Of a stretch of 64,000 nucleotides of DNA, positions 1 to 64,000 are shown piece after piece. Numbering within the stretch: position 1 is the first letter of the stretch; every line of letters begins with the position of its first letter. The notes below the pieces were generated by a model. The model ran no database searches. It saw only the letters and a program-made list of their open reading frames with translations, and was not told the origin of the DNA. The position numbers were made by a program, and so were the translations under genes. This DNA is from an uncultured Erythrobacter sp. (GTDB lineage Bacteria; Pseudomonadota; Alphaproteobacteria; Sphingomonadales; Sphingomonadaceae): NCBI GenBank assembly GCA_913055155.1, contig CAJXJR010000010.1, positions 62,001 to 126,000 of the forward strand, in the 5' to 3' direction.

Positions 1-1
1 G

Positions 2-346
2 GAAACGCCGTTTCATGCCCTGCCCCGCCACTGCACGGCCGATACCACGGTTGGCGGACAGGCGATCAGGAAGGGGGACCAGATGTTCCCCTGCTATGGC
101 GCGGCAAACCTCGATCCGGCGGCTTTCCCTGACCCCGGAAAATTCGATATCGACCGCAAGCCTGCCCACTTCGCCTTCGGCCGCGGCATCCACATGTGCG
201 CCGGCGCTCCGCTGGCGCGCATGGAAATCCGCGTGCTGGTGGAAGAACTGCTGAAGCGCACGCAGCGCTTCGAACTGGCCGGGCAGCCAGAGCGGCTGGA
301 ATGGCCCGACAACGGCTGCTCGAGACTGGAAATCACGGTCTCGTAA
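2..346 (+). CDS. Cytochrome P450, C-terminal part (5' end outside window)
   Basis: This is the last 114 residues of a P450; the reading frame is open to the left edge. The heme loop HFAFGRGIHMCAGAPLAR is complete and contains the cysteine thiolate ligand, followed by the usual L-helix and a C-terminal beta region. By the wording around the loop (AANLDPAAFPDPGKFDIDRKP) it belongs to the same subfamily as the P450s at 16410, 30774 and 34851. The I-helix and ExxR region lie outside the window, so proton-relay residues cannot be judged. The CapA-like gene follows 39 bp downstream on the same strand and is probably cotranscribed. Substrate unknown. Confidence 0.93.
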   Translation, partial: ETPFHALPRHCTADTTVGGQAIRKGDQMFPCYGAANLDPAAFPDPGKFDIDRKPAHFAFGRGIHMCAGAPLARMEIRVLVEELLKRTQRFELAGQPERLEWPDNGCSRLEITVS

Positions 347-385
347 TCGAAGCCCGCAAAGGGTTCATTGAGAGGATCACAAGCA

Positions 386-1510
386 ATGACAGGTGTAGTG
401 CTCGCCACCGGCGACCTGGCGATGGACCGGCCCGATCCGGACACGATCTACGACACCACGCGCGACGTGCTGAGCGCGGCGGACATCACCTTCGGGCAGC
501 TGGAAATAAACTACGCCAGCCAGGGCACCCGCTTCCCCCAGGCGCGCCATGCGCTGCTGGGCAAGCCGGACGATATCAAGGCCATCGGCCGGGCGGGTTT
601 CGACGTGATCTCGTTCGCCTCCAACCATTGCATGGATTACGGCAACGAAGCGCTGCTGGAAACGGTCGAGAACCTGGAAGTGCAGGACATTGCCGTTGTC
701 GGCGCGGGCGAGAACATCGACCGCGCCCGCAAGGCCGCACACTTCACGCTGGAGGACGGCAGCAAGGTCGCCTTCCTCGCCTATTGCTCCATCCTGCCAC
801 AGGATTACTGGGCGACCGAGCGCCGCCCCGGCTGCGCCCCGATGCGCGCCTTCACCGTCTATGAGCAGGTGGAGCACGACCAACCCGGCACGCCCGCGCG
901 CATCCACACCTATGCCCACCGCGAGGACCTGGCGGCGATGGAGGCCGACATTCGCGCTGCCAAGGAAGAGGCGGACGTCGTGTTCGTCTCGCATCACTGG
1001 GGCATCCACTTCGTGCAGGCACAATTGGCCGACTACCAGCGCGAAGTCGCCCGCGCGGCGATTGCCGCCGGGGCCGACTGCATCCTTGGCCATCACGCGC
1101 ATATCCTGAAGGGCGCGGAAGTGATCGACGGCAAGCCGGTGTTCTATTCGCTGTGCAACTTCGCGGTGGACCTGCGCATGCCGCCAGACCTGGTGAAATC
1201 GAAGGGATTCCAGGAAATCTTCGTGCTCAATCCGAAGTGGCATCCTTCGGCCGACAAGACCTACAACTTCCCCGACGATTCCCGCCATTCGATGATCGCC
1301 CGCTTCGAGATCGAGAACGGCGAACTCACGCGCGCCGGTTTCCTGCCGATCTTCATTGGCGGAGACTCCGTGCCGCACATCCTGCCCAAGGAAGACCCGC
1401 GCCACGGCGAAGTGGTCGACTACATGGAACTGATTACCGGGGAAGCAGGCCTCAACGCGAAATACCGCAAGGCCGCGGATGGCATGGTGGAGGTTTACGC
1501 GGAGGGCTAG
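386..1510 (+). CDS. CapA-family metallophosphoesterase-like protein
   Basis: A 374-residue protein of the CapA (poly-gamma-glutamate synthesis) family, which has a calcineurin-like metallophosphatase fold. Family motifs are visible: ATGD near residue 7, SNHCMDYG at about 79-86, HHWGIHF at about 203-209 and GHHAHILKG at about 235-243, which supply the metal-binding Asn and His residues. There is no signal peptide or membrane anchor, unlike classical CapA, so a cytoplasmic role is likely. The ATG at 386 fits the family start; an ATG at 368 in the same frame would add only six residues. It sits directly behind a P450 gene in a catabolic region. Its substrate is unknown; a hydrolytic or accessory role in the pathway is inference. 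Confidence 0.85.
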   Translation: MTGVVLATGDLAMDRPDPDTIYDTTRDVLSAADITFGQLEINYASQGTRFPQARHALLGKPDDIKAIGRAGFDVISFASNHCMDYGNEALLETVENLEVQDIAVVGAGENIDRARKAAHFTLEDGSKVAFLAYCSILPQDYWATERRPGCAPMRAFTVYEQVEHDQPGTPARIHTYAHREDLAAMEADIRAAKEEADVVFVSHHWGIHFVQAQLADYQREVARAAIAAGADCILGHHAHILKGAEVIDGKPVFYSLCNFAVDLRMPPDLVKSKGFQEIFVLNPKWHPSADKTYNFPDDSRHSMIARFEIENGELTRAGFLPIFIGGDSVPHILPKEDPRHGEVVDYMELITGEAGLNAKYRKAADGMVEVYAEG

Positions 1511-1532
1511 GCTCCGCCCCAGACCCGCCACG

Positions 1533-2741
1533 TCAGGCGGCGGTCACTCGGATGGGAACGGCAATCGGGCCGATTTCCGGCATCGACGACATCTTCAACT
1601 CGCCCGCCAGTTCCATCGTCCCCACCTTTTCGAGCAGGGTTTCCAGCCCGATAGTCATCTGCAGCCGCGCAATCGGCATCCCTGCGCACTGGTGCGCGCC
1701 CGCCCCGAAGGCGAGGTGCTTGCGGATATTCGGGCGGTCGAGGATGAATTCGTCGGGATTCTCGAACATGCGTTCGTCGCGGTTGGCGCTGGCGAAGGAA
1801 AGGGCAATGGCCTCTCCCGGCACGATCTTGCGGCCATGCCATTCCACCTCGGTCTTCGAGCTGCGGGCGAAGCCGCGATAGGGCGTGTAGAGCCGGACGA
1901 ATTCCTCCATCGCCCGGGCCGATACGGTCGGGTCTTCGCGGTACATGGTGCGCAACCGGTCGAACAGTTCGGGGTGCTCACACAGGTGCACGATCATGCT
2001 GGCGAAGATCATCGGCGGCGCGGCCATGCCCACCACCAGCACCTGTCGCACGCAGTTGAGCAGCAGGTCTTCGGTCATCAGCACTTCGCCATCGCGCTCC
2101 GCCTCCATCAGCGATGCGACCGGGCATTCGGCGGCGGGACGCGGGTTGGCGCGGCGATGGGCGATCAGTTCGCGCGCAACCTCGATAAAGCCCTCGACGC
2201 ATTGGGCCACCGTCGGCCGGTCATAAGCCACGAACGCGCGAATGTAGATGCGGCTGAGCTCCCACATGCGCTGGGTCTGCTCGGCGGTCATCCCCATCCA
2301 GTCGCCAAAGGCGAGCATGGGCAGCTTGCTGCCGACCAGTTCGACGTAGTCGCCCTCGCCCAGCGCGATGAATTCATCGAGCAGGTCTTCGGAATGCCTG
2401 CGGATGGACGGACCAAGCCGTTCGACGCGGCCCTTCGACAAGGCGCGGTCCAGCGTGCGGCGATAAGGAGTGTGTTCAGGCGGATCATAGCGCAGCGGCG
2501 GCGTGCGCATCAGATTGGAACTGCCCGGCACGATATTGCGGACGGACGTGATGTAGTTGTCGTCGCGCAGCATCTTCGCCACGTCTTCATAGCGAGTGGC
2601 CATCCAGAAGCCGCCAAACCCCTCGCTGCGGGCCATGGGACATTCATTGCGAAGCCGGCGGAACTCCTCGTAGGCGCTGCCGAAGGTTTCCTCGGCGAAG
2701 ACGTCGAAATCCTCTGCCGGTGCCTGCTCGTTCATCGCCAA
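1533..2741 (-). CDS. Cytochrome P450 lacking the I-helix acid-alcohol pair (type A)
   Basis: A 402-residue soluble bacterial P450. ExxR is at about 280-283 (EFVR) and the heme loop HLAFGAGAHQCAGMPIAR gives Cys352. The I-helix, where most P450s have A-G-x-D/E-T, reads VVGMAAPPM at about 236-244: both the acid and the threonine are missing and proline is present. Two close paralogues (25083 and 32252) share this change and the stretch TSVRN.VPGSS..R.PPL. Without the pair, normal O2 activation is expected to be impaired; peroxygenase, isomerase or dehydratase chemistry is possible. The gene is transcribed alone, divergent from the 3000-13673 operon, with two palindromic sites just upstream (2775-2802). 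Confidence 0.93.
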   Translation of the reverse strand: MAMNEQAPAEDFDVFAEETFGSAYEEFRRLRNECPMARSEGFGGFWMATRYEDVAKMLRDDNYITSVRNIVPGSSNLMRTPPLRYDPPEHTPYRRTLDRALSKGRVERLGPSIRRHSEDLLDEFIALGEGDYVELVGSKLPMLAFGDWMGMTAEQTQRMWELSRIYIRAFVAYDRPTVAQCVEGFIEVARELIAHRRANPRPAAECPVASLMEAERDGEVLMTEDLLLNCVRQVLVVGMAAPPMIFASMIVHLCEHPELFDRLRTMYREDPTVSARAMEEFVRLYTPYRGFARSSKTEVEWHGRKIVPGEAIALSFASANRDERMFENPDEFILDRPNIRKHLAFGAGAHQCAGMPIARLQMTIGLETLLEKVGTMELAGELKMSSMPEIGPIAVPIRVTAA

Positions 2742-2774
2742 ACCTCACCCTTGATTATTGTCCTGGATGCGTGA

Positions 2775-2802
2775 AAAACGCTTACGTATGGTAGCGCTTC
2801 CA
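2775..2802. promoter_or_regulatory. Overlapping palindromic operator-like sites
   Basis: Two sites overlap here, 34-61 bp before the P450 start at 2741. AAAACG-CTTA-CGTATG (2775-2790) has one good half of the CATACG-N4-CGTATG motif seen across the window. TGGTAGCGCTTCCA (2789-2802) is an inverted repeat around a central CG, the shape bound by LacI/GalR-family regulators. Factor assignment is inference. Confidence 0.5.
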
Positions 2803-2925
2803 CAATTGCAGGCCAACAGTCTTGTCAGAATCACTTGTGAATCCAAGTTTTCTGCGGTTTTCATCGGTGCAATCGGGCTGCCCGGCTCGCGCAGAAAGCG
2901 GTTGCCCCGGGCCCGAACATGCGTC

Positions 2926-2941
2926 CATACTACTCCGTATG
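2926..2941. promoter_or_regulatory. Palindromic operator-like site CATACT-N4-CGTATG
   Basis: An inverted repeat with one mismatch to CATACG-N4-CGTATG, 59 bp before the start of the Rieske alpha gene (3000), so placed to control the 10.7-kb operon that begins there. It is one of about ten such sites in the window, all in intergenic control regions. Confidence 0.55.
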
Positions 2942-2999
2942 CGATTCGAATGTGGCGACGCCGGACAACGGCGCGAACATAGGCCGCGGAGAGGACAGG

Positions 3000-4322
3000 A
3001 TGCAGGACAAGGCACAATTCTCGTACCACCGGTATGTCGACCCGAAGGGCGGCACGGTGGACAGACGCATCTTCAGCGATCCGGACATATACCAGCGGGA
3101 ACTGGAACATATCTTCGCGCGCAGCTGGAACTTCATGTGCCACGAGAGCCAGATCCCGGAAGCGGGCGACTACTTCACCAACTATATCGGGGACGAGCCG
3201 GTGATCTGCGTGCGCGACAGGGATGGTTCGATCCATGTCATGCTCAATTCGTGCCCGCATCGCGGCAACACAGTGTGCCGCGCGGAATCGGGCAAAGCGC
3301 GCGGTTTCCTGTGCTCCTACCACGGCTGGGCCTTCGGGCTGGACGGCTCACTCAAGGTCGTGCCGGGCCGCAAGGACCTCTACAACGGAGAGATCGACCG
3401 CGAGAAATGGGGCCTGCTGCGCGCCCCGCACGTCGCCACTTACAGCGGCTTCGTGTTTGCCTGCATGGATGAAGACGCGCCGCCACTGGAGGAATTCCTC
3501 GGCGAGGTCGGCAAGCTGTCGCTCAACCTGATTGCGGCGCGCGGCGACATGGTCTGCATCGACGGGGTGCAGAAGAACGTGCTCGACTGCAACTGGAAGC
3601 TGGCGGTGGAGAACCTGCTGGACTGGTATCACGCCGACATCACCCATCATTCCGCCACCATGGCGGGCTTTATCGGCAAGCCGCCCAGCCACAATTGGCA
3701 CCGCACCATGCTGGGGGAATACGGCCACGCGCTCTCCGGCCCGCGCATGACCGAGGAAACCTGGGCCGCCGCCGAAAGGGGCGAGACCAGCAAGGAAGTG
3801 CGCTTCCCGGAAGCCTGGCGCAACGAGGAGCGCGCACGCGAGATGCTGGGCCCCATCGGGCGGGACGTGAAGGGCCACCCCAACGTCTTTCCCAATGTTT
3901 GGATCACCGCCAGCGGGCGGCAGATCTGCCTGCGCCTGCCCAAGGGACCGGAGAAGACCGAGCTGTGGTGGTTCACCTTCGTGGATCGCGGCGCCACCCC
4001 CGAATACCGCGCGCAGGTTGCCTCGCACGGAACCCACAGCTTCGGCCCAGCGGGCCTGCTGGAACAGGACGATGGCGACAACTGGATCCAAGGCACCAAA
4101 CGCACCAGGGGCGTGCTGGCCCGGAAACTGCCGTTCAACTACCAGATGAACCTTGGCCACGGCCAGCCGCACGCGATCGATGGCCGATCAGTCTATATCG
4201 ACGACCATACCAATGAACATGCGCACCTGTGGCTCTACCGCAGCTGGGCAGACTGGATGGACGCGGAAAGCTGGGCCGACCTGAAGGCCAATGCCACCCC
4301 CGTCCCCACGGAGGCGGTGTGA
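3000..4322 (+). CDS. Rieske non-heme iron ring-hydroxylating dioxygenase, alpha subunit
   Basis: A 440-residue large subunit of an aromatic-ring dioxygenase of the biphenyl/phenylpropionate type. The Rieske [2Fe-2S] ligands are Cys85-x-His87 and Cys105-x2-His108 (CPHRGN and CSYHGW). The catalytic domain has NWKLAVENLLDWYHADITHH, giving bridging Asp208 and iron ligands His211 and His216. The start at 3000 has GAGG five bases upstream; an in-frame ATG at 2919 would run through the palindromic site at 2926-2941 and is rejected. First gene of an operon reaching 13673, with its stop overlapping the beta-subunit start. It should dihydroxylate an aromatic ring to a cis-dihydrodiol. No ferredoxin or reductase partner is encoded nearby. 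Confidence 0.95.
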   Translation: MQDKAQFSYHRYVDPKGGTVDRRIFSDPDIYQRELEHIFARSWNFMCHESQIPEAGDYFTNYIGDEPVICVRDRDGSIHVMLNSCPHRGNTVCRAESGKARGFLCSYHGWAFGLDGSLKVVPGRKDLYNGEIDREKWGLLRAPHVATYSGFVFACMDEDAPPLEEFLGEVGKLSLNLIAARGDMVCIDGVQKNVLDCNWKLAVENLLDWYHADITHHSATMAGFIGKPPSHNWHRTMLGEYGHALSGPRMTEETWAAAERGETSKEVRFPEAWRNEERAREMLGPIGRDVKGHPNVFPNVWITASGRQICLRLPKGPEKTELWWFTFVDRGATPEYRAQVASHGTHSFGPAGLLEQDDGDNWIQGTKRTRGVLARKLPFNYQMNLGHGQPHAIDGRSVYIDDHTNEHAHLWLYRSWADWMDAESWADLKANATPVPTEAV

Positions 4323-4861
4323 TGAGCGATACCATGCAAGCCCCTGCCTCCGAAATCGAGGCCATGCTGCTGCAACACCGGGTCGAGCAATTCCTCTACC
4401 GCGAAGCTGCCTTGCTGGACGCTCGTCAGTTCGGCGACTGGCTGAAACTGTTCACCCAGGACGTGAGCTATTGGATGCCGATCCGCCGCATCAAGACCGT
4501 GGAAGATCTCGACCAGCAGTTCACGGCCAAGAGCGACATCGCCCTCTTCGATGATGACCATTCCATCCTGAAGAAGCGCGTCGACAAGATGACCTCGGGC
4601 TTCAACTGGTCGGAAGAACCGCCTTCGCGCACGCGCTACCTCATTACCAATGTACGCGTGGTGGCGCAGCAAGGCGGCACGCTGGAAGTCCACTCGAACT
4701 TCCACCTGCATCGCTCGCGACAGGAGGATGACGAGGACAATTTCATCGGTCACCGGGAAGACCTGCTGCGCCCGGACGGCGACAGCTTCATGATCGCGCA
4801 GCGGCACATCTTCCTGGAACAGACCGTGATCCAGGCAGCCAACATGGGGATCCTGTTCTGA
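4322..4861 (+). CDS. Ring-hydroxylating dioxygenase, beta subunit
   Basis: A 179-residue small subunit of the SnoaL-like fold typical of dioxygenase beta subunits (BphA2/HcaF type). Recognisable stretches are an N-terminal helix with EQFLYREAALLD, then DWLKLFTQDVSYWMPI, then TRYLITNVRV and the closing beta strands. It has no cofactor of its own; it packs against the alpha trimer. The ATG overlaps the alpha stop (GTGATG) and its own stop overlaps the extradiol dioxygenase start, so the three are translationally coupled. A second alpha/beta pair at 59106-61036 has a longer beta subunit (205 residues) with a different N-terminus. Confidence 0.93.
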   Translation: MSDTMQAPASEIEAMLLQHRVEQFLYREAALLDARQFGDWLKLFTQDVSYWMPIRRIKTVEDLDQQFTAKSDIALFDDDHSILKKRVDKMTSGFNWSEEPPSRTRYLITNVRVVAQQGGTLEVHSNFHLHRSRQEDDEDNFIGHREDLLRPDGDSFMIAQRHIFLEQTVIQAANMGILF

Positions 4862-5787
4862 TGGGCGCACCGGAGCAAACCAGCGTAACCCAGCTGGGCT
4901 ATCTCGGCATCGGGGTTTCCGACATTGCCGCATGGGAGGACTTCGCAACGCGGCTGCTGGGGCTGCAGGTCAACGGACGCTCGCCGACGGGCAACCTGCT
5001 ACTTCGCACGGACGATTACCATCATCGGCTGGTACTGGTGGACAACGGCGCGGACGACATCGCCTTCTATGGCTGGGAAGTGAAGGACCAGGCCGCACTG
5101 GACGCCATTGCCCAGCGCATTCGCGACTTCGGGATCGAAGTGAGCGAGGGTTCGAAGGAAGACTGTGCCGAGCGCATGGTGTTGGGGCTGGTAAAATTCA
5201 CCGATCCCGAAGGCCTTTCGGGCGAAGTCTATTTCGGCGCCAGCCGCGATCACAAGCCTTTCGTTTCCCCGCGGGGATTGGGGCCTCTCGTGACAGGCGA
5301 CATGGGCCTTGGCCATTTCACGATCGCCGCTGCCGATCCGGCCAGGTACATCGAATTCTACACGCAAGTGCTGGGCGCGCGGATCAGTGACTACATCGTG
5401 CTGCAAAAGGGCGATGTGGAGCTGAAGCTACCGTTCTTCCACGTGAACCCGCGCCATCATTCGCTGGTCATCAACCGCAAACCGCCCGGTACGCCTGAAG
5501 GGCAGCCGTGGCGGCGCCTCGGCCACATGATGATACAGATGCAGACGCTCGACGATGTCGGCGCCACGCAGTCCTTGTTCGTGGCCGACCGCATCCCCTG
5601 CAACCAGCTGGGCAAGCACCCCAACGATCGCATGGTGTCATTCTACGGCAGGACGCCGTCCGGTTTCGATATCGAGATCGGCTGCGGCGGCGTGCGGATC
5701 GAGGACGAGGACACATGGCAGGTGCAGCACTACCGCGCGGTAACGCTGTGGGGCCACACACCCGTCGTCTACCCGGCCGAAGGCTGA
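4861..5787 (+). CDS. Extradiol ring-cleavage dioxygenase, type I (BphC-like)
   Basis: A 308-residue two-domain vicinal-oxygen-chelate enzyme, the size of 2,3-dihydroxybiphenyl 1,2-dioxygenase. The Fe(II) ligands are visible: His152 in GLGHFTIAA, the His199/His200 pair in NPRHHSLVI, and Glu272 in GFDIEIGCGG. The N-terminal domain is the usual non-catalytic copy. It should open a catechol ring next to the two hydroxyls, producing the substrate for the hydrolase at 7933. Its start overlaps the stop of the beta subunit. The bulky BphC type suggests a substituted or polycyclic catechol, but the exact substrate cannot be read. Confidence 0.94.
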   Translation: MGAPEQTSVTQLGYLGIGVSDIAAWEDFATRLLGLQVNGRSPTGNLLLRTDDYHHRLVLVDNGADDIAFYGWEVKDQAALDAIAQRIRDFGIEVSEGSKEDCAERMVLGLVKFTDPEGLSGEVYFGASRDHKPFVSPRGLGPLVTGDMGLGHFTIAAADPARYIEFYTQVLGARISDYIVLQKGDVELKLPFFHVNPRHHSLVINRKPPGTPEGQPWRRLGHMMIQMQTLDDVGATQSLFVADRIPCNQLGKHPNDRMVSFYGRTPSGFDIEIGCGGVRIEDEDTWQVQHYRAVTLWGHTPVVYPAEG

Positions 5788-5793
5788 GCGACC

Positions 5794-6927
5794 GTGGCGG
5801 AGGGGGAACAGGCATTCGATGCTGCAAGCGGCAGGCTCGATCCTGCGGCGGCCTATGCCTGCCCGGATACCTTTGCGCGCGAACAGCACGCGATTTTCGA
5901 TCCGGCGTGGCAGCTGGTTGGCCCTGCCGAGTGGCTGGCTTCACCCGGTAACTACGTAAACACCAGGTTCGGCGCTCGTCCCGTGCTGCTGTGGCGCGGA
6001 CGCGATGGCATCGCGCGGGTGACAGAGAACCTGTGCCCGGGGATCGGTGGCAAGCCGCTGGCAAAGGCCGGACGCGGCAGCGCCTTCACGATCGATTGCG
6101 CCTGCCACGGCTGGCGTCACACGCCGGAACGGCTCGGGCCCGGCGGACAACTGCGCGAGTATCGCGGCCTGCTTTTCGCCAGCCTGTCGACCGATCCGCC
6201 ACCCTTCCCTTGCACCGGTGACGCCTTCGGCTGGCACCTGGGCGCCATGCTGGACTGCATCGCGGAGACTGTCACGCTGGCCGGTGAGCAGCCGCTGGAA
6301 TGGCGCGTGGCCGCGAACTGGAAGCTGGCAGCACAGCAATTCTGCGGCGACATGGCACGGCGGCGACTGATGGCCGATGACCTGCACGAGGTGCTGGACC
6401 TGCCGCCTGCATGGTCCGATCCGCCAGCTCTGCAACTGACCACGCCTGCGGGCGCGGCGCTGCTGGCGGATGAGCCGGCCCTGCCCCGCATACTGACGGG
6501 CACGCTGTTCCCCAACCTGTGCATCGACGGTTTCACCTGCTCTGTGCACCTCTTCAATCCGCTTGACCCGGCGCTGACACAGGTGCGCAGCTTCAGCCTG
6601 GTCTCGCCCGCCGCCGACGCATGCGAACGCCGCGCTGCCTTGCGCCGCATGACCTTGCTCTTCGGCCCGACCGGCTTTGCCAGCATGGCCGATGCAGACT
6701 GCTGGACTGCAGCGACACGCAACGCACAACTGGCACCGCGACCAGTCCATCTCGCCGATGCCGTAGCGATGACCCGCAACATGCCCGGCACAGTGTTCCC
6801 GGCGGAAAGCGATGCCGGGCAGCGCGCCTTCCTTGGCTGGTGGCAGCAGCAGCTGGACTGCGCCCCCGCACCCCGCGAGCAAAGGCTGCGTGTCGCTGCG
6901 CCAAGGGAGGCCAGCGATGCACTATAG
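5794..6927 (+). CDS. Degenerate Rieske oxygenase alpha-like protein, probably without iron centres
   Basis: A 377-residue protein with the layout of a ring-hydroxylating oxygenase alpha subunit but lacking key ligands. In the Rieske loop, Cys81 is followed by Pro-Gly, so the His normally at 83 is Gly; Cys102 and His105 (CACHGW) remain. In the catalytic helix NWKLAAQQFCGDMARRRLM the bridging Asp186 is kept, but the two iron His positions are Arg189 and about Ala194. The frame is intact and fits the operon, so it is not an obvious pseudogene. The start is a GTG seven bases after the upstream stop. It could be a structural partner of the real alpha subunit or a protein with a new role. Confidence 0.85.
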   Translation: MAEGEQAFDAASGRLDPAAAYACPDTFAREQHAIFDPAWQLVGPAEWLASPGNYVNTRFGARPVLLWRGRDGIARVTENLCPGIGGKPLAKAGRGSAFTIDCACHGWRHTPERLGPGGQLREYRGLLFASLSTDPPPFPCTGDAFGWHLGAMLDCIAETVTLAGEQPLEWRVAANWKLAAQQFCGDMARRRLMADDLHEVLDLPPAWSDPPALQLTTPAGAALLADEPALPRILTGTLFPNLCIDGFTCSVHLFNPLDPALTQVRSFSLVSPAADACERRAALRRMTLLFGPTGFASMADADCWTAATRNAQLAPRPVHLADAVAMTRNMPGTVFPAESDAGQRAFLGWWQQQLDCAPAPREQRLRVAAPREASDAL

Positions 6928-7900
6928 GCAGCTGGGCCAGAGCGACCTGAAGGTTTCCACCATTGCGCTGGGCACAGCCACCTTTGGCGTCGCGCCCGAC
7001 GCGGCCGAGGCCAAGCGCGTCGTCGCCGCCGCGCTGGATGCCGGGATCAATTTCTTCGACTGCGCAAATAGTTATGGCAACCAGGCGCGGTTCGATCGCG
7101 CTGGCGCGCCCGCCGCAGACGAACGCGAGTCCGCCGAGGAAATGCTGGGCAGGATGCTCGCCAGCCGCCGCAGTGAAGTGATCATCGGCAGCAAGGTGGG
7201 TGAGCCGGTCGGCAGCGATCCGGCGGACCGGGGTCTGTCCGCTGGGCAGATCATGAAGCAGGCAGAGGCCAGCCTGAGCCGACTGGGCACCGACTATATC
7301 GACCTCTACCACGCGCACCATCCCGATCCCGAGGTGCCGCTGGAAGAAACGCTGCGCGCCTTCGACGAACTGGTTCGCGCAGGCAAGGTGCGGTATTGTG
7401 CGCTATCCACCTATCCCGGCTCGCAACTGGTCGAGGCGGCATGGCTTTGCGAAAGGCACGGCCTGAGCAAGCCCGCGTGCGACCAGATCAACTACAACCT
7501 CGTGCAGCGCGGGGCGGAGCGAGACATCCTTTCCGCCTGCGCGCGGCATGGCATGTCCGCCACCGTGTTTGGCGGACTGGCAGGTGGGCTGCTTGCCGGG
7601 AGACAGGCGCGCGAGCGGCAATATGTCGGCTCGAAACGCTGGGGCGGGCCGGATTTTCCGAAAGAGCAAAAGGTCGCCGCCGCACAGCTGGAAACATTAG
7701 CTGCCGCCAGCGGACACGCCCCTTCCGAACTGGCGCTGGGCTGGGTTCTCGCTCGCAAGCCCGTCGCCTCCGTCATCATCGGCGCGGAAAGCGTCAGCGA
7801 ACTCGGCGTGAACCTCGGCGCAGCGGACCTGGCCTTGTCGCCAGAGCTGTTCGAAGCCGTGGACGCCATCGGCAAGACAAGGCTCACCCATTGGTCGTGA
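6917..7900 (+). CDS. Aldo/keto reductase
   Basis: A 327-residue NAD(P)H-dependent oxidoreductase with the (beta/alpha)8 AKR fold. The catalytic tetrad is visible: Asp and Tyr in DCANSYGN, Lys in GSKVGEP and His in YHAHHPD. C-terminal SVIIGAES is part of the cofactor-binding region. GGGAGG precedes the ATG at 6917, which lies inside the end of the upstream gene. Members of this family reduce aldehydes and ketones or oxidise alcohols; in this operon it may act on a ketone or aldehyde from ring cleavage or P450 oxidation. Confidence 0.92.
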   Translation: MHYRQLGQSDLKVSTIALGTATFGVAPDAAEAKRVVAAALDAGINFFDCANSYGNQARFDRAGAPAADERESAEEMLGRMLASRRSEVIIGSKVGEPVGSDPADRGLSAGQIMKQAEASLSRLGTDYIDLYHAHHPDPEVPLEETLRAFDELVRAGKVRYCALSTYPGSQLVEAAWLCERHGLSKPACDQINYNLVQRGAERDILSACARHGMSATVFGGLAGGLLAGRQARERQYVGSKRWGGPDFPKEQKVAAAQLETLAAASGHAPSELALGWVLARKPVASVIIGAESVSELGVNLGAADLALSPELFEAVDAIGKTRLTHWS

Positions 7901-7932
7901 GCAAGAGATACCAGGAAAACAAGGGCAACCAG

Positions 7933-8835
7933 ATGACTGCGAACCACACTGAGAAAAGCACCTCGCGCTTTATCCAGACCGACACGTGGAAGATCCATGT
8001 AAGCGAGGCTGGCGAAGGGCACCCGATCATCATGATGCACGGCACGGGGCCCGGCGCGACGGGGTGGAGCAATTTCCACCAGAACCTGAAGGTGCTGGCT
8101 GCCAAACACCGTGTCATCGCATGGGACGCACCCGGCTGGGGCAAGTCCGATCCTGTGGGGCCGGACCTGTGGCAAGCCTTCCCCGGCGGCGCGCATGTAG
8201 AGGCGCTCAAGCAGATGCTCGATGCGCGCGGGTTCGAGCAAGCGGCGCTGGTAGGCAATTCGATGGGCGGGGGCACCGCCCTGGCCTTTGCTGCCCATTA
8301 TCCGGAACGGGTATCGCACCTCATCACCATGGGATCGGGCCTGCAGGCGCCCAACCTGTTCACCCCCAAGGGGCTGGAAGGGGGCAAGGTCATCTTCGAG
8401 ACCTATCGCGACCCGACGCCGGAGAACTTCCGCCGCCTCGTTAAGGTCATGGTCTATGATGACAGCTTCGCCACCGATGCGCTGATGCAACAACGCTCGG
8501 AAGCGGCACTGGCCAACCCTGAGCACCTGAAGAACTGGCTGGAAATCCGCAAGGACGGCTTCAGGCCGGGTGCGACTTTCACCGAACTCGTGAGCAAGCT
8601 TTCCAGCTTCGACAAGCCCGCCCTGTTTATCCACGGGCGCGACGACAAGGTGGTCTCGTTCGAAAGCTCGCTGCGCGCGCTGGCCGTGGTGCCCAATTCG
8701 CGCGCCACGATCATCAACCGCTGCGGCCACTGGGCGCAGGTGGAACATGCGGGCGAATTCAACGCGCTGGTGGACAGCTTCGTTTCCGGCAGCGCCGAAG
8801 GCGAGACTGGCAGCACTGACGGCTTCGGCGGCTGA
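7933..8835 (+). CDS. Alpha/beta hydrolase, meta-cleavage product hydrolase (BphD-like)
   Basis: A 300-residue serine hydrolase with the C-C hydrolase signature GPGATGWSNF, seen in BphD and MhpC, at about 39-48. The triad is Ser110 (GNSMGGG), Asp237 (GRDDKVV) and His266 (CGHWAQ). It should split the ring-opened product of the extradiol dioxygenase into a dienoate and an acid. The ATG at 7933 is used; a GTG at 7897 overlapping the upstream stop is also in frame and would add 12 residues. The same operon carries the oxygenase and extradiol enzyme. Confidence 0.93.
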   Translation: MTANHTEKSTSRFIQTDTWKIHVSEAGEGHPIIMMHGTGPGATGWSNFHQNLKVLAAKHRVIAWDAPGWGKSDPVGPDLWQAFPGGAHVEALKQMLDARGFEQAALVGNSMGGGTALAFAAHYPERVSHLITMGSGLQAPNLFTPKGLEGGKVIFETYRDPTPENFRRLVKVMVYDDSFATDALMQQRSEAALANPEHLKNWLEIRKDGFRPGATFTELVSKLSSFDKPALFIHGRDDKVVSFESSLRALAVVPNSRATIINRCGHWAQVEHAGEFNALVDSFVSGSAEGETGSTDGFGG

Positions 8836-8847
8836 GGAGGAAAAGCA

Positions 8848-10101
8848 ATGGCAGGCCAAGCCCAGGAACGCGTCGGATCGCCGGAATTCCTCGCCCAGTT
8901 CGACAGGCCCGGTGCGATCATCGCCAACGTCGTGGCGCATATCATCGCGGCGGTACCCTCCACGCTCTATGCCATCGCCGCGCCGGTGCTGGTGGATACC
9001 TATGACGTGACGACCAGCGATATCGCCGTGCTGGTGTCGTCCGGGATGGCCATGACCATGCTGGCCTCGCTGCTGGTCGGCTTCAATGTCTATCGGCTCG
9101 ACATGCGCACCGCCTGCGGCGTGGGCATGGTGTTGCATATCATCGGCAGCCTGGTTTCGCTGTTTGCCGGCAGCTGGGCCTTCATCATCGTGGGCCGCGT
9201 GCTTGGCGCGATCGGCGATGGCACGATCCTGTCCGCATCGAACGCGGTGCTGGGACGCAGCAAGCAGAACACCCGCAACTGGGGGATATCGGGCGTCGTA
9301 ACCGGCCTCTCCACCTCTGCGGCGAGCTATGGTCTGGGCATCACGCTGATGACCTATGGGGACGATGCGCTTTTTGTCGGCCTGCTGCTTGCCGGGCTGG
9401 TTGCCTTGCCGCTCATGCTCCTCATTCCGCGCTACACCTTGCCTGCGGAGCACCGCAAGCCGCCCGAAGTGCGCGGCTTGCAGCGCATTGCCAGCGCCTT
9501 CGGCAGCTGGATCGGCATTTTCCTGCTGATGGGTGGCGGCTTCGTGGCCATGGGCGATTCGATGGTCTGGTTCTTCAACGGCATCATCGGCGATCAGGCC
9601 GGCCTGACCAGCGAGCAGATCGGCGGCGTAGTCGGCGCAGCCTATTTCGCCGCCACGCTGGGCGCGCTCGTCGCGGCCGTTATCGGCCACCGCTTTGGGC
9701 GCATGTGGCCGCTCATTATCCTGGGTGCGCTCTGCTCGGTCGGCACGGTATTGCTGGGCATGGCGGATGATCTGCTATCCTTCGCCTTTGCCTGCATCCT
9801 GATGATGGGCACGTTCCGTGCGATCATTCCCTTCCTTTACGGCACCTGCGCAAGGCAGGACCAGTCGGGCGGGATCAACGCCATGTTCACCGTTGCCGTG
9901 GGTCTTGGCGGCGTGGTTGGCCCGCTGTTCACCGATCTGCTGCTTGGCGAAGGTGAAAGCTTCGTGCTGCCCGCCATTGTCGGCGCCGTGATCCTGATGA
10001 CGGGCTCGCTGATCCACGCCTTCATTTCCTACGGACACGAACGTGCCGATGCACAGGCACGCATGGTGAAAGCCCCGGCCGCCACGGCCGGCGAAATCTG
10101 A
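8848..10101 (+). CDS. MFS transporter
   Basis: A 417-residue major facilitator protein with about 12 hydrophobic segments and the family loop pattern. GGAGG lies seven bases before the ATG. It is embedded in the ring-cleavage operon between the hydrolase and the dehydratase pair, which argues for uptake of the substrate or export of an intermediate. Substrate and direction of transport cannot be told from the sequence. Confidence 0.88.
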   Translation: MAGQAQERVGSPEFLAQFDRPGAIIANVVAHIIAAVPSTLYAIAAPVLVDTYDVTTSDIAVLVSSGMAMTMLASLLVGFNVYRLDMRTACGVGMVLHIIGSLVSLFAGSWAFIIVGRVLGAIGDGTILSASNAVLGRSKQNTRNWGISGVVTGLSTSAASYGLGITLMTYGDDALFVGLLLAGLVALPLMLLIPRYTLPAEHRKPPEVRGLQRIASAFGSWIGIFLLMGGGFVAMGDSMVWFFNGIIGDQAGLTSEQIGGVVGAAYFAATLGALVAAVIGHRFGRMWPLIILGALCSVGTVLLGMADDLLSFAFACILMMGTFRAIIPFLYGTCARQDQSGGINAMFTVAVGLGGVVGPLFTDLLLGEGESFVLPAIVGAVILMTGSLIHAFISYGHERADAQARMVKAPAATAGEI

Positions 10102-10118
10102 GACTCGAGAGAACGATA

Positions 10119-11285
10119 ATGAGCGAAGCCTGGAACGAGCTGATGGCGGTTTGGCGGGGCGATACCGTGCCTGGCCGCGAATACAGCGAAAACTGCGGCA
10201 AGGTCGTCGGCTACCTGTGCGACAACCTGCCCGAAGAACTGCTGATCGCGGCAGACATTTTGCCCATCCGCGTGCGCGGTACCGGCAGCCTGGATCTGCC
10301 GCTGGTGAAGCAGTTTCTCGATCCCAAGCGAAATTCGCGCGTGATCTCCCCGCAATTCGTACCCCCGCTGGCAGAGGCCCTGATGGGCGAAACCGGCGAT
10401 TACATGGACCGCGTCGTGATCCCGCACACCCGCAAGGCGGTGCAGGAACTAAACGGCCTGATCGCCAAGCTGCGCCGGGACAATCCCGAGCTCAACGTGC
10501 CGAGGGTATGGTTCCTCGACCGCGCCTATGGCCCCGATTCCGCCGCCTCGCGCTTCAACCGCAACCAGCTGGCGCTGTTCCGTTCACAGGTGGAGGAGTG
10601 GACCGGCGAAAAGCTGTCTGACGAAAAGATCTCCGCTGCCATTGCACTCACCAACGAGGCGCGCGCGTTGCTGCGCGAATTCAACGCCTGGCGGCAGGAA
10701 CCGGGCAGCCCGGTGACCGGGTACGATGCCGTCGCCATCATGGGCTGTTCGATGATCATGCCCAAGGCCCGCTTCGTCGAACTGCTGCGCGACGTACTGG
10801 CGAACAAGCCTGACCTGCCCGCGCAAGACGGCAGGAAGCGCCTGTTCGTTGGCGGTAGCCCGTTCGACCACGCCGGTGCCTACGAGGTGCTGGAAAAACA
10901 CGGTGCCGTCGTCGTGGCGGAAGACCACTGCTGGGGTGCACGCTGCGGCGATTTCGCCGTCAGCGAGGATGGAGACCCGTTCGAGATGCTGGCCATGCGC
11001 TATCACGAGAAACCCGCCTGCTCGATCGCCCTGCCGCTGGAACGCACGGTGAAGCTGTCGACGGACCGCGCGCTGGCGTCGGGCGCTGACGGCGCGGTGT
11101 TTCTCGTTCAGCCGGGGGACCAGCTGCAATTGTGGGAGACGCCAGACGAGGTGGCCGTGCTGGAAAAAGCGGGCATGCCCGTGCTGCACCTGCACGCCTT
11201 TCCCTACTCGGGCGACTGCAAGCCGGAGATGGAGGAAAAGATCGCGAGCTTCATAACCTCGCTGGCAAGCGAGGGGAGGTCGTGA
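10119..11285 (+). CDS. 2-hydroxyacyl-CoA dehydratase / benzoyl-CoA reductase family, subunit A (copy 1)
   Basis: A 388-residue member of the HgdB/BcrB fold family, whose known members are oxygen-sensitive [4Fe-4S] dehydratases or reductases of anaerobes. Two family cysteines remain: Cys34 in YLCDNLPEELL and Cys271 in AEDHCWGARC. The middle position, usually a Cys-Asp after a VVxPHT-like strand, is Arg-Lys here (PHTRKAVQE, 103-111). Its partner subunit starts one base after its stop. No ATP-dependent activator (HgdC or BadFG type) is in the window, and the neighbours are oxygenases. It presumably works on a CoA thioester; a non-reductive lyase, hydratase or isomerase role is inference. Confidence 0.85.
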   Translation: MSEAWNELMAVWRGDTVPGREYSENCGKVVGYLCDNLPEELLIAADILPIRVRGTGSLDLPLVKQFLDPKRNSRVISPQFVPPLAEALMGETGDYMDRVVIPHTRKAVQELNGLIAKLRRDNPELNVPRVWFLDRAYGPDSAASRFNRNQLALFRSQVEEWTGEKLSDEKISAAIALTNEARALLREFNAWRQEPGSPVTGYDAVAIMGCSMIMPKARFVELLRDVLANKPDLPAQDGRKRLFVGGSPFDHAGAYEVLEKHGAVVVAEDHCWGARCGDFAVSEDGDPFEMLAMRYHEKPACSIALPLERTVKLSTDRALASGADGAVFLVQPGDQLQLWETPDEVAVLEKAGMPVLHLHAFPYSGDCKPEMEEKIASFITSLASEGRS

Positions 11286-11286
11286 C

Positions 11287-12513
11287 ATGACAGACAAGAA
11301 CGATCCCCTGCGGCTGCAAACTGCCAATGACGTGCGCGCCTACCAGCGCCAATGGCTGGCCGACGCCCGCTCCAGAGCCGAGGCAGGAGAACCCTTTGCC
11401 ATCTGCTCCAGCGACGAGTTCGAGGAGATATTCTCGCTGCTCGACGTACCTGTCCTGGTGATCAACTACTGGAACTACCTCACCATCAAGCAGGGCGCGG
11501 CCAAGCACTACAACGATGTGCTGGAAGCGCGCGGCTATCCCGGGCCGCACTTCGTGGCGCTGGGACTTGCCACTGCCATCGACCCGGAGAAAGCCCCCTG
11601 GGGCGGACTGCCCAAGCCCTCCATCATCGTTGGCTCCACCCGTACCGAATACGAAATGCGCGTGGGCGAGCTGTGGGCGCGCGAGATGGACTGCGAATTC
11701 TACGTGATGGATTTCAACATGCAGTCGCCGTACAAAAAAATCCTGCCCGAAGGCTGGTGGAACCGCACCGCGGACGACTGGGAAGACCTGGTCGATGCCG
11801 ACCGGCTGCAATACCGCATCGAGCAGAATTACAACCTCATCGCACACCTCGAAAAGAAATTCGGGCGCACGTTCAGCCATGCCGATTTCATCCGCTCGGC
11901 AGAGCTGGAAAACGAGCAGATGGAATACTGGGAGAAGGCTCACCGCCTGATTGCCCGCAACAGCCCCTGCCCCGTGTCCTTGCGCGACCAGTTGGCCATG
12001 TACCAGCCGATGTGGCACCGCGGCACCGAATGGGGGCGCGACATCTTCCGCCAGTATTACGAGGAAGTGAAGCAGCGCGTGGCCGATGGACAAGGCGCCT
12101 ATCCAGTTGAAAAGAAGCGCATCCTGTACTGGTCGATGGCCGAGGAACCGGCCTTCCACGGCTATCTGAGAGAAACCTACGGCGCGGTGCTGGTAGGCAA
12201 CAATTACTCGGTGGTGCCGCGCTACTACGTGCGTCATTTCGATCCGGCAGAACCCATGCGCGCCATGGCCAGCCGGCACCTGTTCCTGTTCGGCTTCAAC
12301 GACAACCTGATGGTGGAAACCGCGAAGGATCACATGGCCGACGGCATCATCGTGATCGCCCCGCAGACCGACGACATTCCCTGCGATTCCCGTCGCATGG
12401 CAGAGGAAGCGGGCATCCCCTTCCTGGAGTTGCCGACCACACGCGACAATGAGGCCAACCGCGCGGCGATCGACCGTTTCATGACCGAACGACTGGAGGC
12501 GGAAAAGCTATGA
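11287..12513 (+). CDS. 2-hydroxyacyl-CoA dehydratase family, subunit B (copy 1)
   Basis: A 408-residue partner of the gene before it, with GAGGGGAGG upstream of the ATG. It keeps the family's first cysteine (Cys40, AICSSDEFEEIF), but the late ligand position usually written EDxCxG reads GNNYSVVPRYY. Conserved blocks shared with the other two B subunits are APWGGLPKPS, GSTRTEYE and RDQLAMYQPMWHRGTEWG, probably the CoA and active-site region. The stop overlaps the P450 start at 12510. The A and B subunits differ enough to suggest a heterodimer. Confidence 0.83.
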   Translation: MTDKNDPLRLQTANDVRAYQRQWLADARSRAEAGEPFAICSSDEFEEIFSLLDVPVLVINYWNYLTIKQGAAKHYNDVLEARGYPGPHFVALGLATAIDPEKAPWGGLPKPSIIVGSTRTEYEMRVGELWAREMDCEFYVMDFNMQSPYKKILPEGWWNRTADDWEDLVDADRLQYRIEQNYNLIAHLEKKFGRTFSHADFIRSAELENEQMEYWEKAHRLIARNSPCPVSLRDQLAMYQPMWHRGTEWGRDIFRQYYEEVKQRVADGQGAYPVEKKRILYWSMAEEPAFHGYLRETYGAVLVGNNYSVVPRYYVRHFDPAEPMRAMASRHLFLFGFNDNLMVETAKDHMADGIIVIAPQTDDIPCDSRRMAEEAGIPFLELPTTRDNEANRAAIDRFMTERLEAEKL

Positions 12514-13673
12514 GCGAACACGTCGAAGACTGGGATCCGCGCAGCGAGGAAGCCCTTACCCGCCCACGCGAGCTGTTCGATCGCATGCGCGAGGAATGTC
12601 CGGTCGCGTGGGCAGACTGGCGCGGCTGGAGCGTGTTTCGTTATGAGGACGTGGTCGACATCAGCCGCGATCCGGCAACCTGGTCCAGTGACGATGCCTG
12701 GGACGAGATCGACCCCGAAGACCGCGCCATCCCGTTGCGGATCGACCCGCCCGACCACACCCGCTATCGCAAGATGCTGATGCCGCTGTTCGCGCCCAAG
12801 CGGATCAAGGCACACGAGGAAAAATGCCGCGTCATGGCGCGCGAGATGCTTGCCCCCCTGCTGGCGCAAGGAAAGGGCGATTGGGTCAGCGCGTTCTCCG
12901 GTCCCTATCCCGTGCGAACGCTGTGCCAGTTCCTGGGCTGGCCGGTGGAGGATGCCGAGCAGATCCAGGAATGGTCGGAAACCATCGTATCCGCCCGCGT
13001 CCGGCGCGATATCGCGACGTTCAGGAAAATGGCGGCGGTGTGGAACGACTACATCGACCACTTCTTCGAGGAAAACCGGCGCAATCCGGGCGAGAACGTT
13101 TCCGCCTGGTTGCTTGAGCAAACCTTCGACGAGCGGCCGCTGACGCAGGCCGAAATGCGCTCCATCATGCGGCTGATGCTGCAAGCGGGCCATGGCACCA
13201 CGACCGCTGCCGTGGGCAATGCGGTGGCTCACCTGGCGCAGAACCCGCAGGACCAGCAGGCGCTGCGCGACGATCCCTCGCTCATCCCCGGCGGGGCTGA
13301 AGAGATCCTGCGGCTCGACAATCCGCTGGTGCGCATGCAGCGCGTGGCCACGAAGGACGTCGAGCTACACGGCAAGCTGATCCGCGCAGGCGAGGAAGTG
13401 GGTATCAACTACATTTCCGCCAATCGCGACCCGCGCGGCTTTCCCGATGCAGACAAGTGCCTGCTCGACCGCAAGCCGCGCAACTTGCTGTTCGGGGTGG
13501 GCATCCACACCTGCCTGGGCGCACCGCTGGCACGGCTGGAGCTGAAGGTCGTGCTGGAAGAGCTGCTGAAGGCCACCAGTTCCTTCACTGTCGATCCGGA
13601 CGGCGAGATCACCCGCAAGACCTACAGCCGCAACGAGCACGTGACTTTGCCGCTGCTGTTCACACCGGCCTGA
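12510..13673 (+). CDS. Cytochrome P450 (type C)
   Basis: A 387-residue bacterial P450. The I-helix reads AGHGTTT: the threonine is present but the usual Asp/Glu before it is glycine. The K-helix has EEILR (ExxR), and the heme loop NLLFGVGIHTCLGAPLAR carries the cysteine. It resembles the P450s at 45684 and 56886, sharing AIPLR.D.P.HT.YR. The start overlaps the upstream dehydratase stop by four bases, so it is the last gene of the operon. The neighbouring convergent MFS gene ends nine bases away. Electron-transfer partners are not encoded here. Confidence 0.94.
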   Translation: MSEHVEDWDPRSEEALTRPRELFDRMREECPVAWADWRGWSVFRYEDVVDISRDPATWSSDDAWDEIDPEDRAIPLRIDPPDHTRYRKMLMPLFAPKRIKAHEEKCRVMAREMLAPLLAQGKGDWVSAFSGPYPVRTLCQFLGWPVEDAEQIQEWSETIVSARVRRDIATFRKMAAVWNDYIDHFFEENRRNPGENVSAWLLEQTFDERPLTQAEMRSIMRLMLQAGHGTTTAAVGNAVAHLAQNPQDQQALRDDPSLIPGGAEEILRLDNPLVRMQRVATKDVELHGKLIRAGEEVGINYISANRDPRGFPDADKCLLDRKPRNLLFGVGIHTCLGAPLARLELKVVLEELLKATSSFTVDPDGEITRKTYSRNEHVTLPLLFTPA

Positions 13674-13681
13674 GACGCGCC

Positions 13682-14956
13682 TTACTCGCCCCAGCCAGTG
13701 CGCCGGCGCAGCACGCCGATCAGCGGGAACTGCACCAGGAATGCCGCCACCGACAGCGGCACCAGCACAAGGATGCCGTACACTAGGCCATGCCCGGTAT
13801 CGGCATAGGCATCACTCGCCGCGCCCACGATAAGCGGGCCAAAACCCAGCCCTAGCAGGTTGGTGAAGAACAGCAGCAGGGCGCTGGCCGTGGCGCGCTG
13901 GTGCGGCTTCACCTCGTTCTGCACAATCGTCATGCTGGCGGTGAAATAACTGGTCGCAAATGCCGTGGCCGCCATCAGCGACGCCAGCGCCAGCGGCCAG
14001 CCCGGCGCGAGTGCGAAACCTGCCAGGAAAGGTGCGGCGGCCAGCGCTGCAAGTCCGGGAACAAGCGCGTAGTAGGCGAGCGATTTCTTACCCAGCCGGT
14101 CCACCAGCACGCCAGTGCCGAATGTGCCCACGAAGAGCGCGCCACCAATGGCAAAACTGTAGAACAGGGCAAGATCGCCGAAATCCGCGCCTTTTTCGCG
14201 CATGAGCATGGCCGGGCCCCATGCGAGCAGGGCATAGCCCACGGTGGTCGTCAGGCTGGAGGCGGCAGCGGCCATCACCAGCACCTTGTTCCTGAAAAAG
14301 AAGCCCAGGTTGCGGAACGGATTGCCCGCAGGCGCCGGGGCGGATGCCTTGTCATATTGCCCGCGCGGCGGTTCCTTCACGGTGAATAGCAACAAGGGGG
14401 CGACAATCAGCCCGACAACACCCAGCGCCACGAAGGCATAACGCCACCCGTAGATGGCAGCGATGGTGGCACCGATGATCGAGCCCAGCATCACCCCGAT
14501 GGGGATCGCCGATGTCAGCACGGCCACGGCCATGCCGCGCTTTTGCTCGGGGAAATAATCCGAAACGATCGAATAGGACGGGGGCGATCCGCCTGCCTCA
14601 CCCAGCCCCACGCCGGCCCGTGCCAGGGCGAGTACGACGAAGCTGCCTGCCATGCCGGAGAGCACTGTAAAAGTACTCCAGATCGCGCAGGCCGCGCTGA
14701 CGATGCGTACGCGATTGGTGCGGTCCGCCAGCATGGCCACCGGCACGCCCAGCAGGGTGTAGACCAGCGCGAAGGCAAGGCCGGTCAGCAGGCCGAGCTG
14801 GGTGTCGCTGAGCGCCAGTTCCTGCTTCACCGGCTCTGCCACGATGGACAGAAGCTGCCGATCGAGGAAGTTCAAGGCATAGACCAGGCACAACATGCCC
14901 AACACATAGATCCGGTAGCGTTCCTGCTCCGGCGTTTCGGATGTCTGCGTGGCCAT
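13682..14956 (-). CDS. MFS transporter
   Basis: A 424-residue major facilitator protein with 12 predicted membrane segments, beginning LGMLCLVYALNFLDRQLLSI after a hydrophilic N-terminus. The sequence NFLDRQ and the loop ADRTNR fit the family of transporters for aromatic acids and sugar acids that is common in sphingomonads. A purine-rich ribosome site (AAGGAAGG) precedes the ATG at 14956. It diverges from the MFS gene at 15170, with one palindromic site between them, and is a paralogue of the carrier at 55218. Confidence 0.87.
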   Translation of the reverse strand: MATQTSETPEQERYRIYVLGMLCLVYALNFLDRQLLSIVAEPVKQELALSDTQLGLLTGLAFALVYTLLGVPVAMLADRTNRVRIVSAACAIWSTFTVLSGMAGSFVVLALARAGVGLGEAGGSPPSYSIVSDYFPEQKRGMAVAVLTSAIPIGVMLGSIIGATIAAIYGWRYAFVALGVVGLIVAPLLLFTVKEPPRGQYDKASAPAPAGNPFRNLGFFFRNKVLVMAAAASSLTTTVGYALLAWGPAMLMREKGADFGDLALFYSFAIGGALFVGTFGTGVLVDRLGKKSLAYYALVPGLAALAAAPFLAGFALAPGWPLALASLMAATAFATSYFTASMTIVQNEVKPHQRATASALLLFFTNLLGLGFGPLIVGAASDAYADTGHGLVYGILVLVPLSVAAFLVQFPLIGVLRRRTGWGE

Positions 14957-15075
14957 TGCCTTCCTTCTCCCTGCTCCCGGACCCAGCTTTTTTGGCGTTC
15001 GGTTCCGCATGGCGAATTTACACACCGCGGTGCTATATGCGAGCAAAAAAGCGCCTGAAACGCTTGCTGCAATCA

Positions 15076-15091
15076 AATACCTTAGCGTATG
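15076..15091. promoter_or_regulatory. Palindromic operator-like site AATACC-N4-CGTATG
   Basis: An imperfect copy of CATACG-N4-CGTATG in the control region between two divergent MFS genes (13682-14956 and 15170-16405). It lies 120 bp before the left gene and 79 bp before the right one. It could serve either. Confidence 0.45.
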
Positions 15092-15169
15092 GATGCGATA
15101 GAGCTTCAAGGGGGTGGAACTGGCAAGTCAGCGGGCAGATATCAGCCCGCATTGCCACCGGACGATGCG

Positions 15170-16405
15170 ATGACAGACAACGCCGATGCACCTCCCGACG
15201 CTGCCACAGAAAAGCAGTGGCACATCAGTTGGCGGCTCGTCGTCATGCTGGGCTCGCTGACGCTGATGGGCCCCATGGCGATCGACATCTTCCTGCCTGC
15301 CCTCCCCGAAATGGGCCGCTATTTCGGCGTGGACGAAGCGCGCACACAGGCGATCATCGCCACCTACCTCGCGGGCCTGTCGATCGGCCAGCCAGTCTAT
15401 GGACCGTTGTCGGACCGGTTTGGCAGGCGGCCGGTGCTGCTGCTCGGCGTAACTCTCTACATCGCGGCATCCTTTGCTGCCGCCAGCGCGCAGGATATCG
15501 ACCAGTTGTTGGTGGCGCGCTTCCTGCAGGCACTGGGGGCTTCCGCCGGCACTGTTATCGGGCGCGCGGTGGTGCGCGACATGTTCGACCACACCGAAAC
15601 CGCCCGCATGCTCAGCCTGATGATGCTGATCGTCGCGCTCGCGCCCATCGTCGCACCGATCGTCGGCAGCGCCCTGCTGCTGGCGGGCAGCTGGCGCGTC
15701 ATCTTCTGGCTGGTGTTCGCTTACAGCATCTATGCCGGGTACCTTATCGCCTTCCGCCTGCCGGAAACCAGATCCAAAGCCACGGCAGAACGTGCCCGCA
15801 GCGAGCACCCCTTCCGCGCCTACCTGGCGCTGCTGGGAATGCGCCGTCTGCTGGGCTACGTCCTGGCAGGCGCGGCCAACGGGGCGATCCTGTTCACCTA
15901 TGTCGCCTCCGCGCCCGGCCTGATCATCGAGACTTACGGCATGCCGGTAGCGCTGTTCCCGGTGATTTTCGCCATCAACGCGCTCGCGATCCTGATCGGC
16001 CATCACTTCAACCGCAAGCTGCTCACCCGCGTGCATCCGGACCAGGTGCTGGAGAAAGCCACGCTCGTGCTGCTCGGACTGACAGCCGTGCTGGCACTGG
16101 CAGCGGCCACCGGGTTTGGCGGCCCGTGGACGGTGCTGCCGCTGATCTTCTTCGTGCTGGGCAGCTACGGTTTCGTTGGCGGGAATACGATGGCAGGAGC
16201 GCTGAGCGTCGATCCGCTGCGCGCGGGCTCTGCCTCTGCCCTGATGGGGGCGGCTTCGTTCGGTTCCGGCGCGCTGGCTGCCGCCCTGACCGGCGTGCTG
16301 CACGATGGAACCGCGCGGCCCACGGGCGTGGCCATGTTCATTGCCGTGTGCTGCTCCACCGCGGCGCTGCGGTTTCTGGCCCTGCCCCGCGCCCGTAAAG
16401 CCTAG
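15170..16405 (+). CDS. MFS transporter, Bcr/CflA-type efflux family
   Basis: A 411-residue 12-TM carrier. The opening LTLMGPMAIDIFLPALPEMG and the motif A loop GPLSDRFGRRPVLL are hallmarks of the Bcr/CflA drug-efflux group. It may export toxic intermediates such as catechols. The start at 15170 is chosen because the ATG at 15089 lies in the palindromic site; no strong ribosome site is visible before 15170, so the exact start is uncertain. It converges with the P450 gene at 16410, with only four bases between them. Confidence 0.87.
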   Translation: MTDNADAPPDAATEKQWHISWRLVVMLGSLTLMGPMAIDIFLPALPEMGRYFGVDEARTQAIIATYLAGLSIGQPVYGPLSDRFGRRPVLLLGVTLYIAASFAAASAQDIDQLLVARFLQALGASAGTVIGRAVVRDMFDHTETARMLSLMMLIVALAPIVAPIVGSALLLAGSWRVIFWLVFAYSIYAGYLIAFRLPETRSKATAERARSEHPFRAYLALLGMRRLLGYVLAGAANGAILFTYVASAPGLIIETYGMPVALFPVIFAINALAILIGHHFNRKLLTRVHPDQVLEKATLVLLGLTAVLALAAATGFGGPWTVLPLIFFVLGSYGFVGGNTMAGALSVDPLRAGSASALMGAASFGSGALAAALTGVLHDGTARPTGVAMFIAVCCSTAALRFLALPRARKA

Positions 16406-16409
16406 CGGT

Positions 16410-17639
16410 TCAGCTTTTCAGCCTGACCTTCAGCGGCAGCTGCGTCGGCCCAAAGCGCGGCCATTTCTCGCGCGTTACCGTGCCGCAAAGCTCCATGCTC
16501 TCCAACCGCGCCAACAGTTCCTCGATGAACACGCGCAGTTGCAGTCGCGCCAGCGGAGCGCCTGCACATACGTGGACACCGAGGCCGAACGCCATGTGCC
16601 GGTTCGGCTTGCGATCGATGTCGATCGTGGCCGCATCCCTGATCGCAGTGGAATCGAGATTGGCCGCGCCGAAGGCGGGATAGACCTGCTCGCCCGCGCG
16701 GATCTGCTGCCCGCCAAGCGTGGTATCCTGGGTGCAATAGCGCGGCATGATGTGCAGCACCGTCTCCACCCGCAGCAATTCCTCGACGGCGGCGGGGATC
16801 TTCTCCGGCTCGGCCTGCAGGCGCTGGAAGATTTCGGGATTGCGCGCCAGTTCCACGACAATGCCGGCCATGGAATTGGCAGTGGTGCGGTGCCCAGCGA
16901 GATAGAGCAGCGAGAGTATGCGAAGCGCCTCGTCGTCGGTCACGTCGCGGCCGTCTATCTGTCCCGCGAGGATATCGGTCGCCAGGTCGTCACCCGGTTC
17001 GGCCCGGCGGTGGGCAATGCGCTTCTTGCAGTATTCGACGCGCGGCACGCTGGCCGCCTCGCGCGCGGCGATATGTTCGGGGTCGGTGGAAAAGGTGGGG
17101 ATCCGGCGATTGTGGAGGTCCTCGGTCATCTCCTTGATACGCCGCCACTCCTCGTCGTCGGGCGTGCCCAGCAGCAGGCAGAAAACGCGCAGCGGAATCG
17201 TGCTGGTGACCGAAAGCAGGTCCGGCTCCGGCGCGGCCAGCGCCTCGTCGAGCAGCCCTCCCGCGTAGTCGCGGATATCCGCCTCGAAGACCTTCATCTT
17301 GCTGGGATTGATGAGGCGCGAGAGCAGCGCGCGATACTGGGTGTGCAGCGGGGGGTCGATCTCGATCGGGATCAGCGGGTCGCCGTACTTGGGCACGGCG
17401 CTGGAGAAGCGCTGTGGATCGCGCACCACTTCGGTCACGTCCTTATGGGCGAGTACGGTCCAGTAGCCTTCGCCATGTCCCGGATCAGTCCAGGATACCG
17501 GGCATCCGGCACGCTGCTCGTCGTAAATTGCGGCAATGTCCGCAAGGTCGGAAACCTCGCCGCTCTCTACTGCTTGCCAGACTTCCAGCGGTCGGAAATC
17601 GGGCTCACGCTTGTCGGCATCCTTGGACTTCGAGGCCAT
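16410..17639 (-). CDS. Cytochrome P450 (type B)
   Basis: A 409-residue P450. The I-helix reads AGHRTT, with arginine where the acid normally sits and threonine retained. EELLR gives ExxR and the heme loop HMAFGLGVHVCAGAPLAR the cysteine. AGGAG precedes the ATG. It is the third gene of a minus-strand unit, cytochrome c (19996) to OmpA-like (18476) to P450, unlike the units at 25083 and 30774 where the P450 comes first. The repeated association of a P450 with the cytochrome/OmpA cassette suggests a functional link, though the P450 is cytoplasmic and the cassette is exported. Confidence 0.94.
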   Translation of the reverse strand: MASKSKDADKREPDFRPLEVWQAVESGEVSDLADIAAIYDEQRAGCPVSWTDPGHGEGYWTVLAHKDVTEVVRDPQRFSSAVPKYGDPLIPIEIDPPLHTQYRALLSRLINPSKMKVFEADIRDYAGGLLDEALAAPEPDLLSVTSTIPLRVFCLLLGTPDDEEWRRIKEMTEDLHNRRIPTFSTDPEHIAAREAASVPRVEYCKKRIAHRRAEPGDDLATDILAGQIDGRDVTDDEALRILSLLYLAGHRTTANSMAGIVVELARNPEIFQRLQAEPEKIPAAVEELLRVETVLHIMPRYCTQDTTLGGQQIRAGEQVYPAFGAANLDSTAIRDAATIDIDRKPNRHMAFGLGVHVCAGAPLARLQLRVFIEELLARLESMELCGTVTREKWPRFGPTQLPLKVRLKS

Positions 17640-17666
17640 CGCTTGCTCCTGCGGTGCGGCGTGCAG

Positions 17667-18476
17667 TCAATCGACCACCACGGTAATGTCCGCCCGGCGG
17701 CGCGAGGTTTCCTCCAGCCCGTCGGCATATTCCGTGTCGGAGACTTCCGCATTACCATAGGCGTGCGTTTCGATTCGGTCTTCGGGAATGCCCATGCGCA
17801 GCAGGGTTGTGACGATGCCGTCTACCCGTTCCTGCGCCACTTCAAGCCGCTCTGCCAGCGTCACGCCGCTGATCACTTCAGGCTCTGTAGCCGCCCAGCC
17901 GGTGACGATCACCTTGCTGACATTATCGGCCCCAACCTGGCGGTAGTAGTAGATCGCCTGGTCGAGCGCATAGTCGCTCAGGTTGAAGGTCATGAAGGCG
18001 CTGTCGAAATCGAACGTCGGACTAAAGGTCATCGTCCGGTAGGGCGGATCGGGCAGATCGCGTTCGACGAAGCCGGGCATGACGTAACGTTCCGAGAACA
18101 GCGGTGGACGGCTGGTATACCCTTCGGCCATCAGGCTGCGGCGCGGGCACTCGCGATCGTACAGGATCGAGGTACGCACCGGGCCTAGCTGGATGCCGCC
18201 GCAGGTGTCCTCGGCACCTTCCTTGATGTCGCCCTCCACCAGCACGCCATACGCAAAATCGGGCTTGCTCCAGCTGTCGTTCACGTCGTAGCGGATGCCC
18301 GTCTCTGGATCGTCCACCAGCCAGCAGCCGGTGCGGCGCCCGTGATGGTCGGGATTGCTCTCGTGATAATTGGTATCGCGATAGATCGGGCAGGCCACGA
18401 AGCGCACATCCTGCGCCGTGGCCGTGGTGGCAACACACAGCGCCAGCGCGCCGCCCATGATGCGCAGCGCGATCAC
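17667..18476 (-). CDS. Secreted OmpA-like protein of the cytochrome cassette (copy 1)
   Basis: A 269-residue exported protein with a signal peptide ending near TATAQ. The N-terminal half is a domain I do not recognise, with conserved cysteines in CPIYRD, GCWL, CGG and ECPR. The C-terminal half, from about residue 140, resembles the OmpA peptidoglycan-binding domain: VIVTGWAATEP, then AERLEVAQERVDGIVTTLL, then a final SRRRADITV. The start is GTG overlapping the cytochrome stop (GTGA). Three paralogues follow the same rule at 22762, 28490 and 50604. A wall-anchored partner of the cytochrome is the likeliest role, by inference. Confidence 0.78.
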   Translation of the reverse strand: MIALRIMGGALALCVATTATAQDVRFVACPIYRDTNYHESNPDHHGRRTGCWLVDDPETGIRYDVNDSWSKPDFAYGVLVEGDIKEGAEDTCGGIQLGPVRTSILYDRECPRRSLMAEGYTSRPPLFSERYVMPGFVERDLPDPPYRTMTFSPTFDFDSAFMTFNLSDYALDQAIYYYRQVGADNVSKVIVTGWAATEPEVISGVTLAERLEVAQERVDGIVTTLLRMGIPEDRIETHAYGNAEVSDTEYADGLEETSRRRADITVVVD

Positions 18477-19996
18477 AGCGCGGTCAACAGGTTGATCATG
18501 TCCTGCCTTTCTTGCGGGGTATACTGGATGTTGTACCGACGGTCGTAGAAATCGACGAGGCCGGGGATGTCGGCGGCAATGCCGTTGTGGAACAGCGGTT
18601 CGCGCGCGGCCATGGCACGCATCTGCTGGGTGGTGATCTTGCCGACGTCGAGGCAGCGCCCCGTGGTGAGCGCATAGCCCGGATCGCTCGTCAGGATCTC
18701 GCGCCCATAGTGCGGATGCGGCAATCGGCCGGTGCAGGTGATGCGGAACAGCGGCAGGTGCGGCATCGGATCAGCAAAGGGCTGGTTGCTGGTGCCCAGA
18801 TCGATCTGCCCCGGCGCCACATCGATGCCGGTACGGCTCATGTTATGGCAGAACTGGCAGGTGTTGCGCGCCGGATTGCCGAAGCCCAGCGGCTGGTTGA
18901 TGCCCGCGCTGTCGTTCACCAGAAAGGATCGCGTGCGCCACAGGTGCAGTCCGCGCACCACGGATTCGCGGAAGGCCCGTGTTTCGGGCGGCAGGGCGGC
19001 CATTTCCTCCTCGCTCATCTCGGCCCAGGCGTCGAATTCGCTCCAGACCGGGCTGGCGAAAATCCCCAGCAGGCCCGCCTCCGAGCGCTGCAACAGCTCG
19101 GCACCGCCCTCGGCTACCTCGTCGAGCGCGATATCGTCGCCGATGGTCTGCTGCGCGGCATAAACGCGGGATTCGAAATCGGCGATCTGGGCGCGCTCGG
19201 CGTCGGTCAGGTCGCGCAGCATTTCCAGGTGGCTCGCTGCCGCGTCGCGCATCTGCAACGACAGCGACTGCGCACGGCGGTCGGACATCAGGTTGCCCGA
19301 CATCGGCTCACCCGTTTCCGGGTCCAGCTCCATCGCGAGCCCCGATTTCGGATCGTAGTCGAAACCGACAGCGAGAATGTACTTCAGGTTCGCGACCGGG
19401 CGCGGACGACGGTAGACCGAAACCGTCGGTTCCTCGGCATCGAGACCATAGGCCCTTCCCGTATTGCACCCCCAGGGATCGCGCACGACCTCTATGGTAA
19501 AGTCGGTCTCGATCGGATTGCCTTGAAGATCGCGCGGTGGCCAGGGACGCTCGATGCGAAACAGCCCGTGATCCAGCAGCAGCGAATGCGATGCCCGCTC
19601 GCCCTGCGGCATGGTGGGGCAATTTGATCCGTCCCACGCCGCAAACAGCGGATCGGTGCCGCCGGTGGCTTCCCATCGCTCCTGCGCGGTACGGGGAGTC
19701 AGGCTCATGGCGTCGTGCGGCTGATGGCAGGTCACGCACGCGCGGCCGTTGGGACCGATCGGCTCGAAGAAGGCATGGCCTACGGTATCCACCGGGCCGC
19801 CTTCCACCAGAACGCGCAGCGCGCCTGCTGCGTTGGGATAGTCGCGCACCTCGGGAAAGACTTCTCCCGAACCTGCCGTCCACCAGTATTCCTCGTCGAC
19901 CTGCGCCTGCGCCATGCCGACCGTAACCGCCAGCGCTGTCGCCGACGCCAGGGCCGCCAGTCTCGGCAAGCGTAACCGACTCGCTGCCATCTTCAT
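18473..19996 (-). CDS. Periplasmic diheme cytochrome c, peroxidase/MauG-like (copy 1)
   Basis: A 507-residue exported protein; the signal peptide runs to about VGMAQA. It has two heme-c motifs, CVTCHQP near residue 115 and CQFCHNM near residue 375, and the C-terminal pattern PLFHNG...LVDFYDRRYNIQYT characteristic of the diheme cytochrome c peroxidase/MauG superfamily. It is longer than ordinary CcpA enzymes (about 330), closer to RoxA-like diheme oxygenases, though I cannot claim that activity. The start at 19996 has GGAGAGG upstream. It is coupled to the OmpA-like gene by a four-base overlap. Electron acceptor, peroxidase and oxygenase roles are all open. Confidence 0.82.
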   Translation of the reverse strand: MKMAASRLRLPRLAALASATALAVTVGMAQAQVDEEYWWTAGSGEVFPEVRDYPNAAGALRVLVEGGPVDTVGHAFFEPIGPNGRACVTCHQPHDAMSLTPRTAQERWEATGGTDPLFAAWDGSNCPTMPQGERASHSLLLDHGLFRIERPWPPRDLQGNPIETDFTIEVVRDPWGCNTGRAYGLDAEEPTVSVYRRPRPVANLKYILAVGFDYDPKSGLAMELDPETGEPMSGNLMSDRRAQSLSLQMRDAAASHLEMLRDLTDAERAQIADFESRVYAAQQTIGDDIALDEVAEGGAELLQRSEAGLLGIFASPVWSEFDAWAEMSEEEMAALPPETRAFRESVVRGLHLWRTRSFLVNDSAGINQPLGFGNPARNTCQFCHNMSRTGIDVAPGQIDLGTSNQPFADPMPHLPLFRITCTGRLPHPHYGREILTSDPGYALTTGRCLDVGKITTQQMRAMAAREPLFHNGIAADIPGLVDFYDRRYNIQYTPQERQDMINLLTAL

Positions 19997-20073
19997 AAAG
20001 ACCTCTCCTTGCGCCGGTAACGGTCCGCCATGGCTCGGCACGACTGCGTCCCAGGGCCCGCATCACGCAAATG

Positions 20074-20087
20074 TGTATGCGCTTTCA
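20074..20087. promoter_or_regulatory. LacI-type operator-like palindrome TGTATGCGCTTTCA
   Basis: An inverted repeat centred on CG, 78 bp before the cytochrome start at 19996. It matches the pattern TGnnAnCGnTTnCA, with variation at the fifth base, found before the P450 genes at 2741, 26261, 31991 and 32252. Confidence 0.45.
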
Positions 20088-20307
20088 TAAGCTAACTGTC
20101 CGAACCGATTCAAGTCAATGGGCGAGGCATTGCAGCCAGCACCGCAAGTGCCCGTGCCTGCACCTCGGCATTGAAGTCATGGCCATTCGCACCCGCATTG
20201 GCACGCCATCGCCGTGCTGACGCATCGAGCGAACGGATCGCCCGATGCACCTCAACCGGTGTCCTGCATGGTCACGAGTCGCGCTTTTGCCACAGGCAAA
20301 ATCTCTA

Positions 20308-20323
20308 CATACGAAAACGTATG
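20308..20323. promoter_or_regulatory. Perfect palindrome CATACG-AAAA-CGTATG
   Basis: Both halves are perfect, and the symmetry extends one more base each side (A and T). It lies seven bases before a TTGACA box and 81 bp before the TonB receptor ATG, a position expected for a repressor or activator site. Confidence 0.65.
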
Positions 20324-20403
20324 TTCCTGTTGACATCGCCATCCCCTCCGAGCGATAGCAGCAAGCAAGCGGTTTCATAAACGCTATTACCTGGGAGGGA
20401 TAC

Positions 20404-22593
20404 ATGAAGGATCTGCTGAACACTTGTGCCTTGATTGCGCTGGCATCCGCCGTCGCAGTCCCCGCTGCTGCGCAGGATGGCGCTGCCTCGTCCAACGACG
20501 GCACCATTGTCGTTACCGCGGAACGCCGCGCGACCGACGTGCAGGACATTCCGATCGCCGTTACCGTGCTGGATGCGGAAAGCCTGCAGGAAACCGGCAC
20601 CGCCACTCTCGAAGGACTGCAGCAGGTTGCTCCGTCGCTGTCGATCAACAACAACCTGCGCTCCACCTTCGTGAACATTCGCGGCGTCGGCACCTCGAAC
20701 TCGAACCCCACCGGTTCTTCCGGCGTGGCAATCTATCTCGACGGTGTGCTGTTGAAGCAGGACTTCTTCATCACCCAGAGCTTCTTCGACATCGGCAGCG
20801 TCGAAGTGCTGCGCGGCCCGCAGGGCACGCTGACGGGCCAGAACTCCACGGGCGGTGCAATCTACCTGCGCTCGCCCGCACCTGAATTTGGTGAATTCTC
20901 CGGTTCGCTGGAACTCACCGCCGGCAACTACGACGCCTATCGCGCCGTCGCCGCGCTCAACCTCGGGCTGTCCGACAATGTCGCGATTCGCATCGCCGGC
21001 ATGCACGACGAACGGGATTCCTTTACGACGAACCTCGGCCCCAGCCCGAGCACGCCCGGCAACGTCAACATGGACAGCGCCCGCATCAACATCGCGCTGC
21101 GCTCCAACGACGACGAACTCAATGTGAACCTGCGCGGCGAGTACTTCGATTCCTACAACGACAACATCGCCGTGAAGAACCGCTTCGATCCGGTTTCCTC
21201 CGATCCCTACGAGATCAGCGAGGACGCCATCTCGTTCCAGGATCAGCATGGCTACCGCCTGTCGCTGGAAGCGAACTACAACTTTTCCAACGACATGACG
21301 TTGCGCGTGATCGGTTCGCTGCAGGATGGCAGCACGCGGGAAACCGGCGACGGCGACCGTTCCGACACCGCCAGCCCGATCCCGGCCGGCTTGCCGCCCA
21401 CCGGCGCGAACCGCGCCCTCTACCCAGGGCGGTCAGGCATCAACTTCAACGAGAACCGTACTTACCTGGGCGAGGTCAACCTGATCTCCCCCTCTGACAG
21501 CGATCTCACCTGGGTTATCGGTGCATTCTACATGCACGATACGCTGGACACGATCCTCAACACCGATTTCTACAACACCTCATACATCTCGGGACAGTCG
21601 CTGTTCGACCTTTCGACGGTGTCGGAATCGAAATCGGTGTTCGGCCAGTTCGGCTGGTTCGTCACCGACAATGTCGAGCTGATCGGCGGCCTCCGCCACA
21701 GCTGGAACGACCAGGAACTGACCACCGCGGCCATCGCCGGGTTCACCACCCCGCCGTTCACCGGCGTCAACAACACCAGCTCCACGGCATGGACCGGCAA
21801 GGTGGGTATCAACTACTTCGCCAGCGACGACGTGATGCTCTACATCACGGGGTCCAAGGGCTTTGCCGCCGGCGGCAACAACCCCGTGGCCGGCCAGCCG
21901 GGCTTCGCCCCGGAAGTGAACTACGTGGTCGAACTGGGTGCAAAGACTACGCTGTGGGATCGCCGCCTGCGCCTGAACTCCGCGGTGTTCTATTCGGATC
22001 ACCAGAACCTGCAGGCACAGGCCACCACCGGCTTCCCGCCGCTGCCCAAGGTCGAAAACACCGGTGCTGCACGCACCTACGGTGTGGAAGTCGAAGCCAT
22101 GCTTAACGTTGGCGGCTTCAGCGGCAACGTGGGCGTGACCTGGCTGGATTCGCAGTACAGCGAGAGCTCGTGCATCGATAACTCGATCCCGGTCGACTTC
22201 TCCGATCCCTCCTGCGCCGGCCGGACACAACTGGTGCAGGTAGGCTTCCCGCGTCCCTACGCTCCGGACTGGACCGTGAACGCGGGCCTGCAGTACGAAT
22301 TCCTGCTGTCGGACGAAATGTCGCTGACCCCGCGTGTTCAGCTATCGCACAAGTCTTCGCAGACGACGCAGCCGTTCCCGACGCTGATCTATTCGACCCT
22401 GCCCGCACGCACGGTGATCGATGCACGCCTGACCTGGGCGATCAACGACGCGATCTCGATCGACGCATTCGTCAACAACCTGACCGACGAAACCTATATC
22501 GCCGCGCAGTTGCAGACGACGACTTCGGCAGATGGTGGCTATGTCTACGGTGCCCCGCGCACCTATGGCGTGCGCTTCATCGGCGAATTCTGA
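20404..22593 (+). CDS. TonB-dependent outer-membrane receptor
   Basis: A 729-residue receptor with a signal peptide ending at PAAAQ, a TonB box-like GTIVVTAERR, a complete plug (IPIAVTVLD...VNIRGVGTS...VEVLRGPQGTL) and a C-terminal beta-barrel ending in phenylalanine (RFIGEF). GGGAGG precedes the ATG. Receptors of this style are abundant in sphingomonads and import many hydrophobic or large substrates besides siderophores. Its place in the centre of the catabolic island makes uptake of the pathway substrate likely. A strong terminator follows at 22619. Confidence 0.93.
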   Translation: MKDLLNTCALIALASAVAVPAAAQDGAASSNDGTIVVTAERRATDVQDIPIAVTVLDAESLQETGTATLEGLQQVAPSLSINNNLRSTFVNIRGVGTSNSNPTGSSGVAIYLDGVLLKQDFFITQSFFDIGSVEVLRGPQGTLTGQNSTGGAIYLRSPAPEFGEFSGSLELTAGNYDAYRAVAALNLGLSDNVAIRIAGMHDERDSFTTNLGPSPSTPGNVNMDSARINIALRSNDDELNVNLRGEYFDSYNDNIAVKNRFDPVSSDPYEISEDAISFQDQHGYRLSLEANYNFSNDMTLRVIGSLQDGSTRETGDGDRSDTASPIPAGLPPTGANRALYPGRSGINFNENRTYLGEVNLISPSDSDLTWVIGAFYMHDTLDTILNTDFYNTSYISGQSLFDLSTVSESKSVFGQFGWFVTDNVELIGGLRHSWNDQELTTAAIAGFTTPPFTGVNNTSSTAWTGKVGINYFASDDVMLYITGSKGFAAGGNNPVAGQPGFAPEVNYVVELGAKTTLWDRRLRLNSAVFYSDHQNLQAQATTGFPPLPKVENTGAARTYGVEVEAMLNVGGFSGNVGVTWLDSQYSESSCIDNSIPVDFSDPSCAGRTQLVQVGFPRPYAPDWTVNAGLQYEFLLSDEMSLTPRVQLSHKSSQTTQPFPTLIYSTLPARTVIDARLTWAINDAISIDAFVNNLTDETYIAAQLQTTTSADGGYVYGAPRTYGVRFIGEF

Positions 22594-22618
22594 TCGCATC
22601 CTCCCGATGTGAAGAACG

Positions 22619-22649
22619 AAAGGGTCGGCCCGGGGGCCGGCCCTTTTTT
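22619..22649 (+). terminator. Rho-independent terminator of the TonB receptor gene
   Basis: A GC-rich inverted repeat of about 12 bp, AAGGGTCGGCCC pairing with GGGCCGGCCCTT with one G-U wobble, is followed by six T residues. It lies 26 bp after the receptor stop. Confidence 0.85.
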
Positions 22650-22761
22650 CCAACCTTCTGAGTTGGCGCGAAGGTGGGCGCCATTGCAACCGGGCAGAGG
22701 CGTGCCTTTCGCTTGCCCGGCTTCGTGCCTGCCACAATCATAAGGGAATGTCTTTACTGGA

Positions 22762-23535
22762 TCAGAATTCCACCTTGATCTCCACCCGGCGCTGCGACTG
22801 GCCGGGAATGGTATCGGCATCGGACAGGTCCATCGGCTGCGACCCCGTTTCCCACCGGGTGACGATCTCCATGCCTGGCAACAGGCGGCTGAGGGTGAGC
22901 GCGACGTTTTCGGCCCGGGCCTGCGCGATTTCCGGGCTTTCGGCCAATTCGACACCGCTGACGGTGATGGGATCTGTTGCCGCATAGCCGGTTACCACCA
23001 GGCGGCGCGGCTGTGCCGCCTCGATCCAGTAGGCTGCCTGCTGAACGATGAAGTCGCTGTACTGGTAAACCAGAAAATCGCGGTCGAACTCGAAGAATGC
23101 ATAGAAGGTGCGCTCTTCGAACGGTCCTTCGGGTGCCTCCGGCCGCCTGGCCAGCGGGGTTATGTACCGCTCGGGGGCGATGAAGAATCGGCCTGGATAG
23201 CCTTCTGCCGGGATCATGTGCCGGGTGCAGTCGATATCCAGCAGTCGCGATGTCCGCACAGGCTCCAGCACCGGCGCACCGCAAGCATCCTCGCCCTCTT
23301 CCGACACGCGGCCTTCCACGAAGATCGCATAGTCCCAGTTGGGCTTGTAGGGCGAATGGCTGACATCCCATTGCTGCCCACTGGCGGCATCGGTGGTGAG
23401 CCAGCAGCCCGATTTTCGCCCCTGGTCCGTATCGCGATAGACCGGGCACGAGACGAAGGAGACGAGTTCACCCGCCTCCTGTGCCTGGGCGGACAGCGGC
23501 GCGGTGAAGGCGAGCAGGGTCAGGAGCTTCTTCAT
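22762..23535 (-). CDS. Secreted OmpA-like protein of the cytochrome cassette (copy 2)
   Basis: A 257-residue exported protein with a clear signal peptide (MKKLLTLLAFTAPLSAQA). It shows the same unknown N-terminal domain as its paralogues, CPVYRDTDQGRKSGCWL and later CGAPVLEPVRTS, and an OmpA-like C-terminal half with VVTGYAATDP, SPEIAQARAENVAL and QRRVEIKV. The ATG overlaps the stop of the diheme cytochrome by four bases. It is the last gene of the unit P450 (25083), cytochrome (23532), OmpA-like. Confidence 0.78.
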   Translation of the reverse strand: MKKLLTLLAFTAPLSAQAQEAGELVSFVSCPVYRDTDQGRKSGCWLTTDAASGQQWDVSHSPYKPNWDYAIFVEGRVSEEGEDACGAPVLEPVRTSRLLDIDCTRHMIPAEGYPGRFFIAPERYITPLARRPEAPEGPFEERTFYAFFEFDRDFLVYQYSDFIVQQAAYWIEAAQPRRLVVTGYAATDPITVSGVELAESPEIAQARAENVALTLSRLLPGMEIVTRWETGSQPMDLSDADTIPGQSQRRVEIKVEF

Positions 23536-25079
23536 AGGACACTCATCAGGTTTACCAGGTCCTGCTTTTCCTGCTCGCTATAGCCAATGTTGTAGCGCCG
23601 GTCGTAATAGTCGACGACGGCGTGCAGGTCCTGGGCAGAGCCGTTGGAGAAATAAGGCGCGCGCGCGGCGAGGCCGCGCATCGATTGCAGCGTAATCTTG
23701 CCCACGTCCGCGCAGCGGCCCGTGGTCAGCGCGAAGCCGGGATCGTAGGTGAGGATCTGCCGCCCGTAATAAGGATGCGGATCGTTCAGGCAGGTGATCC
23801 GGAACAACGGCAAGTCATCGAAATGGTCGGCAAAGGGCAGCGTGGTGGTGCCAAGGTCCACCTGTCCGGGCGCCACGTCGTTACCCATGCGGGTCATGTT
23901 ATGGCACATCTTGCAGGCCACGCGGAAGGGATTGCCGAAGCCCATCTGCGTCGTCAGCCCGGCAGCGTCGGACACCAGGAAGGTGCGCTCGCGGAAAATG
24001 CGGGCGCCGCGCGCCACGGATTCGCGGAAGGCCACTTCCTCGGGTGTCAGGCGGGCACGGTCTTCCTCGTCGATTTCCTCCCAGGCGGCGAATTCGCCCC
24101 AGACCGGAAAACCCAACGCACCAAGCTCGCCCGGTTCGGAATCGCGCAGCGTGGCAGGGCCACCTGTCGCGCCGCCGTCATCCACCTCGCCGCCTCCGCC
24201 ACGCTGCTGGGCCACAAAGATGCTCAGTTCGAAAGCCTCGATGCGGTGGCGATCCTCGTCGCTCATGCGGTCAAGCATGCCGAGGTGCGTCGAACCGGCA
24301 TCGAACATCTGGTCGCGCAAGGTGCTGACCCGGTTGTCTGCCATCAGGTTGCCGCTGAGGTAGACGCCAGTTTCCGGGTCGCGCGGCAAGGCCACGCCCT
24401 GCTTGGGATCGAGATCGAAGCCAACCGCCAGCAGGTATTTCATGTTCCCGATCGGCCGCGGACGGCGATAGACGGAAATCACGCCGGCTTCCGGCCCGTA
24501 TTCGGCGCCGCTGTTGCAGCCATTGGGATCACGAACGACCTCGATGGCGAAATCGGGTTCCACACCGGCACCGTTCCACTGCGCAGGCGGCCACGGTCGT
24601 TCGATGCGGATCAGCCCGCGATCGAGTAGTAGCGAGTGCGAGGCACGTTCGCCCTGAGGCAGCGTGGGGCAGTTCGATCCGTCGTAGGCTGCGAACAGCG
24701 GGTCAGCACCGCCGGTGGCATCCCACTGCGCCCGCACCGATGCGGTCGACAGGCTCATGCCGTCGGCCGGCTGGTGGCAAGTCACACAGGCGCGACCGTT
24801 GGGGCCGATGGGTTCGAAGAAGGGATGCCCATCTGTTTCCAGCGGGCCGCCCACCAGCAGCGTGCGCAGCGTGCCGTGCTCGTTGTCGTAATCCAGCAAT
24901 TCGGGGAAAGTACGCCCTTCGCCCGGTGCCCACCAGCGATCGAGCCCGTCGCCTTCTTCCGAAGCAGAGGCATAGGCCGAGGCCAGCAGCACGGCCCCCG
25001 CAGCTGCGCCCAGTGCCAGGTTCCCGCCCAGTGTCCTTTCTCGCATCGTCCTCGCTTTCGTCCTGTTCTGCGCCTGCAT
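23532..25079 (-). CDS. Periplasmic diheme cytochrome c, peroxidase/MauG-like (copy 2)
   Basis: About 515 residues with a hydrophobic export signal (LALGAAAGAVLLASAYASA). The two heme-c motifs are CVTCHQP and CKMCHNM. The C-terminus has GRCADVGKITLQSMRGLAA, then PYFSNG and VVDYYDRRYNIGYS, matching the other three copies. In place of the peroxidase-family FHNG it reads FSNG. The start may be 25079, three bases after the P450 stop, or the inner ATG at 25046. Coupled to the OmpA-like gene downstream. Confidence 0.82.
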   Translation of the reverse strand: MQAQNRTKARTMRERTLGGNLALGAAAGAVLLASAYASASEEGDGLDRWWAPGEGRTFPELLDYDNEHGTLRTLLVGGPLETDGHPFFEPIGPNGRACVTCHQPADGMSLSTASVRAQWDATGGADPLFAAYDGSNCPTLPQGERASHSLLLDRGLIRIERPWPPAQWNGAGVEPDFAIEVVRDPNGCNSGAEYGPEAGVISVYRRPRPIGNMKYLLAVGFDLDPKQGVALPRDPETGVYLSGNLMADNRVSTLRDQMFDAGSTHLGMLDRMSDEDRHRIEAFELSIFVAQQRGGGGEVDDGGATGGPATLRDSEPGELGALGFPVWGEFAAWEEIDEEDRARLTPEEVAFRESVARGARIFRERTFLVSDAAGLTTQMGFGNPFRVACKMCHNMTRMGNDVAPGQVDLGTTTLPFADHFDDLPLFRITCLNDPHPYYGRQILTYDPGFALTTGRCADVGKITLQSMRGLAARAPYFSNGSAQDLHAVVDYYDRRYNIGYSEQEKQDLVNLMSVL

Positions 25080-25082
25080 CTG

Positions 25083-26261
25083 CTATCTCGCCCTGACCCT
25101 TACCGGCATCGCCACTGGGCCGACTTCGGGCATGTTGCTCATGCCGATTTCGCCGATGATCTCCACCGACTGCACCTTGTCCACAAAGACACGCAGCGCG
25201 TGAGTCAGTTCAAGCCGCGCAACCGGCATGCCGACGCAGCGATGCGGTCCCATGCCGAAGGCGAGGTGATCGCTGATGTTCGGTCGGTCGAGCCGGAATT
25301 CGTCGGGATCGGGAAACACCGTGTCGTCACGATTGGCGGCGGCATAGGCAAGGGCAATCGGTTCGCCGGGACGGATCATGCGCCCATGCATCTCGATCTC
25401 TGTCCGCGACGTGCGGGCAAAGCCGCGATAGGGGGTGTAGAGGCGGAAGAATTCCTCCATCGCAGCCGGAACCAGCCATGGGTCGGCACGCAACAACGCC
25501 AGTGTCTCCGGATGGCGGGCGAAATGGGCGACCACGCTGGCAAACAGGATCGACGGCGCGACAAGGCCCACCACCAGCACCTGTCGCACGCAGCCGGCCA
25601 GCAGGTGCTCGGGGAACGGCGTGCCATCGGCATCGGTTGACGCGAGCAGCGAACTGGTCGGATCGACCTTGGGATCGCGGGGATTGGCCCGGCGATCGGC
25701 CAGCACCTCGCGCGCCAGTTCGGCCAGTTTCTCTCCGGTCGAAACCACTAGGTCCTTGTCGAAAGCCTCGAAAGCTTTCACGTAATCACGCGCCGCAAGC
25801 CAAAGCCGCCCGGTCTGTGGTTCGGTCAGCCCCATCCATTCGGCGAAGACCAACGCCGGCAGCGGGCTGGAAACCTCCTGCACGAAATCGCCTTCGCCCT
25901 TTTCGACGAAGGCGCCGATGAGGCTTTCGGCATGGCGTTTGATGGCAGGTTCCAGCGCGGCGACGCGCCCGCGGCCCAGCGCCCGCTCCAGCGCCTTGCG
26001 ATAGGGAGTATGGTCTGGTGGATCGAGGTGCAGCGGCGGCCTGCGCCCGGTGGTGGAACTACCCGGCACCACGTTGCGAACCGAGGTGATGAAGTTGTCG
26101 GGATCCCTCAATACCTCCACGATGTCGGCGTAGCGGGTCAGCATCCAGAAGCCATCGAAAGCATCGCTGCGGGCAAGCGGGCAGCGCGCACGCAGGTCAT
26201 GAAAGACCCGGTGTGGACTTTCAAAGGTTTCCGGCTGTGTCGGATCGTAATCCTGTGCCAA
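25083..26261 (-). CDS. Cytochrome P450 lacking the I-helix acid-alcohol pair (type A)
   Basis: About 392 residues. The heme loop HLAFGMGPHRCVGMPVAR and ExxR (EEFFR) are intact, but the I-helix reads VVGLVAPSI, without the acid and threonine. It is a paralogue of the P450s at 1533 and 32252, sharing SVRNVVPGSS and PPDHTPYRKALERAL. The start is set at a TTG (26261) preceded by GAGGGCGAGG; an ATG at 26345 is open too but would place the palindrome at 26297-26310 inside the gene. It heads an operon with the diheme cytochrome and OmpA-like genes. Confidence 0.9.
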   Translation of the reverse strand: MAQDYDPTQPETFESPHRVFHDLRARCPLARSDAFDGFWMLTRYADIVEVLRDPDNFITSVRNVVPGSSTTGRRPPLHLDPPDHTPYRKALERALGRGRVAALEPAIKRHAESLIGAFVEKGEGDFVQEVSSPLPALVFAEWMGLTEPQTGRLWLAARDYVKAFEAFDKDLVVSTGEKLAELAREVLADRRANPRDPKVDPTSSLLASTDADGTPFPEHLLAGCVRQVLVVGLVAPSILFASVVAHFARHPETLALLRADPWLVPAAMEEFFRLYTPYRGFARTSRTEIEMHGRMIRPGEPIALAYAAANRDDTVFPDPDEFRLDRPNISDHLAFGMGPHRCVGMPVARLELTHALRVFVDKVQSVEIIGEIGMSNMPEVGPVAMPVRVRAR

Positions 26262-26296
26262 TTTCCTCGCCCTCACACGGGCTTGCCGTGTTGATA

Positions 26297-26310
26297 TGAA
26301 ACCGTTTGCA
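26297..26310. promoter_or_regulatory. LacI-type operator-like palindrome TGAAACCGTTTGCA
   Basis: A near-perfect inverted repeat around CG that fits the LacI/GalR consensus TGnAAnCGnTTnCA completely. It lies 36 bp before the proposed P450 start at 26261. Confidence 0.55.
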
Positions 26311-26390
26311 CAGGTTTGCGCCAATGTGCAAGGCGATCGCGCCATGCACCGGGTATCGGCAGGCTCAGGCGCCCCAGCGCGTGTCCTCGC

Positions 26391-28334
26391 CTAGATTCCG
26401 ACGGTAACCTGCACCATCGCAGTGCGACCGGTATCGACCCGGAAGCCGCCGCTGGAGGAGATCTGCCAATGATGGGAATTGAGCAGGTTCTCTATACGCG
26501 GGCGGATGATCACGCGCGTCCCGCCCAGGTCCAGCCGATAGCGAGCACCCAGGTCGATCAACGTGTAGCCCGGTGAATCGAAGCTGTTGATCGCATTTCC
26601 CGCGCTGCCGGAATAGTTCTGGATGCTGAGATCGATAGACAACGGCCCTGCCCCGCCCCGAGTGCGCCAGTCGATACTGGCGATGGCATGACGGCGGGGT
26701 TGGCCGACCGGCCTCGGCCCGATCAGACCGGTGTCGACCGCCTCGCCGGTGATCGTGGGGTCGAGGAAAACCGCCCCTGTCACCAACGTAAGGCCGGGAA
26801 GCGGAGTCCCGCTGAGCGACATCTCGATACCGCGATTGTCGTACTCGCCAAGCTCGCGATAGAGGAATTGCGGATCGAGGTTGTAGTAAGGCTTGGTGAT
26901 CTGGAAGGCCGCCGCGATCAGCGTCAAGCTGTCGCCCAGCCGCACCCTCACCCCGCCTTCGTACTGACGCGTGTGGATTGCCGGTGGGGCCTCTGCCCGA
27001 TTCACGGCAATGTCAGGCGCGATCAGCGCATCCTCGATGCCCGTTGCCGCGCCGACGTAGAACGACAGCCAGTCGGTGGGAGAAATCGATGCCATCGCAT
27101 TCCACAACCACGCCTGGTCCAGCGTTTCGGGATCCGCCAGGACTGGGTCCGCGAAATCCACCTGCTTCTGGTAGTCCGAACGCGACAGCCCCAGGTCGAG
27201 CGCGGCGAAATCGTCCCACAGGACCGAATAGGACAGGCCCGCGCTGATCAGGCGCGAAGTGTCGACGTTCTTCTCTCCGAACGTGAACTGCGGTTCCGGG
27301 CGCGGATCCTCGACAAAGACGTTTGCGGGGCCAAGGTCCACGCGGTCGCCGCCGCCAAAGGTCTGCCGGCGATCGCGCCCACGCAGGCTGGCGGTAACAA
27401 AGTGCTGGACATCGCCAGTGCGAAAATCGCGCAGCACCCGCAGTTCGCCCGAATAGGAACGACGATTGATGTCCCGGTCAGCGGTGACGATGTGCCGCGC
27501 CGCATTGCCATCGGCATCGACGCGGATGAACAGGTCGGCATAGAAGTTGTCGTAGTGGGCGTGATTGCGAAACAGACCCGCTTCCACGCCCCAATCGCCC
27601 AGCGGGACCTTCACGATCAGGCCCTGGACCTGGTTCTCCAGCTGCTTTTCCGCCCAGTCCTGTCCGAAGAACTCGTACGGTGGCACTTCTGGCAAGGGAG
27701 CATCGCCGGAGGAATAGTAAGTCGGCGCCGCTTCCCAACTGTCCAACAAGGCGCCACCGGCCAGCACCATCGCTTCCAGACCGCTGTCGTCGCGATACCT
27801 TGCAGAGGTTCCGTACGTGAAATAGACATGGCGACCGCCATCGCGCCGCAGCACGTCGCGCAGGCTGAAACGGCCCGCGACACCCACCCCGCTGTCCCCC
27901 AGCGGGGTGTGGCCGCGCATCCCGACAGAGGGACCGCGCGAACCGTTGGTCGCGGTATCGGCGACGAAATTCAGGGTCGGAGTTTCATCGGCCCGGACGA
28001 TGTTGAAATCGATCAGTCCGGTCGGTGCCGGAAACGGATACTGCGCAGCGGAAAACCCCACCCGCACGGTGCTGCCTGCAAACAGTTCGCGCGGGGCGAT
28101 TTCTACGAGGTCGATATAAAGGCCGTCGGCGCGCACGTTACCGGCATCCACCGGGTTGAACCCGCGCACGTCCCTGACCGAGTAAAGCCCGCTCTCATCG
28201 TTGCCGACCTTGCGACCGAAGGCATTGTCGCTTTCAGTGACGGCGTTTTCCTCCACCTCTTGCGAGAGCGCCGTCACCGGAAGTGCCAGCGTGCCGATTG
28301 CCGCAAGCGTGGAAAGGTATTTGAACTTACGCAA
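26391..28334 (-). CDS. TonB-dependent receptor-like barrel with shortened plug
   Basis: About 647 residues. The signal peptide TLAAIGTLALPVTALSQ is followed at once by a plug-like region (SVRDVRGFNPVDAGNVRADGLY), with no obvious TonB box and the first part of a normal plug absent. The rest is a long series of beta strands with a C-terminal end typical of barrels (RIENLLNSHHW ... VQVTVGI). The start is a TTG at 28334 with AGAGG five bases away; the ATG at 28451 would include the palindrome at 28415-28430. It may be a receptor that works with a different energiser, or simply a divergent one. Confidence 0.8.
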   Translation of the reverse strand: MRKFKYLSTLAAIGTLALPVTALSQEVEENAVTESDNAFGRKVGNDESGLYSVRDVRGFNPVDAGNVRADGLYIDLVEIAPRELFAGSTVRVGFSAAQYPFPAPTGLIDFNIVRADETPTLNFVADTATNGSRGPSVGMRGHTPLGDSGVGVAGRFSLRDVLRRDGGRHVYFTYGTSARYRDDSGLEAMVLAGGALLDSWEAAPTYYSSGDAPLPEVPPYEFFGQDWAEKQLENQVQGLIVKVPLGDWGVEAGLFRNHAHYDNFYADLFIRVDADGNAARHIVTADRDINRRSYSGELRVLRDFRTGDVQHFVTASLRGRDRRQTFGGGDRVDLGPANVFVEDPRPEPQFTFGEKNVDTSRLISAGLSYSVLWDDFAALDLGLSRSDYQKQVDFADPVLADPETLDQAWLWNAMASISPTDWLSFYVGAATGIEDALIAPDIAVNRAEAPPAIHTRQYEGGVRVRLGDSLTLIAAAFQITKPYYNLDPQFLYRELGEYDNRGIEMSLSGTPLPGLTLVTGAVFLDPTITGEAVDTGLIGPRPVGQPRRHAIASIDWRTRGGAGPLSIDLSIQNYSGSAGNAINSFDSPGYTLIDLGARYRLDLGGTRVIIRPRIENLLNSHHWQISSSGGFRVDTGRTAMVQVTVGI

Positions 28335-28414
28335 AATTGCCTCTTGCAATGCCGCTGGCCTGCAGGCTCGATCGCGCTGGCAATCCGCCAACAGAGACTG
28401 TTCGATCACCACGC

Positions 28415-28430
28415 AATACGCTTCCGTATG
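28415..28430. promoter_or_regulatory. Palindromic operator-like site AATACG-CTTC-CGTATG
   Basis: It has five of six arm positions paired and lies 81 bp before the start of the receptor gene at 28334. It shares the 13-mer CAATACGCTTCCG with the site at 36201. Confidence 0.55.
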
Positions 28431-28489
28431 CAGGTGGGCGCAATGGTGCAACCGGGCGGATTCCAGTTTGTCTCACTGTTAAGTGCCGG

Positions 28490-29266
28490 TCATTCCATGA
28501 TGCCCTGGATATCGACGCGACGACGCGAGCTTTCGGTCAGGCCGTCGGCAGCTTCTACGTCGGCGGGCTGCGCATGCGTCTCCCAGCGGACCTCGATCTT
28601 GTCAGCCGGCACGCCGCGGCGCAGGAGGCTTTCGTAAACGACCTCTGCCCGCCTGCGGGCCACATCCGGATCTTCCGCCATCATCCGCCCGGAAATCTCC
28701 ACCGGCTTGGTATCGGCCCAGCCGGTCACGATCACGCGGGCGGGCTGAGCGGCCTCGATCCATAGTGCAGCTATATCGAAGAAATAGTCGCTGTGGTTGT
28801 AGGTGATGAAATCGTCGTTCCAGTCGTAGACCAGGCTGAAGCTGGTATCCTCGTACGGCGGCTCCGGCAGGTCGCGTTCCACGAACACCGGCATCACATA
28901 ACGCTCGGCGAAGGGCAGCGGGCGTCCGGGATAGCCTTCAGCCGCGATCATGTGGCGCGGGCATTCCATGTCGTAGAGGACGGAGGTGCGCACCGGCAGC
29001 AGGCGGATGCCGCCGCAGGTATCCTCCGTGTCGTCCGACACGTTGCCTTCGACCAACACGCCATAGGCCCAGTGTGGGCGGGCCATCGACTGGCTGACGT
29101 CATAGCGCACGCCGGTTTCGGGATCGTCTGCCAGCCAGCAGCCTGACTTGCGCCCCGAATCCGTGTCTCGATAGATCGGGCAGGTGACGAAACGAACGTC
29201 CTCCGCCGCCGCCTGCGTCGCAAGGCTGGCGGACAGCGCGAAGGCCGTGAAACGCAGCCCCCTCAC
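28490..29266 (-). CDS. Secreted OmpA-like protein of the cytochrome cassette (copy 3)
   Basis: A 258-residue exported protein with a GTG start overlapping the cytochrome stop and a signal peptide ending near ATQAAA. The conserved cysteine pattern of the N-terminal domain is present (CPIYRDTDSGRKSGCWL, CGGIRL, ECPRHM). The OmpA-like part carries VIVTGWADTKP, AEDPDVARRRAEVVYESLL and SSRRRVDIQ. Of the four copies it is closest to copy 1. Last gene of the unit starting with the P450 at 31991. Confidence 0.78.
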   Translation of the reverse strand: MRGLRFTAFALSASLATQAAAEDVRFVTCPIYRDTDSGRKSGCWLADDPETGVRYDVSQSMARPHWAYGVLVEGNVSDDTEDTCGGIRLLPVRTSVLYDMECPRHMIAAEGYPGRPLPFAERYVMPVFVERDLPEPPYEDTSFSLVYDWNDDFITYNHSDYFFDIAALWIEAAQPARVIVTGWADTKPVEISGRMMAEDPDVARRRAEVVYESLLRRGVPADKIEVRWETHAQPADVEAADGLTESSRRRVDIQGIME

Positions 29267-30777
29267 AGCGCACTCAACAGGTTGATCATGTCCTGCCGCT
29301 CCTGCTCGGTGTAGCCGATGTCGTACCGGCGATCGTAGAAGTCGACGACCGCACCGATGTCTTCCGCAGAGCCGTTGGCGAAGAACGGCGCGCGCGAGGC
29401 CATGCCGCGCATGGTCTGTGCCGTGATCTTGCCCACGTCCTGGCAACGACCGGTCGTCAGGGCATAGCCCGGATCGGTGGTAAGGAACTCGCGACCGAGG
29501 TCGATATGCGGCCTGCCGGTGCAGCGGATGCGGAACAGCGGCAGGTGCGGGTTCTGGTTGGCGAAGGGCGAATTGTTGGTGCCGATGGCGATCTGCCCCG
29601 CCCCTGCGTCCAGCCCCATGTGTTCCATGTTGTGGCAGGTGACGCAGGCCACCCGGTAGGGACTGCCGAAGCCGAGCCGGTGATTGATGCCGGCGGTATC
29701 GGTCAGCAGGAAGGTATCGTGCAGGAACAGGTCCACCCCGCGCACCACGGAAGCGCGGAATTCCAGTTCCTCGGGCGTGGCATTGGGGTCAGGCTCACGC
29801 CAGGCATCGAATTCGCTCCACAGCGGCTTGCCCAGCGTGCCGAGCAGGCCGGCTTCGAAATGCACCATCGGTTCCGGCCCGCCTTGCGCGCCGGCTGCCG
29901 CCAGGTTTCCTCCAGTGTGCATGGTTTGCTGCGAGACATAGATGCGACGCTCGAACTCCTCGATGCGCTGCAACTGGTCCTCGGTGAGCTCGTCCAGCAT
30001 TTCCAGGTGGGATCTGGCGGCATCGCGCATCTGCCAGCGCAGTGTTCCCGTGCGGGCATCGGCCATCAGGTTGCCGGGTATCGGCTCCCCCGTCTCCGGA
30101 TCGTTGAGATAGGGCATGCCCGTCTTCGGATCCATGTTGAAGGTGGAGGTCATCACATAGCGCAGGTTCGCCACCGGCCGCGGACGGCGATAGACCGAGA
30201 TGCTGGGGTTCTCGGCATCCAGGCCATAGTGTTCACCAGTATTGCAGCCCCACGGATCGCGGACGACCTCGATCTCGAAATCGGGCTCGACCTGCTCCCC
30301 TGTATGCAGGTCGACCGGTGGCCATGCGCGCTGGATGCGGAACAGACCGTAGTCCAGCAGTAGCGAATGCGAATCGCGTTCGCCCTGCGGCATGGTAGGG
30401 CAGTTGGAACCGTCGTAGGCGGCGAACAGCGGGTCCTGACCGCCCGTAGCATCCCACTGCGCCCGTGCCGTTGCGGGCGTCAGGCTCATGCCGTCGCGCG
30501 GCTGGTGGCAGGTTATGCAGGCGCGACCATTGGGACCGAGCGGCTCGAAAAAGGGATGCCCGGCAGTTTCCATCGGCCCACCGTCGAGCACCAGGCGAAG
30601 GGTGCCCAGATCGTTGGGATAGTCCAGCTGCGCGGGAAAGGTCTCTCCCGACCCCGGCGACCACCAGAAGTCTGCCTCGCCGCTCTCGTTGGCGTAGGTC
30701 GCAGAGGCAGCCAGCGCGCCCGCCGCCAACAGCACCGCGATGCGTCCCCAGCGCGACTTGTCGCCGAACTTGATCAT
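29263..30777 (-). CDS. Periplasmic diheme cytochrome c, peroxidase/MauG-like (copy 3)
   Basis: A 504-residue exported protein with signal segment AVLLAAGALAASATYA. The heme-c motifs are CITCHQP and CVTCHNM. The end carries GRCQDVGKITAQTMRGMAS, PFFANG and VVDFYDRRYDIGYT, as in the other copies (FANG in place of FHNG). The ATG overlaps the P450 stop (ATGA) and the gene's own stop overlaps the OmpA-like start. Thus P450, cytochrome and OmpA-like protein are made from one translationally coupled message. Confidence 0.82.
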   Translation of the reverse strand: MIKFGDKSRWGRIAVLLAAGALAASATYANESGEADFWWSPGSGETFPAQLDYPNDLGTLRLVLDGGPMETAGHPFFEPLGPNGRACITCHQPRDGMSLTPATARAQWDATGGQDPLFAAYDGSNCPTMPQGERDSHSLLLDYGLFRIQRAWPPVDLHTGEQVEPDFEIEVVRDPWGCNTGEHYGLDAENPSISVYRRPRPVANLRYVMTSTFNMDPKTGMPYLNDPETGEPIPGNLMADARTGTLRWQMRDAARSHLEMLDELTEDQLQRIEEFERRIYVSQQTMHTGGNLAAAGAQGGPEPMVHFEAGLLGTLGKPLWSEFDAWREPDPNATPEELEFRASVVRGVDLFLHDTFLLTDTAGINHRLGFGSPYRVACVTCHNMEHMGLDAGAGQIAIGTNNSPFANQNPHLPLFRIRCTGRPHIDLGREFLTTDPGYALTTGRCQDVGKITAQTMRGMASRAPFFANGSAEDIGAVVDFYDRRYDIGYTEQERQDMINLLSAL

Positions 30778-31991
30778 ACAGGTGTTACCAAGAGCTTCAG
30801 TTCGGAGAAGCCGGAATGCGGCCAGATATTACGCTGGGGCACGCCATCCAGGGTGAAATTGGCGGTCAGCTTGAACATCGATTCCACCAGCACGCGGATC
30901 TGCATGCGGCCAAGCGGCGCGCCCACGCATTGGTGGATACCATTGCCAAAGGCGAAATGGCGCGGCTTGCGATCGATGTCGAACTTTTCCGGCTCGGGAA
31001 AGGCGCGCGGATCGACGTTGGCCGCCCCGAACACGGGGAAGACGTTGGCACCTGCGGGGATCACGTGGCCATCCACCTCGGTATCCTTCGCGCAGTGTCT
31101 TGGCATCATCGCAGTAGGGGATTCCAGCCGCAGGCATTCCTCGATGGCGGCAGCAATCTTGCGCGGCTCCCTGCGCAGGATCTCCTGCGCATCCTGGTGC
31201 ATGGCAAGACGCAGCAAGGTGCCCTGCATGCCCGCCGTGGTGGTGCCGGTGCCCGCCATGTACAGGATGGTCAGCATGTTCTCCGCCTCTTCGGGCGTCA
31301 TCTTCCGCCCGTCGATCTCGCCGTGGGCGACTTCGGAAGCAAGGTCGTCGCCCGGATTGGCCAGAACGGCCTCCACGCGGCGGCGCACCATGGCACGCAC
31401 GGGAGCAAGTTGCTCCTTGCGAGCCTGCGTCGCCTCCTCGCTGGAATCATCGAGGCCCGGCGAGGCTTCCCGGCGCTTGCGGTTGATCTCCAGGATGGAA
31501 GTGTCCTCTTCACCCAGCAACAGGCAGAACGCCTTCAGCGGCAGTTCGCGACATAGCTGGCTGACGTCGCCACCGCCATGCGCCACCAGCTTGGCGACGC
31601 CTTCCTCGATGAATTCGCGCGCGTCGGCTTCATAACCCATCAGGCGACGCGGGCTCATCAGGCCGTTCAGCAACTTGCGATATTGCGTGTGCATCGGCGG
31701 ATCGATCTCGATCGGGATCACTGCCTGGCCGAAGCGCGGCTTTTCAGAACCACTGGGGAAGGACTGCCAGTCCTGGCAAACCTGCGTCACGTCACCGGCG
31801 CGGAACACGTGATAGACATCGGCCGCACCCGGCATGGGTGTACGCGTGACCGGGCACTGACTGAGGTTTTCTGCATAGGCATCTGCCGAAAACTTCAACC
31901 GGTCCGGATCGCTGGCCCACGCCTTTGCGATGCTGAAACTCGGCATGTCCGAGTTGTCCACCGCCTCCGCCTTCTCACCCAGCTTTTCCAT
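30774..31991 (-). CDS. Cytochrome P450 (type B)
   Basis: A 405-residue P450. The I-helix reads AGTGTTT (glycine in place of the acid, threonine kept), the K-helix EECLR, and the heme loop HFAFGNGIHQCVGAPLGR. It shares IPIEIDPPMHTQYRKLLNGL with the P450s at 16410 and 34851. It starts the coupled unit P450, diheme cytochrome, OmpA-like protein, and is divergent from the P450 at 32252 with central-CG palindromes between. Confidence 0.94.
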   Translation of the reverse strand: MEKLGEKAEAVDNSDMPSFSIAKAWASDPDRLKFSADAYAENLSQCPVTRTPMPGAADVYHVFRAGDVTQVCQDWQSFPSGSEKPRFGQAVIPIEIDPPMHTQYRKLLNGLMSPRRLMGYEADAREFIEEGVAKLVAHGGGDVSQLCRELPLKAFCLLLGEEDTSILEINRKRREASPGLDDSSEEATQARKEQLAPVRAMVRRRVEAVLANPGDDLASEVAHGEIDGRKMTPEEAENMLTILYMAGTGTTTAGMQGTLLRLAMHQDAQEILRREPRKIAAAIEECLRLESPTAMMPRHCAKDTEVDGHVIPAGANVFPVFGAANVDPRAFPEPEKFDIDRKPRHFAFGNGIHQCVGAPLGRMQIRVLVESMFKLTANFTLDGVPQRNIWPHSGFSELKLLVTPV

Positions 31992-32046
31992 GATGCATTT
32001 CCTCTCGCGAATTCCGATCCGCAGCCACTTCGCATGGCGCCCTCTA

Positions 32047-32060
32047 TGAAAGCGCTACCA
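32047..32060. promoter_or_regulatory. LacI-type operator-like palindrome TGAAAGCGCTACCA
   Basis: An inverted repeat around CG, 56 bp before the P450 start at 31991. Its reverse complement TGGTAGCGCTTTCA differs by one base from the site at 2789-2802. Confidence 0.55.
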
Positions 32061-32208
32061 CCAGCATTTTTCAGCGTCAACACACCGAGCCCGCGGATCG
32101 ATGCCATTCACCCGGAAGCGCTAGGCCCTAGGGAGGATTGGTGCCACAGGCCCCACCATATCGGACAATGCGGCTTGCCGAAGGTCGATTGCGACTCTAT
32201 GCAATGCA

Positions 32209-32222
32209 TGTAAACGATTTCA
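32209..32222. promoter_or_regulatory. LacI-type operator-like palindrome TGTAAACGATTTCA
   Basis: It fits TGnAAnCGnTTnCA completely and lies 30 bp before the start of the P450 at 32252, on the other side of the divergent control region from the site at 32047. Confidence 0.55.
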
Positions 32223-32251
32223 TATACCGATCGGCGCACGAGAGGAAGATA

Positions 32252-33457
32252 ATGGCCAGCAAGGCAGCGGAAGATATTACGGAAAACGAATACGATTGTT
32301 TTGCCGAAGAAACCTTCACCAGCCCATACGAGGAATTTCGCCGTATGCGCCGTGAATGCCCGGTGGCGCACAGTACGGATTTCGGCGGTTTCTGGATGGT
32401 CACGCGCTATGAAGACGTGGTTTCCATGCTGTCCGATGGCGAAAACTACATCACCTCCATTCGCAACATCGTGCCCAGTTCTTCGAGCACTGCACGCACG
32501 CCGCCGCTGCATTTCGATCCTCCCCAGCACACGCCCTATCGCAAGGCGCTGGAACGCGCGCTGAGCAAGGGCCGCGTGTCCAAGCTGACGCCGGCAGTGC
32601 AACGCCATGCCGAAACTTTGATGGACGAATTCGCGGCCAGAGGCGGCGGCGATTTCGCGCAGAGCATCGCCACGCGCTTGCCGGTGCTTTCCATCGGTGA
32701 ATGGATCGGCCTGACCGACGAACAGGCAGACCGGCTGTGGAAGCTCAATTGCGCCTACACCCGGGCCTGGGTTGCCTTCGACAAGGACACGGTGATGCAA
32801 TGCGTCGACGGGTTCAACGAGATCACGAAGGAGATCCTGGCCGATCGCGGCGAAAATCTGCGCGACCCCGAAATCGATCCGCCCAGTTCGCTGATGACCA
32901 CCGTGCTGCCCGACGGCAACAAGATCCCACCCGACATCCTGCACGGCGCGATCCGCCAGTCGCTGGTGATCGGCCTTGCCGCACCGCCAATGGTGCTGGG
33001 CAGCATGGTCACCTATCTTGCGAAAAATCCGGACCTGTTCCGGCAACTGCGGGCACAGCCCGAACTCCTGCCCGCCGCGCTGGAAGAATTCCTGCGGCTG
33101 TTCACGCCCTATCGCGGCTTTGCCCGCACGTCGCGCACGGAAGTGGAAATCCACGGCCGCAAGATCCGGCCCAAGGAAGCGATTGCCATGTCCTTCGCCT
33201 CTGCCAACCGTGACGAGACCGTGTTCGCAGACCCTGACACCTTCAAGCTCGATCGCCCCAACATCTCCAGGCATATTGCCTTCGGCCTCGGCCCGCACCG
33301 TTGCGCCGGCATGCCGATCGCCCGCGTCGTTCTGGGCGCGGCGCTGAAGGCGATGACCCAGCGCTGGTCCAGCGTGGAAATGGACGGCGAGCCGGTGGTC
33401 ACCTCCATGCCCGAAATCGGCCCGATCAAGGTGCCACTGAAGGTAACGCCTGCCTGA
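32252..33457 (+). CDS. Cytochrome P450 lacking the I-helix acid-alcohol pair (type A)
   Basis: A 401-residue P450 closely related to those at 1533 and 25083, with SIRNIVPSSS and PPQHTPYRKALERALSKGRV. The I-helix is VIGLAAPPMV, without acid or threonine. EEFLR and the heme loop HIAFGLGPHRCAGMPIAR are normal, so heme binding is expected. GAGGAAG precedes the ATG at 32252, and an in-frame ATG at 32138 would run through the palindrome at 32209. Transcribed alone; it ends in a hairpin shared with the convergent MFS gene. Confidence 0.93.
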   Translation: MASKAAEDITENEYDCFAEETFTSPYEEFRRMRRECPVAHSTDFGGFWMVTRYEDVVSMLSDGENYITSIRNIVPSSSSTARTPPLHFDPPQHTPYRKALERALSKGRVSKLTPAVQRHAETLMDEFAARGGGDFAQSIATRLPVLSIGEWIGLTDEQADRLWKLNCAYTRAWVAFDKDTVMQCVDGFNEITKEILADRGENLRDPEIDPPSSLMTTVLPDGNKIPPDILHGAIRQSLVIGLAAPPMVLGSMVTYLAKNPDLFRQLRAQPELLPAALEEFLRLFTPYRGFARTSRTEVEIHGRKIRPKEAIAMSFASANRDETVFADPDTFKLDRPNISRHIAFGLGPHRCAGMPIARVVLGAALKAMTQRWSSVEMDGEPVVTSMPEIGPIKVPLKVTPA

Positions 33458-33460
33458 TCC

Positions 33461-33494
33461 GGCAAGCCCTGCGCATCACTGCGCGGGGCTTGCC
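33461..33494. terminator. Hairpin between convergent genes
   Basis: GGCAAGCCCTGCGC pairs with GCGCGGGGCTTGCC across a six-base loop, with one G-T wobble. It lies at the meeting point of the P450 ending at 33457 and the MFS gene ending at 33476 and overlaps the end of the latter. There is no long T run, so it may be a weak or factor-assisted bidirectional terminator. Confidence 0.5.
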
Positions 33495-34795
33495 CGAGGA
33501 TGCAGTTCCTCAACGATTTCCCGATCGTCCAGCGCCGGTTCCAGCACGCTGGACTTGAAGCGCGGCGCGGTCATGTAACCAATTGCGCCCAGCGCCACCA
33601 CGCCCGCCATGATGTAGAGACCGGCATCGTAGTCCGCACCGTCCTTCGATGCCCAGGCAATGACGAGCGAGCTCATGCCCGCGCCGATCAGCCCGAAGCC
33701 GTTCAGCATGCCGAAGGCACGCCCGAACGAAGCCAGCCCGAAATAGCGCGACATGATGTAGGCCAGAACGTCGGCATCGGCGCCGTAGGCAATGCCCAGC
33801 ATGGCCACTCCCAGATAGGTGAGTGCGGGCAAGTCACCCCCCACCCAGATCACCAGCAACATGCCGAGCGCTCCGCCAAGGCTGGTGGCCGCGATCACGA
33901 AGGGCGCGAATATGCGGTCGATCGCCATGCCCGTGACCAGACGGCTGACGATCATCGCCACCGAGAAGAAGGAGACGGCAAGCGCCGCCTCCACCGGAGC
34001 AAAGCCCTTGCCTTCCAGCATTGTCGGGATGTGGACCAGCCAGCCATTGATGCCGAGCGAGACCAGCACGATCCCGAAGATGATCGTCCACATCGCCCGC
34101 GTGCTCAGCAACTGGCCGAAGCTGTGCCCTTTCTCGTCTGCCGCAATGGGCGGCGCGCCGGCCTGCTCACGCACCTCCGCTTGCGCGGCTGCGGGGCTTT
34201 TTCCGGCTGATCGCCAGACAGCCAGCAACGCGAGTGGAGCAAGGACGGCAACTACCGCGCCGGTAACGCCATAGGCTGTACGCCAGCCGTATTGCTCGAT
34301 CACCAGGGCCGTTCCGATGGGCACACCGAAGCCGACGATGCCGACGCCAGTCGCCATGATGCCCAGCGCCGTGCCGCGCCGCAGCGCGAATTTTGCGTTG
34401 ATGATGCGGGCATAGGCCATCGAGCCATTGGCCATGCCACTGACACCGGTCATGGCGATCCAGAAGCCCAGCACCCAGGCGATCTCGGGCATCAGCGCCA
34501 GGCCCGCCATCGTGACGAGGAACAGCAGGTAACCGGCGACAAGAATGGGCCGTACGCCGAGCTTGTCGATCAGTACGCCGAAAATGATCGACGCTGCACA
34601 TGCTGCCAGCCCGAACGGGATCATCATCGCCGAGAACGTACTCATGGACCAGCCGAGCTCGTCGGATATGGCCGCGAAGTAGATCCCGAACGTCGGCGCC
34701 ATGAGCGATGCCGCCCCGATCGACATGCCAAGTGTCGATCCGGCAATGACCGGCCAGCCGCTTTTCAGTTCACCTGCACCATCCTGCCCTTGCAT
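33476..34795 (-). CDS. MFS transporter, monocarboxylate/oxalate-formate antiporter type
   Basis: A 439-residue 12-TM carrier. The early segment TFGIYFAAISDELGWSMSTFSA and the loop GVLIDKLGVRPIL are typical of the monocarboxylate/oxalate-formate (OFA) branch, which moves organic acids. It lies 55 bp behind the P450 at 34851 in the same direction, so the two form an operon. A carboxylated substrate or product is a reasonable inference. Confidence 0.86.
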   Translation of the reverse strand: MQGQDGAGELKSGWPVIAGSTLGMSIGAASLMAPTFGIYFAAISDELGWSMSTFSAMMIPFGLAACAASIIFGVLIDKLGVRPILVAGYLLFLVTMAGLALMPEIAWVLGFWIAMTGVSGMANGSMAYARIINAKFALRRGTALGIMATGVGIVGFGVPIGTALVIEQYGWRTAYGVTGAVVAVLAPLALLAVWRSAGKSPAAAQAEVREQAGAPPIAADEKGHSFGQLLSTRAMWTIIFGIVLVSLGINGWLVHIPTMLEGKGFAPVEAALAVSFFSVAMIVSRLVTGMAIDRIFAPFVIAATSLGGALGMLLVIWVGGDLPALTYLGVAMLGIAYGADADVLAYIMSRYFGLASFGRAFGMLNGFGLIGAGMSSLVIAWASKDGADYDAGLYIMAGVVALGAIGYMTAPRFKSSVLEPALDDREIVEELHPRASPAQ

Positions 34796-34850
34796 CGGCA
34801 GTTTCTCCCCAGATTCGCCTTGTTGTCAGATGATTATCGCGCCGCGCGCG

Positions 34851-36056
34851 TCAGGCGTCGACTTCGACAGGCTGGAGAGCGACCTCCAGCGTGGTGCTGT
34901 TGTTGTGCGGATAGTGCCGACGCTGCGGCGGCGCCAGCACCTGGATGGCCGATGTGCGCGCCAGCAATTCTTCCACCAGCACGCGGATCTGCATGCGGGC
35001 CAGCTGTGCGCCTGCGCACTGGTGAATGCCGCGCCCGAAGGTGAAATGCGCGGGGCGGCGATCGATGTCGTACTTGCCCGGTTCCGGGAAGGCTTCGGGA
35101 TCGAGATTGGCCGACGCATAGACCGGGCATACCTGGTCGCCTGCCTTGATCTGTCGCCCACCGATCACGGTGTCGCGCGTCGCGTGGCGCGGCAGGGTCT
35201 GCACCGGGGCTTCCAGCCGCAAGGCTTCCTCGATGGCAGTGGGGATCAGCTTGGGATTGGCGCGCAGTTGCGCCTGCAATTCAGGTGACTTGCCCAGCGC
35301 CAGCACCGCGGCCTGCATCCCGCCTGCCGTGCTGCGGTGTCCGGCCATGTAGAGCAAATTGAGGATCGAGACGGCCTCTTCCTCGCTCAATTTCTCTCCA
35401 TTCACCGTACCATTGGCGATGTCGCTGGCCAGTGTGTCGTTCGGCTGCTCCCGGCAGGCGCGCAAGCGGCGCAGGCAGAATTCGCGCAGGGGGTTGTTCA
35501 GTTCATTGCGCCTGGCGACCGATTCCGGGTCCATCTTGGAAATGGTGGGCGCATCGTTGGCGCGCTGCTGATCAGCTTCGTAGAAGCTCGTGTCCTCCTC
35601 GCCCAACAGCATGCAGAAGGTCTGGAACGGCACCTTGTAGGTCAGCGGCGAGATGTTTCCCCCGCCCTGCGCGACCAGGTCGTCCAGCGCATCGGCAATG
35701 ATCTCGCGCACCGCGCGCTCGTACTCCAGCAGGCGGCGCGGCGACATCAGCTTGTTGAGAAGTTTCCGGTATTCGCCATGTTCTGGCGGATCGGTCTCGA
35801 TCGGGATCATCCGCGCACCGTAGCGGGCCACGGGCGCCACACTGGAGAACAGTTCCGTATCCTTGAGTACGGCGGCGACATCCTCCGCCCGAAAGACGTG
35901 CCATATATCGTGACCATCCGCGCCCGGCGTACGGCTGACGGGGCAGCGCTCGCGCTGCTCGGCATAGAACTCGGTCATCGTGATCTTGCCCTGGCGCACG
36001 TCGTCCCAGCGATCGACAGAATCGAATTCCATCTTGTTTTCCGTACTTTGCGCCAT
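34851..36056 (-). CDS. Cytochrome P450 (type B)
   Basis: A 401-residue P450. The I-helix is AGHRST, with arginine for the acid and serine for the threonine; the K-helix has EEALR and the heme loop is HFTFGRGIHQCAGAQLAR. It shares IPIETDPPEHGEYRKLLNKLMSP-like wording with the P450s at 16410 and 30774. First gene of a two-gene operon with the MFS carrier at 33476. Its control region, shared with the LacI gene, holds the palindrome at 36201-36216. Confidence 0.94.
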   Translation of the reverse strand: MAQSTENKMEFDSVDRWDDVRQGKITMTEFYAEQRERCPVSRTPGADGHDIWHVFRAEDVAAVLKDTELFSSVAPVARYGARMIPIETDPPEHGEYRKLLNKLMSPRRLLEYERAVREIIADALDDLVAQGGGNISPLTYKVPFQTFCMLLGEEDTSFYEADQQRANDAPTISKMDPESVARRNELNNPLREFCLRRLRACREQPNDTLASDIANGTVNGEKLSEEEAVSILNLLYMAGHRSTAGGMQAAVLALGKSPELQAQLRANPKLIPTAIEEALRLEAPVQTLPRHATRDTVIGGRQIKAGDQVCPVYASANLDPEAFPEPGKYDIDRRPAHFTFGRGIHQCAGAQLARMQIRVLVEELLARTSAIQVLAPPQRRHYPHNNSTTLEVALQPVEVDA

Positions 36057-36200
36057 CTATGGACTCCTTCTCGATTGCCATTGGACGGGCCTTGCGGTTG
36101 CGCCGATCTCTCTCGCCGACGCCTGCACCGGGGGCGATCCGCATCGCCCGGCCCTTCGTCGTCCTGCATAGAGGGAAAACAACCGTCCCGTCCAGCTTTC

Positions 36201-36216
36201 AATACGCTTCCGCACG
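36201..36216. promoter_or_regulatory. Degenerate palindromic site AATACG-CTTC-CGCACG
   Basis: The left half matches the CATACG-N4-CGTATG motif and the right half is weaker. It shares CAATACGCTTCCG with the site at 28415. It lies 145 bp before the P450 start at 36056 and 135 bp before the LacI start at 36351. It may allow control of either gene. Confidence 0.35.
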
Positions 36217-36350
36217 GCAATGAGTTGGAAAGCCCGCTCTCACGCGGGCACGCGCGTCGCCGGTCAGGCGAGGCAAGGCGGAGTCGCCCCGACTGATCAA
36301 GCTCCACGGGGCGCTTCCCTTGCCCCCGCGAATTGGATAGGCCTTCTGGC

Positions 36351-37346
36351 ATGAAGAATGGACGCCAACGCGCTCGCATTGCCGATGTCGCCAAACTCGC
36401 GAAGGTCTCTCCGGCCACCGTTTCGCGTTACATCAACAAATCCGGCTTCGTCGCTCGCGCCACCGGCGAACGGGTGAAGAAGGCCATCGACAAGCTGGAC
36501 TTCGTGCCCGACCTGGCGGCAGGCAGCCTGACTTCTCGCCGCACCAGGCTGGTTGCCGTACTCACACCGCGTCTGGCCGGCTCGTTCTTCAACACCTTCG
36601 TGGAGGAACTGGTGCTGGCGCTGACCGATGCCGGCTATACTGCCATCACCTATTTCATCGAGATCGACGACAAGCAGATGGAGTCCTCGATCCAGACTGC
36701 CCTGGCCCGGCGCGCCGATGCCTTCGTACTGACGGGTCCAGTGCCCGAGGGGATCAAGAAGCGCCTCGGCACCGAAGGCGTGACCGTGATCGAGAGCTGG
36801 AACATACCTGATGAGCCGATCGATATCGCCATCGGCATGGACAACACCGCGCTCGGCGCAGAACTGGCGGAATTCGTGCATACCCGCGGATATCGCCGCC
36901 CCTTGCTGATTGATGCCGCGGGCAAACGGCCCGGCCTTCGCCAGCTGGCCTTTGCCGAACGCTGGAAGGAACTTGCCGAGACTGAGCCCACCTTCCTGAA
37001 AGTGGACAGGCCGCGCTTCATCCATGCCCGGGCTCAGTTCCGCGCGCTGCGCGACATGGACCCGCGACCGGACGTGGTGCTGTGCGGTTCGGATGGCCTT
37101 GCCCAGGGTATTGCCATCGAAGCCATGCACGCAGGCCTCGCCATACCGGACCAACTGGCCGTGATCGGTTTCGGCGACAGCGAGATCGCCGCCAACATGC
37201 GCCCTTCGCTGACCACCGTTTCAATCAAGGCCGAGGAGATCGGCCGTGCGGTAGTGGAAGTCCTACAGAAGCGGCTGGACCAGGAAGAAATCGCGGAGAA
37301 CAAGATTGACGTGGGCTATTCGATCCTTGCCCGCGAAAGCGCCTGA
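36351..37346 (+). CDS. LacI-family transcriptional regulator
   Basis: A 331-residue regulator. The N-terminal helix-turn-helix with hinge helix is clear (IADVAKLAKVSPATVSRYIN at about 10-29), followed by a periplasmic-binding-protein-like ligand domain (VLTPRLAGSFFNTFVEELV ... AVIGFGDSEIAANMRPSLTTV). The ATG at 36351 is used; an upstream TTG at 36333 is possible. It is the only complete regulator in the window. LacI proteins bind palindromes centred on CG, the form of the sites before five nearby P450 or cytochrome units, so it is the best candidate for their control. Effector unknown. Confidence 0.92.
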   Translation: MKNGRQRARIADVAKLAKVSPATVSRYINKSGFVARATGERVKKAIDKLDFVPDLAAGSLTSRRTRLVAVLTPRLAGSFFNTFVEELVLALTDAGYTAITYFIEIDDKQMESSIQTALARRADAFVLTGPVPEGIKKRLGTEGVTVIESWNIPDEPIDIAIGMDNTALGAELAEFVHTRGYRRPLLIDAAGKRPGLRQLAFAERWKELAETEPTFLKVDRPRFIHARAQFRALRDMDPRPDVVLCGSDGLAQGIAIEAMHAGLAIPDQLAVIGFGDSEIAANMRPSLTTVSIKAEEIGRAVVEVLQKRLDQEEIAENKIDVGYSILARESA

Positions 37347-37371
37347 CTTCGCCAAGTTGCACCAGGACCAG

Positions 37372-37387
37372 CATACGCTAACGTATT
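37372..37387. promoter_or_regulatory. Palindromic operator-like site CATACG-CTAA-CGTATT
   Basis: One mismatch from the perfect palindrome. It lies 141 bp before the MFS start at 37528 and directly overlaps a TTGACT box at 37386, consistent with repression of the MFS-dehydratase operon. Confidence 0.6.
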
Positions 37388-37527
37388 GACTTGCGCCCTT
37401 GCTTTGCCCCATGCGCAACACAGGCATTGGGAAAGGCGATCGAAGGCATCATGGCGATGACAGCAACGGTGTTGGCCGCGTACCGCGCGGCTGCCGGCTC
37501 CGCCTCGACAGGATCGGGCAATTGCCG

Positions 37528-39126
37528 ATGAAAGCCCTCTCGGAGCAAGCCTGGCTGGCCAATTCGCCCTTGCGGCACCGTCTGTTCCTGGGCGTGTGGA
37601 TCGGTTCGGTCAGCCTCGGCTTCGGCAACCAGATACAGCTGGTCGGCGCCAGTTGGGCGATGACCGAGATGACCCATTCGCCGCAGATGGTCTCGCTCGT
37701 CACCTTCTCGCTCAATGCCCCTCTGCTGCTGTTCTCAATGGCGTTCGGCGCGCTCAGCGACCTGCATGACAAACGCAAAGTCATCCTTGCCGCCTATGCC
37801 ATAATGTTCACTGGCGCGCTGGCCTTGGCGGTGCTCGGCTACACCGGCAACCTGCGCCCATGGCTGCTGCTGCTGTTCACCTTTGTCATGGGCACAGGCT
37901 TTGCTCTCAACATGCCGAGCTGGCAGGCATCGGTGCGCGAACTTGTACCGGTGAAGGAACTATCCTCTGCGGTGTCGATGAACGCGGTAGGCAACAACGT
38001 CACCCGTACCGCCGGCCCCGGCCTGGGCGGCGCCGTCGTGGCTCTTGGCGGCGTGTCGGCCGCATTTGCCATCGGCGCGCTGTCGTGTCTGCCGATGATG
38101 CTATCGCTACGGCGCTGGTGGAAAGAGCCATCGCGGGCACAGCGGTCGGGAGAGACGCTTGGTTCCGCCATCGGCGGTGGACTGCGCTTCACATTCTATT
38201 CGGGCGCGCTCAGCCGTATCGTGCTCCGCGCAGCCCTCGGCAGTGTTGGCTACATCGGTCTTATCTCGCTGCTTCCGCTGGGCGTTACGCGCTGGCTGGA
38301 TGGCGGGTCCGAAATCTACGGCCTGCTGCTCAGCTGCACGGGGATCGGGGCCTTCCTTGGCGTGATGGGCGGGCAACGGCTTTCGCGCTGGATGGGGCCG
38401 GAAGGCGTGCTGCGCCTGACCCACATCGGCATGGCGGTTGCCTTGTTCGGCACGCCGCTCAGCTCCAGCCCGTTCCTGACCGGCGCGCTGATGGTGGTCT
38501 TTGGCGCGGGGGCGGCCCTGATGATGCTCACCTTCAACGTGAACATGCAGCTCACATCTCCCGCATGGGTCGTGGGCCGCGCACTGTCGGTTTTCCAGAT
38601 GGGCGCATTCGGTGGCCTCGCAGTGGGCGCGCTGCTGTGGGGCACGGTGGCCGACATGATCGGCCTTGCGAACTCCTTCTACCTCGCCGGTGCATCGCTG
38701 CTCGTCTTTGTCTTCGTCATCGGCTGGATCTCGCCTCTCACCCGGCCAGATCCGTCCCGGCTGGAAATCGTCGACAGCCCGCTCGAGACACCGGAATTCG
38801 GTCCCGACGTGCACCACCTGCCGGTTACGATCTCCTGCGAATACGAGATCGCCGAGGAGGACGAGCCGCGCTTTCGCGAACTGATGAACGAGTGGCGGGT
38901 GTTCCGCCTCAGCCACGGTGTGCGTCACTGGAAGCTGGAGCGCGACCCCGACCGCGAGGGTGTGTGGCTCGAAGAGTTCGAACGCCCGTCGGCCAGCGAC
39001 TTGCTGCGCCAGTTGCCGCGCATGACGCGGCGCGAGAAGCAGATCGTCGACAGCTTCAAGGCCATGCACCGGGGCGAGAGCGAACCGCGCCCGGTCTACA
39101 CCCTGAAAGACGGGAGCGACGCGTGA
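37528..39126 (+). CDS. MFS transporter (MFS_3/EntS type) with C-terminal soluble domain
   Basis: A 532-residue protein. Residues up to about 410 form 12 membrane segments of the enterobactin-exporter-like branch (LGVWIGSVSLGFGNQIQLVG, LSDLHDKRKVILAA). The last 120 residues are hydrophilic, with VTISCEYEIAEEDEPRFREL, WKLERDPDREGVWLEEFERP and RQLPRMTRREKQI, a dimeric ferredoxin-like extension known in this transporter family. It heads the operon with the second dehydratase pair, 43 bp before it. The start at 37528 is the last good ATG before the first TM segment. Substrate unknown. Confidence 0.87.
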   Translation: MKALSEQAWLANSPLRHRLFLGVWIGSVSLGFGNQIQLVGASWAMTEMTHSPQMVSLVTFSLNAPLLLFSMAFGALSDLHDKRKVILAAYAIMFTGALALAVLGYTGNLRPWLLLLFTFVMGTGFALNMPSWQASVRELVPVKELSSAVSMNAVGNNVTRTAGPGLGGAVVALGGVSAAFAIGALSCLPMMLSLRRWWKEPSRAQRSGETLGSAIGGGLRFTFYSGALSRIVLRAALGSVGYIGLISLLPLGVTRWLDGGSEIYGLLLSCTGIGAFLGVMGGQRLSRWMGPEGVLRLTHIGMAVALFGTPLSSSPFLTGALMVVFGAGAALMMLTFNVNMQLTSPAWVVGRALSVFQMGAFGGLAVGALLWGTVADMIGLANSFYLAGASLLVFVFVIGWISPLTRPDPSRLEIVDSPLETPEFGPDVHHLPVTISCEYEIAEEDEPRFRELMNEWRVFRLSHGVRHWKLERDPDREGVWLEEFERPSASDLLRQLPRMTRREKQIVDSFKAMHRGESEPRPVYTLKDGSDA

Positions 39127-39169
39127 TGAAATATCGACAGACTGCAACACAACCTACCGGGAGAACCGC

Positions 39170-40324
39170 ATGACTGCGCTCGAAACCATGCAGGCAGCCT
39201 ATCGCAACCGCGATAACCTGGCACGCGAGCACCATGCCACAGGCGGCAAGGTGGCCGCCTACATGTGCGACAACGTGCCGGCCGAAATGCTGCGTGCGGC
39301 GGGGGTGATGCCTTATCGCCTCAGCGGCGACGCCAGCCGCAGCCGCAAGGAAATCAGTGCGTTGATCGGATCGGTCCACACCACCCGGCTGGTAGGGCTG
39401 GAGTTCATGGACGCGACAACCGCGCGGCTGGTCGCCGGCGATCTCGATTTCGTCGACTACCTGGTCGTGCCGCATAATCGCAAGCAGGTGCAGGTACTGG
39501 GCGTGATCCTGGAATCAATCCGGGTGAACAAGCCCGAGGTGGCGCTGCCCGATTTCCATTACCTCGACCGTACCTATGTCCGCGATTTCCTGACCAGCGG
39601 ATACAACCGGAAGTGCCTGATGCAGCTGCGCGCCAAGCTGGAGGAATGGACCGGCGCGGCAATTTCGGCAGATGCCATGCGCGCCGCAATTGCCGAGGCT
39701 GCGGAAACGCGCCGCCTGCTGCGCGAGCTGAATACGCTGCGCCAGGGCGATGCGCCGCGGGTTTCCGGCGTGGAAGCACTGGAGATCTACGGCGCCTCAC
39801 ATTTCATGGAGCCGCGCACATTCCAGGCCGCCCTTGCGGAATTCATTATTGAGGCGAGGGCGCGGGATCCCTTGCCAGGCGTGCGCATCTACCTTGGCGG
39901 CAGCCCGCTGGATCACACTGCCTTCTACGAGATCGTCGAGAGCGCGGGCGCGGTGATCGTGGCCGAAGACCATTGCTGGGGCGCGCGTTGCGCCGAGCTG
40001 GATATCGACGGGCATGACGACCCGTTCGAGGCATTGGCCGCGCGTTTTGTCGCCCAACCGGCGTGCTCCTTGCGGGCCTCGATCGACGATATCACCCGCG
40101 CCAACGTCGCCCGCGCGGCTGGATCCGGTGCGCAGGGCGCGATCTATAACGTGATGCAGGGCGATACGCCGCAAATGTGGGAAGCACCCTCGCAGCTCGA
40201 TGCCTTGCGAGATCGCGGCATGCCTTGCCTGCACCTGAAACGCGTGCCCTATCGTATCGAAGACCCAGCACCGGTTGCAGAGCAGGTATCCGCCTTTGTT
40301 GCAGACCTTGGGGAGGCAAACTGA
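39170..40324 (+). CDS. 2-hydroxyacyl-CoA dehydratase / benzoyl-CoA reductase family, subunit A (copy 2)
   Basis: A 384-residue paralogue of the gene at 10119. It retains Cys33 (YMCDNVPAEML) and Cys269 (AEDHCWGARC), while the middle position is Arg104 (PHNRKQVQVL) as in copy 1. The blocks YLGGSPLDHTAFYEIVE and the closing MQGDTPQMWEAPSQLD also match copy 1. The ATG has GGGAG upstream. Its stop overlaps the B-subunit start by one base. No activator gene is near. It should bind a CoA ester; the reaction is unknown. Confidence 0.85.
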   Translation: MTALETMQAAYRNRDNLAREHHATGGKVAAYMCDNVPAEMLRAAGVMPYRLSGDASRSRKEISALIGSVHTTRLVGLEFMDATTARLVAGDLDFVDYLVVPHNRKQVQVLGVILESIRVNKPEVALPDFHYLDRTYVRDFLTSGYNRKCLMQLRAKLEEWTGAAISADAMRAAIAEAAETRRLLRELNTLRQGDAPRVSGVEALEIYGASHFMEPRTFQAALAEFIIEARARDPLPGVRIYLGGSPLDHTAFYEIVESAGAVIVAEDHCWGARCAELDIDGHDDPFEALAARFVAQPACSLRASIDDITRANVARAAGSGAQGAIYNVMQGDTPQMWEAPSQLDALRDRGMPCLHLKRVPYRIEDPAPVAEQVSAFVADLGEAN

Positions 40325-41571
40325 TGGCCGACTGGATACCGCAAACCGAACGCCTTCCTATCGTCGAACGCGTACGCGCCGACCAGAAGGAATGGCTCGC
40401 CGGACTGAAAGCGGGGGTGGAGACAGGCGGCCGCTTCGCCATCTCTGCCAGCGACGAGTTCGAGGAGATATTCAACCTTTTCGACATTCCCGTGGTGGTG
40501 GTGAACTACTGGCACAACCTGGTACTGGCGACCGGTGAAGGCGATCACTTCGCCGAAGTGCTAAACAGCCGCGGATATGACGTAGACGCCATTACCATGG
40601 GGCCGCTCGGCTATGCCGCCGCGCTGGAACCGGAAAAGGCACCATGGGGCGGCCTGCCCAAGCCCACGCTGTTCCTGGGTTCCACACGCGACGAGAACGA
40701 GTTCCACTTCATGGAGCTGTGGGCCAAGCAGCTGGACTGCCCGTTCATCCCGCTCGATTACAATCTGGCCGGCTTCTACAAGACGCTGCCAACCGACGAC
40801 TGGTGGAACCACATCCGCCGCGATTGGCCCAGGTACATCGACAGCGACCAACTGGACCTGCGCGTGGCGCAATCGCTGGACGTCATCGCCCACCTGGAAC
40901 GTGAGACAGGCAAGACCATCACTACGGCAGATATCGCCCGCTCGCTGGACATGTGCAACGAACAGATCGACCTGTTCATGGAAGGCCTGCGCCTGATTGG
41001 CGAGGCCGAACGCTGCCCGGTGACGATCCGCGACCAGCTCGCGCTCTATGTCACCCTCTGGCATCGCGGCACGCCCAAAGGGCTGGACTATGCTCGCAGC
41101 TTCCGCGACCAGGTGGCCGAGCGTGTGGAGAAAGGCGTGCAGGGCTACGAGCGCGAGGACGTGCGCATCCTGTACTGGACGGCCATGCCCGAGCCGCGCT
41201 GGCACCGTTACCTGAACGAGCAATACGGCGCGGTCTTCGTGGCCAACCAGTACTCGGTTACGCCCGAATTCTATGCTCGCGACTACGATCCGGCAGACCC
41301 GCTGCGGGCGCTGGCCGGGCGCAGCCTGTTCCTGCTGGCCCAGCTCAACAATCCGCAATGGATGCTGGAAGTGGCCGAGTTCTACAAGGTCGATGCGATT
41401 GTCGGCTTCGAGTACCCGTGGCAGGTGGAAACGCCCTTCGCCAAGGCAGCGAAAGAGGCAGGCCTACCCTACTTCAATTCGCCCGTTCTGGCCGATAGTG
41501 ACAAGATCCGCGCCAAGCTGGATGCCTGGATGCAGGACGAGGTGCTGCCTGCGGTCACCGCGAAACGCTGA
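40324..41571 (+). CDS. 2-hydroxyacyl-CoA dehydratase family, subunit B (copy 2)
   Basis: A 415-residue partner of subunit A, paralogous to the gene at 11287. The first ligand position is serine (AISASDEFEEIF, Ser41) where copy 1 has Cys40, and the late one is VANQYSVTPEFY, with tyrosine in place of cysteine. Conserved blocks are APWGGLPKPT, GSTRDENEF and RDQLALYVTLWHRGTPKG. Loss of both positions makes a [4Fe-4S] cluster in this subunit unlikely. It converges with the CoA ligase gene across a hairpin. Confidence 0.83.
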   Translation: MADWIPQTERLPIVERVRADQKEWLAGLKAGVETGGRFAISASDEFEEIFNLFDIPVVVVNYWHNLVLATGEGDHFAEVLNSRGYDVDAITMGPLGYAAALEPEKAPWGGLPKPTLFLGSTRDENEFHFMELWAKQLDCPFIPLDYNLAGFYKTLPTDDWWNHIRRDWPRYIDSDQLDLRVAQSLDVIAHLERETGKTITTADIARSLDMCNEQIDLFMEGLRLIGEAERCPVTIRDQLALYVTLWHRGTPKGLDYARSFRDQVAERVEKGVQGYEREDVRILYWTAMPEPRWHRYLNEQYGAVFVANQYSVTPEFYARDYDPADPLRALAGRSLFLLAQLNNPQWMLEVAEFYKVDAIVGFEYPWQVETPFAKAAKEAGLPYFNSPVLADSDKIRAKLDAWMQDEVLPAVTAKR

Positions 41572-41585
41572 ACGACATGATGGAG

Positions 41586-41625
41586 GCCTGCCTCGGAGAA
41601 ACCGGCCTCAGCAGCTGAGGCAGGC
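41586..41625. terminator. Hairpin between convergent genes
   Basis: GCCTGCCTC at 41586-41594 pairs with GAGGCAGGC at 41617-41625 between the dehydratase operon (stop 41571) and the convergent CoA ligase (stop 41608). The loop of 22 bases contains a shorter inverted repeat. There is no T run; bidirectional termination is inferred from position. Confidence 0.4.
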
Positions 41626-43470
41626 GTCATCTTCCACGTCATCATAGATGCGGGCAACGATATCGGCACGCAGCTTCACCACGGCACGCTGGTTGATGTA
41701 CTGCTTGTCGTTGATTTCACCGGCCTCGAGGCGCGGCGGATCTGCCAGCAGGACCAGCTTGCCGATGCGGCGACTGGAGGCGGTATTGCGAGCGTTGAAT
41801 TCGCCAAGCAGGCCCAGCACCCGTTCTCGCAGGGCAGCATCGGGCACGATCACCCCGTCGCGCACCTCGACGCCTTCGGGCACCTTGCGCAGCCAGACCA
41901 TCGCCCCGACAAACGGCTTGCGATCACCGGTGATCACCGCGTCCCAGAACTGCGGGCCGAAAGCTTCGAGCAGGTCCGCCCGGATCTGGCCTACGTTGAC
42001 CCAGGTGCCGGTCTCCAGCTTGAAATCCTCGCTCACGCGGCCGTCGTAGGCAACGCCGGCCGATGGATTGTCCTTGTCTATCAGGCGGAGCACGTCGCCG
42101 GTCTTGAAGAAGCCATCCTCGTCGAAGGCTTCGGCATTGATTGCCGGTTCATCGAGATAGCCGGGAAAGATATTCGGTCCGCGCAGGCGCACCTCGAAGC
42201 GATCTTCGCCAAGGTCGAGCAGCTTCAGCTCGCACCCCGGCAACGGCACCCCGCAGTTGGCACTGTTGTTCACCGGCCAGTGCGCCAGCGTCGCGCCCGG
42301 AGAAGCTTCGGTCATGGCATAGGCGGTGAGCGCAGGGACCCGCTTGCCCGTGGCCGCTTCCGCATGGCTTTCAAGCTTGTCGAAGACAGCTTGCGACAGG
42401 CCTGCACCGCCATAGCGGATGATCGTCAGCCTTTCGAAAAAGGCGTCGCGCAGTTCCTTGTCGTTGTCCATCGCATCGGCCAGCATGCCGAGCCCGGCGG
42501 GTACGCAGTTATAGAAAGTCGGGCGAATCTCCTTCACTGCGTCCACCGTCTTCTGGAACATCGGCCCAGGCACCGGCTTGCCGTCGTCGATATACAGCGT
42601 CGCGGCATCGGCGATGGACTCGGCCAAGACCACGTTGCCGCCAAAGGTGTGGTGCCAGGGCAACCAGTCCAGGATGATGCCCGGCTCGTTCGCGTCGCGC
42701 ATGCGCACGGCCATCATCTGTTCGAGATTGGCGGTCATCATTCGGTGGGTGTTGGGCACGGCCTTGGGAATGCCGGTGGAGCCGGAGGTGAAGAGCAGCT
42801 TGCCCACCCAGTCCGGCTCGATCGCGGCGAAAGCCTCCTCGACCGCTTCGGTCGGCTCGACTGCGGTCAGCTCGGCAAAGGGCGTTGCGCCGTCGAATGC
42901 AGCGACCGAAACCAGCTCTGCCCCAGCAAGATCGAGTTCGGCCAGCGCTGCTGCCATCGAGGGTCCGTCCTGCACGAACAGCAGCTTGGGCGCGGCCTTG
43001 GCGAAGGTGCCGTGCAGGCGTTCGCGCGCTTCGGGGAACATGGCGTAGGCCAGCGAAATAGGTGCAACAGCCGCACCAACCGTCTGCGCGCCGAACATCA
43101 TCAGCGCCTGGTCGATACTGTTCGGGCCGATGATGGCTACCACGTCATGCGGGCCGATTCCGCGATCGAGCAGCGCCTGCGCGATCGAGTTCACCTTGGC
43201 CAGCGCCTCGCCATAAGTGATCCTGCGCCAATCCTCGTTGGTAAAGTGGTCGGCCAGTGCCACCCGGTCAGGATGGCCGGCAGCGCTGCGGCGAAGGTAA
43301 TCCACCGTGGTGCGCGTCAATTCGGGAAGCGGGCGCGGCGAAGTCATCAGGTAGCCACCCTCGATCGGCGTCAGCTCGGCTTGCGGTTCCAGAAATTGCT
43401 GCACGCCGAACGGTGGCACCTCGCGCTTCACCAGACCTTCGCGATCGTCCCTGGTATTGTCGCCTGTCAC
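41608..43470 (-). CDS. Acyl/aryl-CoA synthetase (feruloyl-CoA synthetase-like)
   Basis: A 620-residue AMP-forming CoA ligase of the ANL superfamily. The P-loop is LLFTSGSTGIPKAVPNTHRMM, followed by DWLPWHHTFGG, the adenine site AYAMTEASPG and the hinge region YDGRVSEDFKLETGTWVNVG, the last typical of the feruloyl-CoA synthetase branch. The catalytic lysine usual in the C-terminal domain is likely in KQYINQRAV. The start is a GTG at 43470 with GGGAG nearby. It is the last gene of the operon beginning at 48102 and a paralogue of the ligase at 61846. It should activate an aromatic or branched carboxylic acid. Confidence 0.92.
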   Translation of the reverse strand: MTGDNTRDDREGLVKREVPPFGVQQFLEPQAELTPIEGGYLMTSPRPLPELTRTTVDYLRRSAAGHPDRVALADHFTNEDWRRITYGEALAKVNSIAQALLDRGIGPHDVVAIIGPNSIDQALMMFGAQTVGAAVAPISLAYAMFPEARERLHGTFAKAAPKLLFVQDGPSMAAALAELDLAGAELVSVAAFDGATPFAELTAVEPTEAVEEAFAAIEPDWVGKLLFTSGSTGIPKAVPNTHRMMTANLEQMMAVRMRDANEPGIILDWLPWHHTFGGNVVLAESIADAATLYIDDGKPVPGPMFQKTVDAVKEIRPTFYNCVPAGLGMLADAMDNDKELRDAFFERLTIIRYGGAGLSQAVFDKLESHAEAATGKRVPALTAYAMTEASPGATLAHWPVNNSANCGVPLPGCELKLLDLGEDRFEVRLRGPNIFPGYLDEPAINAEAFDEDGFFKTGDVLRLIDKDNPSAGVAYDGRVSEDFKLETGTWVNVGQIRADLLEAFGPQFWDAVITGDRKPFVGAMVWLRKVPEGVEVRDGVIVPDAALRERVLGLLGEFNARNTASSRRIGKLVLLADPPRLEAGEINDKQYINQRAVVKLRADIVARIYDDVEDDACLSC

Positions 43471-43492
43471 GCTTACTGCTCCCTCATTCCCT

Positions 43493-44722
43493 TTACCGTT
43501 GCTTGCCGAAGACGCCGTCTGCTGCAAGCGCATCGAACATTGCGTCATCCATGCCCAGCACGCTCTTGCACACCTCGCGGTTGTCGTGCCCCATCAGCGG
43601 GGCGTGAACCATGCGCTGCATGCCTTCTCCCATGCCTATAGGCGTGCGCTGGTGGCCGAAAGTGCCGATGACCGGATGCGTGATCTCTTCCAGAAATCCG
43701 CGATGCTTAAGTTGCGGATCGTGGTCGACAATTTCGGGCACGGTGCGCACGGTTCCTGCGGCAACGCCTGCGCCCTGAAGCAATTCCATAGAAGCATCGG
43801 CATCCTTGTCGAGCGTCCACTCGGCGATGATTGCGTCCAGCGCATCCTCGTTCCGCTTGCGCGCGGCAAGCGTCGCGAACTTCGCATCCCCGGCAAGCTC
43901 GGGCCTCCCGATTGCCTTGCACAGCGCCGCGAATTCCGGTTCGTTCCACACCTCGATGGCGATCCAGCGATCTTCACCGCGGGCGGGATAGATATTGTGT
44001 GGGGCGGCGTCGGGATGCCGATTCCCGGTGCGGAAATTCTCCGGCTTGCCAGACAACGCGTCCGAGACGAGCGGCCACATCTGCTGCACCAGTACTTCCT
44101 GCATGGCGCCGTCGATCCAGCACCCCTCGCCCGTACGTTCGCGCCGGTCGAGCGCGCCGAGAATGCCGGTAACGAGAAAGAACGGCAGCACGCTGTCGCC
44201 ATAGGTCAGGCCCGGCAACACCTCGCGCCCGTCGGGATGGCCGCTGGCGGCAATGCGTCCCGAACGGGCTGCGCCGGTCGCATCAACACCGGGAAACGAG
44301 GACATCGGGCCGCTCTGGCCGAAGATGCTGCCACTGGCGAGGATGATGCCGGGGTTGAGCTCGCGCAGGCGGTCGTAGCCAAAACCCATGCGCGTGATCG
44401 TGCCGGGAGAGAAATTCTCCACCACTACATCTGCCTCGCGGATCAGGTCCTCGATGAACTTGCGGCCGCGCGAGTCCTTCAGTTCGGGCGTCAGGCTCTT
44501 CTTTGAGGTCGCGATCTGCGCGAACCACTGCTTGTTGTCGAACGAGGCCGGATCGTCGTTCTTCACGATATCACGCGACCGCTCCATCGAGGGGCGGCTG
44601 TAGCTTTCGATCTTCCAGACCTCGGCACCGAAATCGCCCAGCAGCTTCGTCGTCGTGTTGCCAACGATGGCCCAGGAGAAATCGACGATACGGATGCCGG
44701 CAAGAGGGCGGGTGTCGCTCAT
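43493..44722 (-). CDS. CaiB/BaiF-type III CoA-transferase
   Basis: A 409-residue protein with the interlocked-ring fold of class III CoA-transferases: IRIVDFSWAIVGNTTTKLLGDFGAEVWKIE at the start and GQSGPMSSFPGVDATGAARSG carrying the likely catalytic Asp147. It follows a shorter CaiB-like gene with a four-base overlap, so the two may form a heteromer, as known for BbsE and BbsF. It would move CoA between acids without ATP, allowing activation of the pathway substrate. Confidence 0.9.
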   Translation of the reverse strand: MSDTRPLAGIRIVDFSWAIVGNTTTKLLGDFGAEVWKIESYSRPSMERSRDIVKNDDPASFDNKQWFAQIATSKKSLTPELKDSRGRKFIEDLIREADVVVENFSPGTITRMGFGYDRLRELNPGIILASGSIFGQSGPMSSFPGVDATGAARSGRIAASGHPDGREVLPGLTYGDSVLPFFLVTGILGALDRRERTGEGCWIDGAMQEVLVQQMWPLVSDALSGKPENFRTGNRHPDAAPHNIYPARGEDRWIAIEVWNEPEFAALCKAIGRPELAGDAKFATLAARKRNEDALDAIIAEWTLDKDADASMELLQGAGVAAGTVRTVPEIVDHDPQLKHRGFLEEITHPVIGTFGHQRTPIGMGEGMQRMVHAPLMGHDNREVCKSVLGMDDAMFDALAADGVFGKQR

Positions 44723-45687
44723 GCCTCGTCCCTCGCAATGGCCTTGATGAAATAGCCGGGCTGCTTGCCGCTCTCACCCTGGGTAAAAAACCCCCGCGCG
44801 GCCAGTTGCACGTCTTCGGCCACGTCCTGCGGGCTGGAAACCGACATCAGCCGGATCTTGCGCGCCCGCGTCTTGGCGATGGCTTCCTCCTCGGTCATCG
44901 ATGCGAGGAAGGCCGCCACGGTATCCATGTCGTGCGAGGGCGCGGGCCGCTTGCCGGTTTCCTCCTCGATCCAGTCGTCCATCTGCTCGGCAGGCGGAGT
45001 GCCCGGCTTGCCTTCCATGTAGAAGGCCAACGCGTCCTTCAACGGCCACAGCACGCGGCTCGGGCCGTTGCCCATGTCGATGGCCTGGCCGTTACGGCCG
45101 GGTACCGTGTCGCCCAGCATGTGCTTCACCAACGCCACGGTGGCGCGCCCGGCGCCCATTTCCTGCGCCGCGATATCGACCAGTTGCCCGCGCCCCGTCT
45201 TCCTGCGCGCAAATTCGGCCAGCATCGCACCGGCCGCGCCCGCACCGCAGGCATGAAAGAAGTTGGCATCGCCGGGCTCCCGCACCGGCGAGCCGTCCTT
45301 CTCACCCATCTGGTAGAGCGTGCCCGCCAGTGCCGCTGCCACCAGTTCGCCACCCTTGTAGCGGGCATAGGGACCGGACTGGCCGAAGGGCGTGATCGAA
45401 ACCTGGATCAGGCCGGGATTGACCTGCGACAGTGCTTCGTAGCCAAGCCCCATCGCGGCCATATCGCCCGGCATGAAGGATTCCACCAGAATATCGGCCT
45501 TTGCCACCTGATCACGCAAGCTGTCGGGATCGGCCGACAACGCTTCACGCTCCAAGCGCGTCACACGGGCACCAAGCGATGCCAGAAACCGCGCACAGTC
45601 ACGTGCAATCGGCGTGGAGACGTCGATCACGTGAAGGTGCGAGAGCAGATCCTGCGCAACCGAATGCGATGCTGGCTGATCCGTCAT
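44719..45687 (-). CDS. Short CaiB/BaiF-like CoA-transferase subunit
   Basis: A 322-residue member of the same family, about 70-80 residues shorter than usual. The first domain is recognisable (HVIDVSTPIARDCARFLASLGARV, GLIQVSITPFGQSGPYARYKG), but the catalytic aspartate position is Glu114 (GGELVAAALAG). It starts inside the P450 stop (ATGA) and ends inside the start of the full-length transferase, so all three are translationally coupled. A structural or asymmetric subunit of a heteromer is a good possibility. Confidence 0.82.
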   Translation of the reverse strand: MTDQPASHSVAQDLLSHLHVIDVSTPIARDCARFLASLGARVTRLEREALSADPDSLRDQVAKADILVESFMPGDMAAMGLGYEALSQVNPGLIQVSITPFGQSGPYARYKGGELVAAALAGTLYQMGEKDGSPVREPGDANFFHACGAGAAGAMLAEFARRKTGRGQLVDIAAQEMGAGRATVALVKHMLGDTVPGRNGQAIDMGNGPSRVLWPLKDALAFYMEGKPGTPPAEQMDDWIEEETGKRPAPSHDMDTVAAFLASMTEEEAIAKTRARKIRLMSVSSPQDVAEDVQLAARGFFTQGESGKQPGYFIKAIARDEA

Positions 45688-46910
45688 GCGGAGGCGTTCC
45701 GTCGGGCCATTTCCCAGGTGAAGGGCAGGGCCTTGTGGCTGTTGCCCGGATAACGCAGGCGGCGCAGCTCGACGCCGTCCTGCAGGCGGAAGCTCTTGGT
45801 GCGCTTGAGGATTTCCTCCAGCGCGATGCGCACTTCCAGCTTGGCCAGCGGCATGCCGAGGCAGGTGTGCGGCCCGGTACCCCAGATCAGGTGGCGGTTC
45901 ACCTTGCGATCGATGTCGATCTCGTCCGGGTTGTCGAACACTTCGGGGTCGCGATTGGCGGAGAGATACATCATGTGCAGAGTCTCGCCCGGGCACAGCG
46001 TGCGGCCGCCCATTTCGGTCTCTTCCTTGACGAAGCGCGGCATGGAAACGAGTGGCCCGTCGAAGCGCAGGATTTCCTCGCTTGCCTTGGGGATGATCGC
46101 CGGATCGGCCCGCAGGCGCTCCTGCATCTCGGGATTCATGGCCAGGTGATAGAGCACGATGCTGATCGATGCGGTCGTGGTGCCGTGGCCGGCATGCAGC
46201 AGCAGGCGGAGGATGCCGGTAATGGTGGCATCGCCGAACGGCGCGCGCTCGTCTTCCTGCGCCAGCATCCAGCTGGTGATGTCCGCCTCAGGCTTCTTCC
46301 GGCGCTCGCGGACAACATCCATGATGTAGGCATCCCACTCGTTGTTGACCGCTTTTAGCGCTTCCAAGTCGTTGCGGATGCGCGCACGTTCGTTGGCTGT
46401 GGTCCAGGTCTTGATCTGCTGCCAATCCTCTGCCTTCCAGCCGATCAGCGCGCACAGGGACTGCACCGGATAGGGATCGGAATAGGCCTCCACCACGTCG
46501 CCCTCGCCCCTTGGCAGGAGGTCGTCGAGCAGCTTGGTCGCCAACTCGCGGCTGGCCGGTTCGAATTCCTTCATCGCCTTGTTGGAGAAATAGGGATTCA
46601 TGATCTGGCGATAGGCCGTGTGCGCTGGCGCATCGAGGCGCAGCGGAATTGCCGGAGCCTCTCCATGCTCTTCCACATACTCATCGATTTCCTCCAGCGT
46701 GCCCACGCCGCTGCTGAACACCTTGGCGTTCTTGCTCGCCTCCACCACGTCGGCATAGCGGAAAGCCGACCAGCCGAGGAACTTGCTGTAGGCCACCGGG
46801 CATTTCTCGCGCATCTCCTGCGCGACTTCCAGCTGGTGGTCGATCTCGTATTCGCCGCGCGGAAACCAGTCTTCTTCGCGGTCGGGGGTCTTCTGCGTAG
46901 CCATGGCCAT
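45684..46910 (-). CDS. Cytochrome P450 (type C)
   Basis: A 408-residue P450. The I-helix is AGHGTTT, with glycine in place of the acid and threonine kept; the K-helix is EEILR. The heme loop HLIWGTGPHTCLGMPLAK has tryptophan in place of the usual phenylalanine, an allowed variant, and the cysteine is present. It resembles the P450s at 12510 and 56886. It lies between CoA-transferase genes, which suggests that its substrate or product may be a CoA ester or acid, though this is inference. Confidence 0.94.
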   Translation of the reverse strand: MAMATQKTPDREEDWFPRGEYEIDHQLEVAQEMREKCPVAYSKFLGWSAFRYADVVEASKNAKVFSSGVGTLEEIDEYVEEHGEAPAIPLRLDAPAHTAYRQIMNPYFSNKAMKEFEPASRELATKLLDDLLPRGEGDVVEAYSDPYPVQSLCALIGWKAEDWQQIKTWTTANERARIRNDLEALKAVNNEWDAYIMDVVRERRKKPEADITSWMLAQEDERAPFGDATITGILRLLLHAGHGTTTASISIVLYHLAMNPEMQERLRADPAIIPKASEEILRFDGPLVSMPRFVKEETEMGGRTLCPGETLHMMYLSANRDPEVFDNPDEIDIDRKVNRHLIWGTGPHTCLGMPLAKLEVRIALEEILKRTKSFRLQDGVELRRLRYPGNSHKALPFTWEMARRNASA

Positions 46911-46947
46911 TATCCTCTAGTTGAATTAATCAGGCGCGACGGAACCG

Positions 46948-48102
46948 TCAGGCTTCCGCCCCTTCAAGCAAGTGTTCCATACCGATCGAAGCGAGCACCT
47001 CGCGCGTGTCCGCTCCCGCACCATGTGCCGGCTGCGGATCGACCACGGGTGTATCCGACAAGTGCAGCGGAGAGCCGATGTGGCGAATGGTAGAACCGTT
47101 GGGTCCGGCCATTTCGGCCACCATGCCGCGCGCACGGTTGTGCGGGTCGGCCAGCGCTTCATCCAGTTGATAGACCAACGCATGCTGCGTGCCGGCCGCG
47201 CCCAGGATATCCAGCCATTCGCTGGCATCGCGCGTCGCGAACACCGCGTCGAACTCGGCCCGCATCTGCTCCCACAAGGACTTGTCGTGCTGCTTGTCGA
47301 TGTATTCCGGCTTGCCCAGCGCCTCGCAGAAAGCCTTCCAGTAGCGAGGCTCCATGTCGCTGCTGGCGATGAACCGGCCGTCGCGCGTTTTCCAGATGCC
47401 GCCATGCATGCCGTGAAACCCGCGCGGGGGAACCGGACGAATATCGGCGCTGCGCGACATGACCATGCCCAGCAGCGTCATTGCGCTGTCGGTCATCGCC
47501 GCATCCACCACTTGTCCGCGTCCGGTGGTGCCGCGTGCAGTCAGTGCCGCCATGATGGCAATCGCGGCATTGCTGCCGGTCAGCAAGTCAACGAACGGCA
47601 CGCCGGCGAACATCGGCTTTTCGGTCGTTCCAAGACGATCGAGCAGGCCTGAGATCGCAAGGGCGATTGGCTCATGCCCGGGTCGCTGGGCATAGGGGCC
47701 GGTCTGCCCGCAGGCGGAAACAGAGCAATAGACCAGCTTCGGGTTGCGAGCCATCATCGCCTCTGCACCAAAGCCGATATCGGCGATCACGCCCGGACGG
47801 AAATCCTCGCACAGCACATCTGCAGTGTCGATCAGCTTGTATGCTGCTTCGCGGTGCTCCGGGTCCGCAAGATCAAGCCGCACGTTCTTCTTGCCGCGCA
47901 GGAACACTTGCGCCGCATCGTAACGAGCGCGTTCTTCGTCGGAGAGTTCGCTTAGGCGGAACATAGCGTCGAACTTGGCCTGCTCGCGCGCGTTCTCTAT
48001 GCGAATGACCTCGGCGCCAAGGTCAGCCAGCAGCCACGTAGCATACGGTCCAGGCAGGAATCTGCCAAAGTCGACAACACGTATGCCCTCAAGCGGTGCC
48101 AT
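46948..48102 (-). CDS. CaiB/BaiF-type CoA-transferase or racemase
   Basis: A 384-residue class III CoA-transferase-fold protein (IRVVDFGRFLPGPYATWLLADLGAEVIRIE). The residue at the catalytic aspartate position is Glu144 in PGHEPIALAISG; the preceding His143 is a feature of the alpha-methylacyl-CoA racemase branch. It may therefore be a racemase-like enzyme that inverts a methyl-branched acyl-CoA, or a transferase using glutamate. It heads a minus-strand operon with P450, two further transferases and a CoA ligase. Confidence 0.86.
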   Translation of the reverse strand: MAPLEGIRVVDFGRFLPGPYATWLLADLGAEVIRIENAREQAKFDAMFRLSELSDEERARYDAAQVFLRGKKNVRLDLADPEHREAAYKLIDTADVLCEDFRPGVIADIGFGAEAMMARNPKLVYCSVSACGQTGPYAQRPGHEPIALAISGLLDRLGTTEKPMFAGVPFVDLLTGSNAAIAIMAALTARGTTGRGQVVDAAMTDSAMTLLGMVMSRSADIRPVPPRGFHGMHGGIWKTRDGRFIASSDMEPRYWKAFCEALGKPEYIDKQHDKSLWEQMRAEFDAVFATRDASEWLDILGAAGTQHALVYQLDEALADPHNRARGMVAEMAGPNGSTIRHIGSPLHLSDTPVVDPQPAHGAGADTREVLASIGMEHLLEGAEA

Positions 48103-48165
48103 GCCTTCATTCTCTCCGTACGCTTGCCTTTTGCGCGAATCTGCGCTTGTGGTTTTTGGCTAGAG

Positions 48166-48181
48166 CATACGGTAACGTATG
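48166..48181. promoter_or_regulatory. Perfect palindrome CATACG-GTAA-CGTATG
   Basis: A 16-bp site with perfect six-base arms in the 111-bp control region between the divergent operons starting at 48102 (-) and 48214 (+). It lies 33 bp before the dehydratase start and 64 bp before the CoA-transferase start, so it may control both. Confidence 0.65.
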
Positions 48182-48213
48182 TCGAATCGAATGCAAGGTT
48201 TGAGAGGACGATT

Positions 48214-49305
48214 ATGGCTGGCAAGAGCACCGCGATGGAGGAAGCCCGCAAGCTGGCCGCTGCTGGAAAGCGCGTGGTGGCGATCATCGGCTGGCGCGTA
48301 CCGACCGAACCTGTCCGCGCTGCAGGTCTCCGTCCCGTTCACATCGCGCCCGATCTTTCGCAGCCCACACCGGACGCCGACGAACTGCTTTCCGCCGAAG
48401 CGAAGCCCCCGCTGCGCGCCCTTATCCAGACGCTGGTGAGCGGCGACCTCGACTTTGCCGAACTCATCGTCTTCGCCCCGCCCTTCGCACCGGTATCGGT
48501 GCAACTGGAAGACCTTCGACGCATGGGCCTGCTGCGTGAGAGCGTACCGCCGACCTATTACTTCGAGACGATGATGCTGCGTGGGGAACGCCAGCGCCAA
48601 TTCGCAATCGAACGCACGCGAGCGTTCGCCCGCCGCCTCGCCGCGCTGGATGGCCAGCCGATTCCGGGTAAAGCGCTGGAAGCGGAAGTTGTCGCTTCCA
48701 ACGCAGTGCGTCGCAGTGCCCTGGCCCTGCTCGAAACCCGCGGCACCACCAGCGCCCCCAAGGGCAGCGCGGTGATGGATGCTCTGGGCGCGGGCGACTG
48801 GCTTGCCCCGGCCGACCATGTGGCCACCATCGAAGGGCTTGGCGCACCGACAGGCAACGGCCCACGCCTGGTGCTTGTCAGCAGCAGCGTGCTGGGTAAT
48901 TCACGCGTGCATGGCCTGGTGGAAGAAGCGGGCGCGAACATCGTGGCCGAGGATGACATCTATGGCTCGCATTTCGCCACCGAAGAGATTGCCGAAGGCA
49001 CCGGCGACCCGCTGGAAGCCATCGGCAGCTTCATCCACGACAACCAGCCGATGCAGCGCACATCTCCACCTGAGCTGCGCCGCGCCTGGTATCACGAACA
49101 GCTGCGCCGCGCCGATGTCGACGGCGTGGTATTCTACGCCGAAGACCCGATCTGGGGGTGGGACGTACCCGCCATGCGCGCCGCTGCCGCAGCAGCAGGC
49201 AAACCCACCACCACATTGCTGTTGGACGTGCAATTGAAGCCGGAAAAGGCGCTGGCGCAGCTATCCGAATTTGTCCGATCGCTGGCTGGGGAGACCAACG
49301 CATGA
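48214..49305 (+). CDS. 2-hydroxyacyl-CoA dehydratase family, subunit A (copy 3), cysteine-free
   Basis: A 363-residue paralogue of the A subunits at 10119 and 39170 and clearly in frame throughout. Reading the protein from end to end I find no cysteine. The first ligand position is Trp27 (IIGWRVPTEPV) and the late one Ile249 (VAEDDIYGSH), while the surrounding framework EEAGANIVAED is kept. No [4Fe-4S] cluster can be bound by this subunit in the family manner. GAGAGGA precedes the ATG at 48214. The stop overlaps the B-subunit start. The activity must differ from radical dehydration, or the pair must be structural or regulatory. Confidence 0.82.
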   Translation: MAGKSTAMEEARKLAAAGKRVVAIIGWRVPTEPVRAAGLRPVHIAPDLSQPTPDADELLSAEAKPPLRALIQTLVSGDLDFAELIVFAPPFAPVSVQLEDLRRMGLLRESVPPTYYFETMMLRGERQRQFAIERTRAFARRLAALDGQPIPGKALEAEVVASNAVRRSALALLETRGTTSAPKGSAVMDALGAGDWLAPADHVATIEGLGAPTGNGPRLVLVSSSVLGNSRVHGLVEEAGANIVAEDDIYGSHFATEEIAEGTGDPLEAIGSFIHDNQPMQRTSPPELRRAWYHEQLRRADVDGVVFYAEDPIWGWDVPAMRAAAAAAGKPTTTLLLDVQLKPEKALAQLSEFVRSLAGETNA

Positions 49306-50597
49306 GCACCACCGAAGCCAAGTCCGCCGCAGCTCGCAAGAAGCCGCGTTTCGAGCTGGAATGCTCCCCGCAAATCCGCGGCTATCAAAAGCAATGGTAT
49401 GCCGACCTGCGCCAGCGGGTGGTCGAAGGCGGCGAGAAGTTCGCCCTGACCGAAGCCATGACGCCGCACGAGATTCTGGAAGCGATGGATATTCCCTTCG
49501 TTACCAACGAATGGTGGTCGGGCATCGTCACCGCGCACAGGCAGTCGCCCTATTACTTCGACCTGCTGGAGGAGAAGGGCTTTTCGCCCGGCCTTGAACG
49601 CTATTGTGCACTGTCGCTGGCGGGCGCGCTGGACAAGGGGGCCCATCCCGAACCCGCGTGGGGCGGGCTGCCGCAACCCTCGTTGTTCGTACAGGGCATG
49701 CCCGAGGCGACGCGCGTTGAGTTCGGGGAGCGAAACGCAATCGAACACGGCGTGCCCTTCATCTCGTTGTCGCCACCGCAGACCGGCCAGCCGATGCCGC
49801 TGCGCTGGTGGGAAGTTGCCCGTCACGGCTGGGAGGCGCTGTGCCCTACCTGGCAGCTGGATTACATGACCGACAAGTTCTGGGACATGATCCACCAGCT
49901 GGAGGACATTTTCGGTGCCGGGTTCGACATGGACCGATTGCGCGAGGTGAACGGCATCTCGAACCAGCAGCAGGCCGTGTTCGAGGAAGTGCGCGACCTC
50001 ATCATCACTGCGCCAAAGGCTCCTGTGGCACTGTCCGAAATGCTGGGCAATGTCATGGCGATCCAGTGGCAGCGCGGCACGCCCTGGGCGCTGGAAGCGG
50101 CGATCCAGCTGCGCGACGAGATCAAGGCGCGCGTCGATGCGGAAAAGTGGACCTGCCCGAACGAGAAGTATCGTTTCGCATGGGTCGGCCCGGGCCTGTG
50201 GCAGAACACCGCGTTCTATCGCATGTTCGAGGACAGCCACGGCGCCGTCTTCGTGCAGTCCATGTACATGTCGCTCGCGATCGACGGTTATCCACGATAC
50301 GGCGCAGACCCCGTACGCGCGCTGGCCAGCCGCTATTGCGCTTTCGGCATCGGCACGCTCGACTGGCAGGCGCACGAGGCGCTGACGCATCGCTGCGACG
50401 GGATCGTGACGGTCAAATCCAGCGTCTCCGGCCTGCTGCGCAAGGTGCTGGCTGACGCCGACCTGCCGCTGCTGGTGCTCGATATCGACCTGGTCGATGC
50501 GCGCACCTGGGACGAAAAAGCCGTGCAGGAAGCCATGGGCCGCTTTATCGAGGACGAAGTCGAACCGCGCCGCCAACGCCGACTGGCTGGGGTCTGA
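49302..50597 (+). CDS. 2-hydroxyacyl-CoA dehydratase family, subunit B (copy 3)
   Basis: A 431-residue partner of the cysteine-free subunit, starting inside its stop (ATGA). It is the most divergent of the three B subunits: the first ligand position is threonine (FALTEAMTPHEIL, about Thr50) and the late one reads VQSMYMSLAIDG. The blocks EPAWGGLPQPS and MAIQWQRGTPW are still recognisable. Six cysteines exist but none is at the expected places. It converges with the OmpA-like gene at 50604, six bases away, without an obvious terminator. Confidence 0.8.
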   Translation: MSTTEAKSAAARKKPRFELECSPQIRGYQKQWYADLRQRVVEGGEKFALTEAMTPHEILEAMDIPFVTNEWWSGIVTAHRQSPYYFDLLEEKGFSPGLERYCALSLAGALDKGAHPEPAWGGLPQPSLFVQGMPEATRVEFGERNAIEHGVPFISLSPPQTGQPMPLRWWEVARHGWEALCPTWQLDYMTDKFWDMIHQLEDIFGAGFDMDRLREVNGISNQQQAVFEEVRDLIITAPKAPVALSEMLGNVMAIQWQRGTPWALEAAIQLRDEIKARVDAEKWTCPNEKYRFAWVGPGLWQNTAFYRMFEDSHGAVFVQSMYMSLAIDGYPRYGADPVRALASRYCAFGIGTLDWQAHEALTHRCDGIVTVKSSVSGLLRKVLADADLPLLVLDIDLVDARTWDEKAVQEAMGRFIEDEVEPRRQRRLAGV

Positions 50598-50603
50598 CCC
50601 GGA

Positions 50604-51377
50604 TCAGAACTCGGCGCTGATTTCCACGCGCCGCCGGGACGTTTCGGCAAGGCCATCGGCCCACATGTCATCGGGCACGGCCACCGGGTTGTAGGCCCAG
50701 TGCGTTTCGATGATGTCGGGATCGATGCCGTAATCGCGCAGCACCTCGAACATAAGTTGCGCCCGGCGCTGAGCCATTTCCGGCTTCTCCGCGATGACCT
50801 GCCCGGTTACCTCGGCAGGCTCGGTGACGGCGTATCCGGTTATCACGATACGCTTCGGCTCGACCGCGCGCAGCCATGTCACCATCTGGTCGACCATCGA
50901 ATCCGAGTGGTAGAAAGTGATGAAATCACTGTCGAATTCGAAGAAGATCGACATCGTGCGATCAGTCAGCGGCCAGTCGGGGACGGTGCGCTCCTCGCTC
51001 GTCGGGCGAACATTGCGGACCGGCAGCGTGGGCCGCTCAAGCTCGTATCCCTCGGCTGGCAACATGTGGCGCGGGCAATGGCCGGGCAGCACCGATGTGC
51101 GCACCGGATCCAGCCGCACGCCGCCGCACTGCTCCTCGCCATTGGCCACGCCTTCCACCAGCACCGGGTGGTTCCAGTCGGGCGGATAGACGTTGTTCGT
51201 CACGTCGTAGCGGATGCCGCTTTCGGGATCGGTGGAAAGCCAGCAGCCGCCGCGCTTGCCATTGTCCACGTCGCGGAACACCGGGCAGGAGATGAAGCGC
51301 ACTTCCTGCGCCTCCTGCGCGGAAGCAGCAGTCGATGCGACCATCCCGGCCAGCGCGAGTACAAGGCCTTTCATCAC
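50604..51377 (-). CDS. Secreted OmpA-like protein of the cytochrome cassette (copy 4)
   Basis: A 257-residue exported protein with the signal peptide MKGLVLALAGMVASTAASA. The N-terminal domain shows CPVFRDVDNGKRGGCWL, CGGVRLDPVRTS and CPRHMLPAEGYE, and the OmpA-like half VITGYAVTEP, EKPEMAQRRAQLMFEVL and SRRRVEI. The start is GTG or the adjacent ATG, both overlapping the cytochrome stop. It ends the operon of MFS carrier, two acyl-CoA dehydrogenases and diheme cytochrome. Confidence 0.78.
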   Translation of the reverse strand: MMKGLVLALAGMVASTAASAQEAQEVRFISCPVFRDVDNGKRGGCWLSTDPESGIRYDVTNNVYPPDWNHPVLVEGVANGEEQCGGVRLDPVRTSVLPGHCPRHMLPAEGYELERPTLPVRNVRPTSEERTVPDWPLTDRTMSIFFEFDSDFITFYHSDSMVDQMVTWLRAVEPKRIVITGYAVTEPAEVTGQVIAEKPEMAQRRAQLMFEVLRDYGIDPDIIETHWAYNPVAVPDDMWADGLAETSRRRVEISAEF

Positions 51378-52867
51378 AGCGCCCCCATCATGTTCACGAG
51401 GTCGATCTTCTCCTGCTCGGTATATTGCAGGTTGTAACGGCGATCATAGAAATCCACGACATCGCGCAGCGTCGCTGCCGAACCGTTGGAGAAATAGGGC
51501 GCCCTCGCCGCGAGGCCCCGCAGCGATTGCGCGGTGATCTTGCCGACATCGAGGCAGCGCCCTGTCGTCAGCGCGAAGCCGGGATCGTGCGTCAGTATCT
51601 CGGTGCCATAGTAGGGATGCGGCTCTCCCGTACAGGTGACACGGAACAGCGGCAAGTGCGGCGCGGGATCGGCGAATGGCGCGTTCTGCGTGCCAAGATC
51701 GATCTGTCCGGGCGCAACGTCGTTACCCATGTTGGTCATATTGTGACACATGGTGCAGGCCTGCCGGAACGGATTGCCGAAAGTCGGGAAGTTGATCCCC
51801 GCACTATCGGTGATGAGGAAAGTCTCGTCGCGGAAGATGCGCGCCCCACGGGCAACGGAGGCGCGGTATTCGCGCTCTTCCTCGCTCAATTCGGCAAGCT
51901 GCTCCTCGCTCATCTGCTCCCACGGTTCGAACTCGCTCCACACGCGCTTGCCATAGGCGCCCAGCATGCCGGCGGGAGAATCCGCCAGGTACTGCGGCCC
52001 GCCCTCGGCACCGTTGGCATTGAGTTCCGTGCCCGAGGCATCGCGCTGCTGCGCGGCATAGACGCTCATCAGGAACTGCGTGATCTCGCTGCGCTGCTGC
52101 GGCGTCATGGCACGCGCCATTTCGAGATGCGCCGCGCCGGCATCGTCCATCTGTGCATCCAGCGTAAGCGCGCGGCGGTCTGCCAGCAGGTTGCCGGAGG
52201 TGGGTTCACCCGTGCGCGGATCCACCGGCACCGGACGACCCAGCTTGGGATCCTGCGGGAAGCCGATAGCCAGCAGATACTTCATGTTCGCGACCGGACG
52301 CGGGCGCCGATAGACCGAGATATTCCCGGCATCCGGCCCACGGTCGCCGATGTTGCAACCCCACGGGTCGCGCACGACCTCGATTTCGAAATCGGTTTCG
52401 ACAGGAGCGCCATTGGCATCGCGCGGTGGCCAGGGGCGTTCGATGCGGAACAGGCCGTAGTCCAGCAGCAGCGAGTGCGAGGCACGCTCGCCCTGCGGCA
52501 TGCTGGGGCAGTTGGAACCATCGACGGCTGCGAAGATCGGGTCGCGCCCGTCTGTCGCATCCCAGCGTTCGCGGGCCGTTTCCGCCGAAAGGCTCATGGA
52601 GTCGGATGGCTGGTGACAGCTCACGCAAGCACGGCCGTTCGCACCGATGGGCTGGAAGAAGGCATTTTGCGTCGTGCGCACCTCTTCATCGGTGAAGAGA
52701 ACGCGCAGCACGCCGCTGTCGTTGGCATAGTCGACCTGCGCGGGCAGCTCGTGCACATCACCGGGTGACCACCATTCGGACTCTTGCGAGTCCTGCGAGT
52801 TGACGGTGGTAGCAACGAACAGTCCGGCAGAGCCGGCGAGCAATGCCAAGGCCATTGACGGCTTCAT
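51374..52867 (-). CDS. Periplasmic diheme cytochrome c, peroxidase/MauG-like (copy 4)
   Basis: A 497-residue exported protein (signal MKPSMALALLAGSAGLFVA). The heme-c motifs are CVSCHQP and CTMCHNM. The C-terminus has GRCLDVGKITAQSLRGLAA, PYFSNG and VVDFYDRRYNLQYT. GGGGAG precedes the ATG at 52867; a GTG at 52891 is less likely. In this unit the cassette follows two acyl-CoA dehydrogenase genes instead of a P450, so its role is probably not tied to one P450. Confidence 0.82.
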   Translation of the reverse strand: MKPSMALALLAGSAGLFVATTVNSQDSQESEWWSPGDVHELPAQVDYANDSGVLRVLFTDEEVRTTQNAFFQPIGANGRACVSCHQPSDSMSLSAETARERWDATDGRDPIFAAVDGSNCPSMPQGERASHSLLLDYGLFRIERPWPPRDANGAPVETDFEIEVVRDPWGCNIGDRGPDAGNISVYRRPRPVANMKYLLAIGFPQDPKLGRPVPVDPRTGEPTSGNLLADRRALTLDAQMDDAGAAHLEMARAMTPQQRSEITQFLMSVYAAQQRDASGTELNANGAEGGPQYLADSPAGMLGAYGKRVWSEFEPWEQMSEEQLAELSEEEREYRASVARGARIFRDETFLITDSAGINFPTFGNPFRQACTMCHNMTNMGNDVAPGQIDLGTQNAPFADPAPHLPLFRVTCTGEPHPYYGTEILTHDPGFALTTGRCLDVGKITAQSLRGLAARAPYFSNGSAATLRDVVDFYDRRYNLQYTEQEKIDLVNMMGAL

Positions 52868-52891
52868 GTATCTTCTCCCCAAAAGCTCCAC

Positions 52892-53983
52892 TCAGAATCC
52901 AAGCAGCGTGGCGTACCGGTCGCGGTGATAAGCCGCGTTCCCCAGCATCGCCTCGGTCACGCGGGCGCGCTTGAGGTAAAAGCCTGCATCGTGCGCATCG
53001 GTCATGCCGATGCCGCCGTGCATCTGGATCATCTCGCGCGACACGAGGTTCAGCGTCTCGCAGATACGCGCCTTCGCAAGACTGGCCAGCTGGGAAAGCT
53101 CGTCGGCGCCGTCGTCGATGGCATCCAGTGCGGCCTCGATGCAGGACCGTGTCAGTTCGATCTCGCGGAACATTTCGGCCGCGCGGTGCTGCAAGGCCTG
53201 GAACGCACCGATAGGCTGTCCGAACTGCTCGCGCACCTTCAGGTATTCCACCGTGGTGTCGAAAGCCTGCTGCGCAATGCCAAGCATCTCCGCCGCAAGG
53301 TAGATGCGCCCACGATCGAGCACGGCCTCCAGCAACTGCGCCCCACCTTCCAGGCACCAGTCCGGCTGGATGACGACGCTGTCGAATGTCACGTGCGCGC
53401 TGTCGCGGCTATCCATCATGTTCAGCGCCTGGCGGCTGACACCCTCAGCATCGGCCGGCACGGCAAAAAGCTGGACCGCGCCGCTCTCCATGCCGGAGAC
53501 GATCAGCACGTCGGCAACGCTGCCATCCTGCACGAACTGCTTACGGCCAGACAGCTTGCCGTCCTCGACGCCGGCATCGACTTTCGCCGGCTCGTGCCGC
53601 GGGCCTTCGTCGATCGCCAGCGCGCCGGTTGCTGCCCCTTCGGCAAATCGCGGCAGCCATTCGACCTGCGCCGCACCGCTTCCGCCCAGCACGATGGCAT
53701 TGGCGGCAATCGCCGTTGAAAGGAGCGGCGACGGCGTAAGCGTGCGGCCCAGTTCCTCCAGCACGACGCCCAGCGAGCGATGGCCGAAATCCAGGCCACC
53801 GTGGTCTTCGGGAATGATGATCCCGGTCCAGCCCATTTCCGCCATCTGGTCCCACGCGGCGGGATCGAAGCGCGCTTCACCGGCATCGCGCAGCTTGCGA
53901 AAAGCCGAAACGGGGCTTTGCTCGAACGCCCAGTCCCGGGCCATGTCGCGCAGCATGGTCTGTTCTTCGGACAATGCTACCAT
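52892..53983 (-). CDS. Acyl-CoA dehydrogenase, subunit 1 of a probable heteromer
   Basis: A 363-residue FAD-dependent acyl-CoA dehydrogenase. Family blocks are ELGRTLTPSPLLSTAIAANA, VREQFGQPIGAFQALQH and QMHGGIGMTDAHDAGFYLKRA. The usual C-terminal YEGT-like loop with the catalytic glutamate is replaced by VTEAMLGNAAYHRDRY. Paired dehydrogenase genes of this shape make alpha2-beta2 enzymes in bacterial steroid side-chain oxidation. Its partner lies 11 bases upstream. GAGGAG precedes the ATG. It would desaturate a bulky acyl-CoA. Confidence 0.88.
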   Translation of the reverse strand: MVALSEEQTMLRDMARDWAFEQSPVSAFRKLRDAGEARFDPAAWDQMAEMGWTGIIIPEDHGGLDFGHRSLGVVLEELGRTLTPSPLLSTAIAANAIVLGGSGAAQVEWLPRFAEGAATGALAIDEGPRHEPAKVDAGVEDGKLSGRKQFVQDGSVADVLIVSGMESGAVQLFAVPADAEGVSRQALNMMDSRDSAHVTFDSVVIQPDWCLEGGAQLLEAVLDRGRIYLAAEMLGIAQQAFDTTVEYLKVREQFGQPIGAFQALQHRAAEMFREIELTRSCIEAALDAIDDGADELSQLASLAKARICETLNLVSREMIQMHGGIGMTDAHDAGFYLKRARVTEAMLGNAAYHRDRYATLLGF

Positions 53984-53994
53984 CGTCGTTCTCC

Positions 53995-55197
53995 TCAGGC
54001 CTTGTAGACGGTGTCGGGCAAGCCCAGCACACGCTTGGAAATGATGTTGTTCTGCACTTCGTAACTGCCGGCAGCGATCGACATCGCCTTGCCCGACAGG
54101 AAGGCACGGGCGACGCCCAGATCGTCTTCGCTGAAGGCATCGCCGCTCCACCCCATGGCCTGCTGACCCATGATTTCCAGCGCCAGTTCCGCCCGCACCT
54201 GCTTCACCGTGGAGCCGGCATTCTTCAGGATCGAAGCGACCGCGCCACGCACTTGCGGCGAGATGCCGGGCTCTGCGGTACGCCGGGAGGTCAGGCGGAA
54301 AGCCTGCTCTTCCATCAGCGCGGCGGCAATCCGTCCGCGCAGATCAGCATCGGCCAGCTTGCCGTCGTCATCGAGACCGACATGCTCCTGCGCCAGTGCG
54401 ACGAGGCCGGGGCCCGGCAGGTCGCCATGGCTGCCCTTGCTCATGGCCACGAACTTGCGCTCAACCTGCAACTGGTACCGTGCCACTTCCCAGCCGCCGT
54501 TGACCTCTCCCAGGATGTTCTCCTTGGGCACTTTGACGTCGGTCAGGAAGGTTTCGCAGAATGGCGAGGTGCCGTCGATCAGCTTGATGCGACGGACCTC
54601 GAAGCCCGGCGATGCCATGTCCACGAGGATGAAACTGATGCCGCCGTGCTTCTGGCTGGTATCGGTGCGCACGAGGCAGAAACACCAGTCGGATTCCATC
54701 CCGCCGGAAGTCCAGATCTTCTGGCCGTTGAGGATGTAGTGATCCCCGGCATCCTCTGCCTTGGTAGAAAGGCCCGCAAGGTCGCTGCCCGCGCCTGGTT
54801 CGGAGAAACCCTGGCACCAGCGGATCTCGCCCTGCGCCATCTTGGTAAGGTGATAGCGCTTCTGCTCCTCCGTACCATACTGCTTCATGGTCTCGCCAAA
54901 GACCTGTTCGCGCGTGCCGACCGGATTGTAGGCACCGATTCGGGTAAGTTCCTCGTTCAGGACTTTGATGTCGTCCCTGGAGAAATCAGCACCGCCGTAT
55001 TCCACCGGCCACTGCGGGAAGCACCAGCCCTTGTGCCCCATGGCGAGGCGCCACTTGCGGGAAAGGTCCGCGTCCGCCTCTCGCACGGCAGGATCGACCA
55101 GCTCCCTGGGAAAGTTCTCTTCCAGCCAGGCGCGGATCTCGCCGCGCAATCCATCTGCCGATGTGGCCCGAGGCTCAAGGGTTTCAGCTTGTGTCAT
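53995..55197 (-). CDS. Acyl-CoA dehydrogenase, subunit 2 of a probable heteromer
   Basis: A 400-residue FAD-dependent acyl-CoA dehydrogenase. The N-terminus has WCFPQWPVEYGG, followed by WCQGFSEPGAGSDLAGLSTKA (flavin site) and IWTSGGMESDWCFCLVRTD; the end AGSYEVQNNIISKRVLGLP is typical of the FadE28/FadE29-like heteromeric group. It lies between the MFS gene at 55218 and the first dehydrogenase subunit, all close together. Together they probably introduce a double bond into a CoA ester of a ring-bearing acid. Confidence 0.9.
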   Translation of the reverse strand: MTQAETLEPRATSADGLRGEIRAWLEENFPRELVDPAVREADADLSRKWRLAMGHKGWCFPQWPVEYGGADFSRDDIKVLNEELTRIGAYNPVGTREQVFGETMKQYGTEEQKRYHLTKMAQGEIRWCQGFSEPGAGSDLAGLSTKAEDAGDHYILNGQKIWTSGGMESDWCFCLVRTDTSQKHGGISFILVDMASPGFEVRRIKLIDGTSPFCETFLTDVKVPKENILGEVNGGWEVARYQLQVERKFVAMSKGSHGDLPGPGLVALAQEHVGLDDDGKLADADLRGRIAAALMEEQAFRLTSRRTAEPGISPQVRGAVASILKNAGSTVKQVRAELALEIMGQQAMGWSGDAFSEDDLGVARAFLSGKAMSIAAGSYEVQNNIISKRVLGLPDTVYKA

Positions 55198-55217
55198 TTC
55201 ATTCCCTTTGGGGTTGA

Positions 55218-56633
55218 TCAATCCATTACGAGGCGAAGGTGCTTGGAGGCGAGGTAATAGAACACCACCGGAACGATATAGAGCACCGTGATTATGCGCA
55301 GCGCGGTCTCCAGCCCTTTTGACGAGGCCGCCGCGCATGGTCCCTGCAAGGCCGCGGAAAGCTGTGCCGCGGGGCCAGAGCAGACATCGGAATAGGTGCC
55401 CAGCGTGGCATCGAACGCGCCACCTGCTGCCCAGTCGCTCAGCACACCGACAAGTGGCGGCCCGACCGAGCTGCCGATCATGGTAACCGCCAGCAGCATG
55501 ACAGCCGAAGCGGTTGCGCGCATGTGCGGCGGGACCAGCGTCTGGATGGCCGCAAAGTTGGGACCGTTCTTCATCGCCTGGAAAACGCTGGCGGCAATGA
55601 CGAATGCTGCGGCAAGCGCCCAGGAGCTGACCGAATAGGCCGTGAAGAAGAAGATACCTGCCCCCGCAGCACCGACGGCGGGCACGAACATGTAGGATTG
55701 GCCATGCTCGCCGGAGAACCTGTCGGCCACGAAGCCGCCCAGTAGCGCCCCGAATATCCCGCCAAGGCCAAGGCCGAGCGAAAGCACGATGCCCGCCTCC
55801 TGCAAGGTCATGCCAAACTTGCGCAGCAGGAACGATGCCGTGAACAGCAGTGTCGAGGTCATGACCAGTGAAGAGGTCATCGTGGACATGAAGATCAGCA
55901 CGAATGGCTTGCTGGTAAACAGCCACTTCATGTCTTCGAGGAATTTGGAAGGCTTGGGCGTATCGCCCGCCGCTGCAGTGTTGTCGTTGCTCTCCCCCGT
56001 CTTGCGCGGATCGCGCACCGTCAGGCGAAAGACGATGGCAATCAGCACGCCCGGCACGCCCACCGCCACGAAGGCCCAGCGCCAGCCGAATTCCGTGGCG
56101 ACATAGGCCCCCACCAGCGGCGCAACAAAGCCTGCCAGCGGCGTCGCCATGCCAAGAACGGCAGTGGCGAAGCCGCGCTGACGTGGAGCGAAATAGTCCG
56201 CAATCAACGAGTAGATCGAGGGCGCCCCGCCCCCTTCGGCAACGCCCACGCCCATGCGCGCGACGAACAACTGCGCGTAAGAGCCGACCGCTGCGCACAA
56301 GGCCGTGAAGGCCGACCAGACCGTGAGGCTGACAGCCAGGATGTTGATCCGATCATAGCGGTCTGCCAGCCGCGCGATGGGGATTGCGGAAAGGCCATAG
56401 AGAATGCCGAATGCAGGCCCGGTAAGCAGGCCCAGCTGCAGGTCGGTCAGCCCCATCTCGTCCTTGATGGGCTCCTGCACGATCGTCATGATCAGGCGGT
56501 CGAGATAATTCGACAGCATGATCAGCATCAGCATGACCATGACGAAAATCTGGCGACCCGACCACAAGCCCTTTTTCGCGGCTTCCGCCTTGGGCTCAGC
56601 GTCCTGCACCGAATCGGCCGATTGACTAGACAT
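55218..56633 (-). CDS. MFS transporter
   Basis: A 471-residue 12-TM carrier with an extra hydrophilic N-terminus. The opening LIMLSNYLDRLIMTIVQEPIKDEMGLTDLQLG resembles the carrier at 13682, and both fit the sphingomonad group often found beside aromatic and terpenoid catabolic genes. The ATG at 56633 is preferred, because an earlier ATG at 56738 would contain the palindrome at 56720-56735. First gene of the operon with the acyl-CoA dehydrogenases and the fourth cytochrome cassette. Confidence 0.87.
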   Translation of the reverse strand: MSSQSADSVQDAEPKAEAAKKGLWSGRQIFVMVMLMLIMLSNYLDRLIMTIVQEPIKDEMGLTDLQLGLLTGPAFGILYGLSAIPIARLADRYDRINILAVSLTVWSAFTALCAAVGSYAQLFVARMGVGVAEGGGAPSIYSLIADYFAPRQRGFATAVLGMATPLAGFVAPLVGAYVATEFGWRWAFVAVGVPGVLIAIVFRLTVRDPRKTGESNDNTAAAGDTPKPSKFLEDMKWLFTSKPFVLIFMSTMTSSLVMTSTLLFTASFLLRKFGMTLQEAGIVLSLGLGLGGIFGALLGGFVADRFSGEHGQSYMFVPAVGAAGAGIFFFTAYSVSSWALAAAFVIAASVFQAMKNGPNFAAIQTLVPPHMRATASAVMLLAVTMIGSSVGPPLVGVLSDWAAGGAFDATLGTYSDVCSGPAAQLSAALQGPCAAASSKGLETALRIITVLYIVPVVFYYLASKHLRLVMD

Positions 56634-56719
56634 GCAAATTCCTTCTCCCGACGACGCTTGAGGCTGTTGTTCTGTTATCTCGCCCGACGTTCGCGGGCGA
56701 TGCCTCTCGATCGCCTCTG

Positions 56720-56735
56720 CATACCGATGCGTATG
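56720..56735. promoter_or_regulatory. Palindromic operator-like site CATACC-GATG-CGTATG
   Basis: One mismatch from perfect arms; with the flanking bases GCATAC and GTATGC also pair. It lies 87 bp before the MFS start at 56633 and 150 bp before the divergent P450 at 56886. Confidence 0.6.
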
Positions 56736-56795
56736 CATCTAATCAGATCAAATTTTGGCGCCTACACTCGCCTAATAGGCACGATTTGGCTTTGA

Positions 56796-56823
56796 TTGCA
56801 ACGCTACAATACGGTAGAGTTTG
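56796..56823. promoter_or_regulatory. Overlapping weak operator-like sites before a P450
   Basis: TTGCAACGCTACAA (56796-56809) is an inverted repeat around CG with two mismatched pairs, and AATACG-GTAG-AGTTTG (56808-56823) matches the left half of the CATACG palindrome. The arrangement mirrors 2775-2802. Both lie 63-90 bp before the P450 start at 56886. Confidence 0.35.
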
Positions 56824-56885
56824 TTTTTAGAAGCGTGGAACGGGCAGGCACGCAGGATGCGCCCGCAAGAGAGGACAGCTGAGAA

Positions 56886-58064
56886 ATGACGACAGAGGAA
56901 AAGCACGCCTGGTGCCCGATGGACCCGCAGCTGGCGGGTGATCAGCGCGGTGGATACGATGCACTGCGCGAGGAAACCGGCTTTGCCCACGATCCGCGCA
57001 TGGGCTGGACGGCCATGCGTTTTGACGATGTGGTGGAGATCCTGCGCAACCCCGCCGTGTTCAGCAATGCGGCAGCCTGGGAGGCCATCGACCCCGACCT
57101 CAAGAAGGACGAGCGGGCCATCCCTCTCTCGCTCGATCCGCCAGAGCATACGCAGTATCGCAACCTGCTGAAGGCGCTGTTCCGCCCTGCACGCGTTGCC
57201 ACTTTCGAGGATCAGGCGCGCGAAAAGGCCTCCCGGCTGATTGACGCCTTGGTGGAGGCGGGCACCGCCGATCTCGTCCAGGGACTGAGTGACCCCTATC
57301 CCGTACAGTCGCTATGTACCTTCCTTGGCTGGCAGGACGAGAACTGGGCCGACATCAAGCGCTGGTCTCGCGAGTTGACCAGGGCACGCGCCGCCGGCAA
57401 TCGCGAGGAGGCCGATGCCCTGTTCAACATGTGGCGCGACTACATCCGCACAGTGCTGGAGGCGCGCAAGGTCGAACCGCGCGAGGACGTGACTAGCTGG
57501 CTAATCGAGCTTGGCGAAGACGGCACCGTGCTCAATGACGAGCAGATTATCTCCATCCTACGCCTGCTCCTGGTCGCCGGACACGGCACCACCACCACCG
57601 CTATCGGCAACATGGCCGAGTACCTGGCGCAGAACCCGGAGAAGCAACAGTTTCTGCGCGAAAACCCGGACAAGCTGCCCCTCGCGATCGAGGAAATGCT
57701 GCGTTACGACGCACCGCAGATGGCAATGCCGCGCCGTACCCTGTGCCCGGCACAAGTGGGGGACCAGCATTTCGAGGAAGGCGAGACCATCTGGCTGAAC
57801 TTCCTTGCCGCCAACCGCGATCCGCGCGCTTTCGACAATCCTGCCGAGTGCAATTTCGCCCGCAAGCCCAATCGCCACATCGCCTTCGGCGCAGGCATTC
57901 ACCAGTGCCTGGGATCGCCCTTCGGTCGCATGGAGGTGCGCGTGGCGCTGGAGGAACTGCTGAAACGCACGAGTTCTTTCCGCTTCGCGCCTGGCGGTGT
58001 GCAGACGCGTGCCAGTTTCCCGCACAATCAGCCCGCGCAACTGGATCTCGAATTCGTCCGCTAG
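56886..58064 (+). CDS. Cytochrome P450 (type C)
   Basis: A 392-residue P450. The I-helix is AGHGTTTT with glycine at the acid position, the K-helix EEMLR, and the heme loop HIAFGAGIHQCLGSPFGR. It shares AIPLSLDPPEHTQYRNLLKALF with relatives at 12510 and 45684. GAGAGGACAG precedes the ATG. Transcribed alone and convergent with the enoyl-CoA hydratase gene. Confidence 0.94.
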   Translation: MTTEEKHAWCPMDPQLAGDQRGGYDALREETGFAHDPRMGWTAMRFDDVVEILRNPAVFSNAAAWEAIDPDLKKDERAIPLSLDPPEHTQYRNLLKALFRPARVATFEDQAREKASRLIDALVEAGTADLVQGLSDPYPVQSLCTFLGWQDENWADIKRWSRELTRARAAGNREEADALFNMWRDYIRTVLEARKVEPREDVTSWLIELGEDGTVLNDEQIISILRLLLVAGHGTTTTAIGNMAEYLAQNPEKQQFLRENPDKLPLAIEEMLRYDAPQMAMPRRTLCPAQVGDQHFEEGETIWLNFLAANRDPRAFDNPAECNFARKPNRHIAFGAGIHQCLGSPFGRMEVRVALEELLKRTSSFRFAPGGVQTRASFPHNQPAQLDLEFVR

Positions 58065-58177
58065 GGCCGCCCGTCGCCTTGCGACCCCGGCGGCATGCAG
58101 AAGCTGCCGGGCAAGGGGCATGCGCACCCGTCGAATGAAGGCGCGCGCAGCGGGATTGTCCGCGGCAGCCGGGCGCT

Positions 58178-58927
58178 TTATCGCCTGGCGAAGAAGGCGG
58201 CGATGGCCTGCTGCACTTCAGGGCCCTTCAGCGCGCCTGCGAATACCTCTACCTCCACCTCGATCTGCCGCAATACGGCCTCGCGATTGTCAGCCAACAG
58301 CTTGCGGGTCTTGGCCAGGGCCTGCGGCGGGCGCTTGAGCAGGTCGGCAACACGGCTGCGGGCATGATCCTGCACTTCCGCGGCGGTCATCGTGCGCGTC
58401 ACGAAGCCACTGGCTGCGGCATCCTTCGCCGAAAGCGGTTCGCCAAGCATAAGCAGTTCCGCCGCCCTGGCCCGACCGAAGACGGCAGGCGCCGCGATGC
58501 TGGATCCGCCCTCTGGCACCAGGCCCAGGTTGACGAACGGCATGATGAACTGCGCGTCTTCCGCAGCATAGACAAGGTCGAAGTGGAACAACATCGTGGT
58601 GCCAACGCCTACCGCTGCGCCCTGCACGGCGGCGACCAGCGGCTTTTCGAAATTGGCGACGGCACGGATGAAGTCGATCGCTTCCGTTGCGCCCGTTTCG
58701 GCAACCGCGATGAAATCCTTAAGGTCGTTACCGGCACAGAAGCTTTCCCCTTCACCGGTGAAAAGAACGACGCGAATGTCATCCGCCGCCGAGGCACGCT
58801 CCAGCGCCTCGATCATCTGGCCGTACATGGCTAGCGTAATGGCGTTCTTGCGGTCCGGACGGTTGAGCCGGATTTCCAGGCATCCCGGCGTTTCCAGCAA
58901 CTGGATTTCCTGATCCGACACAAGCAT
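58178..58927 (-). CDS. Enoyl-CoA hydratase/isomerase family protein
   Basis: About 249 residues of crotonase fold. GESFCAGNDLKDF and VQGAAVGVGTTMLFHFDLVYA form the oxyanion-hole regions; NLGLVPEGGSS holds the usual catalytic glutamate in a canonical place. The ATG at 58927 is close to GGGGAG; a GTG at 58921 has better spacing. It diverges from the Rieske operon at 59106. It would hydrate or isomerise an enoyl-CoA made by the dehydrogenases. Confidence 0.9.
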   Translation of the reverse strand: MLVSDQEIQLLETPGCLEIRLNRPDRKNAITLAMYGQMIEALERASAADDIRVVLFTGEGESFCAGNDLKDFIAVAETGATEAIDFIRAVANFEKPLVAAVQGAAVGVGTTMLFHFDLVYAAEDAQFIMPFVNLGLVPEGGSSIAAPAVFGRARAAELLMLGEPLSAKDAAASGFVTRTMTAAEVQDHARSRVADLLKRPPQALAKTRKLLADNREAVLRQIEVEVEVFAGALKGPEVQQAIAAFFARR

Positions 58928-59073
58928 CTCCCCAATTCTCGAAGGTCCGAAAACAGTACTCCGGCGCACTGTCTTGCACCGCTGCTAGGGCGATACGCGC
59001 GGGGTTTCAAGCGAAGGCTGGGACTGACCGCGGAGGCGGTGCGAATTGGATATGGACAAATCCACACCATTTC

Positions 59074-59089
59074 CATACACCCGCGTATG
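59074..59089. promoter_or_regulatory. Palindromic operator-like site CATACA-CCCG-CGTATG
   Basis: One mismatch in the core; the symmetry extends outward as TTCCATAC and GTATGGAA. It ends 16 bp before the Rieske alpha start at 59106, so bound protein would block the ribosome site and the start of the message. Confidence 0.6.
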
Positions 59090-59105
59090 GAAAGAGGGTG
59101 CAAAC

Positions 59106-60422
59106 ATGAACTTCGATGCAAGCAGTCTGGTCGATTCGGAATTCGGAACGGTCGACCGCCGGATTTTCTGGGACAAGGACATCTACGAACTCGAGCAAGA
59201 GCGGATCTTCGCGCGTTCCTGGCTGTTCGTGGCGCATGAAAGCCAGATCGCCGAACCCGGTGCCTTCGTTACAACCTACATGGCCGAGGATTCGGTCATC
59301 GTCGCCCGCGGCGACAACGACGAGATCAACGTCTTCCTCAATTCCTGCCCGCACCGCGGCAATCGCGTGTGCTTTGCCGACAGCGGCAAGGGGCGCCAGT
59401 TCACCTGCAACTATCACGGTTGGGCCTTCGGCCTTAACGGCGATCTCAAGAAGATGCCGAAAATGGGCCTGTACAAGAACACCCCGGGCTTCCGCATGGA
59501 GGACTGGGGCCTGAAGCGCGCGCGCGTGGGCAATTACAAAGGGCTGATCTTCGCCACCTTCTGCGAAGACGCGCCCTCTCTGGAAGACTGGCTGGGCGAT
59601 TTCCGCTGGTACCTCGACGCTGTGCTGGACGTGGAACCGGGCGGCACCGAGTTCCTGCCGGGCGGCGCCACGCGTTCCGTGCTCAAATGCAACTGGAAAT
59701 TCCCCGCCGACAACTTCGTGGGCGACATCTACCATGCGCTGTGGACGCACCTTGGCGGTGCTGAGCCCACGCTTGGCCCGCACGGCGGCGTGGTGGTCGA
59801 CAACGAAGGCAGCTACCAGGTCTCGGTCAATGGCCACGGCTGGGAATTCAACCACAGCTTCTTCGGCAATGCCGCGACCATGGGCGACAAGGAAATCATC
59901 CGCTACATGAAGTCGCGCGAAGAGGCGATCACGGCGCGCCTTGGCCAGTTCCGGGCAAAGATGTGGGGCGCGGTATCGTCCGCCACGATCTTCCCCAACT
60001 TCTCCTTCCTTCCGGGTTATTTCACCTTCCGTACTTACCAGCCCCGCGGCCCGCTGGAGACCGAGATCCACGCCTGGACGCTGGTGCCCAAGAACATGCC
60101 CGACGAGGTGAAGGACCGCTTCCGGCGCGGTTCCATGCGCACCTTCTCGCCGGCCGGCATCCTGGAAATGGACGATGGCGAGAACTGGGAACATTCCACG
60201 ACGATCAATCGCGGCTACGTCACCCGGCACCAGAAGCTGTGCTACGCCATGGGGGCCGATACCGCGGTGGAGGAAGACCTGCCCGGCAAGGTCAACGCCG
60301 GCCAGGTGTCCGACCACAACCAGCGCCTGTTCTTCAAGCGCTGGGCGGAAATGATGAAAGCCGAGAGCTGGGCCGATATTCCGCTGGCCGAAAACACGCT
60401 TGACCGGGAGGCAGCAGAATGA
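59106..60422 (+). CDS. Rieske non-heme iron ring-hydroxylating dioxygenase, alpha subunit (second copy)
   Basis: A 438-residue alpha subunit, paralogous to the one at 3000. The Rieske ligands are Cys81-x-His83 (CPHRGN) and Cys101-x2-His104 (CNYHGW); the catalytic helix NWKFPADNFVGDIYHALWTH supplies the Asp and two iron histidines. AGAGGG precedes the ATG at 59106; an earlier ATG at 59046 would include the palindrome at 59074. It is followed by its beta subunit with a four-base overlap. It should make a cis-dihydrodiol for the dehydrogenase at 61036. Confidence 0.95.
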   Translation: MNFDASSLVDSEFGTVDRRIFWDKDIYELEQERIFARSWLFVAHESQIAEPGAFVTTYMAEDSVIVARGDNDEINVFLNSCPHRGNRVCFADSGKGRQFTCNYHGWAFGLNGDLKKMPKMGLYKNTPGFRMEDWGLKRARVGNYKGLIFATFCEDAPSLEDWLGDFRWYLDAVLDVEPGGTEFLPGGATRSVLKCNWKFPADNFVGDIYHALWTHLGGAEPTLGPHGGVVVDNEGSYQVSVNGHGWEFNHSFFGNAATMGDKEIIRYMKSREEAITARLGQFRAKMWGAVSSATIFPNFSFLPGYFTFRTYQPRGPLETEIHAWTLVPKNMPDEVKDRFRRGSMRTFSPAGILEMDDGENWEHSTTINRGYVTRHQKLCYAMGADTAVEEDLPGKVNAGQVSDHNQRLFFKRWAEMMKAESWADIPLAENTLDREAAE

Positions 60423-61036
60423 ATGCCACGGCAAACAAGAAGCCCGACTACGGCAGCCTTCCGCGGCTAACGATGGAGCAGGCCCGCGAGGCCGCTTACC
60501 ACCTGCTGGCGATGAAGGGCGAAGGGGCGGATGTCGGCATTGACCTGCTGCACCGGATCGAGCGCTTCTATTACAAGGAAGCCCGCATGCTCGACGAGGA
60601 GCGCTACCAGGAATGGTACGACCTGCTCGCCGACGACCTGTTCTATTGGATGCCGCTGACGGAAAGCCGCTTCCGCCGCGACCCGCGCCCGACCTTGTCG
60701 CCCGAGCACATGGCCTACTTCGACGAGAGCAAGGCCGATATCGCCGTGCGGATCGGCCGGATCGCATCGAACCTGGTATGGACCGAAGACCCGCCCACGC
60801 GGCACGTCTATATCGTTGCCGGCATCGAAGCCTTCGAGACCGGCGTGCCGGGCGAATACGAAGTCCACTCCACCTTCACGCAGTACCGCAACCGGGGTGA
60901 GAACGACGAGGCGACTCTGCACGGACGTCGACGTGACCTGCTGCGCGAGGTCGATGGCAGCTTCCAGGTGGTCAGGCGGCTGATCCTGCTGCCGCAATCG
61001 GTACTCCAGACCAAGAACCTCTCGGTCTTCTTCTGA
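60419..61036 (+). CDS. Ring-hydroxylating dioxygenase, beta subunit (second copy)
   Basis: A 205-residue small subunit. It has the expected RIERFYYKEARMLDEERYQEWYDLL and DDLFYWMPLTESRFRRD blocks and the end VVRRLILLPQSVLQTKNLSVFF. It is 26 residues longer than the first beta subunit because of an N-terminal extension. Coupled by overlap to the alpha gene before it and the SDR after it. Confidence 0.93.
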   Translation: MNATANKKPDYGSLPRLTMEQAREAAYHLLAMKGEGADVGIDLLHRIERFYYKEARMLDEERYQEWYDLLADDLFYWMPLTESRFRRDPRPTLSPEHMAYFDESKADIAVRIGRIASNLVWTEDPPTRHVYIVAGIEAFETGVPGEYEVHSTFTQYRNRGENDEATLHGRRRDLLREVDGSFQVVRRLILLPQSVLQTKNLSVFF

Positions 61037-61812
61037 TGGGTCGCCTCGAGGGCTATCGCACCGTCGTTACCGGCGCGGGCGCCGGCATCGGCAAGGCCAT
61101 CGTCGAGCGTTACCTGGCCGAAGGCGCGCGCGTTGTCGGCGTGGCCCGCAAGGACACTCAACTGCAAGAGCTGAAGGCGATGGGCGCGCTGCCGTTGAAG
61201 GGCGACGTCACGACCTACGAGACCGCAGAGCAGGCGGTTGCGGCGGCAGTTGACGCCTGGGGCGGCCTGGATACCTATGTCGCAAATGCCGGCCTGTGGG
61301 ACTTCTACAAGCGCGTGGAGAGGCAGTCTCCCGAAGAGCTGGAGAAGGCCTTTCAAGAGATCTTCGGAGTCAACCTGCTGGGCACCCTTTATGGCGCGCG
61401 CGCAGCTCTTTCGGCGTTGCGGGACAGCAAGGGATCCGTCATCGCCACCGGCTCCAATGCCTGCTTCCTGGCGGGCGGCGGCGGTGCGCTCTACACCTCA
61501 TCCAAGTTTGCCCTGCGCGGGCTGGTGATGCAGCTGGCCAAGGAGTTTGCGCCGCATGTGCGGGTGAACGGCGTGGCACCGGGCGCAACCGATACCGGCA
61601 TTTCCGGCCCCGCAGCCCTGGGGCAGGACACGCGCGACATGAATGCCGACAAGGATCGCATGGCGACGATGGAGGAATACATGATGCTGGGCCGCGTCTC
61701 GCAGCCAGAGGATCATGCTTCGCTCTACGTCCTGCTCGCCTCTCGCGAGGAAAGTTCATACGTTACAGGTGCAATGTTCAAATCCGATGGCGGACTGACG
61801 ATCTCTGTCTGA
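61036..61812 (+). CDS. Short-chain dehydrogenase, cis-dihydrodiol dehydrogenase (BphB-like)
   Basis: A 258-residue SDR. The NAD site is VTGAGAGIGKAI, the conserved ANAGLWD matches the NAGIWD of BphB-type cis-dihydrodiol dehydrogenases, and the catalytic serine, tyrosine and lysine are in TGSNACF and YTSSKFALRG. PHVRVNGVAPGATDT also matches BphB. It starts at the last base of the beta-subunit stop. It would oxidise the dihydrodiol to a catechol, which the extradiol dioxygenase at 4861 could open. Confidence 0.92.
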   Translation: MGRLEGYRTVVTGAGAGIGKAIVERYLAEGARVVGVARKDTQLQELKAMGALPLKGDVTTYETAEQAVAAAVDAWGGLDTYVANAGLWDFYKRVERQSPEELEKAFQEIFGVNLLGTLYGARAALSALRDSKGSVIATGSNACFLAGGGGALYTSSKFALRGLVMQLAKEFAPHVRVNGVAPGATDTGISGPAALGQDTRDMNADKDRMATMEEYMMLGRVSQPEDHASLYVLLASREESSYVTGAMFKSDGGLTISV

Positions 61813-61845
61813 CGCGGACAGTTCATGCATCCTGGGGAGGATACC

Positions 61846-63633
61846 TTGTCCAGAAGCGCGCCGACCTCCGCGCCTGTCGCGATCAGGGAAGATCGCCGCC
61901 AGAACGGCACCATCCTGCTCGACAACGCGGTGCAGATTCCGCCCGTGGAAGGGACCATGCCGGCGCGCCTGAAGAAGTGGGCGCAAGAGAAGCCCGACGC
62001 CTATTTCCTCAGCCAGGGCGAACGCATCCTGACATATGCCGAGGCGGAGACACGCCGCCGCGAAATCGCCGCACATTTGCTGGCCATTGGCGCGAATGCC
62101 GAACACCCGCTGATGCTGGTGGCGCAAAACGGGATCGAGCACGCGCTGATCGTGCTGGCAGCAACCAGCGTAGGCATTCCGGTAGCAGTCGTCTCGCCCA
62201 GCTACATCGCGCCCGGCGCACGGCCGTGGAACAAGTTCCACCGCGTGCTGTCGCAGATCTCGCCATCGCTGCTGATTTCGGACGATCCGGAAGGGATAGC
62301 CGATGCCATCGCACGATATCCCGATGCGCCGGCGATCAGACCGCTGACGGATCTCTCCTGGCTTCGCGCCTATCCGCCGGCCAATGCTGCAGCAGTAGAA
62401 GCGGCAGAGGCCTCGGTCGACCTCGATACCGTGGCCAAGCTTCTCTTCACTTCGGGGTCCACCGCCTATCCCAAAGCGGTGCCAAATACGCAGCGCATGA
62501 TGGTATCCAACATGCGTGCGCTGGAGGTGATCTGGCCCTTCCTGCTCGAAGAACCGCCCGTATCGGTCGACTGGCTCCCGTGGAACCATACGTTCGGTGG
62601 CAACTGCTGCTTCCACACAACACTGTGGTTCGGCGGCCATTCCCACATCGATGCCGGCCGCCCCGCCCCAGCCCTGTTCGGCAAGAGCGTGGAAGCATTA
62701 AAGCACTGGCAGCCAAGCCTTTACTACAATGTCCCGGCGGGATTCGAGCTGCTGCTTTCCTACCTTGAGGACGATGCCGAGTTCGCCCGGACGTTTTTTG
62801 GCAATGTGAAATTCGTCTTCAACGCCGGCGCCGCCCTGCCCGATGCCATCCGCGCGCGGCTGGAGGAGGTGGCGCTGGCAACCACCGGCAGCACGCCGAA
62901 TTTCGTCGGTGGCTGGGGCGCGACCGAGACGGCACCCTTTTCCAGCGTGCTCTATTTCGACCAGCCTCACGCCGCCAACTTGGGCCTGCCCCTGCCCGGC
63001 ACGACGCTGAAGCTCGTGCCGAGCGAGGATCGCTATGAAGTGCGGGTCAAGGGGCCCAATGTCATGCCCGGCTATTGGCGCGACGAACAGGCAACGCAGG
63101 ACGCCTTCGACGAGGAAGGCTTCTATTGCATCGGCGATGCGGTGAAGCCGGCCGACCCTGATGACCTTTCCAAGGGCCTGCTATTCGACGGGCGCGTGTC
63201 GGAAAACTTCAAGCTGTCATCGGGGACGTGGGTCAATGTCGGCGCCCTGCGCCTCGCCGTCATCAGTGCAGGCGAAGGGTTCATTTCCGATGCGGTGATT
63301 GCCGGCGAGGGCCGCAGCGAGCTGGGCCTGCTGGTGTTTCCCGGCGAGAAGGCGTGCCGCAAGCTTCTGGGCGAAGAGGAATGCGGCAAGCTGGGTAATG
63401 CCCCGCTGGCCAGCCATCCTGCCGTGCATCGTCGGATCGGCGAATTGCTGGCGGCTTTCAACGCCGGGGAAATGGGCTCCAGCAGGCGCATAAGGCGCTT
63501 TACCGTGCTTGAAGAGCCACCCAGCCTTGCCGAGAGCGAGATCACCGACAAGGGCTATATCAACCAGCGCCGCGTCCTGTCGCGCCGCGCCGGGATCGTC
63601 GAGGACCTCTACGCGCGCGCCGCCGATTTCTGA
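61846..63633 (+). CDS. Acyl/aryl-CoA synthetase (feruloyl-CoA synthetase-like)
   Basis: A 595-residue AMP-forming ligase, paralogous to the one at 41608. The P-loop LLFTSGSTAYPKAVPNTQRMM, DWLPWNHTFGGNCCF, GGWGATETAPF and the FDGRVSENFKLSSGTWVNVG region are all present. The start is taken as TTG at 61846 with GGGGAGG five bases away; an ATG at 61825 has no ribosome site. It ends the second Rieske operon, suggesting that the ring-bearing compound also carries or acquires a carboxyl group. Confidence 0.92.
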   Translation: MSRSAPTSAPVAIREDRRQNGTILLDNAVQIPPVEGTMPARLKKWAQEKPDAYFLSQGERILTYAEAETRRREIAAHLLAIGANAEHPLMLVAQNGIEHALIVLAATSVGIPVAVVSPSYIAPGARPWNKFHRVLSQISPSLLISDDPEGIADAIARYPDAPAIRPLTDLSWLRAYPPANAAAVEAAEASVDLDTVAKLLFTSGSTAYPKAVPNTQRMMVSNMRALEVIWPFLLEEPPVSVDWLPWNHTFGGNCCFHTTLWFGGHSHIDAGRPAPALFGKSVEALKHWQPSLYYNVPAGFELLLSYLEDDAEFARTFFGNVKFVFNAGAALPDAIRARLEEVALATTGSTPNFVGGWGATETAPFSSVLYFDQPHAANLGLPLPGTTLKLVPSEDRYEVRVKGPNVMPGYWRDEQATQDAFDEEGFYCIGDAVKPADPDDLSKGLLFDGRVSENFKLSSGTWVNVGALRLAVISAGEGFISDAVIAGEGRSELGLLVFPGEKACRKLLGEEECGKLGNAPLASHPAVHRRIGELLAAFNAGEMGSSRRIRRFTVLEEPPSLAESEITDKGYINQRRVLSRRAGIVEDLYARAADF

Positions 63634-63636
63634 CCG

Positions 63637-63999
63637 TCAATTCTTGACCACGTCGCCAAGGATGGCGTCTTCGCACTGCTGCATGAAGGCATCCTGGTCG
63701 CGATCGAGGATGGAAGGCGCGACGCGCATGTAACTGTGCGCCAGCATTGCTCGGGCTTCGGCTTCCTCTTCGGAAACGCCACAATCCTTCAGCAGGCCGG
63801 CAATATAACGCAGGCGCAGGTCGTCCACTTCTTCCAGCGCCTTGCGCGCTTTCTCGTCGGTAAGGCCCCATAGCCGGATGGCCAGTTCCACGTTCGTCAC
63901 CTGCGTGCCGCGGCGGTGGACGACCGGGATACGGGTCAGGCGCCGGAAACGTGCGACAGGATCCTTCTCCTGCTCGTTCAGGCGTTCGATCAGCGACAG
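63637..63999 (-). CDS. TetR-family regulator, C-terminal part (5' end outside window)
   Basis: The frame is open to the right edge and gives 120 residues. The helical stretch RIPVVHRRG, VELAIRLWGLTDEKARKALEEVDDLRLRYIAGLLKDCGVSEEEAEARA fits the ligand-binding domain of TetR/AcrR regulators; the DNA-binding part is missing. It converges with the ligase gene, three bases from its stop. A TetR protein is a possible binder of the CATACG-N4-CGTATG palindromes, but this is only a suggestion. Confidence 0.6.
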   Translation of the reverse strand: MSLIERLNEQEKDPVARFRRLTRIPVVHRRGTQVTNVELAIRLWGLTDEKARKALEEVDDLRLRYIAGLLKDCGVSEEEAEARAMLAHSYMRVAPSILDRDQDAFMQQCEDAILGDVVKN

Positions 64000-64000
64000 T

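Follow-up and report, generated by a model that had tools for sequence, protein, structure and literature searches.

The window, the whole stretch of 64,000 nucleotides analysed here, carries three A/B gene pairs of the BCR-I/HAD superfamily (Table 1). An earlier note had placed three pairs at these positions, and all six reading frames were found open and intact there, each running from ATG to TGA; the ATG of B2 shares one base with the stop codon of A2. All six translations exceeded the cut-off of HGD-D (PF06050; E 3.3e-19 to 7.3e-47). The count of three was, however, incomplete: two additional HGD-D pairs (pairs 4 and 5) lie outside the window on the same 144-kb contig, at C10:33605-36110 (+) and C10:17413-19571 (-), which brings the contig to five.

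Among the six window proteins, AF2 structure prediction covered A1 and B1 (mean pLDDT 89.2 and 87.7), and both models agree with the BCR-I/HAD fold. The best PDB match of A1 by Foldseek was BzdN (8s02_B, TM 0.87); the top PDB matches of B1 were MbdO, BzdO and HadB. Assignment to the known equivalogs HadB/C, BcrB/C, BzdN/O or DCCP was rejected, as the window proteins score far under the cut-offs: at most 100 bits against 421-487 for the BcrBC/BzdNO models, and at most 98 bits against 350 for the double-cubane model NF040772.

Table 1. Paired genes and neighbouring CoA-ester and CapA-like genes in the window.
Feature	Position	Strand	Description	Evidence
A1	10119..11285	+	388 aa, BzdN/HadC-like subunit	HGD-D E 7.3e-47; AF2, Foldseek
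B1	11287..12513	+	408 aa, HadB/BzdO-like subunit	HGD-D E 2.1e-30; AF2, Foldseek
A2	39170..40324	+	384 aa, same type as A1	HGD-D E 6e-43
B2	40324..41571	+	415 aa	HGD-D E 1.3e-21 (translation begun one codon earlier)
A3	48214..49305	+	363 aa	HGD-D E 3.3e-19 (longer ORF from 48124)
B3	49302..50597	+	431 aa	HGD-D E 1.5e-30
AMP-dependent acyl-CoA synthetase	41608..43548	-	PRK12582 type	NCBIfam E 5e-195, 649 bits vs cut-off 777
Type III CoA-transferase	43493..44722	-	CaiB/Frc-like	NCBIfam, under equivalog cut-offs
Short CaiB-family protein	44719..45687	-	second CaiB-family protein, tandem with the 43493..44722 gene	ORF
CaiB-family CoA-transferase	46948..48102	-	third CaiB-family protein, adjoins pair 3	NCBIfam, under equivalog cut-offs
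CapA-like (PGA_cap) protein	368..1510	+		PF09587 E 1.9e-61

Gene neighbourhood in the window and at homologous loci

We compared the neighbours of the pairs at 79 homologous loci, counting BLASTP matches at E 1e-15 over half of the query on our own crude gene calls. CaiB-type CoA-transferases were found at 67 of the 79 loci, lying within 2 kb of the B gene in 59/73. CapA-like proteins, second commonest among the neighbours counted, occurred at 46/79; the window member also matches the lasso-peptide epimerase MslH family weakly (NF038314, E 4.2e-26, 91 bits vs 700). P450 genes were present at 12/79 loci, whereas BLASTP found no homologue of either the Rieske or the extradiol proteins encoded in the window at any of the 79. 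Over the 99 kb of Alteromonas chromosome used for comparison, the two best matches of a gene never included a C10 P450 or Rieske ORF. The earlier observation that all pairs sit among oxygenases is thus true locally, but we rejected the oxygenase-island link as a trait of the family, since it is missing from most relatives.

Four related pairs lie within ~15 kb in Alteromonas lipolytica, as part of a gene cluster shared with the window in which counterparts are 35-82% identical. The identity is 66% between the synthetase and a gene adjoining the Alteromonas pairs, 71% for the CoA-transferase at 43493..44722 and 59% for the short CaiB-family protein. The number of copies had been taken to suggest several related CoA intermediates; clustering of four pairs in this species supports that much of the idea, in that several pairs probably act together. 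Other proteins common to both clusters are esterases (Abhydrolase_10, beta-lactamase-like and S15/CocE), MBL-fold, MDMPI-like and DSBA-like proteins. These neighbours point towards a natural product with an ester or lactone group, without singling out a compound. Separately, a regulator cluster occurs in 28 loci, and its one scanned member is PaaX; a PaaX-type regulator hints at an aryl-CoA inducer.

Metal-ligand and active-site positions

In BzdN, the proximal cluster is bound by C73/C100/C327 and the distal cluster by C36/C263/C293, according to PMC11971306. The proximal positions are N72/R105/D334 in A1 and T71/R104/D332 in A2. By contrast, the distal cysteines are kept in A1 (C34/C271/C301), together with an additional invariant cysteine, C276; A2 likewise has C33/C269/C274/C299. 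A3 has no cysteine in the whole protein. The three A subunits therefore retain 0/3 proximal cysteines each, and 3/6 (A1 and A2) or 0/6 (A3) of the double-cubane set. The fourth, new cysteine is present in 5/5 members of the A1/A2 clade at 31-62% identity.

These changes extend across the family. We scored 66 separately recovered A domains (one incomplete), a set that leaves out the A-halves of 18 fused ORFs, and the proximal site is broken in every one: none keeps the full relay set, two positions are lost in 66/66 and the third in 38/66. The C73 position is never Cys (0/66), and the C327 position is Asp or Glu in 65/66 and His in the remaining one. Cys persists at the C100 position in 28/66, which counts against our preferred explanation below. 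The change of the middle cysteine to arginine in A1 and A2, reported earlier, is real, with R105 and R104 standing in the ligand columns, but it is part of a systematic rebuilding and not a single replacement. As judged from sequence, A1 and A2 may represent a hitherto unseen "distal-only" cubane type, belonging to a larger dismantling of metal sites.

For the B subunits, we used the HadB ligand numbering C84/C117/C346. B1, B2 and B3 each retain 0/3 of these ligands, in agreement with the earlier remark that their late cysteine is absent; in B3, the first two positions are Glu and C346 is deleted. Among 87 family B domains, 60 have no ligand cysteine and 24 retain all three; in our own genome, the pair 5 B subunit keeps three and that of pair 4 keeps two. 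Cys-bearing B members thus include own pairs 4 and 5, and are also found in Clostridia and Paenibacillus. An extra cysteine three residues after C84 (A87 position) occurs in 27/27 Cys-bearing B domains and in 0/8 classical ones (the incomplete row L101 being left out of the classical counts, and L096 being a false domain row). Open-site ligands of B are, in other words, either lost or joined by a fourth cysteine. The link between this cysteine and the ligands is not strict, since B3, of the cysteine-free type, has it too, and this counts against our preferred explanation below.

Active-site positions tell the window pairs apart from most of the branch. Across the 87 B domains, HadB E55 is replaced by Gln in 79, S37 is Ala in 79, and Y290 (BzdO Y298) is Tyr in all 87; BzdO Y298 holds the thioester oxygen, according to PMC11971306. 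In B1, E55 and Y86 are N60 and F89, and Y290 is kept as Y307; in B2 they are N61 and M92, again with Y290 kept; B3 keeps all three. The S37/E55 positions read S/N, S/N and A/E in B1, B2 and B3. B1 and B2 have lost the second thioester-binding Tyr and B3 keeps the catalytic Glu, which makes the window pairs atypical members of their branch and counts against our preferred explanation.

Pairs 4 and 5, with two or three B ligands, could hold a working cluster, which likewise counts against it. We considered whether Cys-bearing B members might be Lewis-acid, non-redox [4Fe-4S] (de)hydratases like aconitase or TudS, with the window pairs as cluster-free derivatives running the same reaction. This would fit the 24 B domains with all ligands beside A domains that never keep the whole relay set, and Cys-bearing pairs do occur in activator-free genomes (our own, Paenibacillus L044, Alteromonas G002 and the Caulobacteraceae MAG L025). 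However, the extra cysteine in all 27 Cys-bearing B domains could close the open site that such chemistry needs, and the catalytic Glu is Gln in the same 27/27; we regard this explanation as unlikely. Another reading takes the pairs as non-catalytic acyl-CoA-binding partners, for example scaffolds or specificity subunits of the adjoining CaiB transferases, to which their genes are often coupled, and the window pairs have indeed lost most known catalytic groups. Against it, 22 positions are invariant across 15 diverse B proteins, many conserved positions mark the branch (WGGLP, WHRG, R330), and one island holds five paralogous pairs, each with relatives elsewhere. We find this reading quite unlikely.

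Activator genes and the extent of the branch

Classical BCR/HAD enzymes are oxygen-sensitive radical enzymes with an ATP-driven activator. The window was said to contain no activator gene, which is true, and the whole-genome search for HgdC/BadFG-type activators that the earlier note proposed returned no PF01869 and no TIGR00241 match (completeness 100). Among 50 carrier genomes (our own and those of 49 of the 79 homologous loci), TIGR00241 is absent from 42. Of the eight genomes with a match, seven belong to Bacillota (Clostridia for the most part) and one to Amycolatopsis; in these an activator exists elsewhere in the genome, which counts against our preferred explanation. A home-made HMM built on four activators, which recovered known activators outside its training set, found none near the pairs among our own gene calls of the 79 loci. 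In five genomes with both kinds, an activator lies within ~2 kb of 4/6 classical pairs and 0/5 family pairs; the other 2/6 classical pairs have no activator on the contig, and distance by itself therefore discriminates poorly. Within Sphingomonadales, activators were found in 12/12 genomes whose matches score low (74-146 bit) and are presumably classical, and in 0/3 with family-level matches.

The pairs might nonetheless be classical 2-hydroxyacyl-CoA dehydratases or benzoyl-CoA reductases that receive their activator from another source or rely on a protein not recognised as one. Their fold and pairing match HadBC and BzdNO, and the CaiB transferase partner resembles the HadA/FldA logic. Given a genome that has neither activator family, the loss of ligands from B1-B3 and from the proximal site of A1-A3, and an E55 that is not conserved over the branch, we judge this very improbable.

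In a quick tree, whose long branches mean that some joins may be false and from which row L101 was left out, the pair proteins form their own branch of the BCR-I/HAD tree; its split from the classical rows has an SH-aLRT support of 100%. The branch is found in many taxa, mostly aerobic by taxonomy; A and B are fused in a single ORF at 18/79 loci, and family-level matches occur in 3/147 genomes of the order Sphingomonadales. Such scattering, together with ligand loss, might recall decaying remnants of anaerobic enzymes transferred into an aerobe. The six intact ORFs, the identity to Alteromonas counterparts given above and the clade-wide conservation of the altered residues already contradict decay, to which we give next to no credence.

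A search of plasmid DNA with 16 kb of the window gave zero matches. Among plasmid records with a relative, 3/7 name it "2-hydroxyacyl-CoA dehydratase family protein", a name under which one would expect a radical enzyme that is sensitive to oxygen and has an activator; the others are unnamed. Among the open-access matches listed, neither titles nor the openings of abstracts mention an activator-free or cluster-free branch, and the branch is apparently undescribed so far. The proposal of a new, oxygen-tolerant class holds as far as a distinct class goes (no activator, ligand sets lost, own branch), one whose members can hardly function in the manner of the known ones; the oxygen tolerance we infer.

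A proposed non-radical chemistry and comparison with known systems

Loss or alteration of the iron-sulfur ligands and the lack of an ATP-driven activator point to a probably different, non-radical CoA-ester chemistry. We consider it likely that the five pairs are heterodimers of a distinct BCR-I/HAD branch that has abandoned ATP-driven reductive (ketyl-radical/hydrogen-atom-transfer) chemistry. The best reading of the sequences is that they would work without an activator and by non-radical means, on CoA esters that CaiB-type transferases supply. A carboxylic acid would be put on CoA by such a transferase, or by an AMP ligase, and the ester held in the old A/B channel at the invariant Tyr. An acid/base or metal-assisted non-redox step (hydration/dehydration, isomerisation or C-C cleavage) might then run in air, with neither ATP nor reductant, and several pairs may act on successive intermediates of a single pathway. 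Since a new invariant cysteine stands beside retained old ones, a closed [4Fe-4S] or Zn site, structural and not catalytic, is predicted at the distal site of A1/A2 and in B of pairs 4 and 5.

More broadly, we lean towards a sizeable class of CoA-ester enzymes, as yet without a name, that evolved when the most oxygen-sensitive fold among radical dehydratases had its metal sites dismantled, lost its activator and became part of a CaiB-dependent catabolic module. Carboxylates would have taken the place of the electron relay, with Asp/Glu where C73 and C327 stood and perhaps a mononuclear metal site; the catalytic cluster would either have been removed or have gained a fourth cysteine that closes it, and the module would be common in aerobes and anaerobes. 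If so, the label "2-hydroxyacyl-CoA dehydratase" misleads for the whole branch, and a common catabolic module, made up of a CaiB transferase and an A/B pair and often joined by a transporter and a CapA-like protein, awaits its substrate. The superfamily would then offer a natural gradation, with a double cubane at one end, a single cubane in between and no cluster at the other end, along which the passage from radical to non-radical chemistry could be tested directly.

Within the superfamily, the TudS desulfidase has moved away from radical chemistry, according to PMC11971306. Unlike the window pairs, TudS is a single domain, with one cluster kept. We know of no CoA ester or CaiB partner for it. 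DCCP (6ENO) shares the superfamily fold, and A1/A2 appear to retain the distal half of its six-cysteine double-cubane site; half of these ligands are gone in A1/A2 and all in A3, and the window pairs are heterodimers without a reductase partner. HadBC ((R)-2-hydroxyisocaproyl-CoA dehydratase, 3O3M) has the same fold and pairing, with a HadC-like A side and a HadB-like B side, but the window pairs lack a HadI activator and have lost HadB C84/C117/C346 and the HadC ligands. Its partner HadA is a CaiB-family CoA-transferase, as found beside the window pairs. MbdNO (3-methylbenzoyl-CoA reductase, 9G87, 9GAI), also solved as MbdONPQ (9GAI), is the PDB entry that matches the B side best in both profile and fold searches and, unlike B1-B3, has all three B ligands. 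BzdNO (class I benzoyl-CoA reductase, Aromatoleum, 8S02; PMC11971306) is the closest solved relative of A1 in sequence and fold, and likewise an A/B heterodimer. It has a BzdPQ-type activator, whereas the window pairs have none; its proximal ligands are replaced by Asn or Thr, Arg and Asp in A1 and A2, its B ligands are absent from B1-B3, and its E65 position (HadB E55) is N, N and E in B1, B2 and B3. Of its residues near the distal cluster, R290 and H330 are not both kept; the contact residues R53 and R267 are kept in A1 and A2.

Distribution of the pairs and the search for an activator

The six HGD-D open reading frames (ORFs) of the window are intact, form three coupled A/B pairs, and each exceeds the Pfam HGD-D cut-off. 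The source genome (3.10 Mb, 21 contigs, completeness 100) holds ten HGD-D matches, nine of them above the cut-off and every one on C10, the contig whose positions 62001-126000 are the window; these make up five pairs, two of which (pairs 4 and 5) lie beyond the window. By sequence comparison, the A side resembles HadC/BzdN and the B side HadB/BzdO/MbdO, and AF2 models analyzed with Foldseek gave the same assignment by fold for the two proteins modeled, A1 and B1.

We scanned 84,980 species genomes once with a profile built from our own five B proteins; of the 325 related stretches returned, the best were retained as 79 loci. These 79 fall in Actinomycetota, sphingomonads, Alteromonas, Steroidobacteraceae and relatives, Caulobacterales, Chloroflexota, and Bacillota. 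In a quick IQ-TREE analysis of 95 B rows with the ligand columns taken out, the 87 family members (our own pairs and their relatives) separated from eight classical rows (the known BCR-I/HAD type) with 100% SH-aLRT. Our own pairs occupy four deep clades ({1, 2}, {3}, {4}, and {5}), each including relatives from Alteromonas, Chloroflexota, Steroidobacter or Caulobacterales, and at least three changes of cysteine state are required inside the family; details of this tree are unsure because of long branches.

The earlier note had reported no activator gene in the window, and the search of the whole genome found no HgdC/BadFG-type activator: PF01869 and TIGR00241 each had 0 matches at completeness 100, and were positive in 10 and 6 of 14 control genomes, respectively. 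TIGR00241 was also sought in 50 genomes, our own and 49 that carry loci from the set of 79; it was present in eight, namely one Amycolatopsis and seven Bacillota that are mostly Clostridia and are presumably anaerobic. A small HMM built from four activator sequences, which recovers known activators including two outside its training set, found none among the called genes of the 79 loci.

We then compared locations in five genomes containing both kinds of pair, leaving the G044 pairs on contigs C28 and C16 unclassed. An activator adjoined three of six classical pairs (G044 C15, G049 C38, G027 C4) and lay ~2 kb from a further one (G032); the other two (G049 C59, G047 C67) had no activator on the same contig. 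For the five family pairs (G032, G044 C60, G047 C53, G049 C10, G027 C2), no activator lay on the same contig or closer than 500 kb. Within the window's order, 15 of 147 sampled genomes matched the B profile: ours and two congeneric genomes at > 570 bits, and twelve, termed classical on score alone, at 74–146 bits. Activators were present in 12/12 low-scoring and 0/3 high-scoring genomes.

Metal ligands and catalytic residues

Ligand columns were read from MAFFT L-INS-i alignments with HadB, HadC, BzdN, and MbdO. The ligand positions of BzdNO, as given in PMC11971306, are BzdN C36/73/100/263/293/327 and BzdO C95/128/380. In 65 of 66 family A domains an acidic residue (D or E) occupies BzdN position 327, the exception having H, and position 73 is never cysteine (D in 49); hence no family A domain has the full proximal set (C73/C100/C327). 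Position 100 is cysteine in 28/66, the rest being mostly T/S, with R in the A1/A2 clade. This clade (A1, A2, two Alteromonas proteins and one Chloroflexota protein; 31–62% identity) retains all three distal cysteines (C36/C263/C293) and lacks all three proximal ones in 5/5 members. Its fourth invariant cysteine adjoins the arginine equivalent to BzdN R267, a contact of the distal cluster in BzdN; any other cysteine is common to at most two members. R53 and R267 are present in 5/5, H330 in 2/5, and R290 in 0/5 (A1 has K). A3 has zero cysteines.

For subunit B, we take the HadB ligands to be C84/117/346, numbers that agree with the printed chain. All three are present in 24 of 87 family domains (Bacillota, some Chloroflexota, Alteromonas, a Caulobacteraceae MAG, and own pair 5), two in three (own pair 4, Steroidobacter, a Caulobacterales MAG), and none in 60. 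An extra cysteine at the HadB A87 position occurs in 27/27 ligand-bearing B domains versus 0/8 classical rows, and also in a few B domains without ligands, including own B3; from sequence, it is predicted to close the open coordination site.

The HadB E55 position is Q in 79/87 family B domains and E in 8/8 classical rows; S37 is A in 79/87 and S in 6/8, respectively. Tyrosine is conserved in 87/87 family domains at HadB Y290 (BzdO Y298, thioester oxygen) and in 82/87 at Y86 (BzdO Y97). The window pairs are atypical at S37/E55/Y86: B1 and B2 carry S and N and lack Y86, and B3 carries A and E with Y86 kept. New invariants marking the branch are W-G-G-L-P, W-H-R-G, and R330.

Gene neighbourhood

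Neighbours were sought over ~10 kb per side where available at the 79 loci (BLASTP against our own crude gene calls, E 1e-15, half the query covered). A CaiB/BaiF CoA-transferase was found in 67/79 loci; where a B gene was called (73 loci), it lay no more than 2 kb away in 59. A CapA-like protein was found in 46/79. The tie between pairs and oxygenases proposed earlier is not conserved: P450s occur in 12/79 loci, and homologues of the window Rieske and extradiol proteins in 0/79 each. The window oxygenases are a local addition. AMP ligases were found in 5/79 loci.

Alteromonas lipolytica has ~38 kb with four pairs and 18 more genes that have homologues on C10, the identity being 49–74% for 16. 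With domains assigned from the C10 counterparts, the shared genes include four CaiB, two AMP ligases, an SDR, esterases, and an MFS gene; no P450 or Rieske hits were found in this region.

A and B are fused in one ORF (A > 80 bits and B > 400 bits) at 18/79 loci, for example L019, L023, L024, L033, and L045; fused ORFs occur in cysteine-bearing and cysteine-free groups alike. Long and short CaiB-family genes recur in tandem and are perhaps heterodimeric CoA-transferases. The window CapA-like protein scores weakly to MslH, a metal-dependent lasso-peptide epimerase, and may serve the pathway as a carbon-acid epimerase, not capsule synthesis.

Each of four paralogous two-gene units pairs a cytochrome-like protein, bearing two CxxCH motifs, with a smaller protein; three of the eight proteins were scanned, with no Pfam match, and relatives are present at four related loci. 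One Rieske-type oxygenase-like protein has CPG where the first ligand motif should read CxH, and may therefore have lost its Rieske centre. The tRNA-Arg called by ARAGORN within an intact P450-like ORF is probably a false call.

Coordinates of features in the window and elsewhere on contig C10
Feature	Frame	Coordinates	Strand
Pair 1 (A1; B1)	window	10119-11285; 11287-12513	
Pair 2 (A2; B2)	window	39170-40324; 40324-41571	
Pair 3 (A3; B3)	window	48214-49305; 49302-50597	
Two-gene unit	window	17667-20041	-
Two-gene unit	window	22762-25079	-
Two-gene unit	window	28490-30777	-
Two-gene unit	window	50604-52891	-
Tandem CaiB-family genes	window	43493-45687	-
Tandem CaiB-family genes	C10	44136-46516	-
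Tandem CaiB-family genes	C10	49829-52110	-
CapA-like (PGA_cap)	window	368-1510	+
CapA-like (PGA_cap)	C10	21328-22524	-
CapA-like (PGA_cap)	C10	55884-57038	+
Rieske-type oxygenase-like	window	5794-6927	+
tRNA-Arg call	window	1946-2043	-

Proposed chemistry and relation to known systems

Our best reading is that the A/B pairs perform a non-radical, activator-independent conversion of CoA esters, based on gene content, the loss of relay and catalytic ligands, and one conserved thioester tyrosine. The shared genes (CaiB, AMP ligases, and esterases with the pairs) suggest a conserved logic in which an ester seems to be first hydrolysed, the resulting acid then loaded onto CoA, and the CoA ester finally transformed by the A/B pairs. 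The pairs would be oxygen-tolerant, would use acid/base or carboxylate-metal chemistry, and several might act in series. (De)hydratase, isomerase, and lyase are all candidate activities; we tentatively favour (de)hydration or isomerisation because of the pairing with CaiB transferases.

No description of a cluster-free or activator-free branch was found among the titles and abstract openings of the literature searched, and none is named in sections 8 and 12 of PMC11971306. That paper describes the evolution of the superfamily as sub-cluster loss, encompassing DCCP, BzdNO, HAD, and TudS.
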